Shown here: piece after piece, positions 1 through 64,000 of the stretch
Layout: each line of letters begins with the position of its first letter
How positions within the stretch are numbered: position 1 is the stretch's first letter
NCBI GenBank assembly: GCA_905160935.1
Contig: CAJHZI010000435.1
Location: 124,001-188,000, forward strand
Direction of reading: 5' to 3'
Source: Enchytraeus crypticus
Lineage: Eukaryota > Annelida > Clitellata > Enchytraeida > Enchytraeidae
Length of the DNA stretch: 64,000 nucleotides
Notes under the pieces: generated by a model
Seen by the model: the letters and a program-made list of their open reading frames with translations, nothing else
Databases searched by the model: none
What the model was told of the DNA's origin: nothing
Program-made: the position numbers and the translations under genes

Positions 1-304
1 AGTCGCCTTCTTCGGCCTAGTAATTCCCCTTTGATCAATTGTGCAGTTTACGGTAGATGAAAGACTCCACTAGATACTGTTCACATCAACTTTAAAGGCA
101 TTTTATTATCAACCTGTTACAACGAAACTTTGTTCAACGCAAACAGTGACAGTATACTACTCACATGTACTGTTTGTTGATACTCCAATAGCGTTCCTTT
201 AAATCATTAGCATCAGTGGCCATTACAATTCTACAGTCTTGTTGATGTAGCCACACTGTCTATACGAAGTAGTAATATAATTGAGTATGTATATACATGT
301 ATAA

Positions 305-307
<3 letters not shown>

Positions 308-359
<52 letters not shown>

Positions 360-394
360 CGTGTATAATTATATATATATATATATATATACGC
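308..394. repeat. (TA)n microsatellite pair
   Basis: Two alternating TA runs (about 308-348 and 370-392) are separated by a short imperfect spacer. Confidence 0.9.
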
Positions 395-664
395 TAATAT
401 AATTAGCACATTAGCACATTATGTCCACAGAAAAGCAGCAGAGACACAAACATCCTATTTGTCACAATTAAGCTGCAGAAAAATAGACCAGCCTTGTTTA
501 TAATGCTATGAAAATTACACCTGTAAAATTCTTATGCCAAATAAAAATAATAATAATATATTTCTAAATCAAAATCAAAAATAATAGAAATGAAGAAAAA
601 AATTATACGTTAAATTTAGGTCACTAAACAGCAGGCTCTGCTGTACTTTTGAATCTCTCTCTCT

Positions 665-1020
<356 letters not shown>

Positions 1021-1039
1021 TATTTTTTTCTTAAATTTT

Positions 1040-1239
1040 TATTTACTCCGGTGTAAAGAACCTGGGGTTTGATAAAAACGATTCGAGCAATGCATGCTGA
1101 ATCGCCGCCCGGCTACTCGAGGCCATCAATCGGCTTAAAAGAATTATTGAGGCAGACGGCATTAAATCTTTGCAAAGTCATGGAAAGCTTTTACCAAAGA
1201 AAATATGTCTCTCGCTTATCGCCGGTTTGCTCTGCAATA

Positions 1240-1308
<69 letters not shown>

Positions 1309-1310
1309 AG
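1040..1310 (+). repeat. Dispersed repeat with (ATT)n run
   Basis: Bases 1040-1165 (ending GGCAGACGGCATTAAA) match 12980-13100 in inverted orientation with only scattered differences, so this is an interspersed element. A long (ATT)n run (about 1222-1306) follows about 60 bases later. The family is not identified. Confidence 0.6.
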
Positions 1311-3479
1311 CGAACATCTGGAAACCAATGCCTTTTAGATGATATTTTAAATTATATATCCTGACATTTTAAATGATATGCTCTGGTGTGCATTTTACTC
1401 CCGTAGGTTCGAATCTCTGTTCTGTTGAGAAGACATTGGACCTTCATATGACTGAGCCACTCATGGGACCAGGGAATCAATTATTTACTAAAACCTGTGT
1501 CACGGTTTAAATAGTGGCAATGCGAGTATTATCTTCACCGATATTGACTGTCTTTATATACTGACTGTATGCGTACCACTAAACTACGATCTGAACTGGA
1601 TTTCTAGATTTTAGATTATGCACCGTTTTTAGACCCGTTTTGCTCGTCGGCTAGGATTTAGACTAATAGTGCTGGATGTTGTCTTTGACGACATTGGAGC
1701 TCTATCTGTAGCAGAAGATGTTGTTTAACTTTTAAAATAGTCCCAGGTCTCCGTTGTACTAAACACTATTGTTTATCTCTGTACAGATGCGCTTTGTAAC
1801 AGGATATAACCCTTGTTCAGTTATGCTGGAAGAGCAGGACAACAAATTAAATAAAACTTGTTATTCCAGCAACAGTAGTAAATAGTTAAGACCACCCCTG
1901 TCAATATCCACAAGTATCTATTTATTTATGTGTATTATTCGTATCTGCCATATGATGGTGAATAAAAGAATATATAGCTTTTGTCATATTATAGTTTAGT
2001 TATGGTGTTTTGCATTCTAGAAGAGTTTGTTTTTGAATCCAGTTATTCATCCCACAAAAGTTCTATCTATGGAGCATCTAGCCGAGTCGTTAGCGTGTTC
2101 GTCTGTTGATTCAGTAACCTTGGTTGGAAGCCTAGTTCCATATAATTATGTGTTTATAAATATTCCCCCTGGTCCCGATTTGTTGTCCTCGAGACTTGGT
2201 CTTGGTTTTGTGGCTTCTCTAGACCGGGTCCTGTCAGTCTTGGTCTTGGTCTCGGTTTAGAGGGGTCTGGTCTGGTCTTAGTCTCAGACTTTTTGACTAA
2301 AAGTCTGCCAGGATTCAAGGAAAAATGTGACTTCTTCTCGAGATCAGTTGTAAATTGGCGACCTACATTGCAGGGACTTTATTAATTATGCAAAACCCAA
2401 AATAAACTATCAACTTAGTGTTGCAGTTAGTATATAAGAGAGAGAACTGTGTTTATTATTTTGTATCACGAATCAACGCACACACATAAGTAAATAGATC
2501 AATCAAGATTCAAATAAACGGTCACCACTCTAATTCTATCTATCCAGCTGATTGCCTATAATATTGTATAACAGAGATATGCATTTAAAATGTGACTAAA
2601 ACCTAACGTGAAAATTTAATAAAAATAAAAATATTAACATAGCCTAACCAATGAGAGTATATAATGAAAATATAAGCATTTGCTATTGTTGTCAGAGACA
2701 GTACATATATTTCTTACAATTTATAATCAGATGAATTTAGAAGGCAAGACACAGACTGTTGCGCTAGCATAAACTGATTGTTTCAATATAAGCAGATATT
2801 TAGTCTGGGGTCTGTGTACACTTCGGCTATTGTGTTCGTTTAGGCTTCGGGTCTGTGTACACTTGAAGCTGTCGGTGCCATCCAAGAAATATTGGAGTTT
2901 CTCTGGGGCCTCGGCAAATGTGTGAATTTCTAAATAAAGTCCCAGACTACTGCCATCTGTTGAATGGTGAAGTTAGCGTGGTCGTTTTTACACTCTCCGT
3001 CTACATCTTTGATCTTCACTCACCAAGCACAGATTATCTCTTAGAAGAGAGTCTGAGTGGAAAAAGAATTTTAGTGAAAGTAGCTCATACATGATATAAA
3101 TGAACACTAGAAAGAAATGGACACAAATGGACACAAAATCATCTCAGAAACTATACTCTACAAGCCTCTTTAGTGTTTGGATCAGACAAAGCTTTGTCGT
3201 GGGCGTATGTCGCTCGAATCAGTGCTTAATTATATAACTGCTGTTTTGAACCGTGAAATCAGATTGCTAACATAACTATGTATCCTGGACCTGCCATTTT
3301 TCATAAAACTAGTAGAAGAAATAAGTAGCATACATAATAGCTCATTGCACAGGGAGTACAATCATTTACTGTTTTGTGCCCGGGATACAGCAGAATAGAT
3401 CGACCGTTAACTGCGCGTGTTGTAATGTGTGAAGAGAAGAGGAATAAGGCATTAGAATATTGACGACTGATGAAGAGAA

Positions 3480-3600
3480 TAGGAAGACCACGTGAAACTA
3501 CCTCAGAAGTCATATTATTCTTAAGTTTATGCAATGTATCGAATGTGTGGATAAAGCATCAGCTGGAGAGCCTTTCACGAAGGAAGTAACCAGTTAACAT
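3480..3600 (+). mobile_element. Degraded GA-family LINE-derived fragment
   Basis: The stretch carries the block seen in better copies at 10790-11010 and 29880-30060 (CTACCTCAGAAGTCATAT..., a GGATAA...GC block, and GGAG...GAGCAAGAGA). The GA tail is missing here. Confidence 0.45.
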
Positions 3601-4529
3601 TTGGAGTGATCTTTTTGGAGCAAGAGAACAGCTGTTAGTAGGAATAAGTACCTTGGACATGACACTTGGTGAAACAGTAGAGGCGAGTATTGTGAGTTAC
3701 ATTGGTCGCCTCGTAGCAGACTTACGGTCAAGAGAGGACACTGACTATAAATCAAGAGCTTCCACTTTTACCGGAGAATGTTTGACGACTATAACGCAGT
3801 AATTAGATCTTCTATCTTGTTGTAATTCATGAATAAGCGTCATTTCAACTTAATTTAATTCGATCGTGTTGGTATGCATAGTTTTCTAACTTCTAAATGT
3901 GCCTACCCTCACACCACATCACGTTAAACTATAGGATTTCACAAATCTCTTGCAGATGTCAGAGCCAAAGCTGTGGTCGTAAATTGCAAATAAAATTTGA
4001 CAGTAATAAAAAGCACTGCTCCAATGTATTAGGATATAATTATTTTAAAAGGCACAGATTACGAAGTTACAGGCAGAAATTGTTGCTTACTTTATTATCT
4101 ATTTAGCAACATAATACGAAAACATCATTTGATGATAGTTTAAGAATAATACTCTCATACACAATAGTTTGAGTCACTTGAAAAGTAGCAGAGGCTAATT
4201 AATTCATAAGCTAGAACGTGTAGTTTTCAACGCAAACGGTCTTTCGCACAAGCAGCATTGAAGAATGAGGCCGATACAGCAAGGTTAATTCGAATGAAAG
4301 CCTTAATTGAATCAGTTACCTCAAACCTCAAAGTTCGCTGTGTTACCATAAAGCTTTCCTCTGTTATCTGAACAGTCCTATATTACAAGATGATCGGGTT
4401 AACGTCAATATCAGTCAAACGAGACATCATCCGTGACGAACCGAGCAAAATAGATTAAATTTTGTTTCCTCCTACTTTCAAAGCAGTTCAAAGCGTTTTA
4501 TTAAAATTTATGCAAAAACAATTAAACAA

Positions 4530-4650
4530 TAATAAGGCTTAACGTCCGTGTATTTCCTTATCGTAGGATGATGCCATGGGCGTCTATTACCCAGACCAAT
4601 CCGCAAAATAAATTTGCTGAGGAAAGGACTAACTACAACGTTTCGTTTAG
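4530..4650 (-). repeat. Dispersed repeat fragment
   Basis: The order of blocks (GGCTTAACGTCC..., CCAGACCAATCCGC, TTTGCTGAGGAAAGGAC) recurs at 58015-58145. It is a degraded interspersed element of unknown class. Confidence 0.45.
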
Positions 4651-5344
4651 GCAGCAGCGAATATAGCCTATATCATAGAGCAGAAAATGTACGTATGCTA
4701 CTTCTAATCGACCACCATTCACAATGATCATTCTACAAGCTCCAAGCAATAGAAGCATTAACAAAAACACATTGCGTTATAAATCTGTCTACAATATTTT
4801 AAAATAATGATGGCAAGAACATTTAAATATACATATAAATCATTTCTAATACATGAACTAAAAAGGAAACACTTTAGGACGTAATTTACTTTTTATTATT
4901 TTATATATTTTTAGTGCTATTGGTTTATTTTGACCAAAGAAGGAAGCCATTCTATGGGTGTTACTGTCATTATAAATAACTGAAATGTTTTACTAAGGAT
5001 TGCGTAATTCACTGAATTAAATCTGTTAATTAAAAATTGGTAGCGTAATCCAACGTTATTCCATTAAAAAATCCCGTTCTAAATTATGAGCCAGCTTTCA
5101 TTGCCAGTTTCAATCAGGAATGAAGAGGAGTTAAGAAAATTAGAAAAATATTTCTGTTTAAAAACTAGCACTAAAATTAAAATTCTAGTATCATTCGCCC
5201 TTTTATCAAATTAAGCAAAAGCCAGTTAAAAATGAATTAATAAAATTAATCAGACGTTATATATGAACACCAAAATCTTTATCTTAACGGCGACAAGGCA
5301 GCGATACACTAGCCAAGTGATCGATTAATCGATTGATTGATTGA

Positions 5345-5547
5345 TTAGGCTCTCTTGAAGACGGCTAGCCCCAGTAGAGAAGCCACGGAGGCAGAGATGA
5401 GAGGTAGAGCGGAGACTTGCAGCAGACGTGTGGCGGAGTTACACTTGTCGTGGTAGCACGTGTAACAGTAGGCCAAATTGAACTTCTTACCAGAGTCGTC
5501 AGGACATTGGTCCTGTACCGGTGAACAGCCTCTCTGTACTCTCTTGT
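5345..5547 (-). CDS. Ly-6 gene, terminal coding exon
   Basis: It encodes residues 73-139: RGC, the CYTC and CN motifs, and the C-terminal hydrophobic GPI signal. The acceptor is TTGTTAAACAG|AC. The stop codon is followed directly by a short (GATT)n-like run on the opposite strand. Confidence 0.88.
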
Positions 5548-8500
5548 CTGTTTAACAACGACATGTAGAATTAAACAGTAAAAAAGCTAATGTTAAAGCT
5601 AATGTTAACATCAGTTTCTTCACTCGAAAGCGATATTAGTGAAAAAGAATTTGAACCTCTCACATACTGATCCGCGGTCGAATATCTTACCGATATTACC
5701 AATAGCTTCAGAAAAAACTGTTAGAAATAGTTAATATGAGTAAATGCGTAGTATGTGTAATATGAATCTTTATTACACCATCAAAAACGTGGTAGCAAGT
5801 TACAATAAACAAACAAAAAACACCACAATGCATTACAACAGATACTGCTGCATTGAAAATAAACCAAAATGAAATAAAATTACAAATATATAGCATAGAT
5901 TAACTACTTAATGTATGGCTAGTTAGACCTTTCGCTTTATTTATGCATATATTTCTTACAATTAAATTTTGACTTTTACAAGCCTTCATGACCAAATTAC
6001 ATTGATGTTTAATATATCTCTCTTTGATGCTCTGCACTCCAAATATATTCATACATAATGTAATATTATCTTTTTCCCTAATCTTAAATATCTTGCATAT
6101 TGCTCTACTTAGAGTAAAGTCAAGGCTATTTAAATCGGACGCTGTTAGATCAAGCGCCCCAATGGCATAAGTTAAGATTGGGATAGCCATTGATTCTAAT
6201 AGATGCACTGTAACATTAACATTAGATAAGTGACCTAATTTAGAATACAAAGTATTAAATACAGAGTAAAATTTACATTTCACATCTGAAAATGAAACTT
6301 TAAATTTTTTCCCAGCTACAAAGGTCACACCCAAATATTTGGTTTCTTTAACCCAGAGTATGCTCTTATTATTGGCCGTTACGCTAGGTCCCGTATTCCA
6401 GTATCTCTTTCCGAATCTCATACAATATGACTTATTTGTATTTAATTCAAGACCTACATCAATAAAACTTTTACAACATATATTAATCATAGTTTGTAAT
6501 TCACTTTTCGAAGGCGAAATTAATATAAGATCGTCGGCATACATAAAAGAGCCATAGCATAAATTGTTCATTCTACAACCATATTTAGATAATTTCGTCA
6601 AAATATTGTCTACATATACTGAGAATAACACAGGCGATAGAACGCCTCCTTGACGAACGCCACAATTAATTTTAAAATCACCGGAGTTGCATTTTCCCCA
6701 TCGTATTGTAGAACTCAGTTTAGAATACCAATCCGATAGTACTTTAACTAAGCATACTGGAACTGAACGTTGTAGAAGCTTATAGAAAAGGCAATTATGA
6801 TTAAGACGATCAAACGCTTTACTGACATCTAAACAGCAAATATTAACGGTTGAGTCATTTGTAACAAAGAAATCAATAACCGTTCTTACACTAAGGATAG
6901 CGTGTACACATCCTAGATTTCTCTTAAAGCCAAATTGTCTGTCATTTGAATGTAAATATTTACCAAAAATAAGAAGTATACACTGCTCAAATACTTTTGA
7001 TATTATCGGGCTTAACGTTATACCCCTAAAATTATCTAAGTTTTGGACACCTTTACTTGAAGTATCCTTTTGAATAGGTATTAAAAGGCCTTTACCAAAA
7101 CTTAATGGAACATAACCTGTAACAAATATAATGTAGAAAAGTTTGGCCAGTACTACATAAATACTAGGATGAGCATAGTCTAAATGTTCTCTCATTAGAT
7201 TATCAAATCCAGGTGATTTGCCTTTATGAAGCTTTGAAATTGCAATATCAATTGCCGTTGCATTAAATAAGCAATCGCTTAGTTCATTTACATTATTTAA
7301 TTTTAGTAATTCGGTTCGATTTTTCAACAGGCTTTTATATTTATTACACATTTTTGTGTTATATTCACAATTCATGTTATTAGATATGTGTTCAAAATGT
7401 ATTTTGAATTTTTCAGCTGCAGATTCTTCACTGTAATAGCTAGTGCGATCGTATGTGCAGTAGTTAGTGTGAGTGTAGGTGTAGTATGAACTTGCCAAAA
7501 ATCATGTTTTGTATCTTTTATGAGAGATCCCATTGTTTTCATTCTATGATTGTTATTTACGAATTGCCAGCTTTTGATAGTGAATATGTCAGCTAAGTTC
7601 CATTTTAAAACAAACATCCAGCACGCTACTGACTAGGTGCTATTGCCCCCCCTCCATACTCTGCCGCCTATGAAGATTTGAATCATGAGTGAAAACTGGG
7701 AAATGTCATAAATGTGGATCACAGTCATCAATCACACGGCTATTTCTGCAAACCATAATTGCAGATAATGAAAATTGAAAATAATGTATTTGAGCGATGA
7801 TTTCAACATAAGACGCTTTATTATTTGCTATTGCAGTCAATCATGAAGATCTTAGGATCTCAGTGGATGATTTCTCGAATGTGCCATTACTAAGGCGTGT
7901 ATGTGCGTATACTTTATTTTCTAAAGTAAAGACTAAAGCTGTAAAGTATAGCGTCTGTTTCCTATCACAAGAGAACTGTCAGATCTTAACCGTCTAGGAT
8001 TCAAACCGAGAGTCTCATGTTTATCAATCAAGCTTGCTATCTACTAACTATCCACACTGTAACACAGTGTGAGTAATAGAGTAACTGTTAAACAATTGCA
8101 ACATTTATTTTTAATGTAAATATACTATGCTATGTATTAAATATAAATATTTTATGATTTATCGCGAACCTAGATAAACTAGTATTCAAAGAAAGCTGAT
8201 TGCGACGATTATGCTATTTTGCACTAAAGTTAAAATTAACGCTATTTTATATAAATAATTACTATTATACAGTGTCTTAAAAGAAATAAAGACATGGCTC
8301 TAAAGTTTAAATAACGCGCTTATATAGGCTAAATATTATTGCAGGGTGTCTTATAAAGACGTATCAGAATGAATGAAGCTCTAAAGTAAACACGCATTAT
8401 AGTGAAATGATCAACTATGTTGATATCTACCGCTTTTAATACCACATGTTTAAACCATTAGACAATTTAGTCCATTTTCCGTATAACCAGTCCAGTGAAT

Positions 8501-8844
8501 GTCCGAGATTTTACTCGCAAATCTGTGGCTGTGATCGAACCCACGAAATTTCAATTCACCTCAGGATCTGTCATTTAAAACTTCATGACGTTACCCCTAC
8601 GCTCATTCTAAAATGTTATGATTTTACCGGTGTGAAAGTACTTGAAGCAGGACGTGATGCCAGATGGGCACGGCTTTAGCACGGCTGTTGTTTGTTGAGT
8701 CACATTGAAGGGATCCGGGCAGCTGTCGCAAGTGTAGCAATTCACATTGGGCTTATGAGCGGGGGCCTGTGTGGGACCATCCCCCCTCACTGAAACAACG
8801 GCCAGCAAACCAAACACAACAGCAACACTGAAAATGGACTTCAT
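5345..8844 (-). CDS. Ly-6/uPAR (LU-domain) GPI-anchored protein
   Basis: Two coding exons (8844-8628 and 5547-5345) join in phase 1 to give 139 residues. Residues 1-20 are a hydrophobic signal peptide ending in a VRG|D-like cleavage site. Ten cysteines (36, 39, 42, 59, 66, 80, 87, 100, 103, 108) and the terminal CN pair (C108-N109) follow the three-finger LU pattern, including CYTCDSC near the start, RGC in the middle and CYTCYHDKCN at the end. Residues 114-135 are hydrophobic and end in a short basic tail, as in a GPI-attachment signal. Members of this family are cell-surface ligands or modulators of channels and receptors; the specific partner here is unknown. An acceptor (CTTGTTTCAG) lies 26 nt before the ATG, so a 5' UTR exon is expected upstream. 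The 3-kb intron contains a SINE and a LINE. I am sure of the fold and unsure of the orthology. Confidence 0.88.
5620..5705 (-). mobile_element. SINE family A fragment
   Basis: The block CATACTGATCCGCGGTCGAA and its flanks match the reverse complement of the better family A copies at 11920, 34448 and 62768. The copy is truncated and lies in the Ly-6 intron. Confidence 0.6.
5705..7640 (-). mobile_element. 5'-truncated LINE (non-LTR retrotransposon)
   Basis: This is a reverse-transcriptase-bearing element inserted in the Ly-6 intron, in the sense orientation of that gene. No endonuclease domain is visible upstream, so the copy is 5' truncated. The exact ends and target-site duplication were not resolved. 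Confidence 0.75.
5900..7498 (-). pseudogene. LINE reverse transcriptase, nearly intact
   Basis: The open frame of about 530 residues carries the retroelement reverse-transcriptase motifs in order: KGKSPGFD, FRGITLSPIISKVFEQ, QFGFKRNLGC, the catalytic CCLDVSKAFDRLNH, the GVRQGGVLSPVLFS loop, FMYADDLILIS with the YADD active site, LELNTNKS and VKETKYLGV. Upstream, at about 7440-7617, the frame shifts within a short CACT-rich repeat, and the region before the RT continues in another frame (DFWQV...). The enzyme would copy its own RNA at a nicked target. The copy is broken at its 5' end but young enough to keep a 1.6-kb open frame. The clade is not resolved. Confidence 0.85.
7980..8050 (-). mobile_element. 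Possible tRNA-derived SINE head
   Basis: On the minus strand a GGTTTGAATCCTAG B-box-like block follows an A-box-like TTAGTAGATAGC at tRNA spacing. Only the head is visible. Confidence 0.35.
8390..8620 (-). mobile_element. SINE family C, intron copy
   Basis: This near-complete copy begins only a few bases downstream of the Ly-6 exon 1 donor (in gene sense). It carries the GGGTTCGATCAC B-box-like block and the terminal GATATCAACATAGTTGATCA palindromic block. Confidence 0.65.
8628..8844 (-). CDS. Ly-6 gene, coding exon 1
   Basis: It encodes residues 1-72 plus one base: signal peptide, N-terminal linker (GDGPTQAPAHKP) and the first five cysteines. The donor is ACCG|GTAAAA. The longer reading frame upstream of this ATG crosses a good acceptor at 8871, so I chose MKSIF as the start. 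Confidence 0.88.
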
Positions 8845-9076
8845 TTTCTCCTCAGCAACAAGCTTAAGTGCTGAAACAAGAAAACAACGAGATATAATTA
8901 GAGGTCTACATTTCATGGTAGAAATAATTTTAGTATATTATTATAATTTTAGTATATTATTGTATCTTAATCAGGATATAAGAAAAACAACAGAAGATAT
9001 TTATGACAGTTGATGGTTGAAAATATTTCATTATATTTAGTTATCACAGCTATTATTATTGACTTTCATTATGAGT

Positions 9077-9364
9077 CTAAGCAAATGGATGCAAAAAAAC
9101 GGAAACCGAAATGATCAGAGCAGCAATGGATAGAGATATATGAAGGACATGATCATGACCATGATCATGACCATGACCATGACCATGATCATGACCATGA
9201 CCATGACCATGACCATGACCATGACCATGATCATAATCATGACCATGACTATGAACATGACCATGACCATGACTATGAACATGACCATGACCATGACCTT
9301 GACCAAGATCATGAACATGACCACCTAGGCTTGCAATACACAGCGGAACTAGGAGAAGAATCAC
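9077..9364 (-). repeat. (CATGAC)n array with His/Gly/Asp-rich frame
   Basis: An imperfect hexanucleotide array (about 9148-9322) alternates CATGAC and CATGAT. On the minus strand it reads as a His-Gly/His-Asp repeat flanked by a hydrophobic N-terminal stretch ([12 protein letters not shown]) and a hydrophobic C-terminus ending in a stop. The apparent start is GTG, not ATG, and a possible acceptor (TTCTTCTCCTAG) lies inside the hydrophobic segment. I treat it as a repeat; a real exon is possible but unproven. Confidence 0.5.
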
Positions 9365-9764
9365 AGTAATATTTCATTTCTTATCATATCGTCTAAATGC
9401 ACGAACAATAGTTCATCTGAGTTGTTTCAAAGACATCTAGTAAAAATTTCTGATGCATCTGGAAATCATGTTCGAGTTATTTTAATCGTTTGATTAAAAT
9501 ACTTAGTGTTAAGTAAACCTTTAAGTGTTCGTATCTTTCCAATTATAAATGACGCATTGTGGTTGAAACTATAGTTGACAAAAGTTAGGCACTTGATAAA
9601 TAGACAAAATAGAAAGAAGAGCAGGATATCACATGTTCCAAGAGGGGAATATTTCATATTAGAAGGAGGAATGGATAGAAAGGCCGAAATATGAAATATT
9701 GAATGATTTTATAACGCATGCGTTTATGGACATGAAAAGATTGGCACAGGATAGAACTATTTAA

Positions 9765-9803
9765 GGAGCAATTATCCATGGACTTGCCACCAAGCAGTGC
9801 GCG

Positions 9804-9841
<38 letters not shown>
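9765..9841 (+). mobile_element. GA-family 3' end with (GA)n tail
   Basis: The block CCATGGACTTGCCACCAAGCAG, then a GTGCG..AAGAGA block, runs straight into a (GA)n run. This is the diagnostic 3' junction of the GA-tailed family seen complete at 31105-31440. Confidence 0.6.
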
Positions 9842-9842
<1 letters not shown>

Positions 9843-10499
9843 AGAGAATAAGAGAGAGATTTTCACTTTTTGTTTTTAGAGAGAGATTCACTTTTTGATC
9901 TCAAAAATCTACATTAGCATTTTATAATTCTAATCGGTTTGACGAACTTAAACCTAAGTTCCACTAAGAAAAGTGACATTTTTATAAGTAAATGAGACTC
10001 AACAATTTCTGCTGCTGCTCAATCTTTTGATTCATCATTAAAAGTCGACGTTCACCACGAGCGCTCATAACCGCATCTAACCTCTATCATATCGCTACTG
10101 AAACAAAATAGAGCGTAATCGAGAGCAAAGTACAATTGAAATATTTCTTCTATTTTTCACATTATATCTCAAGAAATCTCACCTAATCAGAAGAACCTGC
10201 AGACTTGAAATAAAGCCTGAGCAATATTCAGCTGCTCCGGAAGTCTGGTGCCCGGAGAGCTTCGGCTGAAACAACAACAACAACAAGCTACTAATATTTA
10301 TGAGCCTTTACCAGACTCATCCAGCAGCTCACTTAATTAGCTAAAGGGCTTCCGTTAACATTAAAAAAGACGTCTGGCCCGTTAACAGGGTAGAATAGGG
10401 GACTTATTCCCCCAAATGTTTAGGTCCCCGTTACTTTAATTTGAAAGTTATTATTTATACATTTTATTAATTATTTAAATATATTTAGCAATTTTTGCT

Positions 10500-10690
10500 T
10501 TATCCATGTTGGGTCTGGGTTGCTGAAGAATAGAACAATCGTTGGGTTCCTGAAGGATAGACAAACCGTAGGCCGCACCGAACGCGTCGTAATAGGTGAG
10601 AGAGCACTAAGATCCAAACCAACGTCAGAAAGGGCATTAGGTTGCTGAGTGCCTAGGCTCCAGAGATTGCAATAACATTTTCTTAGCTTG
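10500..10690 (+). mobile_element. GAT-family repeat fragment
   Basis: The copy carries the conserved blocks of the family (GGGTTGCTGAAGAATAGA, GCACTAAGATCCAAACCAAC, GTGCCTAGGCTCCAGA) and lacks the (GAT)n tail. Confidence 0.6.
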
Positions 10691-10789
10691 ACAAATATTA
10701 AATTATGACTCTAGAGAAAATGATGACGATTTGTCAGTTTTTGATAGATCTTTTTTATTTTTAGACCATGAATTGCAAGTATCGTAAGA

Positions 10790-11010
10790 GGCAATTAATC
10801 AGAAATTGATGAAGGCCTCGGGAAACCGTCTCAGAAGCCATACATGTATTTTCCAAGCTATATGTATTTTATCTATACATACGATATGGATAAGGCGCAG
10901 ATGTTGTGAACAAATTAAGTTGTTGATCCATGGTGTGCTCCTTGTGGAGCGTGAAAGGAGACTCTGAGTATGAATATGTGCCGTGGATCACTTGGCTAAA
11001 CACTACATTT
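10790..11010 (+). mobile_element. GA-family fragment
   Basis: The blocks CTCAGAAGCCATA, GATATGGATAAGGC, GTTGATCCATGG, TCTGAGTATGAATATG and CACTTGGC match the copy at 29880-30060. The tail is lost. Confidence 0.55.
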
Positions 11011-11799
11011 GAACGGGGTTAAGAGAACTTTGTATGGCAGTGAGCATCAAGAAACGTCAAATAGGAAATTTTGGTCTCGATTAGCAGTTGGATGGGCAGC
11101 CACTTAAAAGATCTAATGCTGGCAGATTTGAATGATATCCCCGGGGTGATAGCATTTAGTTTGTTCCAAGCGAGTAACTATCAATTAATTTCATTGTATG
11201 AATTGCATCAATAGCGCTATAAAAAAGCAATAAATAATACTAACCATGGAATGAAGGCTAATAATAAAGATAACTACAAAACTAAACAAAGAAATTCTGT
11301 AGGTCATGTGTGAACACTAATAGTTTCTGAGGAGTTTTCTAATGGCATTCATCGGATATTTTGCTTTCGCTTAACACCAAGAAGCCGCTAGAGCCATCAT
11401 TTAACTATTCACGTAAACATATAAATGCAAGTGCAATCAGTGCACTATATTCTTCAAAACAAATGGGCAATTATTAACTACGAATTATTATTTTATTTCG
11501 GTTAACTTCTGGCTGACAGGAAGACCGGACACTTGGAGTAGCAAAAGATTCTGCTTAATGTATTGTAGTTTTCACTGAGAGATGTTATAGTTGTGTTCTG
11601 ACGCAGAGGCCGTCTAATCTCAAAATATAATAACGTTAAGCCAAGATGTGCAGTAGAGGTGTAAGAAAATGCTTGAATCTGAATTCCAATGGTAGATATT
11701 TTAAGTCGGAATAAAGTTACAAAACCCAACTGACTTTACGACAGAAGGAGATGCTACCATGCTGTGGTAGAGAATCGATGTCTAGAGCAGACGTTAGAA

Positions 11800-11895
11800 T
11801 GATACAATGCTTTGGTAATGCAAGATAGATACGTCCCTGACATTGCTTTATGGCGACGAACAGGACGTTAAATTCTTATTGATTGATTGATTGGT
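11800..11895 (+). mobile_element. SINE family B 3' part with (GATT)n
   Basis: The body ACGTCCCTGACATTGCTTTA, then GGCGACGAACAGGACGTTAAATT, is followed by a short (GATT)n tail. Family A has a related body, so the two families share a central domain. Confidence 0.6.
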
Positions 11896-11919
11896 AGAGA
11901 AGCGATGGACAGAGCAGAC

Positions 11920-12075
11920 GGCTGGAGCCAGTGGCGATGTCGATAAGATATTCGACCGCGGATCAGTATGTGTGTGGTTCAAATCCTGGGCTCGTCCGTC
12001 ACTGACATCGCTTTCGAGTGAGGAAATTGACGGTAATATTAACTTTACCAGGTTTACCGGACGTTAGATCGGGCG
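11920..12075 (+). mobile_element. SINE family A, near-complete copy
   Basis: The head GGCTGGAGCCAGTGGCGATG leads to a perfect B-box (GGTTCAAATCC). The body follows: GTCACTGACATCGCTTTCGA, GTGAGGAAA, TAATATTAACTTTACCAG. The layout is a tRNA-derived pol III unit. Confidence 0.7.
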
Positions 12076-12979
12076 CCTAAATATTCTGAGACTTGGTTCT
12101 AAAGTTATAATCTGGGCGGTGACGATTAGACCCTTTCTTGCTTGAGGATTTACTGAGACTCTCGTTTTCTAGGGCAAAGAATAAGAATAAGAATAATGAC
12201 AGTAAGATTTATATTATAGAGTTAGAAAATAAAGAAAATAAAAATAAGGAGTTTAAAACATCAGAATTGTTCTGCAGTTTACAATGCTAATTTGCAATAT
12301 TTTTATCATCAGTTAATGGACTTAGAATTATGGAATGGAATTAAAATATTTAAAATTATTAAATAATATTCCGTACACACCGAAATTAGGTCACACAATA
12401 ATATATAAACACAAAAAATGCACTATCTTGTTGCCGACTAATTATCATATAATGTCTCGAAAGATGGTTTCTTTAAAATATTGTCTTCAAGATTAAGGTA
12501 ACATTTCAATTTTTTGTTAAATTAACAATTTGCAATGTCAATTTTCTATAGTTTGAAAATATCAGGGTGGCAGAACATCAGTTGTTTTCTATCACAGAGT
12601 TTCACTGGCCTGGTTGTTTATGTAACGAAATAGTTTAATGGAGTTGGTTGAAGAAAGCAGCTTAGGAGTTCTTCACTATCGTGTGGTGATATCAGATAAT
12701 TTGAGTAGGAAGTCTTGCTGGTTACTTCATGCAAATTAGTTAACATTGATCGTCAAGTAAGAAAAATAATAAGAACAGTACTTCCATTGTTGTATTTACT
12801 AAACGAGTGACTAAGAATATTTATGGCCTGTACTTTTTCATTGTGCAATGGTTAATTGTTCGCTGTAAATAATTGGTTAATTGGTAATAGCATTATTATT
12901 ATTATTAAAAAACTAATAGTAATAATAACAATAATAATTAATGTTTATAATAATAATATATGTTTATAATAATATGTGC

Positions 12980-13110
12980 TTTTAATGCAGTCTGCTTCAG
13001 CAATTCTTTTAAGCAGCTAGATGGCCTCGAGTAGCCGGGCGGCGATTCAGCACGTATTGCTTGAATCGTTTTTATCAAACCTCTGGTTCTTTACACCCGG
13101 GGTAATTTTA
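12980..13110 (-). repeat. Inverted copy of the 1040-1165 element
   Basis: The sequence is the reverse complement of 1040-1165 with few differences (GCCTCGAGTAGCCGGGCGGC is the shared core). Confidence 0.6.
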
Positions 13111-13139
13111 AATAATAATAAAAATTTAAAAAATAAAAA

Positions 13140-13569
13140 TTTAAAAAATAAAAATAAAAATAATAAGAAGAGCACTTATCTCCAGCAGAGGATCCCTGAT
13201 CCGTTTCATCAAGAATTCTAATAGCGGTGCACAGCTCAGAGCGAGTGTCACCACGCCCAGGCAGTTCACTGAGGAGCCGCTACAACGTATCGTACGACCC
13301 GAATGATTTCTAGAATCGTGGACGTGGCAACACTCGCACGAATTCTATAATGCTTATTCACAATAATAGCAACAACAACAACAATAATAATAATAATATT
13401 AATAATAATGACAATTTTTATGCCAATTGCTCGTGAGACCCTTGGCCCCATCAATTCTGTCGCATCAGACTTCGTAGATGAATTAGACAGGAGGACTAAC
13501 GTTGCTACTGGTGACCAATGTGAGAAAGCTTTTCTTTGGCAGCAACTGTCAATTATTGTCCATTGTTTC

Positions 13570-13601
<32 letters not shown>

Positions 13602-13605
13602 GCAA
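13140..13605 (+). mobile_element. LINE 3' fragment with (AAT)n tail
   Basis: The frame at 13408-13580 (PIARETLGPINSVASDF, ELDRRTNVATGD, FLWQQLSIIVHCFN) resembles the extreme C-terminus of LINE reverse-transcriptase polyproteins that end in a Q-R-L-S-I-A-I-like helix. It is followed at once by an (AAT)n tail, as expected for a 3' end. The 5' part is gone. Confidence 0.55.
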
Positions 13606-13624
13606 TAACAATAATAAAACAATA

Positions 13625-13765
13625 AAACATAACTATATAGTGAAATTAACAACTATGTTGATATCTATCACTTTTAATACCATATATTAAACTGTTAGAT
13701 AATTTATTCCTTTTCTGTGCATATAGTCCTGTGAATGTCAGAGATTTACTCTCAGATGAGCACAG
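13625..13765 (-). mobile_element. SINE family C fragment
   Basis: The block AACTATGTTGATATCTATCA, then CTTTTAATACCATAT, matches the 3' part of the 8390 copy in the same orientation. Confidence 0.55.
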
Positions 13766-13964
13766 CATATAGTTTTTTAAACATCCTTGAACGGATATGT
13801 GTAGTGCAATCTTAACGTTTGTTAATTTATCACTATTTCTAAAGTGGACTTAATTAATTAATTTAAAACATTAAGTCAGACGCGTGCGGGTTTACTGAGC
13901 CAACGCTCCGCTCCCATAACTATTTGCTTAACAAGCAGCTCAATGACTAGGCAACAAGATCATG

Positions 13965-14335
13965 AGGTTGGGTTCGTTTCAGTCGTCTCAATTCATAGGC
14001 AACTTCCAATAGCTGAATGGCTTCCACATTAGTGTGATTTAGCATACTTTTTTCATGCTTCTCTGAATATTTTCTTGAATTACGTCATCGATTCTCTTTA
14101 TATCAAGATCTCGATGGATCTCTAGATTAGTTACATAGCGGTAAGCATTGGTGATCATTCTAAGGATGCTATTTTGAGTACGCTGAATAATATCCCGTTT
14201 TGAACGCTTTGTACAACCCCAAAGCTGTATATATATATGTCCAAATTGGTTTGATGATTGATTTGTATATCAGCCTATTTCTGCTTAGGTTGAGTTTGGA
14301 GTAGTGTCCAATTAGCCAATACATTAGTCGCATAT
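13965..14335 (-). pseudogene. Jockey-like LINE reverse transcriptase, C-terminal remnant
   Basis: On the minus strand the frame reads MYWLIGHYSKLNLSRNR, IYKSIIKPIWTYIYIQLWG, RDIIQRTQNSILRMITNAYR, YVTNLEIHRDL. This is the well-known jockey-clade signature downstream of the RT domain. A short TA insertion and stops break the frame. It continues to about 13965 as a degraded C-terminal segment (HTNVEAIQLLEV). Confidence 0.75.
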
Positions 14336-14769
14336 ATACATGTACAGCATATAGTGACAGTGATTCATCTCCCCCCTTCTTTCAAGCATACTTTACGTAC
14401 AGGCGCATCCGCAGATATTATCTGTTTAGAGACAGATATGAATCCTGGCTTCATAAACTCTTCAACCCAGCCCGACTGATGCGCCTGTGTATCAAGTTTC
14501 AGAGATTTCGTGAGTTCAGAACTACATAGCATTTCCTATCAACAAATCTATTACTTTATTTTGTTTTACTCCGTTATTTGTTCCTTTTTTATTTAATTAT
14601 TTTATTTATTCCTTTATTTTATTTTGTTTAATCTGACAACTACAGATTATTACAAAGCAACAAAGAGTATAACAGTTTTGAGCCGTAGCCTGGCATGTAA
14701 AGAAAAAGACAGAAGTGAATAATTTATTAGGTTACATACTGAAAGCTAACAAATAGGTTATATATTACA

Positions 14770-15020
14770 AAATAAAGTCTGAACTTTGAAAAATATAAAG
14801 AAATAAAGTCTGAAGTTTGAAAAGTATTATAAAATTATGTTTGAAGTTTGAGACAAATTAACAAATATACTGTAGTTGGAAGTTTGAAAAAATTAACAAA
14901 TAAAGTCTTAAGTTTAGAAAAGTCTTATATGTCATATCTAAAGAGACATATCAACAATAAAGGTTTAAGTCTGAAAAAACATTAACAAATGAAGTTCGAA
15001 GTTAGAAAAAGTTCAAGTAC
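14770..15020 (+). repeat. Degenerate ~45-bp minisatellite
   Basis: Repeated blocks of AAATAAAGTCTGAAGTTTGA and AACAAAT recur five to six times with many changes. Confidence 0.6.
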
Positions 15021-15949
15021 TTTCATTATCATATTGACAGGCTTTTTTATTACATACATGCTTGTAAGTTAACTTGAAAACAAAAGTACATTTCTGTAGC
15101 TTCGCTAATAGTTACTTGAGTTATCAAAACAAATCGTTGCACTACTCCTGCCCCGATGTTTTTTAGCTGTACACTGTACACAAGCATATACAATCTACAG
15201 ATCTGTTAACACAGACCACAAAATGTTGATGTATTCTCTAAACCATTTTTTTAATTATTTAAATTTGTTGATAATTATTGAACTCTTTTAACGAATTCCC
15301 CTTCAACAAATATCTTTCGTATTTCGTAGACGCATGCCTGTTCGTGTTGTGTTCGGGGTACTGCATTATGGTCAAAAAGAAAAACTGCACGTGTCATAAG
15401 AAACGACTAATCAATTAATAATTAAAACAATGGGAAAACAACTAAGGAGCCATATTTCAAAGAACTAAAGGCTAGATTATCGTTCGGTTATAGCCTATAA
15501 TTGTAATAGGATCGATTGATCAATGGAGTGCTCATACTAAGAGCCAAAGCTTCCTGCGATTTAGAATATATAACATGGACCTTGAAGGAGCAGTCAAGTG
15601 AGTAAATATTGCATTAATGTGGTATTAAACATCTAACATCCGTTATCCACCGTCCGACTCTAACTCTAGTTCCAAAAAGTTACGTTTTACTAAATAAATG
15701 CCTCCAAAATATTAAAAACTAAACTGCAATAAATAGGCTACAGAGCCACTTATATACAATCTATAGGCTACCCAGGATTAGGTGAATGCTGCGTGATATG
15801 TAGTGACTTGATTTGTTTAAACAATCAAACATCAAAACAACCATAGCTCGGCAATCCATTAGTCTGTACTGGAGTATGGGTTAGTGGTGTATGTCTGACT
15901 TCTTCAGTAAAGATGCCAGACAATTTCACCATCAAGTAGTTGATTTATA

Positions 15950-16080
15950 AAAGAGTTCTAACAATAGACAGCCAAAGTGTAACAGTATATTAGAAACTGG
16001 GTTATAATGAAGACAGCAAAAGTGTAACAGTATACAGAATCTTGGTTTTAATAATAGACAGCAAAGGTGTATCAGAATAC
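15950..16080 (+). repeat. ~53-bp tandem repeat, 2.5-3 copies
   Basis: The blocks AATAGACAGC(C/A)AAAGTGTA and CAGTATA(C/T)AGAA recur at regular spacing. Confidence 0.65.
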
Positions 16081-16734
16081 AGAAATGGTGTTATTATAAC
16101 ATTTAGAATGACAGAATGATAAGAATCATTAGCAACATTATCAAAGGAAATATTCTGCCCTGACAAACTTTCTCCTATAAATAAATTTCTGAAAATCATT
16201 AATTCTAATAATTTCCCGACAGAGAGCCTATTTAGGCTGAATCTAAAACCGATATGCATTCGAGAGAAAACTTTCTCTGATTTCGATTACTTTATTTTAT
16301 AAGAGAGAATTTACTTCAGCCGAAAGGGTATTCCAGTAATTCCAGTTGTCTTACTTGTTGTTTATATAATGTCTGACGATCGTTTAAATGAAGAATATCT
16401 TGAGAGAATTGGTAGTGATGCACAGGTACTGAAAGCCATAAAAAGTGGAAAGATGATCTTACTCGTGAGTGAGGAGAAGGAGTTAAAAGTGAAGTAGAAA
16501 GAGAAATGTATGCGAAAGCAACAATAACAATAACATTTAGAGTGCTACGGTCGTAGCAACAATGACAACATCGACATGCAAGCATCCATATATGCATATT
16601 GCATGCGAGCACATAGAAAGGGTTAGACCTAAATGATGGGAGAAACAAGAGAAGCCACGATGATTTAACAACAGATTCCGAGATTAATAGGAAAACTGAG
16701 GATATAATATTGATTAGAAGAGTTGAATGTCATG

Positions 16735-16767
16735 GTCCTACCATTAGACAGCTTACTGAGAGAGACA

Positions 16768-16823
<56 letters not shown>

Positions 16824-16842
16824 AAGAGAGAGAGAGTAGAGC
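16735..16842 (+). mobile_element. GA-family tail, (GA)n
   Basis: A long (GA)n run is preceded by ACAGCTTACTGAGAGAGACA, possibly a degraded copy of the GTGCACTAAGAGAGA junction. Only the tail is secure. Confidence 0.4.
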
Positions 16843-17264
16843 GAGACTACATGATGGAAATCTTTTATGTCTCGAAGCTGGTTTTTCAGAGAATCAGTCT
16901 AGAGAAGTTTTAGTATTGGAGTCTATCATAACGTAATGAATTTTATCGAGAAAGTCTAAACAAATGCAATCAAACAATGAAGTTGATAAAGTAATTGTCT
17001 TTTAGTATGACGTCAACATAAAACACCGATCAATAAATAAAAATTGAAAATTAATAATAGGAGTACTTTTGATATTGTGTTGTTAAGCCGCTGAAATCAG
17101 TAGGTAGAAGTGTTTTTGTTTCGTTACCTTTCATTTTAAAGGAATATTGGAGAAAGAGGTTAATATTACTTGTTAAAAGAGATTTACATCGAGTATGCTC
17201 TCGTTTTTCAAATAAGAACTGAGCTAGATTTACATTTTTGACGGTCTAAATCTTAATAAGACTA

Positions 17265-17475
17265 AATACAGTTACAGTGGTAGCCATTTCTGTACACCTG
17301 CAGTCACGCTGGTATCGATTTCTATACACCTACAATTACAGTATTGTCCATTTCTATACACCTATGCAGGCTACAGTTATAGTGGTGTTCACTTCTATAC
17401 ACTTACAGTAAAAGTAGTGTCCATTTCTATACACCAACAGTAGTGTCCATTTCTACATGTATACACCTATAGCTA
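17265..17475 (+). repeat. ~43-bp minisatellite, about 5 copies
   Basis: The unit core TGTCCATTTCTATACACCTA recurs with variable spacers containing ACAGT. It lies upstream of gene 2 with no obvious coding role. Confidence 0.7.
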
Positions 17476-17982
17476 CCGTTCACAAATTAACCCTATTTCA
17501 CTGAACTTTTCATTTCGCTGTAAAATCATTGTAAACTCTGATTTAGCTAATCTCTTAATCCATTTTATTTAGCTGAATTTTGAGCTCTATTCAAACATAA
17601 ACGGATCTGCATTCGAGGAAGCGATTTTTACATGTGCTTATTATCCTTCATTTAGTAGTTTCATATTAATCTAATATTATATAACTGACAGCTTTCTGAA
17701 CAGAATTACAACAGACCTGTCTGAGACTCTGTGCATAATCATAAGTTGATGCCAGCCTTGTTTTTATCTGGCCGGTCAAGAATCATTTAGATTACTAATC
17801 ATTTAATTGATAAAGCCAGATAACAGTCATTATTTTTGAATGATCTGCAAGTTATCTGGCTTTCAAACTTTAAACTGTTTATTTGCTAGAATTATTTATT
17901 TTTCTGTTAGAAAGTTACCGTCTGTTTCTGTTCCATTTTCTGAGAGGAAGTTGCTGAGAAAAATGTACATTAAACTTTAAGG

Positions 17983-18115
17983 TTGGAGCCAGTGGATATG
18001 TCGGTAAAACATTCGACTGCGGATCTGTATGTGCGGGTTTCAAATCCTGGGCTCACCTGTCACTGACATCGCTTTCGAGTGAGGAAACTAACTTTAATCC
18101 TAGCTTTTTAGCTTG
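17983..18115 (+). mobile_element. SINE family A, just upstream of an acceptor
   Basis: The full head and body are present (GGAGCCAGTGGATATGTCGG, ...GGTTTCAAATCCTGGG..., CACTGACATCGCTTTCGAGT). The T-rich 3' end merges into the polypyrimidine tract that serves the acceptor at 18149. Confidence 0.7.
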
Positions 18116-18150
18116 TTTTAGTATTTTTCTACAATTTTTTCTCCAGCAGG

Positions 18151-18447
18151 ATGGATAAGACTTCCACCTCGGACGAGACTTCCTCTCACACGAAGGACTT
18201 AAGTTCAGACGAGTCCTCGGCCCAGCAGCTGGACAAGAACCACGAGGACACTGCCTCGTCCACTGACCACGACATCTTGCTCTGGTGTGAGGAGTTCATG
18301 AAGCAGACACTGGAGGAGAAGTGTGTGGATGAACCGAATCCATTGCTGAAGCGCAGGCGAGAGATGCTGACTGGACCAAAGATTGTGGATGATCAGCAGG
18401 CAGCCAAGGAATATTTGGAGAGAAAGAGAATCTTTGAACTTTTCCAG
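18151..18447 (+). CDS. Docking-domain gene, coding exon 1
   Basis: It encodes residues 1-99, ending in ELFQ. The acceptor is TTTTTTCTCCAGCAG|G before the ATG and the donor is CCAG|GTTTCG. The ORF runs on into the intron, but the homology stops at the donor. Confidence 0.8.
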
Positions 18448-20185
18448 GTTTCGATATTCGGAATAGAAGTTTTTATTTACGTTTTTTATTATATTTTTCC
18501 TTTTACATCAACTTTAAAATTTTTACATAAGATTTTAGTATCGGTGCAGGATATATATTTACAAAACAGCGGACCTGTATAGAACCCTCTCAGCACATTT
18601 TTCTTATCAGTCAAGAATTGCTAAATTATTACAAAATTTATCTTTTATACCCTTGCGTGAGAAATATTAGAGGAGTTATCTTCAGGGCTGAAGAGTAAAG
18701 GAATGCCGTGAGAGATATGATTGATGTATATATTGAAATGATTTGGATACATAAAGTCCTTGTGACTATAATATAATCCCGCTATCTGTCTATAGTATAC
18801 GGTAGAATGAAGTAACTCTCCCACCAAAATAAATTCAATCTTTCATAAAACTTACAGATGGTTGCATTATATTACATACCAGCGAATATGCATGCGTTTC
18901 TCTAATTCTCTATATTTGGACTACTTGTTTAGATTTGGATTTGCAGTATGTTTGGCCTTTTTTGCTAGTCAACTTGGTTTTGGTCCAATAACATTGACGA
19001 CAGTAGCACTGTAATTGTCGTTGTTGTTGCTACATAAAACAAATATCGACTCGAAGTTTGGCTGCAAACTTTTATCCATTATTCATTTCATTCATTCTTC
19101 GCTGCATTTAATATTCATAAATCAACGAAATTCCGAGACATTTTCTCTAAAACAACTGCATTACACTAAACGTGGGAGAACGTCCATGACATACAGTATT
19201 TTATAGTTGTTACAATCTTTGTTATAAAGCAAATTAGGAAGAACATTTATCACATTGTTTCTGTTGTTTCTATGTCGTTCTCGTAGTACATAACAGCCGG
19301 GCTGATTCACCATCGCCCGTGTGACCCGCTCAGCTTCATCAGGGAGTGTCTGCGCCAGGCCAAGAGAATGAAAGATAGGCCTAGAGACCCTCTGCGCTGG
19401 AACAGCTTCATCCTCGGTTTGTCTCTCTCTCTCTCTCTCTTTCTCTCTGTCTCTATGTCTCTCTCTCTCCCTCTCTCTCTCTCTATGTCTCTCTGTCTCT
19501 CTCTTTCTCTCTCTGTCTCTGTCGCTCTCTCGATGTCTATCTCTCTCTATGTCTCTCTCTGTCTCTCTTTCTCTATCTCTCTCTCTCTTTCTCTGTCTGT
19601 CTCTCTTCGTATCAATATACAAATAGGGTATCAAATAATCCTGCCTCCAAAGTCTAGATCTTCCTCAAACTTTCTCCCTACTGTTCTGCCTTCAATTATC
19701 GTTTTAGTTAACTACCCCTCACACGTTTAAGTATAATATTTGAGTGGAATATCGCTTGACATCTTCATAAAGATGATTCTTGCAAAAATGCTCTCTATGT
19801 AAAGCTATATGACACGAGCCCATATGTAAATAAAACAAGCTACTCGAATCTTATCTCTCTCTCAGTACACTGCCTACTGGCAGGTCCATGGTATATAAAG
19901 TCTTCGCTCATCTCTATCTTCCGATTTCCTCTTCATGTCCGCATACGAGTGGATCTTTAAATCATCTAACATTCCTTTACGATATTATCATAATATCATT
20001 ATTATCATTCTTTTTTATTATTATCATAATGATATTATACACGAAGCTTATGCTAATTATAATTAACTAATCAACGAAGAATTGACTTCCGGTTGGTCAC
20101 TCGAAGGAGGTGTCAGGGACGTGACTGATATTGCTTTTGTTTTGCTATTGCTTCAGGTGATCAGCGTCAGAAGTGTGTTTACTAG
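18151..20185 (+). CDS. RII-alpha/Dpy-30-like docking-domain protein
   Basis: Three coding exons (18151-18447, 19287-19416, 20157-20185) give 151 residues. Residues 1-75 are acidic, Ser/Thr-rich and probably disordered. Residues 84-127 form the helix-loop-helix docking domain: AAKEYLERKRIFELFQ, then YITAGLIHHRPCDPLSFIRE, then CLRQAKRM. A short RWNSF stretch follows. This arrangement matches the RII-alpha/Dpy-30 fold found at the N-terminus of adenylate kinase 5 and in small cilia- or testis-associated proteins such as TEX55 and EFCAB10. Such domains dimerise and bind amphipathic helices of anchoring proteins, often in cilia and flagella. No kinase domain follows: the frame ends at GDQRQKCVY. 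The tiny last exon is the least certain part. A 5' UTR exon is expected because the ATG sits one base after an acceptor. Which family member this is remains open. Confidence 0.78.
19287..19416 (+). CDS. Docking-domain gene, coding exon 2
   Basis: The acceptor TCGTTCTCGTAG|TAC keeps the frame and continues the docking helix (YITAGLIHHRPCDP). The next AG, ten bases on, would give a stop. The donor CTCG|GTTTGTC is followed at once by a long CT-rich run. Confidence 0.78.
19417..19612 (+). repeat. CT-rich microsatellite beside a donor
   Basis: An imperfect (CT)n/(CTGTCTCT)n run starts a few bases after the exon 2 donor. Arg-Glu and Ser-Leu ORFs through it are artefacts. Confidence 0.85.
19855..19975 (-). 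mobile_element. GA-family LINE 3' end
   Basis: On the minus strand the copy reads the family blocks (GATTTAAAGATCCACTCGTA, GACATGAAGAGGAAA, CCATGGACCTGCCAGTAGGC, AGTGTACTGAGAGAGA). Confidence 0.7.
20157..20185 (+). CDS. Docking-domain gene, candidate last coding exon
   Basis: The acceptor TGCTATTGCTTCAG|GTG joins in phase 1 and gives nine residues and a stop. The intron end just upstream looks SINE-derived. RNA evidence is needed for this exon. Confidence 0.5.
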
Positions 20186-20390
20186 AGACTTGTGACAAAT
20201 CAGCTCGCCTATATGTCATTATCTGTGCGAAAATGTGTGACACCGGCGTGACAGCCGCTGCAACATTAACGTCACACTATTGTGACAGTATCTTTATAGC
20301 GTGACACGAATGACTCTATGTGACACTTGCATGACAAAAATTAGGAATGTCCTAATCTAGTGCGACAAGCTACTTTCATCTTTTTCATTT

Positions 20391-20396
20391 ATTAAA
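20391..20396 (+). terminator. Possible polyadenylation signal, docking-domain gene
   Basis: ATTAAA lies about 205 bases past the stop, a plausible 3' UTR length. The 3' UTR between them contains several GTGACA/TGTCAC-type repeats (20190-20340). Confidence 0.4.
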
Positions 20397-20494
20397 CTGT
20401 TGTATTGGGTTTGTTTAAACTAAATAACCCGTTTTGGAAACTGTTAAAAACGTTACAAAGGTCTAAGAGCTTAAGTCTTTAGAATAAGTCAACA

Positions 20495-20645
20495 ATATCT
20501 TTTCTTCTTCTTCTTCTTCGAATAAGAAGAAGGAGACGAAGAAGAAGTTATTTATTAACTTATTAATTATAATAAGGACTCTATAATATTAATTATAATA
20601 ACTCACTTGTTAATTATAATAAGAAGAAAAAGAAGAAGAATTGTA
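20495..20645. repeat. CTT/AAG inverted repeat cluster
   Basis: A CTTCTTCTT run is followed by GAAGAAGGAGACGAAGAAG, and three copies of TTAATTATAATAA follow. The first two can pair as a hairpin. Confidence 0.55.
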
Positions 20646-21309
20646 TAACTTAGTTTAATTTTAAATGTAATTTAAAACACACATTATTTAACTAAAAATA
20701 ATGCACATAATTATGTAATTTAAAAGTTAATTTAGTCCATTCAAAAAGAGCTATACTACATTCAAATGAAAATATAAATTTAACTGAGAATTTCAATGCT
20801 AAGGTATTTTAAAACAAAATAGTTATTATTTTCTCAGTAGTAAAATTTGCCTTGCTTTAATTCTAATTATAACTTTTACAAATATTATTTATATATGTTC
20901 ATGATCTCTAATTACTCGATTCTATTGCACAAGATAGTGTCCTTATTGTTTCTAAAATTTATAAACTAAACACTTGTGCTATAAAGTAGCATTCTGAAAG
21001 AATGTAATAATTCCAGCTATGACTCATTCAGTAGTTAACGTGGGAATTGAGAGTAACGGGAAGGGTCAAAATATTTCGGGCCCTCCTGCAATGTATTTAT
21101 AGATCTCCTAGTATCTAATATCGGCCACTAGCAGAGTAAAGCATCTCAGAAAAATGAGAGATAGAGGAACTGAGTTGCCCTGAACCTCCCACTTTGACCA
21201 CTTTAACCACTGGACTCATCTAAATGTAGTCATACGAACAATATATTTAAAGGGCTTAAAATTTTAAAGTTAAGCGATATTCATAAACATTGCTGTTGCT
21301 TATTTCTGT

Positions 21310-21790
21310 ATAAATTTATTCATAATGATATGCCTTTATGTTACAACTATTCGTTGCTATTAAATAATGTTGTAAATTCTGTTTATAAATTTCGACAAGT
21401 TTCGAAATTTACTATACCAGCGTTCAGAACCTTCTGTCGCGAAAAGTATATCGCTGTATAAGGCCCTAGATACTGGCTATTCCTTCCATCTAATTTACGA
21501 TCATCTCGTTCCGTTAACTGTTTCAATATTAATCTTCGTCAGTACTTATTAAATAGTTATTAATGATTCTGTTTTTAAATGTATAATTGTGCATACTTAT
21601 TATCATTAATTTTCTTTATTTTGAATTTCTTTATTTCAATTATTTAATTTTTACTTTATATTTTCATTTTAAGTTCACCATGGTTCACATTTGGTTTATG
21701 TTCACTTATTACATTTGCATTGATTGTGAACTGTACAGGGTTGAATGACCCTTTTTGGTGATCTAAATAAATAAAATACATAAATAAATA
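21310..21790 (+). mobile_element. LINE 3' end with AAATA-type tail
   Basis: Broken frames read a CR1/L2-like C-terminus (FRQVSKFTIPAFRTF, KYIAVY, then RYW-LFLPSNLRSSRSVN in the next frame). A 3' UTR and an AAATAAATAAAATACATAAA tail follow. It lies between two genes that end tail to tail. Confidence 0.6.
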
Positions 21791-21918
21791 AATGGTTATT
21801 TAGAGTTTGAGCACATGATACGCGTCCCACAATTAAATGGAGACAATGGAAACTTTGCTTGCAAGATGATAGACCGTCTCAAGGTCGATGGTTTTGAGAG
21901 TTTCTGTGACTCTGAGAG

Positions 21919-21924
21919 TTTATT
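21919..21924 (-). terminator. Polyadenylation signal of the V-ATPase a gene
   Basis: AATAAA on the minus strand lies about 260 bases after the stop codon. The interval between holds a 19-20-bp tandem array, which would therefore be in the 3' UTR. Confidence 0.5.
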
Positions 21925-21944
21925 ATTTGCTCAATCAAAACTCA

Positions 21945-22180
21945 AGATGCGATGACTCAGCACATGATGTGATGACTCTGCACACGATGTGATGACTCAG
22001 CACACGATGACTCAGCACATGATGTGATGACTCAGCAAGAGATGACTCAGCACATGATGTTATGACTCTGCACATGATGTGATGACTCAGCACAAGATGA
22101 CTCAGGACATGATGTGATGACTTAGCACATGATGTGATGACTCAGCAGCACATGATGTGATGACTCAGCACAAGATGCTA
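21945..22180 (-). repeat. 19-20-bp array of TGACTCAGCA in a 3' UTR
   Basis: About 12 units of GATGACTCAGCACATGATGT type begin 4-5 bases past the V-ATPase stop codon. Eight units keep TGACTCAGCA intact (shared core of AP-1 and Maf/antioxidant-response elements), and four carry one change (CTCTGCA, CTCAGGA or CTTAGCA). Confidence 0.85.
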
Positions 22181-22184
22181 TGAT

Positions 22185-22293
22185 TTAAGAGGCTTCACGG
22201 AATTCCTCCCACATCAACTTCAGGATGGAATTGAAACTGAACGGAAGAAATTTGTGTCCATTACCGCCGTAGAATTTACTCTGAAACTCAACC
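22185..22293 (-). CDS. ATP6V0A: V-ATPase a exon 22 (stop)
   Basis: Residues 864-899: [36 protein letters not shown], ending in TAA. WVEFQxKFYxGxGxKFxPFSF is the family C-terminus. Confidence 0.97.
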
Positions 22294-25078
22294 CTACAAA
22301 AACAAGCACACGTTTAAAGATGGTTATTCAAACAGTAAATATAAATAATAAACAATAAGCATAAATAATAAATGAAATAGTATGGAAACGTTCCTAGGGG
22401 TCAGTTTTAAGTCATAGACATTGTGTGAAAAATAAATGTGATGAAAAGGAAAAGGAAAATATTCATCTGACTATGGAACTGCTCATTGAAAATCAAAGGC
22501 CGGTGTGATTCAAACCATGACATCTGAAGATTGCACGGAAGAGAATTCCAGATCTGCGGTGAAGAATGCTGGAAAGAACGATTTGATAGTTTAGAATGTG
22601 AAGGCGGAAATAAGCTAGGTTTCTCAAGAGTAATTAATTAAGAAAACCGAATAACAGAAGGCTGCTTCACTATAATCAAGTGAGACATACAAATTTGTCC
22701 AGGAATGATAATGGACTTATAGGTTAACGAAGCTGTTTTATAAATGATACGCTCTTAATCTTTAATCAGGGCAAATATTTTTAAAGAAGTGCAACATGTG
22801 GATACTTGGAATTACAAAAAATGCTCGCTCAAGTGAATTCTGAAGAAACTGCAACCGATCAATCTCACAGCCAAGAAGGTCTAAGGACAGAGACTTACAA
22901 TATCCCACAATGCGATGCGGGGACGTCCCTGACATCATCCTTGTATGAGGAAACGGACGTTAAACCTTTATTATTATTATTGTTAACCTGGATTGCAACA
23001 AGCTCTGCATCAAACTGCTGCTTTGGTTGTTCGGTCAGTAGATAACCACGCGATGGTCGGATTCGACGTCTTGAAGTAAAACCCTTCATGCTTCTGACCT
23101 TGACGTTAAACTCTCACAAAATTGAGGCTAACAACTGACAAGACGAGCCTACCAGTGAAGACGTAGAGTGTGGAGAAAGGCGGAGAGGCCCTCCATGAGG
23201 AGTAGGATGGCGATGGTGAGCACCGCCCAGGCTGGGAACAGGAAGAACTGAGAAATGATACCGTAGTATCCTGGTGTGATGAACCCAAAGTGCAGCACCA
23301 TCACCCATAACACTTGAGCCAATTCTGTTCCCCAAACATAAATTAGATTAGATATGATGTTTTCTGATTTTTAGTCTATATCGGCAGTAATAATATTGCA
23401 TATTATGTTAAATTTTACTCGTGTTGTATCCGGGGTGCTGAAGAATAGACTAACCGCGGACTTCACATGTCGTAAAAGATGACAAAGCACTAAGATCCAA
23501 ACCAAAGACGGAAGGGTCATTCTATTGGTGAGCGCCTAGGCTCCAGAAATTGCTACAAAATGTTCTCGATGTTCTGAAATGTTCGATGTTCGCAAATGTT
23601 CTAATCCCAGCCTAGTAAAACAGGAATTCAAGGAAAGATTACGATACTTAACTTGTGTTTAATTTGCTTCTTTTTAAAATTATTATATAATATTTTCAGT
23701 AACTTATGTATCCTTGAAACAGAACATCATTGAAATATACCGTTGTTCGTAGAGTTCTAATCTGGGCACCGCGAGTTATAAAATAGCAATAATTATTATT
23801 ATTGAGGATCTTTAAAATAAAACCGAGTGGAAAATCCTCAAGTTGAAAATTTTATGTATTTATTACATTTGATTGTGATAATTGGGCTTATAACTAGTAG
23901 TGTTAGTATGTTCTGCAGCAATCAGTCGGCGAATCAGTAGGTGCCAGGTCAAAATCCAGTGCCCGTCCAATTACTGAACAGCTTTCCGTGCAGGAAACTT
24001 GTCGTAACTTGTTGCTTTTCGTTATTACAAATATATATATGCAAATAATTGCAATAACTGAAAATCATGTGCGATACAGAAAACAATGAAAAATAGAGAG
24101 AGAGAGAGAGTGAGAGCGAGAGGGAGAGGGAAAGAGAAAGAAAGGTTAAATCAATGAATATTCGAGACAATGAAGCAAATAAAATAATTTAAATAAGAAA
24201 GAGTAGAAGATTGTCTAGAATTAGTCTAGAATTCTGCTCAGGGAGTCCATGATACAATTGGCAATTCTCAAAAAACAAAAGCGACAACAATTAATCCTAC
24301 AAAATATTCAAAACGCAGAGATTCAGGTCTCCAAAACTCCATGTGCCAGAGTACTGCCGGCAAACTCGCCGATAATAGTAAAATAATCATAACAATAGAA
24401 TTGAGTGTTATATATATAGTAATAGTAATTAACATACAAAAAAATAGGTAAATAAATAATAACAATAATTGTAAAAATGATAATTTCATAGGTCATCATG
24501 TTGATTGAATGATCGCAGTAATGAGTAAATAGCACCAGTATAGTACCAATACCACTAGACATGTAATTATAAGTACCAGTACCACTAGGCATGTAATTCT
24601 AAGTACCAGTACCACTAGGCATGTAATTCTAAGTACCAGTACCACTAGACATGTAATTCTAAGTACCAGTACCACTAGGCATGTAATTCTAAGTACCAGT
24701 ACCACTAGGCATGTAATTCTAAGTACCAGTACCACTAGGCATGTAATTCTAAGTACCAGTACCAGTAGACATGTAATTCTCTCTACCCACCAGCATGAGC
24801 CAGAGATAGAGCCCAGAGACGCAGATAGGAGGCGGTGTGGGAGATGCAGCCCAGGCAGTACTCTATCGTGTGGATCGCCTGGTGGACAAACAGCTCTCCG
24901 AAATCAAACTGTAAGAATTTATAAACAGATCATTCCAGTCTAGCGATATCTCTTCCATTGGCTGCATTTGTTGAACACTTGTACAAAATTTGTTTATAAA
25001 CAAAATGTAACCAAATAATTAATCGAACTTCTTGAGTAATAGTTTCCATTACTAAACATGAAATTGAAAATGAAAGAA

Positions 25079-25127
<49 letters not shown>

Positions 25128-27387
25128 ATTACACTTCTTTCAGTAATGTAAAAGTCAGTAAAGTAAAAAATGAACAGATAATCAGAGATGAAGCACACAA
25201 CAGACACTCAGTCATAGTGCAGAGAAAAAAATCTACTCTGTGAATACAGCCATGTTGTTGTTCACCTCGTTCAAACCGATCATTATGATTAGCCAGTAAA
25301 CCAGTAAATCATTCACTTAAACCATTAAATGTGACTGTTATAATTTTAGGTTAATTTTATTAATTGCTAATATCGGACGCAGAAAAAATGTCTAAACAAC
25401 TTACTACATAGTAACGACCACTAAATCTATTGTTCTATGGGATAACAGAAAATTGACTAAATCTAATATTATTACTTATCATCATCATCATCATCATCAT
25501 CATCCCTTGAATCCCAGTTTAACCAGGGTCGGGATACAAATAGACTGCCTCATATCCTCTCTGTCCTACACCACACCACCAGCCAATCCCCTATATGAGA
25601 CTTTTCCATTGGTTTACATTTTTGTAGCAATTTCTGTAGCCTAGGCGCTCACCAACCGAATGCCCTTTCTAATATGATTAGGCTAACTGTTACTATATAT
25701 AATATATACGATAAGGACTACATTAAAGTTGATAACGAGTAGGAATATGTACCTCGGAATTGCTGTTCAAGTGAGCACTGGGAATTAGGAATAAAGTGAA
25801 ACACAAAGACAAGACAAGAAGGTTCATAATTATGCGAGTGCTTGTAAGTATATTCAATTGAGTGCTTAATTACTGTATAACTTTAGGTACATATAGATAC
25901 TTGTTCTATCTTATTATCAAAAACTCACTTTATCTATTCAATGCTCATTCCAGTCACCTTTATCAAAACAAACAGACTGTCAGCTGTCGTTCTTACGTAA
26001 TATACACACCATAGAAAAATCATCTAAGTTCTCATACTGTGCGACATTTCTGTGAAGTTGACGTCCTGAATTCCAACCGCTTTCTATACTGAAAATTTCA
26101 ACTTCCGATCCCATTTGTTCAAATCCATTCGAATCCATTGCTCTCTACGTTACTGACATGTAACTAACATTACGATTGAGCTTTATATGCACTCACTCAC
26201 CTCCTCTTCCTCTATCTCATCAGGCCTGCCCCTGTAGGCCGCTGACTTGGCCTCAGGAAGTCTCACTGTCTCACGTGTCTCTCCATCTTCCACCGTGACC
26301 GCCACGAACTCCGCCTGGATGACGTCATTCTCCGCTTCCTTCTTCTTCTTCATCTCATCCATCTCCACAGCCTCGAATCCTTCATTAGTCACTCCACCCT
26401 CCACCTGAAAGAGTAGATTGTAAACATGTGCGTATGCAGTCCAGATGATACTGAAGCGATTGACAGTGGAAACGAAGAGGCTGTAGAGCCATGTTTAACG
26501 TCGTATATCTACGCATCACGGGGATTCAATCAGAGCCTCTGATGATTTTAAACACAACTATATGACAACTGTGCTATCAACAAATCCACGACAACACTGA
26601 TACTTGCCTAAAATGAAATGTTATGATTAAGTAATTGAATAATATATGTTATTGTGTTAAGCAGCATTCAAAACTTCAATTGCTGTTATGTTATGAATAT
26701 CACATGGTTCTTAATTGTGTTATTAGGTATTTATTAAACCTGATTTAAATTATAGTTTTAAATTCTATAGCGTCGTTCAAAAATAATAGGAGAACTTAGC
26801 TTCACGTTGTGGCTCAGGTAACTTGCCTATATTCCAACCGACATATGCAGATATTCCCATAAGCTAAAAGAACTACTAAAGAATGCAAAGGCAAACCATC
26901 TCAGGATCTGCATTCGTCCAAGCTGAAGGCTCCATGATGGAAAAGTGTTGAAAGTGTACAAATATTCGCTTTGATAAAGACAATGGTTTATCTAAAGATA
27001 TGAAAGTATTAGCGTTGAGCATAGCCTATGGGATGAAGGGAGAGCCCAGGGGTATGTCTACATATCTGAGTATCTATAGCTCTGATTAATTAACAACAAT
27101 AACAGTTACTGTGATTAACAAAAGCAACAGAACAATTACTGCAAAGATCCATATTTTATCAACGACCAGCTTCTCAACTTAATTTAAAAACCTGTGATTA
27201 ACTTGCTACGTGTAGGAACGAGAATTAACAGTACTCTAAACAAACCTGTCCGTTCTCAGGGTCTAGGCTTCTAAATGCTCCAGCGGTTGTGGTTTCAGCG
27301 GCTTCTACGACCGTTACTGTAGCCGTCACTCCCTTAGCCTAACAAAATGTCAATAAACGAATTAATTTAGCGAATGTATATATATAG

Positions 27388-27429
<42 letters not shown>

Positions 27430-30400
27430 GTCATCATCATCATCTTCCCTTGGATCCCAGTTTAGGTAGGGTTCGGATTAGAAAATTTTGTAGCAATTTA
27501 TGAAGCCTAGGCTCTCAGAAACCGAATGCCTTACTGACGTAAGAAGCTCCTTGGGAGCGGGATTAGCGCACTCGGTTAAGCTGCGCGTCAGTTAAACGAA
27601 GTTAAGCTCGCTCGCGCCGGTTAGTACTTTGTGGGCGACCACCTTGGAAGACCGAGTGTTGACAGCTTTGAAAGAAAAATCCCGAGGGTGTTGGAAGGTT
27701 ATTCTTAAATCCGCGCCGCTGCAATTGATGCGCCAACGAAAGGCAACGATTACTAATAACCATGGAGAGGAATGGAGGAAATAACGAAAACTACAATAAC
27801 AGAAACCAAGCAAGGAAACTATGTAGCACATGTGGTATGTCATGTGTGTAACTATGCGAACAAAACAAAAAAACAAAAAAAACAAAAAAACAAAAAAAAC
27901 GTTGATTTGGGCCTTAGTGCTTCGTCGCTTTTCACAACACGAACAGTTCAAGGTTGATCTAATCTACAGCAATTCGTACACAACACGGCCGACTAGTTAA
28001 TAGATTAATTGACAATATTTAAATACAGAGGAGAGAGAGAGTAGAGAGAGAGGAGAGTGGAGAGAGAGGAGAGAGTGGAGAGAGAGAGAGAGAGAGAGAG
28101 TGAGAGAACACTGCAGGGAAACCTTCATAGCTTTGATATACTGAGCTCTCAGGATCAGAGGTCTGGGCAGGAGAAGCCAAGGAACACAAATCACTGCGCC
28201 TATGATGAGACCAGTCTGAACGTATTTCTACAATACAATACTATACAATAGAATGCAATTCAATACAATAAAATACAATGTAAAGCAATGCAATGCAATA
28301 CAATACAATACAATGCAATACAATACAGTGCAATACAATATAATACGTACAACACAATGCAATGCAATATCATACAATGCAATGTAATATAATGCAATGC
28401 AATGCAATACAATACAATACAATACAATACAATACAATACGTACAAAATAATACAATGCAATATCATTCAATGCAATACAATTTAATGCAATGCAATGCC
28501 ATGCAATGCAATGCTATGCGCTACGGGCAATAATTTATCTTAAAAATAAAGAGCAGTATTATTTTCTCTCTGTTGTCATGAACGATGGTAGATCTTTGAT
28601 TGTATTGTACCTGGATTGGGCTACCCACTGTGGGCCAGAACGTCTCGGAGTAGCAAGGGCTGGACGGGTACTGAAGTAAAAACATGTCAATCATGTCTGC
28701 GCAACATAAAAACACCTTTATTATGAACCAAAAAATATGATAATATTAATAATAAACCGTATGCTTTTATTGCTTTCCATCGCCTCCTCCTCAATATTCC
28801 ACTGTTACAAATTGTGATATACACGTATAGCAGTTCTAGTTACTGCATGGTTAGTTACATACCAGTGACTTACCAGTAACTTACGGTTACCTTAATTATT
28901 GTGACGGTAGCTCGAGTGTGTCGAGTCGTCTTGAAGAGAAGCCTTGTCCTTCTCTGACCCTGAACGTCAAACACACTACAACCTACTTATCTACCCATGT
29001 GTTTTTCGAGGCGCGCGAGTATATTACGTGATTTATAAGTTAGTCAAACTGGTTTACAGGGTTTGCTGTATATTGTTAAACTGATTGATTTGTAAAATAA
29101 TTCAAATAGTAACAATAGTTTTATTAAATATAATAGTTTTAATAGACAAAGTAGTGACGTGATTTCTGATATAATAGCGGGGTATTTCAGTAGATGCTTA
29201 ACGCCTATCCACAACGACTGTCTCTCTTTCCAAACGACAACATAGAGCTCGCACAGAATCTAGAGCAGGTCAATATAGCTGATCACAGAATCTAGAGCAG
29301 GTCACTACAGCTAAGCACAAAATCTAGAGCAGATCACTTGGATTGAATTCAAAAACTGTTACCTAACGTTCAAGGAATGGATACTGCGTAAAGACCACAA
29401 ACACATTGTTACCAAACTGTCTCAAGGCAGTAAACGCCATCCGAGTTGTAGAATGAATGACACATGAAATTTGGAACAGCATGTACAGTTCAGAAAAAAG
29501 GTGAATAATCATCATCATCATCTTTTCTTTAATCCTAGTTTAACGCGTGTCGTGATACGTACAGACCTTCTCCACTCCTCTCTGCCCCACACTACATCAT
29601 CAGTCTATCGCTTATAATCTTTTCCATTTTTTTAGAAAGTTTTGTTAGCAATTATTATATGTTTTATTTTATAGAAAATAAATATTAATAGCAAATTAAA
29701 ACACAATGCCATGATCCCCGTGTTGTGTTGGGTTTGGTTGGACTACTGCAGAATAGGGCAACCGCAAATAATCTGACACGTGTACGTTAGAGGAAGGCAG
29801 GAGCTGAGGATGGCAAGAGGGGACCCACCCCATCATGAAATATTTCCCCCAGGATTGAATGGTAATTATTCCATCTAACTGAGGAAGGCAACGGTAACCT
29901 ACCTCAGAAGCCATAATTTTCCCTAGCTATAGGCTACAAAAGGAATGGATAAGGCATAGACTTTGTGAAAGGATTAACTAGTTGATCTAAGGAGTGCTCT
30001 TCGGGAGCGAGAAAACACACTTTGAGTATGAACATGTATATTGAACTTGCCACTTGGCAGTGCACTGAAGAGAGTGAGAGATAGAGAGAAACAACTAATG
30101 TTACTATATTTCTCATTCAGAGAGCGCCACTGGGAGGCGAGCAGGCTGAGGACTCACCGACGAGGATGGTGGGGGCGCAGGAGGCGTCAGCGGCCGTGAA
30201 GGCGAGCCACTTGTAGAAGATGAGGACGTTCATGTAGCCGAATATACACGTGATGAATATCACCTCGGGGATGAATTGAGTGAATATCGACAACCAATCG
30301 CGAAAATATCTTCAAACAATCCATCAATCAATCCATTCGTATTAGAAAATGTTTAGCAATGCTTGGAGCCTAGGCGCTCACCAAGAGAATGCCGTCTCTG

Positions 30401-33400
30401 ATGATGGTTTGGATCTTAGCGCTTTAGTTGCTTTCTACGACACGTGCAGTCATCGGTTGGTCTATTCTTCAGCTACCCGGTCACAATAAGGATAATCAAT
30501 CTATCAATGAAATAAAGAAATTGATCAAGTACATATCAATAAAACCTCCTTTTTTTAAATCTAAAATAAAATAAATTTTAGAATTTTTTCAATATTTTAC
30601 CCGGAAACAATATCTTATCTTATGTGTAACAGGATAGTTTTCTCAAGGAATGACGCCCCTGCCAGTTAGTCGAAGCTGAGGATGGCATAGTGTGCCCACC
30701 TTTTCATAAGCAGAACCCCCGAAGAATAATGGTATATCATGGTAGATGATTTAAAGATCCACTCGTATGAGGACATGAAGAGAAAACGGAAGACAGAGAA
30801 GTGTGGAGGCATTATTTACCATGGACCTGTCAGTGGGCAGTGTACTAAGAGAGAGAGAGAGAGATCTTACCCGGAAGACATGGAATGTATTATCAAAGAT
30901 CACTTCAAGACCTTAAGCTTCTCTCAGATATTAGCATTATCAGACAATGACACATCTAAAACACAGATCTCTACGGGTTGGCTGATCGAATGGTTAGCAT
31001 GCTTGCCAGAAAAGCAGAAGGGCATAAGCTCGAACCGCAGCCAGACTGTCTCTGGCAATGATTCGAAAGAAACGTTAAACTTGGTTTTATATAACTATTT
31101 TTATAATCACAGAATGGAGAGGATTAGCTGGACTCAAAAGGTTACAAATGAGGAAGTTCTGGAGAGAGTTGGCACGGATAGACAGTTTATAAATGTATTA
31201 AGAAATAGGAAGAAGAGATGGATAGGACACATTCTAAGGAGAGAAGGTCTATTAAAAGAGGTCATAGAAGGCAGAATGGAAGGAAAAACAGGCAGGGGCA
31301 GGCCGAGATTAGGTATGTTAGATGATTTAAAGACCCACTCATATGTGGAATTGAAGAGGAAGGCGGAAGACAGAGAAGAGTGGAGGCGGTTATGTACCAT
31401 GGACCTGCCAGTAGGCAGTGCACTAAGAGAGAGAGACAGATATTCACAGTTGATTAACCAGAGATATATTTAGACATATATTCCAACATGAATAATAAGA
31501 CATTGAAAGACACTTTAACAGATTCACAATTAATAATAACGAGACCAATAGAGATATATAAGCATACACACACGCATGGTTAACGAGACAAAGAGAGCAT
31601 ATAAGCATATTCGCACATATGATTAACGAGACAAAAAGAGGTACATAAGCATATACACACATATGATTAACGAGACTCAGGCATATGCCGAAGAACATCT
31701 GAGTGACTCCCATTATGACAGACATCTTCATCTTAAATGAATTCAACCACGTGATGCTGTTCGTCGCCAACATCCAAACCTGAAATCATAACAAATAACT
31801 TAATTCTGATATCAGCCCTGTATTAGGAAACTAACAGTAACCCAGCATTTGCATTACTTTGTAAAACTATAACTTATATTTGTGTTCGGGTTGCCTGAAA
31901 AATAGACCAACTGGTGATTACACGCGTCGTAGAAGGCGACTAAAGCACTAAGATCCAAACAAAACGTGAGCCATCTGTATAGAGAGCTGTTGGTAACTCA
32001 TTGTAAACGTATTGTTCATACGCTGTAGGGGGTCTGAATCTAGTTGAAATGAAGAGAGAAGAAATAACAAGAACTCCACAAACAGTAACTAATGCAAGGA
32101 AATTCTGCAGCAAGCTCCGTACATGTGTAGTATGTGGATAACTACATGCAAAACAATAAGATCAAATGAAATGACTATATAAATATTAGGGGTGTTTAAA
32201 ATGTGATGCAAATTAATACAATATATTATTACACCATCCATAAATACAGAGTTTTGATTATTGCTTCTTTGATCTGCTATTCGCAGATTTACTTTCAAAG
32301 TCGAAACTAACCTGAGATGAAACTCTTTATAAACTATAGTATATAACAGAAAGTTTATTCCAAAAATATCGTCATACCGGATCCATTCCAAATGGATAGG
32401 GATATCCCGTGTAGTCCCAGCCCATGTTAGGATTCAGCTGAAATGAGCTGATCTCTTTAAGATCTGTGGATCTGTAGCATAAAGTAATTGCACTCAATGG
32501 CAAGGTCATGTCTTCAACAGAATGTGATTTTGTTTGTCAAAAAGACAAAGAAAGAAGGAAGACAATATTCACTGAATATAATGTTACTTGTATGTTACGT
32601 TATGCACTAGGTTATATTTATCATACATGTGTTATGAATCATATTTTTATTATTTTTTAGTATAGGTTATTCGTGATGCTTGTAATTTAGATCACGTTTT
32701 GCGTGCAATGTTATTTGCATATTATTCATAATGTTTATTATTTTAGCTCACGTGTTGTTCGCAAATGTTATTTGCATGTTGCGATGTTTGCTATTTCAAT
32801 CACGTGTTGTACGACATGTTATTTGCATGTTCTGATGTTGTTATTTTAATCACGTGTTTTACGCAATGTTATTTGCATGTTATTCATGATATCTGTTATT
32901 TTAGCTCAAGTGTTGTACGACATGTTATTTGCATGTTATTCGTGCTGTTCTCGGACTCACATGTTGTAGGTGGTGGTGTTTGGCTTCCAGGCAGTGCCGT
33001 AGATGTTGAATGAGATGGAGAAGATGTCGTTGTACATGATACCGGAGTAGATTGAGAACAATCCCATCATCAGGATTACATAGCGTCCTCCAAAGAACAT
33101 GTCAAACACCTGCCAATCAATCAATTAGATACGTATCGAACATCAGATACAAAATTAATTAATCTATGAAAACATATCGAATATCTGATATGACAAGCAA
33201 TCAGTAAAGTAAAAGCTGCAAAAAACTAATGTTAACGTCAGTTTCCTCACTCGAAAGCGAGGTCAGTGCCGGCTGAGTCCAGTATTTGAACCCGCACATA
33301 CTGATCCGCGGTCGAATATCTTACCTAAATTGCCACTGGCTCCAGCCAAAGCAAAAACAAGTTGAACATAAATCAATCAATCTGACCAAACAAGTCGAGA

Positions 33401-34940
33401 ACCTGGCACACAGATGAATCTATCAATATGTATATATCAGTGTATGTACAACAAGATGTTGCTGACTGAATGTAATTCACGTTTTCTTATCAATTTATGC
33501 ACTTCTTGAAACAACAAATCTGAACGTCCTCTTCTATAGTATTAAGCTAAATCATCACATTTTCACCCCACCACTGAGCTCTTGCTCTGTACGTTGCTCT
33601 TCGCAGCTCATTATTTAGTCGTGCATTTTCTTTTTTCTCACATTCCGTCTGACTAATTTTCCTATTTCTTCTTTCATCCATACTGGGCAGTATTTCACTT
33701 GTGCTCCGAGGTTTTTTGGCTCTCTTTGCTTTTTAAACGATAAACTTAATGGTTTCTAGGGCCTCTTTTATCTCGTTCCATGTCTCCTTTACTCCTCTAA
33801 TTTCATGAGTTTTCCCTTTTTAACCTCCATATAATTTTCCTCTAAAATAGGAAATATTTTCTAATCCGTTCATATCCCATTTCTTTACACAACTTCATTT
33901 AGCTATTTTCTTCAGTCTCAACTCAATCTTAGAACCTGGCCACTAACAGACTACAGTCTTTAGCCATCAGATCCCGTGTAGCAAACACTGGTAAATCCTT
34001 GTATTTTACACTATCTCTGTAGTTCATCGCTGCTTAATTAAAATATAGTCCAGTTGGAATATTTCAGAATCTCCAAGCTTCTTCCATGTGTATTGCCTCT
34101 TTTCATGCTTGAACAAAGTGTTTGTTGCCGCCATCTTCATCCTGCTTCAGATATCTATCAGACTATACAAGCATTCAGGCCGGTGCTTGAAAATGGAACC
34201 GTAGCTTTTAGTGACAGAGAGGAGTTACTGAAGCTTCTCGAGCTTGCAGAGAGTAGAACCCTCAGAGTCGCTCTGGGAAGAAAGACTATAACACCAATGA
34301 CGGATATCCATGCAAAATGAGATTGAAAAAATTGGTAGGAGGCTTATGGCTTTACGTCAGAAAAAGGCTTATGAATATAAGCTGCGATTCGGAACATTGA
34401 GTTAAAGCACACTACAACCTATTATTCTATGCAACTTTTCACTGATAGTAATTTGGCTGGAGTCAGTGGCCGTGTCAGTAAGATACCCGACCGCGGATCA
34501 GTATGTGCGAAGATCAAATCCTGGGCTCGCCCGTCACTGACATCGCTTTCGAATTAGGAAACTGATGTTAAACTTAGATTTACCAGCTTTATTCTGTGGA
34601 ACTTTTCTCTGATAGTAATTTTAGGTTCGTCAAAAGCAGTGTAGTCCAACATCATACTGGGAAATAATTTGAGAAGAAGAAAGAAGTGGCACTAACTCCT
34701 TTAGACTCTCTCTTGGACAGACGACCCTCGAACATGATCATGAGGAGAGCGAAAACACACATGAGCACCGCGTCACCCAGGTCTCCGAACATCACCGAGA
34801 AGAGAAAGGGAAACGTGACGATTGTATAGAGAGCTGAAAACATCAGAGCACTCGTGAGTACGTCGTTGATGTAGCTACTACTGGCTGCGACATTGAAACT
34901 AATGCACACACTTTCTCCCTTCTCTCATTCTTCTCCCTCC

Positions 34941-35005
<65 letters not shown>

Positions 35006-35025
35006 TATATACATATATTTACATG

Positions 35026-35116
<91 letters not shown>

Positions 35117-38100
35117 CATAAACCAACCTCTTTCCACTATGGGTCTAAATTTTGACTCTCTTGCCTTGGATACTGGACTTGATCTCGCTTTCTCTTGGTT
35201 ACTGTTTTGGTCTCTCTTTCTCTTGTGGTCTCTGTGTAATCAGTCATCATCGTGTGGTGCTTTGGCGCCTATTTGTATAGAGTCTGCAAGAGACGTCCCT
35301 GACATTGCCTTACGGCGAGGAACCAGACGTTAAATTCTTAGTGATTGATATATATATATATACATGTATACTCTCTTTTTCCTTCTCTCTAGTGTCATTT
35401 AAATTGAAAGGTTCGATGTACACATTTCTACTTAAACTGATCTTGTTTGCTAAATAATGAATGAACGTTCAGAAAAGGCTGACCCAATGCTAAAGGCTAC
35501 AGGCTATATATTAACTATTGCAACATACACCTTACATGGTTTTAATGCAAGACCAGGCTACTGAAGAATAGACCAACTGATGGAATGTTCTGATAAATTT
35601 GTGTTGAATTGAGGTTTATTGATTCAATTTTGTTTGTTCATCTCACTAATAGTGATGATATATTTTTCGATAATAAATATTGGCTACTACTAATATATGT
35701 ATGTGTTGATTTTGTGCCAAATTTGTTGACTAGGTGTTATCTACCTGGGTTGACCTCTTTGTACTTAGGCACACCGTACGAGCTGACGATCTCCTGGTAG
35801 ATCTTGGTGAACTTGTTGGTCCTGAAGTACGTGGGTGGGTTCAAGTGATGCTCCATCTCGTTCAGTATAGGATCCACTTCACTGCCGCTAGCGATCTGTG
35901 ACAATCAACGTCAACTGTAAGTGTTCTGAAGAGAGAGCTAATGAATATGTAAAGAAAATTTATTTAGCTTATTTAGCAGATAGATGCAATAAGTTTTTAT
36001 AGCTCTTCAATTTGGATAAATATGTAATTAGATCACTGAATTGTTGTTGTTATTGTTGTGATAATGAAGCATGTTACATTATTCATATGTATTACTACAA
36101 AGACATACTATTGAACTAATAATACAAATATTGTGCTTATTTCATATACTTGTATAATAGAAGAACATTTGACTTACACAAATCAGTAACTAGCTTTATA
36201 AATCTTTGAATTAGATTTTGATCAATTCTCAATTAGATTTTTTAGGCCTGAATTTAATGCATGTAAGCTTCTTTAGATCATTCAATGTATCGAGAGATAC
36301 CGAAATCCAAATGCCGGACACACTTTTTATGCAAGATTAAACATTTTATACATACAGAACCAATTGTTTAAATTGATATTGTTATCATTAGTATTTTTTA
36401 GTCCAAATTTTAAGAAACCGGAGTTTGATAAAATGGATTCGAGTACATTATTATTATTCTCATTCTTATTATTACTAGAGTAAACAGGATAGTTTTCTCA
36501 GGGAATGACCCCCATGCACAGTAAATGTTTGTCGCAGCTGAGGAAGGCATATATAGCACACCTCGTTGTATCCATAATCCAAAAGAAAATGGTACATAAC
36601 AACAAGAATGAGTATTGCTAGATGAGTTAAAGTTCCACTCACATGTAGACATGTAGAGGAAAACGGAAGACAGAGAAAAGTGGAGGTATTATATTCCATG
36701 GACCTGCCAGTAGGCAGTGCAATGAGATAGATTGATTACTATTATACTAATATATAAAATATAATCGATAAATCTTTAATATATAATCGATCTATAGATA
36801 GATTATTATACTGATTTTTAAATTTATTTATTTTTGTTATTATTATTAATATTATTAGTAATAATAATAATAATAATAATAAATATAATAAAAATATTAT
36901 TGTTACTATTATTATTATTTTTATCAGCATCATCATCATCATATCCTTAAAATACTAAAATTATTTTAAATATTGTGATTAATATTGACCTTGACCTACC
37001 TGTCCTCGCTTCAGAGCTTCCTTGACCTTGTCAAGGTCAGCCACAGGCACCCAACCCTCCCCCACCAGTAGAGAGTTGATGACGTCAAAGTCCAGCTGAT
37101 TCATAATGTGGTAGATAGCCTTGACCTTTCTCACAATGATCATCCAATCACGAAGGCTTTCTGCCACTTCTGTCATAAGCTTATCTCGATGTTCGCAGGT
37201 CTGCAGCAAAACCTGAAACGGACGAGAAATCACCAATGATCAATCCCAAATAATGGAAAAGAAATAAATAGAAAACGTAAAGGAAGTAATTATAAAGCTG
37301 GAAAAGCTAATGTTAACGTCAGTTTCCGCACTCGAAAGCGATATCAGTGACGGGCGAGCCCAGGATTTGAACCCCGCACAAGTTATCAAGCGTAACTTGG
37401 TAATCTCTTGGCTTCAGGATCATCACACATCTTCAAACCGAAAAATATCTCGCCAACAACTACTATCACAATTCTCGAGTGATTGGTTAGTTTGTTAGTT
37501 TGTTGTTCAGTAGGTTGGTTGGTTATTTAGTTTACTGATTTATTGATTGGTTGTTTGCTTGTTTGATTGATTGATTATTCATTGAGATTATTCATTGATT
37601 TATTGATTGAATACAAGAGATACAAACGATTTTAAGGTCCTCTACTCTTGCTATAACACCGTTCATCGTTTCTTTTCTCTCCTCCGCCATCTCTGGTATG
37701 TGATATAAAGTAGCATGATATCTACAAGTACATGATAACATCTAGCACTACACACGCTAATGTGATATAAAGTAGCATGGTATCTACAAGTACATAATAA
37801 TATCTAGCACTATGAACGGTTATGTGATATAGAGTAACATAGTATCTACAAGTACATAAAAACATCCAGCACCATAATCAGATATATGATATAGAGTCGT
37901 ACGCTATCTGCTAATACATGAAAACATCCGATTCTATACTCAGGTATCTAAAATAAGCGGATATATGCAAATACCTGACATAATCCGGCTCTATAACAGC
38001 GTAAATGATACTCTATTCTATTTTAGATTTTTCACTAGTAAATCTGTTGATGTTTTCCTGATGATAATTATTAATCTCAACACGAAAAAAGTCATTGTTA

Positions 38101-39697
38101 TAAAGTTAATTCAAATAAACCATAAGAATGTTAACTTACAGTTGTGTCTGGGCGGCCGAAGAGTAGAAAAAACCGTAGACTGCACGTGTCGTAAAAGACG
38201 ACAAAAACTAAGATCCAAACCAACGTCAGAAAAGGCATTCGGTTGGTGAGCGCCTAGTCTCAAGAAAATGCTCAATTTTTCCTTAAGCAATCAGAAAAGC
38301 TCTTCACCAAAGAGTGGAGGTCTATTTACATCCCGACTCTAGTTGGGGTTCAGTGGAAGATGATGACGATGACGAATAGAAGCTTGCTGATAAGTAGAAG
38401 ATGACTGGTCTCGGGTCTAAATAGTTTCTATATGTAAACTTTATACTAGAAATGAATAATATATATATATAATTCATCATCATTATCTTCCACTGATACG
38501 AATAGACTTTCTCCATTCCTCTCTGTTCCTTACCATAACATAATTACACTCTTCCATTCATTTAAGAAACTTTTGAAGCACTTTCTGGAGCCTAGGCGCA
38601 CACCACCGAATGCGCTTTCTGACGTTGATCTTGATATTAGTGCTTTAGTCGCCTTCTTACACGTATATCAACTGTTAGTCTACTCTTTAACAACCCGGAT
38701 ACAACACGGGGGCAATCAAAATATCTAGAAATAAAATTTATTCATCAATACATGTCTATTAATGGACCCCCTGTAAGCCTAATTAAGCGTGAGGATTGCT
38801 TTAGGCTTACAGCTTTCCTGGGCGCAACTCAAACATTCAATGAGTCTCACTAATTATGGCAATTGCCACTCTTCGACAATATTGCCATATGAAGGCTTTC
38901 GTTGAGAAATAGTGATTACGAAATTTAGTATTGAGAAAGGTAAAAGACCAATTGTCAAATTCTAAAATGCAAATATGTTCTACGTACCCATCGCAGATCT
39001 TCTTCACTCTGGTCCTCAGATGCTCTCCCTGGAAGAACACTATGAACGCCGCCTTGTAGACTTTGTCGCCCTAAACATGCGTGAACACAGAACATTAATT
39101 TGAAGTAGGTATATAGCATGACCAGTACAATGATAATAAAGAAATTTAAATTAGAATCTGCAAAGAATCTGAAAGTGTCAAAGCGAAACTCCTGAAGATC
39201 TACTTGTATATGTATATTGTCTCTAGTTTATTTTATTTCTTTTAAATGTTTATTTCTATTTGCATTTGTCAGTGATTTGGTGTTGATGATGACATAAACA
39301 CATATCTCTCTCTCTCTCTAGTTACGGGCTACAAAAGTTGGTAAATATACCCTGTATTTTTATATATTTTATTTTATATATATACATGTATATATTTTGA
39401 TACAGGTTCAGCCTATCAGTCAATTGGAGCTCTTCTTGATGTTAAGACTGACTAAGAATACGTATATCGGCATGACACTGGGCAGAATACTAAAGGGAGA
39501 GAGAGAGAGAGAAAGAGATAAAGAGAAAGAGAGAAAGAGAGAGAGAGAATATTTCTACCAAACCAGGAAGATATTAAAGCTGAATTCTAATTAGAGACTT
39601 AAGAACCCATACCTCTGTCGTCTGGAAAATCACGTTGTTTAAAACTACTGACAGTGATTCACTTAACATTATTACCTCTTGGCATTGTCTTTCCCCT

Positions 39698-39746
<49 letters not shown>

Positions 39747-42700
39747 AGATTATTTAAAGATTCATTCATATGTGGACATGAAGAGGAAACGGAAGATAGA
39801 GAAGAGTGGAGGCGTTATATACCATGTACCTGCCAGTAGGCAGTGCACTAAGAGAAAGAGAGAGAATTAAGCCGTATGTAGTCATTTCTAATGTCATTAC
39901 TATCAATATTTTATTCGGTACTTTATTAGTAATAATCGTTAAAATCAACCATTCGGTACTGAGTACTTTTTAAGTAATAATCGCTACAATCAACCCCGCA
40001 TTTAGTACTTATTAGTAATAATCGTTGCAATCAACCCGTGTTCAGTACTTATTTGTAATGATCGCTACAATCAATCCGTGTTCAGTACTTATTAGTAATA
40101 ATCGTTGCAATCAACCCGTGTTCAGTACCTATCAGTACTTGCTCAGTACTCATCAGTACTCATCAGTACTTGTTCAGTACTCACAGTGGCCGGGTCCTCC
40201 AGGTCGAGTTCGATGTCCTCATACTTGACGTGCACGTTGCCCCTGCAGGCTCTCCACAACATCTGCTGGAAGTAGGGCGCCTTCTCCCTCAGGATCACCC
40301 CTGTCACGTGACTGTCATCAACACACTACACTGTCTAGGATCACTCCCGTCACGTGACTGTCATCAACACACTACACTGAAACAGCTGGTAAAGCTAATG
40401 TTAACGTCAGCTTCCCCACTCTAAAGCGATGTCAGTGACGGGCGAGCTCAGGATTTGAACCCCGCACATACGGATCCGCGGTCGAATATCTTACCAGCAT
40501 CGCCATGTGCAATAATATAAATTAATTATCTAATATAAACAATGTACTGATAGAACAGTGCTAGTTTAATAGCGTGTAAAAGCCTGACGGACCTTCTGAA
40601 TGAAGTAGAATTTACATCATAACTATAAAACGTAAATAAGCTACTCTGTAGCCAGTCAATAGACAGATAAAAGACAAATGGACCATGTTAGTAATGCAAC
40701 CTACTAATGACGTAGTCCTAAGATGGTTTCTACGTGAATTCTACTAACGTCCTTGACAGCTATATCCTGTTCACAGTGAATTAAATGGCGAACAGTGACT
40801 AACACGTTTGCATTCCTATCTACTACATTTTGTTCTAATTTACTAAGTTTTTAATATTTTATTATCATATACATGGAACTTATCAAAACATCATAACTTA
40901 GTGCTTGATTTGATCACGGCTCGTCTATTAGTCAGTAATGAGGAATAAAACATCAACCTAAATGTTACATCTCTAACTGAAAACAGGTTAAGAAACTGCA
41001 GCGAACTATATTAGAAATGACCAAAATGTGCCTACCCAAGCTCTGAATGAGATTCTCCGCCTACAGGAACGATGTTGTCTGTGTCCACGTGAACAACTAG
41101 ATCCACATCTCTCTGAAATATTAAGCGCAATAGTAAGACAATAAAAATGTAATATGAGTTGTCTACAGAACTGATACACAGAAGTCATCAAGGAGAGAAA
41201 TTAATTCTCCGAGAAATAGCTAATTTTGTCGTCTCTTTCTAATAAATATAATAAATATATTTTATTCGGTACCCCCGAAGTCAAATCCTTTTACAGTGTA
41301 GCTCATCAAATACAATAATGTCATAAAATAATTCCTCATCAAATACAATAATGTCATAAAATAATACCTCATCAAATACAATAATGTCATAAAATAATAC
41401 CTCATCAAATACAATAATGTCATAAAATAATACCTCATCAAATACAATAATGTCATAAAATAATACCTCATCAAATACAATAATGTCATAAAATAATACC
41501 TCATCAAATACAATAATGTCATAAAATAATACCTCATCAAATACAATAATGTCATAAAATAATACCTCATCAAATACAATAATGTCATAAAATAATACCT
41601 CATCAAATACAATAATGTCATAAAATAATACCTCATCAAATACAATAATGTCATAAAATAATACCTCATCAAATACAATAATGTCATAAAATAATACCTC
41701 ATCAAATACAATAATGTCATAAAATAATACCTCATCAAATACAATAATGTCATAAAATAATACCTCATCAAATACAATAATGTCATAAAATAATACCTCA
41801 TCAAATACAATAATGTCATAAAATAATACCTCATCAAATACAATAATGTCATAAAATAATACCTCATCAAATACAATAATGTCATAAAATAATACCTCAT
41901 CAAATACAATAATGTCATAAAATAATACCTCATCAAATACAATAATGTCATAAAATAATACCTCATCAAATACAATAATGTCATAAAATAATACCTCATC
42001 AAATACAATAATGTCATAAAATAATACCTCATCAAATACAATAATGTCATAAAATAATACCTCATCAAATACAATAATGTCATAAAATAATACCTCATCA
42101 AATACAATAATGTCATAAAATAATACCTCATCAAATACAATAATGTCATAAAATAATACCTCATCAAATACAATAATGTCATAAAATAATACCTCATCAA
42201 ATACAATAATGTCATAAAATAATACCTCATCAAATACAATAATGTCATAAAATAATACCTCATCAAATACAATAATGTCATAAAATAATACCTCATCAAA
42301 TACAATAATGTCATAAAATAATACCTCATCAAATACAATAATGTCATAAAATAATACCTCATCAAATACAATAATGTCATAAAATAATACCTCATCAAAT
42401 ACAATAATGTCATAAAATAATACCTCATCAAATACAATAATGTCATAAAATAATTCCTCATCAAATACAATAATGTCATAAAATAATACCTCATCAAATA
42501 CAATAATGTCATAAAACATACTCATCAATACAATAATGTAAAAATAATACCTCATAAAATACAATCATGTCATAAAATAATACCCAATCAATAAACAATA
42601 ATGCATGAAACCATACCTCATCAATACAATAAGTCAGAAAACAATACCTCATCAAATACACTAATGTCATGAAACAATACCTCATCAAATACACTAATGT

Positions 42701-45700
42701 CATGAAACAATACCTCATCAAATTCACTAATGTCATGAAACAATACCTCATCAAATACAATAATGTCATAAAACAATACCTCATCAAATACAATAATGTC
42801 ATAAAATAATACCTCCTCAAAATAACAATAATGTCATGAAACACTACATCTTCAAATACAATAATGTCCATAAATAACCTCATCAAATACATAATGTCAT
42901 AAAATAATACCTCCTCACATAACAATAATGTCAGGAACAATACCTCATCAACTACAATAATGTCATGAACCTACCTCATCAATACAATCATGTTGAAACA
43001 ATACCTCATCCCATAAAATAATTCATAAACTAATACCCTCACAATCACAAAGTCATAAAATATACCTACCTCATCAAATACAATAATGTCATGAAACAAT
43101 ACCTCATCAAATACAATAATGTCATAAAACAATACCTCATCAAATACAATAATGTCATGAAACAATACCTCATCAAATTCACTTATGTCATGAAACAATA
43201 CCTCATCAAATACAATAATGTCATGAAACAATACCTCATCAAATACAATAATGTCATAAAACAATACCTCATCAAATACAATAATGTCATGAAACAATAC
43301 CTCATCAAATACAATAATGTCATAAAATAATACCTCATCAAATACAATAATGTCATAAAATAATACCTCATCAAATACATTATGTCATGAAACAATACCT
43401 CATCCAATACAATAATGTCATAAAATAAACCTCATCAAATACAATCTTGTCATGAAACAATACCTCATCAAATGTCACTTAAGTGTCCTGAAACATACCT
43501 CATCAATACATAATGTCATAAAACATAACCTCATCAAATACAATAATGTCATAAAATAATACCTCATCAAATACAATAATGTCATGAAACAATACCTCAT
43601 CAAATTCACTTATGTCATGAAACAATACCTCATCAAATACAATAATGTCATGAAACAATACCTCATCAAATACAATAATGTCATAAAACAATACCTCATC
43701 AAATACAATAATGTCATGAAACAATACCTCATCAAATACAATAATGTCATAAAATAATACCTCATCAAATACAATAATGTCATGAAACAATACCTCATCA
43801 AATACAATAATGTCATAAAATAATACCTCATCAAATACAATAATGTCATGAAACAATACCTCATCAAATACAATAATGTCATGAAACAATACCTCATCAA
43901 ATACAATAATGTCATGAAACAATACCTCATCAAATACAATAATGTCATAAAACAATACCTCATCAAATACAATAATGTCATGAAACAATACCTCATCAAA
44001 TACAATAATGTCATAAAATAATACCTCATCAAATTCACTAGTATCATGAAACAATACCTCATCAAATACACTAATGTCACACTACAATTTACAATACCTC
44101 GTCGAAGAAGCTGACGGTTTTCTCCATGATATATCTCAGTTCTATCAACTCGTTCATGTTACGGTTTAGTTCAGTCATACTGGACGCCACCTCCCTCATC
44201 TTATCTGATATCTCCATCACCTTCACCTGACAACAGCATCATAACTTCATTAACAACTGATACCTGATAACAGTTAATAACTTATAGCATTATAACTTCA
44301 TTAACAACTGACTTCTCCTAACAGTTAATAGCTTATAGCATCATAACGCCATTAACAACTGATTTATGTTAACAGTTAACAGCTTATAGCATCATAACTT
44401 CATTAACAACTGATTAATGATTAACAGTTAATAAATTATAGCATCATAACTTCATTAACAACTGATTAATGGTTAACAATTAATGACCTATAGCATCATA
44501 ACTTCATTAACAACTCATTTCTCTTAACAGTTAAAAACTTATAGCATTATTGCTTCATTAACAACTGATTTCTGCTAACAGTTCATGATTTCCAGCATTA
44601 TAATGCCATTAGTAACTGATATCTGCTGGCAGTTAATAACGACTGAGTTGGCTACTGAATAAGTGATAAGGTCAAATTTAACGTCAGCACTGGATCTGAA
44701 CCTTGCCCTTACTTAGATGGCCCCGGGAACCCAACTGATCTAGATAATACATGTAGACAGATGGACTCTACACAAGTTGAGACAAGAACAAGGTTCATAC
44801 TCTGCCGTGTTAGACACCATCGCCTGTGAGTTCATAAATCTTTACTTATCAACTTTCCTTCGTTTTCATTGTCATCTCGCTCTCTTAGTGCACTGCCTAA
44901 TGGCAGGTCCATGGTATATAGCGAATTCACTTATCTCTATCTTCCGTTTTCCTCTCCATGTCCACATACGACTTGGTCCTTTAATCATCAATAACATTCC
45001 TTTTGATATACCATTATTCTTGGGGAATTCTGCTTATGACGAGGTGGACCCCTATGCCTTCCTCAGCTTTGACTAATATTTTAGTGGGCAGGGAGTAATT
45101 CTGCTAACAGGGGCGTAATTCCCTGAGAAAACAATCCTGTTTACCCAGGATCCTGTTTCCTTGTCATAGGATTAGTGTATTAATACATAGAATGAGGTTT
45201 GCAATTTTTCATGATATTTGTCAAATGAATTATATCACTATAAACAGGTTGACAATATTTCCATAAAATATCTAGTTCGTGTAATAGTGTTTGTGAGTAT
45301 CTAGAGAGAAAGCTGTTATGCTAAACAATAGAAATATTATGACCTTCATTCACTAACTCAATTTATAGTGCCCTTCGTGCTAACCTAGAAGTATTTTTTT
45401 GCGTTAGAATAAAAATGTTTTGCTGGTTTTCTTTTTTATATTACTTTAATTCTGATTATATTGGTGTTAACTTGAACCTCTAGAGCTGTTATTTCATTGG
45501 CTGGGGGTACGGGAGGTGACTCCGGCTTTTTCTTCATCTTTAATCCACATTTTTCTAATTCTCTGTTCAGGAATCCTGAGCAAATCAAAATAAAATAAAT
45601 CAATATATGGTTACACAATTTCTTGAAAAATCGATAACATTAGTTTAATTACTCCGAAGGCTAATGCACACATAACTCAGGAGTAGATTTGTACGTACAA

Positions 45701-47631
45701 CTGATGAGAACGAATTAACCTCTGGCTTAGTGAACAAATAATTCATAATCGTGTATAGATCATAACTTATGAATTGAGAGTAATACATCTATATTGACAT
45801 CATCATCGTCCCTTGAATACTAGGATCTGGACTCTGCATACGAATTCACCTTCACTTTTCCTTCCTACTCACTAACCGGATGCCCTTTCTGACATTGGAT
45901 CTTAGTGCTTTGTCGCTTTTTTCGACACGTACAGTCTACTGTTAGTTTATTCTTCAGCAACCCTATCACAAAACGGGTAGCTATTAACTGATGCATCTAT
46001 ATTATAATAGTACCATAGTAAATCTTATATTATAAATCTAACTGACTCCTATACCTTATAGATCTTGCTTGACGTACTACCATATTCAAACGAAACTTCG
46101 TTAAGCTTGACACCATTGTTATGTCACTTTCCATATCATATGAAGTGAGTCATGTATTTAAAATATTAGTCCAATTGAATGCTGTAAACATTTCAGAAGT
46201 CGAAATACCGTTATAGTGCTGTTCAAGATCACTCAAGATCAAAATCAAATTAAATCTAAATCAAATAAAAATCATGATAAGGTTAGTGGCGCTGATCTGA
46301 GAGTTAAATCTCGGACATTCACTGGACTGGTCATACGGAAACTGGTCTAAATTGAATAGCGGTTTAAACATGTGGTATTAAGTGTGATAGATATCAACAT
46401 AGTTGATCATTTCACTATAATGCCTGTTTACTTTTACTCATGATAAACCTCAGCTATATCTAATTTCTTTAAACTAGGAATAATTTTAATAAATTTTTAA
46501 TTAAAAACGAAGATAAACTTCGAAAATCATACTGAAATCTAAATTTATCAGAATTTATAAAGATCTTTAAAAAGCAATACAGCATTACAGTATTAGTACA
46601 ACAGAAAAGTAGCAGTTCAATAGTACAGTTGCACATTAGTAGTACAGTACTATAGTAGCAGTACAATAGTACAGTAGTACAGTACTACAGTAGCAGTACA
46701 GTACTACAGTAGCAGTACAGTACTACAATAGCAAGACAGTAGTACATCAGTACAGTAGCAGTACAGTACTACAGTACCAATACAGATGTACTAACTGAAT
46801 TCTTTCTCTATATCGTCGCATCGCCTCACTTCGTTAACGAATCTTCTTGAGTAGCTATTCAAGTCAATGTTCAGCTAAAATATAAAAATGCATGTATTAC
46901 CTTAAATATTCATCATCATCATCATCTTCATCATCATAATCATCACCTTCTTCTTCTTCTTCTTCTTCTTCTTCTTCTTCTTCTTCTGCTTTTTCCCTTG
47001 AATCACACTTAACTAGGGTATGAATTTTAAAAAATTGTAATAAATTCTGGAATCTAGACACTCACCAAGAGAATGCCCTTTCTGACGTTGGTTTAGATCT
47101 TAATGCTTTGCCGCCTTTTACGACACGTGCAGTCCACGACTGATCTATTCTTCAGCAACCCGGAAGCAACACGGCATTATCTTATTTATCAACGAGGAAG
47201 AATTTAAATTCAGCGAGGATAAATTTATTTCCCTATGATTTTCAACTATTCTACACTTAATAAATAGAGCACATTACGAAACTTTAAAAGAAACTCTACA
47301 TAATTGTATAAGTATTAATTCACTAACTAAATTGCAGTCCGAAATAAAGAAATCATGAGACGTTCTGCAACATCGTCAAAACTTAGAATGACTATAATTA
47401 AATGTATTATTACTTATTGATTCATTGATTTATAGATTTATTTATAAATTATCTTAAGATTTATCTCTTAATTATCAAGTATTTATTATTAATTTGACTG
47501 CTACATACATCTCTGAAGTAAATTTTTCCCGTCTCACCAAGCTCTGCAATACATGAGTAGGTCGCCTCTTTGGGGAGGATGACCTGAACTAAGGTCATAT
47601 CCTCACTCTGGAACATGGAACCCTTCGTCAT
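22185..47631 (-). CDS. ATP6V0A: V-type H+-ATPase subunit a, 22 coding exons
   Basis: The reconstructed protein is 899 residues and matches the 100-116-kDa subunit a of the V0 sector along its whole length. It forms the proton half-channels beside the c-ring. Exons (- strand): 47631-47509, 46874-46796, 45575-45478, 44226-44098, 41112-41036, 40311-40185, 39070-38988, 37721-37628, 37212-37000, 35895-35745, 34833-34697, 33109-32961, 32471-32378, 31779-31661, 30309-30158, 28696-28611, 28215-28123, 27338-27246, 26404-26201, 24908-24791, 23324-23153, 22293-22185. They total 2700 nt, and all GT-AG junctions agree in phase. Residues 1 to about 390 are the cytosolic arm; the rest is the membrane domain. 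R797 and H805 in [13 protein letters not shown] correspond to yeast Vph1 R735 and H743; E851 and R861 correspond to E789 and R799. N486 (NIST) is a luminal sequon. The cytosolic loop at 665-767 is longer than in vertebrate paralogues. A 5' UTR exon is expected above 47657. Confidence 0.96.
22905..22985 (+). mobile_element. SINE family B fragment
   Basis: GACGTCCCTGACATCATCCT and GAGGAAACGGACGTTAAACC match the family body and are followed by a short (TTA)n. The copy lies in the last V-ATPase intron. Confidence 0.55.
23153..23324 (-). CDS. ATP6V0A: V-ATPase a exon 21
   Basis: Residues 807-863: [14 protein letters not shown], then [18 protein letters not shown]851 and R861 match Vph1 E789 and R799. 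Confidence 0.97.
23415..23570 (+). mobile_element. GAT-family fragment
   Basis: The blocks GTTGTATCCGGGGTGCTGAA, GACTTCACATGTCGTAAAAG and GAGCGCCTAGGCTCCAGAAA are in order; there is no GAT tail. Confidence 0.65.
24090..24150 (+). repeat. (GA)n microsatellite
   Basis: An imperfect GA run in intron 20; no LINE junction is visible next to it. Confidence 0.8.
24540..24790 (-). repeat. 30-bp array at the exon 20 donor
   Basis: About eight units of ATTCTAAGTACCAGTACCAC plus TAGGCATGTA lead up to the donor. On the coding strand the junction CATGCTG|GTGGGTAGAGAGAAT, then TACATG, can be aligned with the unit CATGCCTAGTGGTACTGG, then TACTTAGAATTACATG. The resemblance is partial. Confidence 0.85.
24791..24908 (-). 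CDS. ATP6V0A: V-ATPase a exon 20 (essential arginine)
   Basis: Residues 768-806: [40 protein letters not shown]797 is the equivalent of yeast Vph1 R735, which is required for proton transport. A 30-bp tandem array begins at the donor. Confidence 0.97.
25068..25125 (+). repeat. (GA)n microsatellite
   Basis: A long GA run in intron 19; no LINE junction is visible. Confidence 0.85.
25475..25690 (-). mobile_element. GAT-family copy with (GAT)n tail
   Basis: In the minus-strand sense it runs from CTAGGCGCTC-type blocks through the conserved coding-like end (TGTATCCCGACCCTGGTTAA) to a GATGATGAT tail at 25480-25504. Confidence 0.7.
26201..26404 (-). CDS. ATP6V0A: V-ATPase a exon 19 (loop)
   Basis: Residues 700-767: acidic, with KKKK in the middle and an EIEEEE end just before FDFGE. 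It is phase 0-0 and 204 nt, so it is another frame-neutral cassette. Confidence 0.85.
26460..26575 (-). mobile_element. Possible tRNA-like SINE
   Basis: On the minus strand a B-box-like GATTGAATCCCCG follows a TTGATAGCACAGTTGTCATA head, and TAAACATGGCTC closes it. Single copy; weakly supported. Confidence 0.35.
27246..27338 (-). CDS. ATP6V0A: V-ATPase a exon 18 (loop)
   Basis: Residues 669-699: [31 protein letters not shown]. It lies in the cytosolic loop before the catalytic helices. Phase 0-0 and 93 nt make it skippable without loss of frame. There is no strong homology; it is accepted on splice sites and phase. Confidence 0.8.
27390..27545 (-). mobile_element. GAT-family copy with (GAT)n tail
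   Basis: The tail is (CAT)n on the plus strand (27390-27445). It is followed by the family's CCTTGGATCCCAGTTTAGGT end block, and the internal part is deleted. Confidence 0.7.
27550..27960 (+). mobile_element. 5S rRNA-like SINE or LINE tail
   Basis: Bases 27594-27668 resemble the 3' two-thirds of 5S rRNA: GAAGTTAAGCTCGCTCG (box A region), GGTTAGTACTT, GGGCGACCACCTTGGAAGAC and CGAGTGTTG. A tRNA-like stretch (GGATTAGCGCACTCGGTTAA) precedes it. Downstream comes a LINE-type 3' segment (GGAGGAAATAACGAAAACTA..., CATGTGGTATGT) also seen at 32040-32160, ending in an A-rich (CAAAAAAA)n tail. A 5S-derived SINE3-type element fits. It is not a functional 5S gene, because the 5' third is replaced. Confidence 0.55.
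28026..28105 (+). repeat. (GA)n microsatellite near the exon 17 donor
   Basis: A GA run with GGAGAGTGGAGAGA interruptions ends about 18 bases from the exon 17 donor. Confidence 0.85.
28123..28215 (-). CDS. ATP6V0A: V-ATPase a exon 17
   Basis: Residues 638-668: [31 protein letters not shown], the membrane helix with the CVPWxLLxxPLxLR signature. Confidence 0.95.
28228..28515 (+). repeat. Pentanucleotide (AATAC/AATGC)n array
   Basis: The array mixes AATAC and AATGC units over about 285 bp, fills most of intron 16 and ends about 13 bases before the exon 17 acceptor. Confidence 0.9.
28611..28696 (-). CDS. ATP6V0A: V-ATPase a exon 16
   Basis: Residues 609-637: [29 protein letters not shown]. 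It corresponds to the INMFLF...Q luminal loop and is moderately diverged. Confidence 0.9.
28855..28995 (+). mobile_element. Dispersed element, family D
   Basis: The blocks CCAGTAACTTAC, TGTGACGGTAGCTCGAGTGT, GAGTCGTCTTGAAGAGAAG and AAACACACTACAACCTA recur at 52235-52420 (-) and 56735-56880 (+). It is probably a SINE or MITE of unknown type. Confidence 0.6.
29505..29650 (-). mobile_element. GAT-family copy with short GAT tail
   Basis: A (CAT)n start on the plus strand, the AATCCTAGTTTAACGCGTGT block and a CTCTCTGCCCCACACTACAT block are present; the 5' part is missing. Confidence 0.6.
29695..30095 (+). mobile_element. Chimeric GAT-head/GA-tail element
   Basis: It starts with the head shared with the GAT family (CCCGTGTTGTG, CTGCAGAATAG, GACACGTGTACG). 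It then continues into the GA-family body (CCTCAGAAGCCATA, GAATGGATAAGGCATAGAC, GAGTATGAACATGT, CACTTGGCAGTGCACTGAAG) and a short GA tail. It lies in intron 15. Confidence 0.6.
30158..30309 (-). CDS. ATP6V0A: V-ATPase a exon 15
   Basis: Residues 558-608: [38 protein letters not shown]. The FIPE block and membrane helix are conserved. It joins exon 14 in phase 2 to rebuild NHIYF. Confidence 0.93.
30365..30495 (-). mobile_element. GAT-family fragment
   Basis: It carries GAGCCTAGGCGCTCACCAAG, GATCTTAGCGCTTTAGTTGC and TTCTACGACACGTGCAGTCA, without the tail. Confidence 0.65.
30615..30866 (+). mobile_element. Short GA-tailed element (SINE-like)
   Basis: The head AACAGGATAGTTTTCTCAAG and body GAAGCTGAGGATGGCATAG join a 3' end identical in layout to the LINE C-terminus at 31320-31440 (GATGATTTAAAGATCCACTC, CCATGGACCTGTCAGTGGGC, then (GA)n). 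Other copies are at 36478 and 44875. A SINE that borrows a LINE tail, or an internally deleted LINE, would look like this. Confidence 0.65.
30975..31100 (+). mobile_element. tRNA-like SINE
   Basis: GGCTGATCGAATGGTTAGCA (A-box region) and AAGCTCGAACCGC (B-box region) at tRNA spacing are followed by a SINE body ending GAAACGTTAAACTTGG. Confidence 0.5.
31105..31440 (+). pseudogene. LINE reverse transcriptase C-terminus, GA family
   Basis: The open frame reads [72 protein letters not shown]. This is the C-terminal zinc-knuckle-less tail typical of non-LTR polyproteins (RWIGHILR...GRPR...W). It runs to CACTAAGAGAGAGA at its 3' end. The 5' part is absent. Confidence 0.8.
31535..31680 (-). repeat. 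44-bp array at the exon 14 donor
   Basis: About 3.5 units. On the coding strand every unit starts GTCTCGTTAA(T/C)CAT and continues TGTGTGTATATGCTTAT or close variants. The first unit begins inside the exon (codons for SLVNH) and contains the authentic donor. Confidence 0.9.
31661..31779 (-). CDS. ATP6V0A: V-ATPase a exon 14
   Basis: Residues 519-557: [39 protein letters not shown]. The [10 protein letters not shown] block is diagnostic. The donor AATCATAT|GTGTGT is weak, and the sequence around it is tandemly repeated downstream. Confidence 0.93.
31880..32160 (+). mobile_element. GAT-family head joined to a LINE tail
   Basis: The blocks GTGTTCGGGTTGCCTGAAAA and AAGCACTAAGATCCAAAC are followed by the LINE-type 3' segment seen at 27760-27860 (AAATAACAAGAACTCCACAA, AAGGAAATTCTGCAGC, CATGTGTAGTATG). 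Confidence 0.55.
32378..32471 (-). CDS. ATP6V0A: V-ATPase a exon 13
   Basis: Residues 487-518: [31 protein letters not shown]. It is the luminal loop before the PYPFGxDP block. Confidence 0.94.
32690..32960 (-). repeat. ~55-bp array at the exon 12 donor
   Basis: About five units. On the coding strand the junction CCTACAACAT|GTGAGTCC is the first unit; later units read CGTACAACACTTGAGC, CGTAAAACACGTGATT, CGTACAACACGTGATT and CGAACAACACGTGAGC. Each is followed by AACATGCAAATAACAT. Confidence 0.92.
32961..33109 (-). CDS. ATP6V0A: V-ATPase a exon 12
   Basis: Residues 438-486: [32 protein letters not shown]. It ends in the luminal loop with sequons at N481 and N486. The donor AACAT|GTGAGT is the first unit of a tandem array. 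Confidence 0.95.
33225..33350 (-). mobile_element. SINE family A
   Basis: The copy reads GTTAACGTCAGTTTCCTCAC, GAACCCGCACATACTGATCC and CCACTGGCTCCAGCC in reverse orientation, in intron 11. Confidence 0.7.
33540..34150 (-). pseudogene. Decayed LINE endonuclease-to-RT linker
   Basis: Minus-strand frames with stops read [26 protein letters not shown] and later [12 protein letters not shown]-like text. This is the pattern of an apurinic-like endonuclease C-terminus (QIDYILI) and the basic linker that follows it. It is strongly degraded. Confidence 0.5.
34150..34425 (+). other. Unidentified coding-like stretch
   Basis: The plus-strand frame [39 protein letters not shown], then (after a shift) [20 protein letters not shown], looks more coding than chance. 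It has no match I can name and no clear splice sites. It ends in the AAAGCACACTACAACCTA block of family D, so it may be part of a longer mobile element. Confidence 0.3.
34448..34592 (+). mobile_element. SINE family A
   Basis: GGCTGGAGTCAGTGGCCGTG, ACCGCGGATCAGTATGTGCG and CGTCACTGACATCGCTTTCG are in order, with a near-intact B-box (GATCAAATCC). Confidence 0.72.
34697..34833 (-). CDS. ATP6V0A: V-ATPase a exon 11
   Basis: Residues 392-437: [20 protein letters not shown], then a hydrophobic stretch and RLSKRESKG. It carries the first two membrane helices and the conserved FPFLFxVMFGD. Confidence 0.95.
34935..35118. repeat. (CT)n-(TA)n compound microsatellite
   Basis: A CT run is followed by TA runs with TATATTTA and ACATATATA interruptions. 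It lies in intron 10, about 100 bases upstream of the exon 11 acceptor. Confidence 0.9.
35240..35365 (+). mobile_element. SINE family B
   Basis: GCTTTGGCGCCTATTTGTAT and GACGTCCCTGACATTGCCTT, then GGCGAGGAACCAGACGTTAA, end in GATTGATATATA. Confidence 0.65.
35745..35895 (-). CDS. ATP6V0A: V-ATPase a exon 10
   Basis: Residues 342-391: [31 protein letters not shown]. The PPTYxxTNKFT block leads into the first membrane helix. Confidence 0.95.
36478..36735 (+). mobile_element. Short GA-tail element (SINE-like)
   Basis: It has the same head and tail blocks as 30615-30866 (AAACAGGATAGTTTTCTCAG, GCTGAGGAAGGCATATATAG, CCATGGACCTGCCAGTAGGC, AGTGCAATGAG). The GA tail is lost. Confidence 0.65.
36835..36945. 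repeat. (ATT)n/(AAT)n inverted microsatellite
   Basis: ATT and AAT runs in opposite orientation can pair; a short (CAT)n follows. Confidence 0.8.
37000..37212 (-). CDS. ATP6V0A: V-ATPase a exon 9
   Basis: Residues 271-341: [56 protein letters not shown]. It is the distal part of the cytosolic arm with the conserved KVKAIYH and GWVP blocks. Confidence 0.95.
37300..37385 (-). mobile_element. SINE family A fragment
   Basis: GCTAATGTTAACGTCAGTTT, GCGATATCAGTGACGGGCGA and CAGGATTTGAACCCCGCACA are present; the head is truncated. Confidence 0.65.
37500..37600 (+). repeat. (GATT/GGTT)n degenerate run
   Basis: Short GATT and GGTT repeats in intron 8. Confidence 0.6.
37628..37721 (-). CDS. ATP6V0A: V-ATPase a exon 8
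   Basis: Residues 239-270: [31 protein letters not shown]. The acceptor TACTTGTAG|ATATCATGC is fixed by frame and by homology to the GFxASLYPCPE block of other members. The acceptor and the first eight codons are repeated as a 62-bp array upstream. Confidence 0.9.
37694..37985 (-). repeat. 62-bp array copying the exon 8 acceptor
   Basis: Four to five units. On the coding strand each contains TACTTGTAG|ATAYCATGC, then TACTTTATATCACAT, which is the acceptor and first eight codons of exon 8. The unit next to the exon is the functional site. The second unit differs from it at one of 33 bases and the third at about four; distal units are more diverged. Confidence 0.93.
38140..38280 (+). mobile_element. 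GAT-family fragment
   Basis: TGTGTCTGGGCGGCCGAAGA, CTGCACGTGTCGTAAAAGAC and GAGCGCCTAGTCTCAAGAAA; no tail. Confidence 0.65.
38330..38715 (-). mobile_element. GAT-family copies, head to tail
   Basis: A (GATGAC)n-like tail at 38355-38375 belongs to a plus-strand piece. The 38470-38715 copy is minus-strand and nearly complete up to the CCGGATACAACACGGG end. Confidence 0.6.
38988..39070 (-). CDS. ATP6V0A: V-ATPase a exon 7
   Basis: Residues 212-238: [28 protein letters not shown]. FIxFFQG and RVKKIC are family hallmarks. Confidence 0.94.
39497..39550 (+). repeat. (GA)n run
   Basis: GA run after GGGCAGAATACTAAAGGGAG, a possible degraded GA-family junction. Confidence 0.6.
39700..39870 (+). mobile_element. 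(CT)n followed by GA-family 3' end
   Basis: A CT run is followed by GATTATTTAAAGATTCATTC, GACATGAAGAGGAAACGGAA and CCATGTACCTGCCAGTAGGC, then AGTGCACTAAGAGAAAGA. Confidence 0.7.
39955..40184 (-). repeat. Nested array at the exon 6 donor
   Basis: On the coding strand the donor ACT|GTGAGTACTGAACA is followed by tandem GAGTACTGAT units. Larger ~48-bp units then follow, each ending in AGTACTGAAYRCGGGTTGAT, so the donor heptamer GAGTACTG seeds both levels. Confidence 0.82.
40185..40311 (-). CDS. ATP6V0A: V-ATPase a exon 6
   Basis: Residues 169-211: [40 protein letters not shown]. The reading frame requires the acceptor GATGACAG|TCACGTG; the AG eleven bases later breaks the frame. An almost identical acceptor plus exon start sits 47 bp upstream in the intron. 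Confidence 0.93.
40291..40385 (-). repeat. 47-bp direct duplication of the exon 6 acceptor
   Basis: Two copies on the coding strand: TGTTGATGACAG|TCACGTG, then ACAGGGGTGATCCT (functional), and the same with ACGGGAGTGATCCT in the intron. The intron copy includes 21 nt of exon-like sequence and then meets a stop if used. Confidence 0.92.
40385..40505 (-). mobile_element. SINE family A
   Basis: GCTAATGTTAACGTCAGCTT, GTGACGGGCGAGCTCAGGAT and ATACGGATCCGCGGTCGAAT; it directly abuts the duplicated exon 6 acceptor. Confidence 0.68.
41036..41112 (-). CDS. ATP6V0A: V-ATPase a exon 5
   Basis: Residues 144-169 (first part): [20 protein letters not shown], then SHSELG. It is a variable linker and has the lowest conservation of the arm. 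It is accepted because phases 0 and 2 fit both neighbours and SELG|HVTGVI rebuilds the conserved LGxVxGVI block. Confidence 0.85.
41302..44097 (-). repeat. 33-bp minisatellite, about 85 copies, at the exon 4 donor
   Basis: The coding-strand unit is TTTGATGAGGTATTRTTTYA plus TGACATTATTGTA. It fills about 2.8 kb of the 2985-bp intron 4. The block at 41302-42515 is nearly uniform (GTATTAT... version); the block at 42516-44097 next to exon 4 is diverged, with mostly GTATTGTTTCATGA units. Because the unit is 33 bp and lacks stops in several frames, it produces ORFs of up to 427 codons that are artefacts. Confidence 0.97.
44098..44226 (-). CDS. ATP6V0A: V-ATPase a exon 4
   Basis: Residues 101-143: [20 protein letters not shown], ending TVSFFDE, a long arm helix. 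Both splice junctions lie at the edge of tandem arrays whose units resemble the junction itself. Confidence 0.93.
44231..44640 (-). repeat. ~60-bp array at the exon 4 acceptor
   Basis: About 6.5 units of AACAGTTAATAACTTATAGC plus ATCATAACTTCATTAACAAC plus a variable spacer. On the coding strand the acceptor CTGTTGTCAG|GTGAAG matches CTGTTATCAGGTATC in the adjacent unit. Confidence 0.85.
44875..45160 (-). mobile_element. GA-tailed SINE-like element
   Basis: The most complete short copy: on the minus strand, GTAAACAGGATTGTTTTCTC, GCTGAGGAAGGCATAGGGGT, GAATAATGGTATATCAAAAG, CCATGGACCTGCCATTAGGC, then AGTGCACTAAGAGAG. It lies in intron 3. Confidence 0.7.
45478..45575 (-). CDS. ATP6V0A: V-ATPase a exon 3
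   Basis: Residues 68-100: [20 protein letters not shown], followed by a Pro-rich linker and ITALE. It is a coiled-coil arm segment. Confidence 0.9.
45800..45990 (-). mobile_element. GAT-family copy
   Basis: A short (CAT)n, CCTTGAATACTAGGATCTGG, GATGCCCTTTCTGACATTGG and GACACGTACAGTCTACTGTT, in reverse orientation. Confidence 0.62.
46280..46440 (+). mobile_element. SINE family C fragment
   Basis: GAGAGTTAAATCTCGGACAT, TCACTGGACTGGTCATACGG and GATAGATATCAACATAGTTG; headless copy in intron 2. Confidence 0.6.
46590..46790 (-). repeat. (AGTACAGTAGC)n-type array beside the exon 2 donor
   Basis: Short AGTAC/AGTAGC repeats start within about 10 bases of the donor TTCA|GTTAGTAC. Whether the junction seeded it is unclear; only TAGTAC is shared. 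Confidence 0.75.
46796..46874 (-). CDS. ATP6V0A: V-ATPase a exon 2
   Basis: Residues 42-67: [20 protein letters not shown], the conserved [10 protein letters not shown] helix of the cytosolic arm. The donor is TTCA|GTTAGT. Confidence 0.9.
46917..47180 (-). mobile_element. GAT-family copy with compound tail
   Basis: (CAT)n and (TTC)n tails at 46917-46990 are followed by TCCCTTGAATCACACTTAAC, CACTCACCAAGAGAATGCCC and CGACACGTGCAGTCCACGAC, in intron 1. Confidence 0.65.
47509..47631 (-). CDS. ATP6V0A: V-ATPase a exon 1 (start)
   Basis: Residues 1-41: [16 protein letters not shown]..., ending FRD|GTATGT. The exon begins at 47657 after TTCTGTTTGTAG, leaving 26 nt of 5' UTR. I chose MTKGSMF; the second Met (47616) fits the family N-terminus almost as well. 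Confidence 0.93.
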
Positions 47632-48089
47632 CTTGATCTTCTTCCTCAATGAATATCCTACAAACAGAAATAGCAATATCACTTATGATGGTTTGATAAC
47701 TTCTGATCGTTCCAAAACATGAATCCACTAGGTCAGTTCTATTATGTGCGAATAATGTAGTTTAATAAATTAGTAAATTAATTAATTAGTTTCCTACGAA
47801 GCTTCAGTTTAACGGCCTATAACAAAGCTCACCTGTGGAAACAGATCACAGCTCATAGATTCAGCGCAGTCAATCGACCGTCAACGAATGACCACTGCAG
47901 AATGCAGGCTTGTCATATGTAACTGCTCTAGAGTTTTAAACTAAACAACGGCTTGACAGAAGGGTGTTTATGAGAGGTTGTTAAGTACATGAACTGATAC
48001 AATACATTAGATCAGAAAAGTTTCAAAAAGCAGATCGATATTGACAATGTTTTAGTAATTTTTAGTAAAAGGAGATAGGAAGACTAAAT

Positions 48090-48225
48090 GATAGAGCTTA
48101 GTTTAACGGCCGTTACCGTGACAAGCTTGAAAATGACAGAGAATCAGCGAGCAAGTACGGGATTTGAATTCAGTCACTTATGAACCGCAGTCAAGCACTT
48201 AACTGATACTGCTACGGGCTTATAA
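48090..48225 (-). mobile_element. tRNA-like SINE
   Basis: On the minus strand: GTAGCAGTATCAGTTAAGTG, then GAATTCAAATCCCG, spaced as A and B boxes, ending CGGCCGTTAAACTAAGC. Confidence 0.5.
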
Positions 48226-49429
48226 GAAGTAGGTAGGCCTATGAATAATTTTCTTCTTTGGCTAATCTTTGATTAAATTTTAAATTTTTGTATTGAATTT
48301 AATGTCGTTGCATTATATATAGAGCCATGAACGAGGCCCAAATTTTCTTCCTCCGAATACCAAAGACATTTAAACTATTCTAAAAAAGCGAGGCTCCTAA
48401 ATTAGCGTTCAGAAACTTCTTTTTAATGTAGAATCAAATTAGATCTCCTACGATCTAAAACTGTGTAAAAATGATTGGAAGTTGGATCAGAGGTGGACAT
48501 GAGTTGGGTCAATCCTTTGATTGGTTGGGTCCAGCTTTTACGACATGCGTTGGTTCACTATCTGTATTTCATTGCATAGACCTGGAAATGATCCACGCAG
48601 TTGCATGGTAATTTAGTTTAGCCTAAGTTTAGATTTTAGTTTTATAATATGGTCACTAAAAGTTAATTACATTTAGATGATCATGTTCCATGAATAATGC
48701 GCCTGCAATTTTACAAGTTATGGTCTGTGTCTCTAGAGTGAGAGCTTCAGAAATTTGCTTTCAAAATTTGTGCGGAACAAAAAATAGTAAGGCAAGATGT
48801 ATGGCTTTCCCACAAGGATCAAAAAGTGGACGGGCAACTGTCCTACAGGCTCAGCCGCCAATGAGTATCACGTACTGAATTTAACAATAAACAAAATAAA
48901 AGACATGTTGAGACAATCAATCATTCTGCTATAGCTGTTGTCTATACTGTATATATGCACACTATTTATAGTCATATAAACCAAAATCTAACCAAACTGC
49001 TGAGTCGTCGTTCGTTTAGACTCTGAAATGTCTCTCATCAGCGATGGACGGGGACGGAAATATTTGCGCCGTAATACTTAACCGCTTAACCTCATCTCAG
49101 ATAGAAAGTCAGACCAATATCCTTGTTTTATCCTTGATACATGAGAACATTTAGATAGCAACAGTTCGTCAAGTTCTTCTTTAGAGGCGTCCAATCTTGA
49201 AATCAAGATGTGGCACTTCATTGCCGAGATCAGTTTCTCAGAGAAATGCCTGGGTGCACTCTCACTGTATGAAGACCTCGGTTACTTGACATTGTCACAC
49301 TCAAGTAGGAGCTCTCGAGCACCGTTGTACTCTCTAAAATCTACATACGCTTTGGTTGTAGAAAATACTGTAAGTTATTTGATTAGTCTTAATGCATTAT
49401 TCCTTCATATTCTTTCCAGGTTTAATAGG

Positions 49430-49770
49430 TTTCACTCAGATAATTTTACTGCTAATCATATATTTAGTTGCTAATCAGACATTTAGTTGATAATCAGACA
49501 TATATGAGATATATTTAGTTGCTAATCAGACATTTAGTTGTTAATCAGACATTTAGTTGTTAATGAGAAATTTACTTGAAAATCAAACATTTCGTTAAAA
49601 TTAGTTGTTAATCAGACATTTAGTTGTTGCACAGAAATTTAGTTGTTAATAAAAATTATACATGTATTTGTCAAAACAACATTTAACTGCTAAAAATTCA
49701 TTTTGTTTTTAATCAGACATTTAGTTTTTCTTCAGACATTTAGTTGTTAATCATACGTTTTGTTGACATG
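49430..49770 (+). repeat. 19-bp minisatellite
   Basis: About 14 degenerate units of TTAGTTGTTAATCAGACAT. Confidence 0.85.
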
Positions 49771-49879
49771 ATTAAAATGTTGTAATATATTTCAGTTATA
49801 ATTTGAGATATCAGCCAATACTTATTTTATCTTTCGTATTCAGAAATATTCGAAAGACATTGTTGTTGAACGCAGATAT

Positions 49880-50010
49880 CTGCCTTGAGATATCTCCATG
49901 GAGATGTCTCCATGAAGATATCTCCATGGAGATATCTCCATGGAGACGATATCATATATCTCCATCTCCAGACGATATCTCCAGGGAGATATCTCCATGG
50001 ATATATTTTC
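49880..50010. repeat. Palindromic GATATCTCCATGG cluster
   Basis: Overlapping copies of the perfect palindrome GATATCTCCATGGAGATATC and one-base variants are arranged in tandem. Confidence 0.85.
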
Positions 50011-50011
50011 T

Positions 50012-50037
50012 AATATACTGTATATTAGGATATATAA

Positions 50038-50089
<52 letters not shown>

Positions 50090-50109
50090 TAAATATATAT
50101 ATATATATC

Positions 50110-50142
<33 letters not shown>

Positions 50143-50170
50143 ATAAAACCTAATATACTGTATATTGGGT
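50012..50170. repeat. (TA)n run between palindromic direct repeats
   Basis: The TA run at 50040-50145 is flanked by CTAATATACTGTATATTAGG and CCTAATATACTGTATATTGG, each itself an almost perfect palindrome. Confidence 0.8.
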
Positions 50171-50584
50171 TCTCCATTATAACCTAATATAGAGTAATTT
50201 AAATTTTTTTGTAATTGCAATAATTACAGATTTAGCAGCTTCTGTGGACATAATTTAAAAACAGTGAAATTTTAAATGTTAAACTAGATCAGTGTTTGCG
50301 ATGTGAAATTTTAAATGACTAAGCTGAAATATATTCTCATGAGGTCGATTTCTGGACGAGAAGATCATTGGTAAAATCTCGACATTGGCTGGTTCTGTAA
50401 TTCACTGAAAACTAAACATTTGTGATATTAAACTTTTGTATTAATTAGTAATTAATAGATACCCGCATGGGTGACACTTGAAAATAGCGATGAATTAGCC
50501 TTTACCTGCTCATCGTCCAGTTAAAAATGTATCACATTTTTGACCACACTGCGAAATAGAGGCTAATATTTGTATATTCTTTTC

Positions 50585-50940
50585 TGCAACATATCTATTA
50601 TAATGACTCATCATAAGTCAGTTCTGTCTGTCTGAAGTAACGCTGAGAGTCGTTACGCTATCGACGCTCGTTCGCTGGAGAAATTCATTCGTAGTTACGC
50701 CAATTACAGCTCTGTCATTTGACGATTATAAATTCATGGCGAGCATGTTGGCTATTTAACTTTTATCACTGTGTCATATTTACAAATATAATATATCTAA
50801 TATAATAAGCCAGTTCTGTCTGTTTGTCTATCTGTCTGTCTGAAGAAACTCTGAGCGTCATAACGTCACACTTAATTACGAAATAGTTACGCAAATAACA
50901 GCTCTATCGTTTGTACACTATCAACTTCAATTCATATACC
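50585..50940 (+). repeat. Two-copy dispersed/tandem block
   Basis: The order TATAATGACTCATCATAAGT / TATAATAAGCC, then CAGTTCTGTCTGTCTGAAG, CGCTGAGAGTCGTTACG and ACAGCTCTGTC, occurs twice about 200 bp apart. The class is unknown; a Helitron-like or SINE origin is possible. Confidence 0.5.
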
Positions 50941-50989
50941 CAGTATATACCCTACATATACCTACATGTAAATTCATATACCCAGTTTA

Positions 50990-51716
50990 CAGGGGCGGAT
51001 CCAGAAATTTTTAAGGGGTGGGGCCAAATTTGTTTTTGAGAATGTACACATTTTTTGCTTACTTTTTCTTACGCCATCATCAGGACAAGTGACGCAACCA
51101 GAAAAAAATGCTCTGGGGGGACTCAAAATGTTTTCACTACTGCCCTCGGCTCGTAGAGTGGGTGTATCTTACCCCCCCCCCACCCCCCACCAACACCACT
51201 CATACCGTACTAAAGTGAGAGGAAAACCTAAAATGCCTAAATCCTACATTTGGTTTGGAAAAAAGTAGGTTAATTTTTCACCTCTGAAGAAACTCAGCGG
51301 ATCTGGACGAATTGCAAAAGTGCCCAAATTTTGGCGGTAGGGGGCTTTAGCCCCTCTCAGCCAAGGCTGTTCGCACCACTGCTCCGGGACAGAGTTCACA
51401 TTTTTACTAGCACCTTTTTCCTGTTAAACAGTGGTTAAAGCGAAAATTGAGAGCTAGTGAAACTGTCAACATTTTTGTCCCCCTTCCATTTACAGGACTC
51501 CTAATATACAAAATATGAGCCCCTAGTCCCATATTTTAAAAAATTTGATCTAGTTGAACTGAGTTCCCTCTTGTACATCCCTCCCCACCCTAACCATTAC
51601 CCTTACAAATATGCTGACACATAGAAATTGCCATAGAAACAATGAAAATATAGTTTACAAATTTTTATCGCCGGGCCTAAGGGGGGCCCTCTTGCCCCCC
51701 CCCGGATCCGCCACTG
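50990..51716. mobile_element. hAT-type MITE, 727 bp
   Basis: The terminal inverted repeats are CAGGGGCGGATCC on the left and GGATCCGCCACTG on the right. The element is flanked by an exact 8-bp duplication, CCAGTTTA (50982-50989 and 51717-51724). An 8-bp target duplication with CA-G ends is the hAT hallmark. There is no transposase ORF, so it is non-autonomous. G/C-rich tracts at both ends contrast with the AT-rich surroundings. Confidence 0.88.
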
Positions 51717-52234
51717 CCAGTTTATATTGAAATTTTGCAGCAGCTTCATAATGCTAAATACAACTCTCTTATTTGTCGACTGTAACTTTTTTGCTCTTAG
51801 GCCCCTATCCCTATTTATTTAAATTTTATCGCAACGTCATATTTTTCAGTCCAAAATATTAGCGTTAAACAGAGTAGCATATAACCGATTCTTTTCAATT
51901 TACGCAGTGTATGCCTATATTGACAACTACTATTTCTATATTGAAAACACCTTTTTCATTAGAAATTGTTTTAGATTGATTTAATGCGAATCGTATATTA
52001 TTTTAGTAGGTTAGAGAGGTTAGGTTAGAGTTCATATCCAGGTTCAGTTAAAACTGACTATTTTCTTAGATGTGTACATTTGTTAACTTTAACAGATATT
52101 TAGTGCTTTGTCCATCTATCTAAGCCATTTAAATGCTGCAATACTCATTGTTTGACTCTCCTTAGCAACGCGACTTTTGGGGCGTATTGGTAATGGTTAC
52201 ATCCTAGTTTATATTGTTAAAGTACAAGGAGCAA

Positions 52235-52420
52235 TACATATTCTATGTTTAGGTTGTAGTGTGTTTAACGTCAAGGTTCAGAGTGCGTTTAACGCCAAGG
52301 TTCAGAAGCACAAGGCTTCTCTTCAAGGCGACTCGACACACTGGAGCTATCGTCACAAAGATTAAGGTAACAATAATTTACTGGCAAGTCACTGGTATGT
52401 AACTTACCATGTAGTAGCTA
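52235..52420 (-). mobile_element. Dispersed element, family D
   Basis: The reverse-orientation copy shows AGGTTGTAGTGTGTTTAACG, GCTTCTCTTCAAGGCGACTC and GAGCTATCGTCACAAAGATT. Confidence 0.6.
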
Positions 52421-53509
52421 GAACTGCTATGTACCATATCATGCCATATTATATGTTAAATACTCACTCAAATAGACATTTGATCTGCCGTTAAAATTGG
52501 GTATTTAATGACAGTTTCGATTCGACATGTCAAATATCTATCAAACATTTAAAGTACACGCACTATACATACGTACATTAACACATCATTTTATGAAACA
52601 ATTATGGCAAGATATTTCTCTATTTGCAACATTTAGCACACTGACAGATGTGAACAACGGTGTAGTAAAACAATGTTCCACATAAGAAAATAGAAATTAG
52701 TATTACACTCCCCGCCGTGTGCTTTTAATGGTATGTACAATTATTTCCCAGTACATTTTATTAACACAGGTTCACGCTTTAGATGTCAATTCAACGTGAA
52801 GTCGAGGGATTAGTAACGTACATACACCACTTCTACAACCCTCACATCTACTATAGAAGACAAAACAGACAGTAAATATAGTTTGATACAATTATTGAAA
52901 CATTATTTCTTAACATTATTTTTGATTCAAAATGTTTTCTTTAACAAGACGTTTCAAAAATTAAAGAAAGGAATGAAAGCCTGAAATAGAAGACTCTTGA
53001 AATCACAACATAATTCATCCATAATTCATCATTCTCTAGAATCCAAAAATTAAATTGGGGTAAAATAGGTTAGTTGGGTTCATTAATATTCATTGCAGAA
53101 ATTTAAAGAGATATCTTATAAATATAGCAAATGAATTATCGAAAGTAATTATGAAATGATAAATTTCTAGACTGGTGCACAACATTCAATTCAGAGTCGC
53201 TTCCTATTGGATTAGATTGTGCTGTGATGATAGGTCAGATAGACCTTCACAATGCCACTTACCTTGAGGTTAGCTTTAAAAAATTAAAGAAACAAAATAC
53301 AACAGTACATGTACGACTAAGATAAGCAGGTGGAAAGTAAAGATAAATAATCTCAGAACCCTTAATTTTACAATATACCCACAATGGACTAATCTGATAG
53401 GATTTGATTAAACTAATGTCCATAATGTATTTAAAATGAGCGTGGTAGTATTTGCTAAAAGGAATTCTTGAATTAAACCTATTATCTAACAGCACACTAG
53501 TGAAAGACA

Positions 53510-53625
53510 GTGGCGTGTAGTCCAGTGGGTAGTGTGTCAAGCTCAAGTGGCTAAGAGGCTCTGAGTTCAAAGCCAGGTCAGTCTATCGATACCTGGTGGG
53601 ATAATCATGTATGTGCGCTACCTGC
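53510..53625 (+). mobile_element. tRNA-like SINE
   Basis: GTGGCGTGTAGTCCAGTGGG (A-box region) and GAGTTCAAAGCC (B-box region) are spaced as in a tRNA-derived promoter. Confidence 0.5.
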
Positions 53626-53896
53626 ACTCTCAGAATGGCATGAAACCATTTTAAAAACATACTCCAGCTACAACAATATGGGAGAAAAATAAATAATCTC
53701 TGTAAACATGTTCGTAAGTCATGATTCTGCAGAATTGGTTTACTACGAAGACATTGATTGAATCTCAATAACTTGACAATAAGAGATGAAAGAGAAACAT
53801 TTAGATGAAAAATAGTTTTTTCGTTAAAGTGTGATGATGTCGAGAATGCGCCACAAGTCAACCGTGATTTACAAAGATGTGTTTATTTATACTTAT

Positions 53897-53902
53897 TTTA
53901 TT
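53897..53902 (-). terminator. Possible polyadenylation signal, gene 4
   Basis: AATAAA on the minus strand about 195 bases after the stop; a second AATAAA lies 15 bases further on. Confidence 0.5.
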
Positions 53903-54096
53903 GTTCACGTTTATCAAGACTAGAACTACATGACTAAAATAATGTGGTGATTTTAAACACCACTTTTCTGTTTCACTTTAGCGAATGTATTGTGGATTTG
54001 ATGTAATTTCAGTGATAAGAGAACATCAGAAGGAATGCAGGATCTCTATTAGCGGAGTGAAGGGAATGAGTCCAAATTCATCTACCGTAATGAACC

Positions 54097-54111
54097 TCAA
54101 ACGATCGGTGT
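54097..54111 (-). CDS. Gene 4 exon G (stop)
   Basis: Only TPIV and the stop are coding if exon F ends in phase 0. A longer frame in the same exon (VDEFGLIPFTPL...) would need a different upstream phase, so the C-terminus is provisional. The acceptor is ATTTTTCAG|ACACC. Confidence 0.5.
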   Translation of the reverse strand, partial: TPIV

Positions 54112-55420
54112 CTGAAAAATAAAATAAAAATATAAGCAAAATTAAACATTACAAATCATGCTCACAGAGATTTTCAGTAAAATATAACAATAAAATAATT
54201 CTAATTGAAGTATGAGCACAGACAGGGGTACAAACTCCAGAGATAAACTTAATGAAGGAACGAAGGCGTCGTATTTGTTTAAAATAGCAGTATTTAAATT
54301 TATTAAATGATAATTAAAATATTGATAAATAGAACAAATAGAAGAGAAATTCCTTCTTTCCAAATGATTACAACGTAAAACAAAGTGTTAAACATTACAG
54401 ATATAAAAGTTATATGTCGATAAAAGAAATAATATTCTGTTTCTTTTCAACAAAATTTTACTAAATAATAGTAAAGATAACCGGTATTGCCAAGTGGTCA
54501 TAAAACTAGTTACTCAATACTGGATGGATGGAAGAATGAATAGCAAGCTTGCAAAATAATCACGGGGTTATCTGTCCAAATCCCAGTCGAACCGTCTGTG
54601 ACAGTATCCCTTGTGCTGTGGAAACTGGCGCTAAACTTAGCTTTCCAGCTTTACTACTAGTCTACTATTAGGGTGGATTCGGATGGGCTTCGAAATCTCA
54701 GCCTCTTGCCTATAAAGTAAACGAGCTAACAATTACACCACCGCTACAGAGCGATACTCACGTTGGTTGTGTCGAAGGCGCCCAAGGGATTACTCTGCAG
54801 GTCAGTCGAGTGGTTAGCGTGCTGGGAAGCTGAGGAGGAGGACAATGGTACGACTGCAGGGACAGGCTGAGTGCGACCCCTAGCGTAGGAGCTGTTGTTA
54901 GACGTCGTGTAGGGAATGATCGACCTCAACTGTCGCTGTGCCGAGTCCGAGTCTGTGACAAACACACAGGCACATCAATAGCACAAACACAAACACACAG
55001 GCACATCAACAACACAAATATAAACACACAGGCACGTCAAGAACACAAACACAAACGCATCGGCACGTTCAAGAACATAAACAGAAACACACAGGCACGT
55101 TAAAGTACACAAACACAAACACACAGGCAAATCAAGAACACAAACACTCAGGCACATCAAGAACACAAACACAAGCACACAGGCACGTCAAGAACACAAA
55201 CACAAACACATCGGCACGTTCAAGAACACAAACACAAACATACATACACTTTAAAATACACAAACACAAACACTCAGACACATCAAGAACATAAGCACTC
55301 GGACACATCGAGAACACAATTACTAACACACCGGCACGTTAAAGTACACAAACACAGCGGCACGTGGAAGATCACAAAGATAGAGAGAAAGAGAGAGAGA
55401 GAGAGAAAGAGAGAGAGAGC

Positions 55421-55453
<33 letters not shown>

Positions 55454-58400
55454 CGACAATGAGAGAGAGAGCTAAATATAAAATGTAAGGCTGTGGAAGT
55501 TGAAATTAACCATCAACTTAGTCGATAACTATCAAAGAAATTTTAACAATTAAAATATTTTAACGATTTTAATCGAAGTATTTTAATTGAAAGTCATGTG
55601 TTGCCTATTATTGTGAAGCCATATTAGGATGCGAAAAGTAAACAGCAATGAAATATTGAACAAATTAAATATAAGGCTGCTTTTGGTTGTATGTCTGATA
55701 ATTTTGATAATTTCTATGGATTTTTTTAAAAATTGTGTGATGAAGGCGGAGAGAGGTAGACCACAATTGACTTGGGATGCGGTAATTAAGAAGGACATGA
55801 AAAATAGGGGATTGGCTGATGATATGGTGTGGAACAGGGAGGACTGGAGAAAGTCTATTCGTATCCCGACCCTGGTTAAACTGGGATTTAAGGGAAGATG
55901 ATGATGATGATGATGTGTGATGAAGGTAAAGTATATTCGGCTGCAGAAGATATCTGTATGATTTGCCACGAATCATTCTCTCATAGCGGATCGAACACAC
56001 AACAATACAGCTATTAAATTTGTCTAAAATTAACTAAAATTAAATATTAATCGCTAAAATTTCGAAAAGTTAACTATTAAAAAATTGTTAATCGTTACCA
56101 GTCCTATCTAATAAATACATTACACTTACTAAAAGAGTCATTTCGTTGACAGCGATTTAGACTAGCATCATTAGCAGAACTGGGGGTGCGGAATGATCCT
56201 GAATTCTGGGGGCTTCGGCCTCTCGACCCCTCCCTTTCCATCAAAAGTTGTTTCCGCCGCTCAGACTTGGGGTAGGGCCGGCGCTGATGTGCAGCAGGGG
56301 CGGCCGTGCTGTAGCTGCTGTCCGTGCTGTAGGGACTAGAGGGGCGGGGGGCCCTCTGGCGCTGTCTCGCTGATTTCTTTACTGTAATATATTTATAAAT
56401 TTATAGATTCCTTTAATAAAGCTCAATATTTAGGCTTTAATTCACAACCTCTGTTGCCGTTTAGTTCATTTCAATTATAAATGAAATAATGTTTTAGAAA
56501 CTTGGCGTAATTGATGAGATCGCTGGAAATGCTAACATACTTTTCTAAAAGTCGAAATTAGAGAATAAACTACCTTTTTTATTGGTCATAAAAAGCATAT
56601 TAATAGAATTGCACACATACACATAGTGAACTTGTTCAATAGAAATAACAATATTAATATTAATACAATAATTAAACATATAAGTATAATATTAATACAA
56701 TAATTACACACATATAATAATATTAAATTACTGTGAAATTACCAGTCTAACTACCAGTAACTTACTGTTATATTAATCTTTGTGACGGTAGTTCGAGTGT
56801 GCCGAGTCGTCTTGAAGAGAAGTCTTGTACTTCTGAACTTTGAAGTTAAACACACTACAACCTAACTACCTACCTTCTACAATAATGACATATGAACATA
56901 AAGCTCTAAAGGAGCTGTATAGCTATTAGAGAACCTTTGCCTCTGAAGTCTGAGTTGGAGATGAAGAAGTCAGGGTCAATGACCTCAGCTGACCTCGGGT
57001 TGACCTCACCCAGGATGTCTTCATCGATGAACAGCTGATCCTGTGAGGGCACTGACCTGCTCTCCACGTCACTAACATCCTCCTCAACCCATGCTTAACA
57101 AACATTGCAATAACAACATATTAGATAATAATATAACTATATCTTAAAAAGCAGGACTTCTGAGATGGTTTTCTGTTGCCTATTATTATATTATTTCATA
57201 TTTTGCTTTTTACTATCTATCACTATATTATCTTTCCCCGTGTTGTGCCCGGGTTGTTTGAAGAATTGACTAACCGGTGACTGCATGTGTCGTAGAAGGC
57301 GACTAAAGGACTAAGTAAGATCCACACCAACGTCAGAAAGGGCAAACCGTTGGTGAGCGCCTAGGCTCCAGAAATTGTTATAAAAATTTAAACGAATGCA
57401 AAAGTCTCACATGGGGATTGATTTCATGCTAGATTATATGATGTAGGACAGAGAGAATTTGAGACAGTCTATTCGTATCCCGACCCTGGTTAAACTGGGA
57501 TTCAAGGGAAGATGATGATTACCTCTCTCTCTCTCTCTCTCTATAGTTTTCTGCCAAGTGGCATGTTATAGATCATTTTTAATTACTAATACTGATATTA
57601 GCTTTCACGCTCGTTAAAGAGCACTTAAGAGTTCAACAAGTTAAACCCTTCACAAAGGTTATGCCTTATCTAATTTAAGAAGCTGTGCCTTGATTTGAGT
57701 CACGATCTCCGAGGATTTTCAACATTTACAACCTCAGAAGCCATATTTTTCACAAGATTTAGGAAACATAAGGTATAGACCTTATGTTTCCTAAATCTTG
57801 TGAAAAATATGGCTTCTGAGGTTGTTTCCCGTTGTCTTCCACAGCACTTGCACATTCGTCTCCTTTCCGTTTTGCTTTTACTTCAAGTCAAATAAATGTT
57901 TTGGTTTGACTTTAGTTTTTGGTTGAGTCAAATGTCACTACGTTAATTTTATCTAACTTCATGGCAGCTGTAACAATTTGTAGGAACAAAAGCAAATAAT
58001 AATAATAATAATAATAAAGGTTTAACGTCCATTTCCTCATCCAGGGATTATGTCAGGGACTTCCCCAACAGCACACATCACTACAGATCAATTCACCCGG
58101 ACCAATCTGCGAAAGAAATGTGCTGAGGAGAAGTAAGGTCCTAAACGAAAGCCAGTAAAAAAAAAAAAAAATGGGAAAGGTAGATTGATTATATCTATGT
58201 TGGGAAAAGGTAAGTTTTAAGCTTGCTAGAGAATGTTGAAAGAGTAAAACAAGAGCGAAGATTAGCAGGTACAGAGTTCCAGATTGTGGGTGCTGTGTAA
58301 GAAAATGAACGTCTGCCCAATGAGGTGAGAATATTTGGAACAGAGAGAAGATTGGCATCGGTGGAACGAAGTGCACGTGAGGGACGATAGGGAAGAAGAA

Positions 58401-61400
58401 TTTCAGATAAGTAAGAAGGCTTGAAAAATCGAACAGTTTTGAAAGTTAATAGAGCTATTTTATATTTTATGCGTTGATTAACAGGGAGCCAGTGAAGACT
58501 GCGAAGTAGAGAAGAGAGCGAAATTGAAGTCGAGAGGACTTGCAAACAATACGTGCAAGAGAATTTTGGACGTGCTGCAAACGATTGAGAGAGAAAGCAG
58601 GTAACCCGTGTAATATTGAATTACAGTAGTCGAGCTTTGAATGAACTATAGAATTAGCAAGGATAGTGGCTGAATTTCTAGTAAGGGATGGACGTATTTG
58701 CCTAATCTGACGAATCTGAAAGAAAGAAGCGCGACAAACAGAAGAGATATGGAATTTAAAGTCAAGGTTTTCAGCAAATATGACTCCAAGATTTTTGGCG
58801 GATCGAGAAGATGAAAGAGCAAGATTCTGAAAATTAACAGAGTTATTGGTAATTTTACTTCTTTGCAAAGGAGTGCAAATTAAAAGGTATGCAGTTTTAA
58901 GGGATTAACAGCAAGACGATTAGCACAAGCCAGGAATAACCCTGGTCTAGAATGGATGAGAGATGAGTTAGTTTCTGATCGGAATCATGATTAGAAAAGG
59001 AATTTATAGTTGTGTGTCGTCTGCATTGAAATGAAAATTTATGGAGGACTGAGCAAGCAGGTAGCTAAGAGGAGTGATATATAAAGAGAAGAGCAATGGA
59101 CCTAACACTGAACCTTGAGGAACACCTCGTAGGAGGGGTAGTTCAGAAGAGCGATTTTGATCAATAACAACTGATTGTGTGCGACATGAGAGATATGATG
59201 TGAGAAGGGAAAATGCAGAATCAGAAATGCCAAAACAAGATTTAAGCCTATTTACTAGGATGCCATGGTCAATTGTATCAAAGGCAGCAGATAGATCTAG
59301 AAGAACCAAGGCAGAAACCTGTTTACTACTCATGACCAAGCTAAGATCATTATGCATACGAAGAAGAGCAGTTTCAGTAGAATGGAGTTTTCTATAGGCA
59401 GATTGATAATGAGAGAGAGAAGGGAAAGAATCAAGATGAGTGCATAAACGGGTATAAATTACCTTTTCAAGAAGTTTGGAGATGAAGTTAAGATTGGAAA
59501 TATGACGGTAACTGGAAAGATCATCTTTTGGTAGAGAAGGTTTTTTAGCAAAGGAGATACAACTGCTTTTTTGAGGAGGTCGGGAAGATACCTTCAGAGA
59601 GTGAGAGGTTGATTAAGTAAGTCATAGGAGCAACTAAAACATCGATACAGGATTTCAGTAATCGTGTAGGAATGACATCAAGGCAGCAAGATGAGTCGGT
59701 AGAGCGAAGAATAAAATTGCGTATTTCTTCCGGTTTAGCTGGTTCGAAACTAGAAAGTAGTGGTGGTTCAGGCATAAATACAGAAATGGAGTTGTCGGTG
59801 TCAATGGAGTTGGAGGGTATAGAGCTACAGAGTTTGGCTATTTTGTCATTGAAAAAGTTGAGAAAAGAGGTAGCAAGAGAAGATGGTGAGGTGGTAGAGG
59901 AGAGTGACTTGGGAATGGTGCGATCAAGCAGAGAGGCAAGTGCTCCCCATAATTTCTTGGGACAATTTTGATTCTGCGAGATTAGATTTTGATAATACAA
60001 GCTTTTAGCAGAACTAATCATTTTATTTAATAATTTTCTTTGCTTGAGGTACTTGGACTTAATGTCTGGATTTCTTAGTTCAGGTGGATTTTTCAGATCC
60101 TTCCTGAACTTAGTTTCGAGTTTAGAACGTTCAGATTTTTGTTTAAGGATTTGTTCAGAAATGAATGGTTTCCTAGGGTTTGAGCGTCAATGAATAGTCT
60201 TGAGAGGGGCATGTTGCAATATATTGTTAAAGCACTGTCGTATTTGATATGTTAACAGTATGTTGGCTACGTTGATATTCATAAAAAATCTTACAGCAAC
60301 AAATAATAACGGCACAGAGTAACAAAAATAGCATTAACTGAAATAAAGTAACAAATATAGCAATAACTGGAAGAGAATATCAGATATAACAATAACAATA
60401 TAGGCGTTGTAAGATGATAGATGATATAGGAAACTGGAATTAAACACATTTTAACTAATGATGTGAAGGCGTACGTGTGATAAGGGTATCAACTTGTGCT
60501 GCTTTTCAACTGTGAAAGTTGAAAATCTGCACCTTTTTTGCCTTTCAACAGTTGATGTGCATGCCATCAACTCACCAAGAACCGGTACAAACCGGTACAA
60601 ACCAGTACTTAGACCGCAAATATTATTTATGGTAGAATTGATTTGTTAATAATTGTGTGATGAACTTACTGATTAAAATGAAGACTAATTTATTTTATTC
60701 TATTATAGGTTGACCAATTGATGTAATGAATTGGTTAATTGATGGATTGATTGGTTGATGTATTAATTGTTGATTGATTGATTGATTCATTTCTTCATTG
60801 ATTGATTGATTGACTGACTGATTGATTGACTGATTGATTGCTTAGTCTATTAATTAAACAGCTTTTACCATTGTGAGAAGGATCATCGTAGAGCTGCTCA
60901 CTGATTGCTTGATTGATTGGCTGACTGATTAATTGATTGATTGATATATTAAACAACTTGTACCATTGTGAGCAGGATCATCGTACAGTTGCTCACTCAG
61001 CGGGTATGACTCATTCTGATGACTAAACACGTCACGTGACCTCTGCGGATATAGGTCACACCCGAAAGTGTTGTAGCTGAGTTCACGGGGGTCAGTTAGC
61101 GAGGAGTTTGTGGGGTCTGAGGGGTTCTGGGGGTACCCTGAGGGGCCGTACAGCCCGCCCTGGTATTGGGGGTAGGCCCCGGGGTGCGCAGGGGCCATGG
61201 ATGAGTTGTGGAGGGACTGGAAGGGCCTGAGGGACTCGCTGTGACCACTGGCTACAGTGCTCAGGTCACTCTGAGACAGGTGATCAGGGGGCGGGGGCAA
61301 GTGGAGGCGTGGCATCGAGTCTGGGGCTCCGCCTACAAATAATAATCAATCAATCAATAAGAATTTAACGTCCGGTTCCTCGCCAAAAGGTAATGTCAGG

Positions 61401-63968
61401 GACGTAGAGCTAGAGCTGTGTTAATAGTAGCATAGTATATTGCTAGCAGTAGAAAAGTAGCATAGCGCTGTGTTACTAGTAGCATAGCGTTCTTTTATCC
61501 ATATCCTCTCCACAGATACACTGGTACAGATATACAGTTGATAAGTGCATTAAAGATAGGCAAAAAGATTGGATAGGATCTAAGTAGGAAATTTTATTAA
61601 AGGAAGTTAAAGAAGGATGAATGAAAGGAAAGAGAAGCATAGGCAGACCGAGATTAGAAAAGTTAGAGGACGCAAAGGCCCACTCATATGTTGTCAAGAA
61701 GAGGAAGGCGGAAGACAGAGAAGAGTGGAGGCATTTATACCATGGACCTGCCAGTAGGCCGTGCACTGAGAGAGAGAGTCAATCAATCAATCAATTAACT
61801 GGACAAAATCAACGAATTCTGAATACCCCCAGAATAGCGGTATAGCAAAAGGAATGTTATATTGATGATTTAAAGATCCACTCGGATGTGGACGTAAAGA
61901 GGAAAATGGAAGATAGAGATGAGTGGAGGCATTATATACCATGGACCTGCCAATAGGCAGTGCACTAAAAGAGCGAGAGAGAATCAAAGAAATGCTGACC
62001 TGCAATGCTGTGGTTCATGTTGGATGTGGAGGACTGGATCATGTAGGCCTGGGGGTCAGGTATAGAGACTCCACCCCCTGCCTCACGCTGACGTGTTGAC
62101 AGATGATAGGAGGGCGGGGCCACGTCACCCCCGGGTAGGGAGGGGCTGCACGCCCAGCCCCCCTCACTAATCTGGGGGGTTCGATGACCCGTGAATGCAT
62201 TCCTGATGCCATTCTGATATGAATCAACTGCAATATATAACAGTTTATAAATACAAGTTAAAACTAAACATTAATGTATTGGAAATATCTGCCCACCAGC
62301 CTTCTCCACATTTATTAGCATCCTAAAAGTTAACAAAAGTTAATGTTTACATCGGTTTCCTCACTCGAAGGCGATGTCAGTGACGGGCGAGCCCAGGATT
62401 TGAACTCCGCTCATACTGATCAGCAGTCGAATATTTTACCGACATCGCCACTGGCTCCAGCCATTCTAGTAGATACAGGTGGTTCTAAATGCATGTCAAA
62501 TGACACTGTTTAAATTCTTATATAGAGTCTTTCCGTTAAATTGATCTTAAATCTTTAAGCAACATCAGCTGAACATTATACTGGAGGTGCAGCGATGTTA
62601 TTAATAATTATTGATTATTATCGTCAAGACTTGATATTCAACGGACTTAAGCTCAGACTGTTGAATGAAAGAATAGACTCGCCATTCTCCGCAGCAGTCA
62701 CCCGCACGGTATCAATATCATCACAGAAATGATTTCCACAAATTAATGTTTGCTTGTCTTACCCATAGAAGTGAGTCGGTAAGATACTCGACCGTGGATC
62801 AGTAGGTGCGGGGCTCAAATCCTGGGCTCCCCCGTCACTGATATAACTTTCGAGTGAGGAAACTGACCGTAACCTTAGCTTTAAGCTTTTTTAGCTTTAC
62901 ATATTCTACTATCAGAAGGACAGGGCCTTCATTGCTGTAGGCGTGATACAAGTGGCTGAGGGATGTACAGATAATCGAGTAATTTTGGCGAATTCAGCTA
63001 CGAGTACGTAGAAAGTTCCGCAAGCCGAGATACAGGTCTATGAAGTAAGGTTAACACCCGTTTTTGCGAAATATTCAACCAATATAAGATATTTACCATT
63101 TAATATCGCATATCCGAACGCGCATAGGAGATTATTTAATTTTTTGTTATATTTTTAGTTGCATGTTTGAGTTTATGTTTGCGTCGAAATTCTTCATTTC
63201 TGTTTTTGTGTTCACTTGAACGATTGTATTTGCAATTTATTTTTATCTTGCTGCCTGAGTGGTGAAATAAAGCTACAAAATATACAAATTGGTTAACAAA
63301 TAATACTATATACAAATTATAAATAAATATCAAAGCAGCCATTATCAATTATACCTGTAATACTACATTTTATCAGTCTTAATTATATTTGTAACAGAAA
63401 TAATTTTTTGTTGAGCACATCCTGGAATCGAACCCACGAATATTCAACTCATCTAGGATATGTCAGTAAATGTTTACGCAGTTACTCAACTGAAAGCGAT
63501 CATCATCTCGTCATCTTACCTTTAATCCCAGTTTAACTAGGGTCAGAATATGAATCGACCTTCTCCACTCACTCTTTGTTCCATACCATATCAAAATTTC
63601 CTTCATTCATTTTAGATTCTTTTTGCCTGTGTTGGAGCCTAGGCGCTCACCAGCCGAATGAAACGTATCTGACGTTGAAACGGATCTTAGTGCTATAGTC
63701 GCCTTCTATGACACGTGAAATCACCGATTGGTCTACTCTTCAAACAACCCGGACACAACACGGGGAATTCAACTGAAAGCGATCAAGATGAAACAACTAC
63801 TCACGACTTTGATATGTGTTCTGACCTCCCTGACCTTGACTTCCGTTAACCTTAGAATCACCGTCGCTAGGCGACTCGTTGTCATAGCAACAGGGTGGTA
63901 AGAGATTACCATGGCAACCGCCTCCATTCAACAGTGGTACCTGATTTGGTACATACATTCCTCCGTTT
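54097..63968 (-). CDS. 3' part of an unrecognised Ser/Pro/Gly-rich protein gene
   Basis: Seven coding exons (63968-63805, 62227-62000, 61332-60964, 57093-56935, 56381-56130, 54952-54762, 54111-54097) join in compatible phases to 458 residues and a stop. The 5' part is outside the window. No folded domain or membrane segment is visible. The sequence is rich in Ser, Pro, Gly, Asn and Tyr, with Tyr-containing short motifs (YPQYQGGLYGPSGYP), an acidic segment (AWVEEDVSDVES, IDEDILGE) and a basic segment (KKSARQRQR, KSERRKQLLMERE). It ends in TTNTPIV. It looks like the intracellular tail of a large receptor or adhesion molecule, or a disordered scaffold. I do not recognise the family. Evidence that it is real is seven exons with consistent frame and consensus splice sites. 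Confidence 0.8.
54490..54665 (+). mobile_element. SINE with family-A-like 3' body
   Basis: The head (TTGCCAAGTGGTCATAAAAC) differs from family A. The 3' body is the same: CTGTGACAGTATCCCTTGTG, GGAAACTGGCGCTAAACTTA, GCTTTCCAGCTTT. Confidence 0.5.
54762..54952 (-). CDS. Gene 4 exon F
   Basis: SDSAQRQLRSIIPYTTSNNS, then VPAVVPLSSSSASQHANHS and SNPLGAFDTTN. Phase 1 in, 0 out. A ~36-bp array runs right up to its acceptor. Confidence 0.8.
54955..55372 (-). repeat. ~36-bp array at the exon F acceptor
   Basis: About ten units. On the coding strand each reads GTGCCTGTGTGTTTGTGTT plus CTTGA; the last runs GTGCCTGTGTGTTTGTCACAG|AC into the acceptor. Confidence 0.85.
55378..55472 (+). repeat. (GA)n with GCGACA interruptions
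   Basis: GA-rich run following the exon F array. Confidence 0.85.
55740..55916 (+). pseudogene. LINE C-terminus, GAT family, with (GAT)n tail
   Basis: The frame reads RGRPQLTWDAVIKKDMKNRG, LADDMVWNREDWRKSIR, a typical non-LTR polyprotein C-terminus. Its stop lies just before (GATGAT)n. This copy shows that the (GAT)n-tailed repeats elsewhere in the window are LINE 3' ends. Confidence 0.72.
56130..56381 (-). CDS. Gene 4 exon E
   Basis: KKSARQRQRAPRPSSPYSTD, then SSYSTAAP and RRPYPKSERRKQLLMEREG. Basic and Ser-rich; phase 1-1; donor TTTTA|GTAAGT. Confidence 0.82.
56735..56882 (+). mobile_element. Dispersed element, family D
   Basis: CTACCAGTAACTTACTG, TTTGTGACGGTAGTTCGAGT, GTCTTGAAGAGAAGTCTTGT and AAACACACTACAACCTAAC. 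Confidence 0.62.
56935..57093 (-). CDS. Gene 4 exon D
   Basis: AWVEEDVSDVESRSVPSQDQ, LFIDEDILGEVNPRS, DPDFFISNSDFRGK. Acidic; phase 1-1. The join GK|VKKS fixes the donor AAAG|GTTCTC. Confidence 0.8.
57236..57520 (+). mobile_element. GAT-family copy, nearly complete
   Basis: CCCGTGTTGTGCCCGGGTTG, CTGCATGTGTCGTAGAAGGC, GAGCGCCTAGGCTCCAGAAA, GACAGTCTATTCGTATCCCG and a short GATGATGAT tail. It is the best copy for a consensus. Confidence 0.75.
57522..57728 (-). mobile_element. GA-family copy
   Basis: The (CT)n start is the GA tail in reverse. Then TGCCAAGTGGCATG and the CAACAAGTTAAACCCTTCAC block match the 29995-30060 copy. Confidence 0.55.
57729..57824. repeat. Perfect 46-bp inverted repeat, 4-nt loop
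   Basis: The left arm (57729-57774) starts CAACCTCAGAAGCCATATTT. The right arm (57779-57824) is its exact reverse complement, ending GGCTTCTGAGGTTG. The loop is ATAG. The arms contain the GA-family internal block, so it is a foldback of that element in an intron of gene 4. Confidence 0.93.
58005..58062 (-). mobile_element. SINE family B fragment
   Basis: (AAT)n, GGTTTAACGTCCATTTCCTC and ATTATGTCAGGGACTTCCCC. Confidence 0.5.
58065..60220 (-). pseudogene. CR1/L2-like LINE, decayed
   Basis: Broken frames on the minus strand read, in order: linker (KLLNKMISSAKSLYYQN, PKKLWGAL), ALVLLDLSAAFDTIDHGILV (catalytic Asp), LRGVPQGSVLGPLLFSLYI, FHFNADDTQL (YADD with Tyr lost), AKNLGVIFAENLDFKFHIS, LHWLPVNQRIKYKIALLTFK and TIWNSVPANLRS. 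The pattern is that of the CR1/L2 group. Several frameshifts and the altered active-site box show it is dead. It lies in the 3.9-kb intron between exons C and D. Confidence 0.88.
60748..60945. repeat. (GATT)n run with duplicated exon C end
   Basis: GATT/GACT repeats surround a copy (about 60869-60905) of the exon C 3' end and donor. On the coding strand, CTACGATGATCCTTCTCACA, then ATG|GTAAAAG. Confidence 0.85.
60964..61332 (-). CDS. Gene 4 exon C
   Basis: The largest exon (369 nt): MPRLHLPPPPDHLSQSDLST, a Tyr/Gly/Pro stretch, and YPLSEQLYDDPAHN at the end. Phase 1-1. The donor and about 34 nt of exon are duplicated downstream. Confidence 0.82.
61352..61408 (-). mobile_element. SINE family B fragment
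   Basis: AATCAATCAATAAGAATTTA, ACGTCCGGTTCCTCGCC and TAATGTCAGGGACGT, close to the exon C acceptor. Confidence 0.6.
61545..61775 (+). pseudogene. LINE C-terminus, GA family
   Basis: The frame [35 protein letters not shown], ends at the CCATGGACCTGCCAGTAGGC junction with a short GA tail. It is a second copy of the 31105 element. Confidence 0.72.
61840..61985 (+). mobile_element. GA-family SINE-like 3' end
   Basis: GGTATAGCAAAAGGAATGTT, GATTTAAAGATCCACTCGGA, CCATGGACCTGCCAATAGGC and GTGCACTAAAAGAGCGAGAG. Confidence 0.68.
62000..62227 (-). CDS. Gene 4 exon B
   Basis: DSYQNGIRNAFTGHRTPQIS, then APPSYHLSTRQREAGGG and AYMIQSSTSNMNHSIAG. Disordered; a PPSY-type motif is present. Phase 1-1. Confidence 0.78.
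62335..62465 (-). mobile_element. SINE family A
   Basis: Reverse copy: GTTTCCTCACTCGAAGGCGA, GACGGGCGAGCCCAGGATTT and CGCCACTGGCTCCAGCC. Confidence 0.72.
62768..62905 (+). mobile_element. SINE family A
   Basis: AAGTGAGTCGGTAAGATACT, GACCGTGGATCAGTAGGTGC, GGGCTCAAATCCTGGGCTCC, then the body and TTAGCTTTA end. Confidence 0.7.
63505..63768 (-). mobile_element. GAT-family copy, nearly complete
   Basis: TTTAATCCCAGTTTAACTAG, CTAGGCGCTCACCAGCCGAA, GTCGCCTTCTATGACACGTG and CCCGGACACAACACGGGGAA, in reverse orientation. Confidence 0.72.
63805..63968 (-). CDS. Gene 4 exon A (first in window)
   Basis: NGGMYVPNQVPLLNGGGCHG, then CCYDNESPSGDDSKVNG. It is phase 2 in and 1 out; donor AGTC|GTGAGT. Confidence 0.75.
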
Positions 63969-64000
63969 CTAAAATAAATGTTTGGATTAGAGTGAAATTT

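What the first reader, a model, noticed from the sequence alone, without database searches (positions are those of the whole stretch)
22185..47631. Intronic minisatellites of the V-ATPase gene are anchored on splice junctions
In five places a tandem repeat clearly has the authentic exon-intron junction as its terminal unit, and later units are copies of that junction: donors of exons 4, 12 and 14, and acceptors of exons 6 and 8. Weaker cases are the exon 4 acceptor and the donors of exons 6 and 20. These are not arrays that merely lie near exons: the repeat unit contains the splice site itself, with coding sequence on one side. I know of no described mechanism that makes minisatellites at exon boundaries as a rule. 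Possibilities are slippage at splice-site-like sequence, R-loop or transcription-linked duplication, or selection for redundant splice sites. Tandem duplication of AG|GT-bearing segments has been proposed as a route to intron gain, which makes the pattern relevant to intron birth.
Basis: partly seen in the sequence, partly recalled or inferred. Interest (0 to 1): 0.92.

Follow-up and report, generated by a model that had tools for sequence, protein, structure and literature searches.

The report
Splice-junction minisatellites in a worm
In a small soil worm, short tandem repeats inside introns often include a copy of the neighbouring exon edge with its splice site, a pattern already described in amphioxus, and here it looks mostly like a by-product of repeats forming all over the introns.

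Summary
The gene is a 21-exon V-ATPase subunit a gene on the minus strand. The genome is very probably that of the annelid Enchytraeus crypticus.

Donors of exons 4 and 12 are probable. The three weaker cases are weak.

In 109 introns of three V-ATPase genes and 13 myosin loci, 22 of 218 junctions have a near copy in the adjacent intron; the reverse-complement control gives 0 of 218. But 10-19% of intronic windows are locally duplicated too. Arrays spanning a junction number 11 of 103, against 8.4 expected from random placement. Arrays across or within 30 bases of a junction are about twofold in excess: 38 against 19.7, or 29 against 16.5 without the window gene.

The kind is known: amphioxus 'mirages' (PMC3087553, passages). 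I saw no annelid report in the listings searched. Best reading: tandem duplication throughout introns, tolerated across junctions because the true exon copy stays outermost, with a mild bias to intron ends.

The parts
22185..47631 (-). V-ATPase subunit a gene, coding part, 21 exons: E1 47631-47509, E2 46874-46796, E3 45575-45478, E4 44226-44098, E5 41112-41036, E6 40311-40185, E7 39070-38988, E8 37721-37628, E9 37212-37000, E10 35895-35745, E11 34833-34697, E12 33109-32961, E13 32471-32378, E14 31779-31661, E15 30309-30158, E16 28696-28611, E17 28227-28123, E18 26404-26201, E19 24908-24791, E20 23324-23153, E21 22293-22185
   Evidence: tblastn and spliced reading, 872 codons, all introns GT-AG; homologues. 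The exon 3 donor has a second possible choice.
40291..40379 (-). 46-base unit, 1.9 copies, spanning the E6 acceptor (21 exon bases inside)
   Evidence: firm:
37697..37929 (-). 62-base unit, about 3 copies, spanning the E8 acceptor (25 exon bases inside)
   Evidence: firm; array found only here apart from two weak pieces on C400
31537..31676 (-). 44-base unit, 3.2 copies, spanning the E14 donor (16 exon bases inside)
   Evidence: firm; array found at no other place in the genome search
41302..44106 (-). 33-base unit, about 85 copies by TRF (41302-44079), running up to the E4 donor and 9 bases into exon 4
   Evidence: probable; short tests p 0.03, 6 of 217
32667..32968 (-). about 56-base unit, 5 copies by TRF (32667-32949), running up to the E12 donor and 8 bases into exon 12
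   Evidence: probable at best; p 0.16, 4 of 217
40122..40187 (-). short-unit array at the E6 donor, 3 exon bases
   Evidence: intron-side copy only:
44235..44640 (-). 51-base unit, 7.9 copies, ending 8 bases from the E4 acceptor
   Evidence: weak:
24542..24780 (-).
   Evidence: weak:

Best explanation
Introns of this annelid carry many local tandem duplications. Some duplicated segments straddle an exon-intron junction. They are tolerated because the outermost copy still serves as the true junction (the first copy for donors, the last for acceptors), so the coding sequence stays intact while further copies lie in the intron as decoys and diverge there. This gives mirage-type arrays at about one junction in ten of those sampled. 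A mild bias of array edges toward intron ends is seen in the sample; its cause is open. Shown: the copies, their frequency, their fall-off into the exon, the chance-level number of spanning arrays, the edge excess. Inferred: slippage or unequal exchange as the duplicating step, correct splicing at the outermost site, and purifying selection as the reason for the fall-off into exons.
For: 22 of 218 junction windows copied, reverse-complement control 0 of 218; copies of exon sequence fall off as 22, 15, 6, 2, 0 of 218 at 0, 14, 28, 42, 56 bases into the exon; equal numbers at donors and acceptors (11 and 11 of 109). Spanning arrays 11 of 103 against 8.4 expected (P 0.19) and 10-19% of intronic windows locally duplicated. 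Two arrays searched are locus-born: the E14 array has 1 match in the genome, the E8 array its own place plus two weak pieces. GT/AG in copies not specially kept, 41 of 57.
Against: Arrays abutting junctions (from 6 bases inside to 30 outside) are in clear excess, 27 against 11.3 (P below 1 in 20,000), also without the window gene (21 against 9.6, P 0.0003), which plain uniform duplication does not predict. Copying varies by gene: 9 of 34 in one V-ATPase gene, 0 of 38 in another.
Confidence: 0.68

Rival explanations
1. A junction-linked process (R-loops, transcription- or exon-chromatin-linked breakage, slippage at splice-site-like sequence) seeds tandem duplications preferentially at exon edges; spanning arrays are fresh products and abutting arrays are decayed ones.
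For: Edge excess within 30 bases of or across a junction: 38 against 19.7 for 103 arrays; 29 against 16.5 (P 0.0004) without the window gene; 17 of 36 against 10.0 (P 0.0046) in the strict set without it. The E4 array reaches the junction although TRF ends it 19 bases short.
Against: No excess of arrays that actually span a junction. Copy density falls gradually over 150 bases, 0.187 to 0.105, without a peak at the junction. Several abutting arrays at acceptors are T-rich, near-simple repeats. Dilution of mid-introns by transposons was not excluded.
Confidence: 0.22
2. Copies are kept by selection because redundant splice sites help splicing.
For: In 14 of 20 arrays with an intact copy a decoy scores at least as well as the true site by hand-set weights; 68 of 70 motif-matching units in intron 4 keep GT.
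Against: GT/AG intact in 41 of 57 copies, like neighbouring positions. The E6, E8 and E14 units of 46, 62 and 44 bases are not multiples of 3, so decoy use would shift the frame unless balanced (inference).
Confidence: 0.04
3. The copies are assembly artefacts.
For: Hybrid long- and short-read assembly (PMC8460440, passages); raw reads were not available. One amphioxus mirage was misassembled in a draft genome (PMC3087553, passage).
Against: Copies differ (82-95% matches by TRF); arrays of 90-230 bases would lie within single long reads (inference); the pattern recurs in many loci and at both intron ends.
Confidence: 0.03

Closest known systems
[quoted passage not shown] PMC3087553 and PMC3902484, passages
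   Same: Tandem copies of an exon-intron boundary with part of the exon, at donors and acceptors; copied AG/GT signals; authentic junction outermost.
   Different: An annelid, not a cephalochordate. Here sampled over 218 junctions, with a placement null, instead of single genes. Splicing and length instability, tested in amphioxus, are not tested here.
Internal tandem repeats at exon-intron boundaries of recent human paralogues (PMC2812944, passages)
   Same: Minisatellite-sized repeats at exon-intron boundaries.
   Different: There they change gene structure and can form new introns; here all mapped introns keep old positions.
Intron gain by tandem duplication of AG|GT-bearing segments (potato RdRp, PMC4974935, search listing and abstract start only; Rogers' model as cited in PMC3087553)
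   Same: Tandem duplication of splice-site-bearing sequence.
   Different: No new intron seen: mapped intron positions recur in the paralogous genes.

Membership tests
Mirages | tandem copies that span an exon-intron boundary and include exon sequence | tested here: met
   E6 acceptor, E8 acceptor, E14 donor; 22 of 218 junctions over all loci
Mirages | both 5' and 3' boundaries affected | tested here: met
   11 donors and 11 acceptors of 109 each
Mirages | minisatellite-sized units (10-72 bases in Adh3, 150-160 in globins) | tested here: met
   periods 44, 46 and 62 in the firm window cases; 16 to 169 among arrays spanning by at least 6 bases in the first 86 introns
Mirages | regular splicing not disturbed | not testable with these tools
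   no RNA data held
Mirages | length instability between haplotypes | not testable with these tools
   one assembled haplotype, no reads
Intron gain by tandem duplication | a new intron at the duplicated site, absent from relatives or paralogues | tested here: not met
   56 of 60 introns of three V-ATPase a genes mapped, at homologous places
Dispersed repeat or transposon family | array unit occurs at many genomic places | tested here: not met
   E14 array 1 match; E8 array its own place plus two weak pieces on C400; E6 array query not answered; others not searched

The most novel reading that the evidence does not exclude
Independently of amphioxus, this annelid lineage has a duplication process linked to exon edges that has put mirage arrays on about a tenth of splice junctions and draws minisatellites toward junctions about twofold, leaving very many near-perfect decoy splice sites that the worm must ignore and that could feed new introns or exons.
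Probability: 0.22. Interest if true: 0.75.

Novelty: new member of a known kind. Interest (0 to 1): 0.5.

Why it matters
If about a tenth of junctions carry copied splice sites in a laboratory soil worm, RNA reads can show directly how true sites are told from equally strong decoys and whether such arrays ever give rise to introns. It also moves mirages from a cephalochordate oddity to a pattern in a distant phylum, and suggests that much of it is tandem duplication meeting purifying selection at exon edges.

Tried and rejected
Amphioxus as the source was my first guess from the mirage literature. Rejected: the Branchiostoma V-ATPase proteins listed are 49% identical and the mitochondrial COX1 groups with enchytraeid annelids (support for that wider group 92/88, below the starred level). 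The LINE reverse transcriptase showed no named taxon among the 120 hits listed. Rfam gave no match at gathering score.

Shuffle p values alone were judged too harsh for long arrays such as E4 and were supplemented by consensus-unit tests. The 65-base windows contain intronic array sequence, so their high scores show colinearity up to the junction, not exon copying by themselves. In one search the random-intronic pool contained the arrays themselves, so I use its junction comparison only. Windowed background weights long arrays, so an array-placement null was added. A first myosin script failed on an option and found nothing; it was rerun.

Dropped before counting: 4 of 60 V-ATPase introns not mapped (C125 intron 17; C357 introns 4, 5 and 17); myosin introns with poor splice or alignment score or a query gap over 25 residues; myosin loci without two mapped neighbouring exons; duplicate myosin junctions from overlapping loci; arrays with period under 9 or microsatellite-like units.

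Full report
What is there. The finding lies in a gene for V-ATPase subunit a on the minus strand, with 21 exons from 47631 to 22185, an 872-residue open frame and 20 GT-AG introns. It is 47% identical to a human a1 sequence recalled as a probe and at most 50% identical to each of the 120 best homologues listed. All splice sites are inferred from homology, phase and GT-AG, not from RNA. The exon 3 donor has a second possible choice.

Which organism. The genome is held as G000, 524 Mb in 802 contigs; the window is C342:124001-188000. Mitochondrial COX1 (C802; read with code 5) is 93% identical to Mesenchytraeus and to a Lumbriculus record and falls with enchytraeid sequences in a tree (support 92/88). 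C802 is 15,205 bases long, the mitochondrial size given for Enchytraeus crypticus, whose published genome is 525.2 Mb with 35.41% GC (PMC8460440, passages). The window has 35.5% GC by its base counts.

Check of the eight cases. With a 28-base query (16 exon + 12 intron bases) against the rest of the adjacent intron, E6 acceptor, E8 acceptor and E14 donor score 24, 26 and 24 against shuffled means of 8.5, 9.9 and 10.1 (p 0.005, the floor of 200 shuffles). E6 donor scores 12 against 7.9 (p 0.005), E4 donor 12 against 9.5 (p 0.03), E12 donor p 0.16, E19 donor p 0.10, E4 acceptor p 0.28 (40 junctions examined). Against array consensus units, 0 of 217 other junctions equal E6 acceptor, E8 acceptor, E14 donor or E6 donor; 6 equal E4 donor, 4 E12 donor, 31 E19 donor and 39 E4 acceptor. 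Longer alignments show the E4 array running colinearly through the donor with 7 of 9 exon bases matching, and the E12 array reaching 8 exon bases. So three of the five clear cases are firm, two probable, and the weaker three weak.

Is it general? The exon probe found two more V-ATPase a genes, on C125 and C357, and 19 and 17 of their 20 introns were mapped at homologous places. Adding 53 introns from 13 myosin loci gives 109 introns. Of 218 junction windows (14 + 14 bases), 22 have a copy scoring at least 14 in the adjacent 500 bases; the reverse-complement control gives 0 of 218. By group: window gene 3 of 40, C125 0 of 38, C357 9 of 34, myosins 10 of 106. Windows 14, 28, 42 and 56 bases into the exon give 15, 6, 2 and 0 of 218. 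Junction copying is thus common in this sample, though not in every gene. The sample is two protein families, not the genome.

Is it special to junctions? Minisatellite arrays are common in these introns: 103 in 69 of 109 introns. Depending on distance, 10-19% of non-simple intronic windows have a local copy; less matched counts gave 15-25% and 19% (V-ATPase introns). If arrays are dropped at random in their own introns, with one unit allowed to reach into the exon, 8.4 should span a junction by at least 6 bases; 11 do (P 0.19). In contrast, 27 arrays have an edge between 6 bases inside and 30 bases outside a junction where 11.3 are expected (0 of 20,000 simulations). Across or within 30 bases the count is 38 of 103 against 19.7; without the window gene 29 of 82 against 16.5 (P 0.0004); in a stricter set of longer, non-simple units without the window gene 17 of 36 against 10.0 (P 0.0046). 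By group the same count is 9 against 3.2 (window gene), 3 against 2.2 (C125, P 0.38), 10 against 5.3 (C357) and 16 against 9.0 (myosins). Copy density falls gradually from 0.187 at 20-62 bases to 0.105-0.122 beyond 150 bases, with overlapping confidence intervals. I read this as a mild bias to intron ends. Dilution of mid-introns by transposons is a plain possible cause that I could not test, and several abutting acceptor arrays are T-rich near-simple repeats.

How it most likely works. A tandem duplication that straddles a junction leaves the protein intact if splicing keeps to the outermost copy, so selection should remove duplications inside exons but not these (inference). Shown: the copies, their frequency, their fall-off into the exon, locus-specific arrays for E14 and nearly so for E8, and GT/AG intact in 41 of 57 copies, no better than neighbouring positions. 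Inferred: slippage or unequal exchange, and correct splicing at the outermost site. In 14 of 20 arrays with an intact copy, a decoy scores at least as well as the true site by simple hand-set weights, so how the true site is chosen is a good question.

What is known. Tandem repeats spanning exon-intron boundaries were named mirages in amphioxus Adh3 and reported in its globin genes: both boundary types, units of 10-72 and 150-160 bases, copied AG/GT signals in many units, splicing apparently undisturbed, and a proposed role in intron gain (PMC3087553, passages). TnC and PGBD5 are further amphioxus cases (PMC3902484, one passage). In humans, tandem repeats at exon-intron boundaries of recent paralogues can form new introns (PMC2812944, passages). 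An earthworm paper describes intronic minisatellites in metallothionein genes; the passages I saw do not describe arrays spanning junctions (PMC12783039). Searches for amphioxus mirages, for minisatellites with annelids or Enchytraeus, and for splice-boundary repeats listed no mirage report outside amphioxus; several lists were cut (20 of 512, 25 of 30, 10 of 37), and the library lacks most subscription papers. The original Adh3 paper I know only as cited.

Verdict. Interest is moderate: the frequency and the decoy question deserve a genome-wide study.

Noticed in passing
21946-22177: A 20-base-unit array, about 12 copies, begins 7 bases after the stop codon of the V-ATPase gene: an array next to a coding boundary that is not a splice junction.
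   Followed up: partly
The copied part is intronic only.
   Followed up: partly
L009-L013 (V-ATPase a gene on C357): This paralogue has 9 of 34 copied junctions, with both ends of introns 11 and 14 affected, while the C125 paralogue has 0 of 38; why the load differs so much is open.
   Followed up: no
5903-7501 and 59007-59612, minus strand: LINE-type reverse transcriptase frames (Pfam RVT_1); the first is up to 63% identical to unnamed metagenome proteins.
   Followed up: partly
5348-5551 and 8611-8937, minus strand: Cysteine-rich frames that look by eye like Ly6/uPAR-type secreted or anchored proteins (recalled resemblance, no search).
   Followed up: no
about 40430-40520: A stretch with a tRNA-like B-box string in intron 5; similar translated strings recur near 11900, 18000 and 62400 and in L011-L012, suggesting a dispersed SINE-like repeat (by eye).
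   Followed up: no
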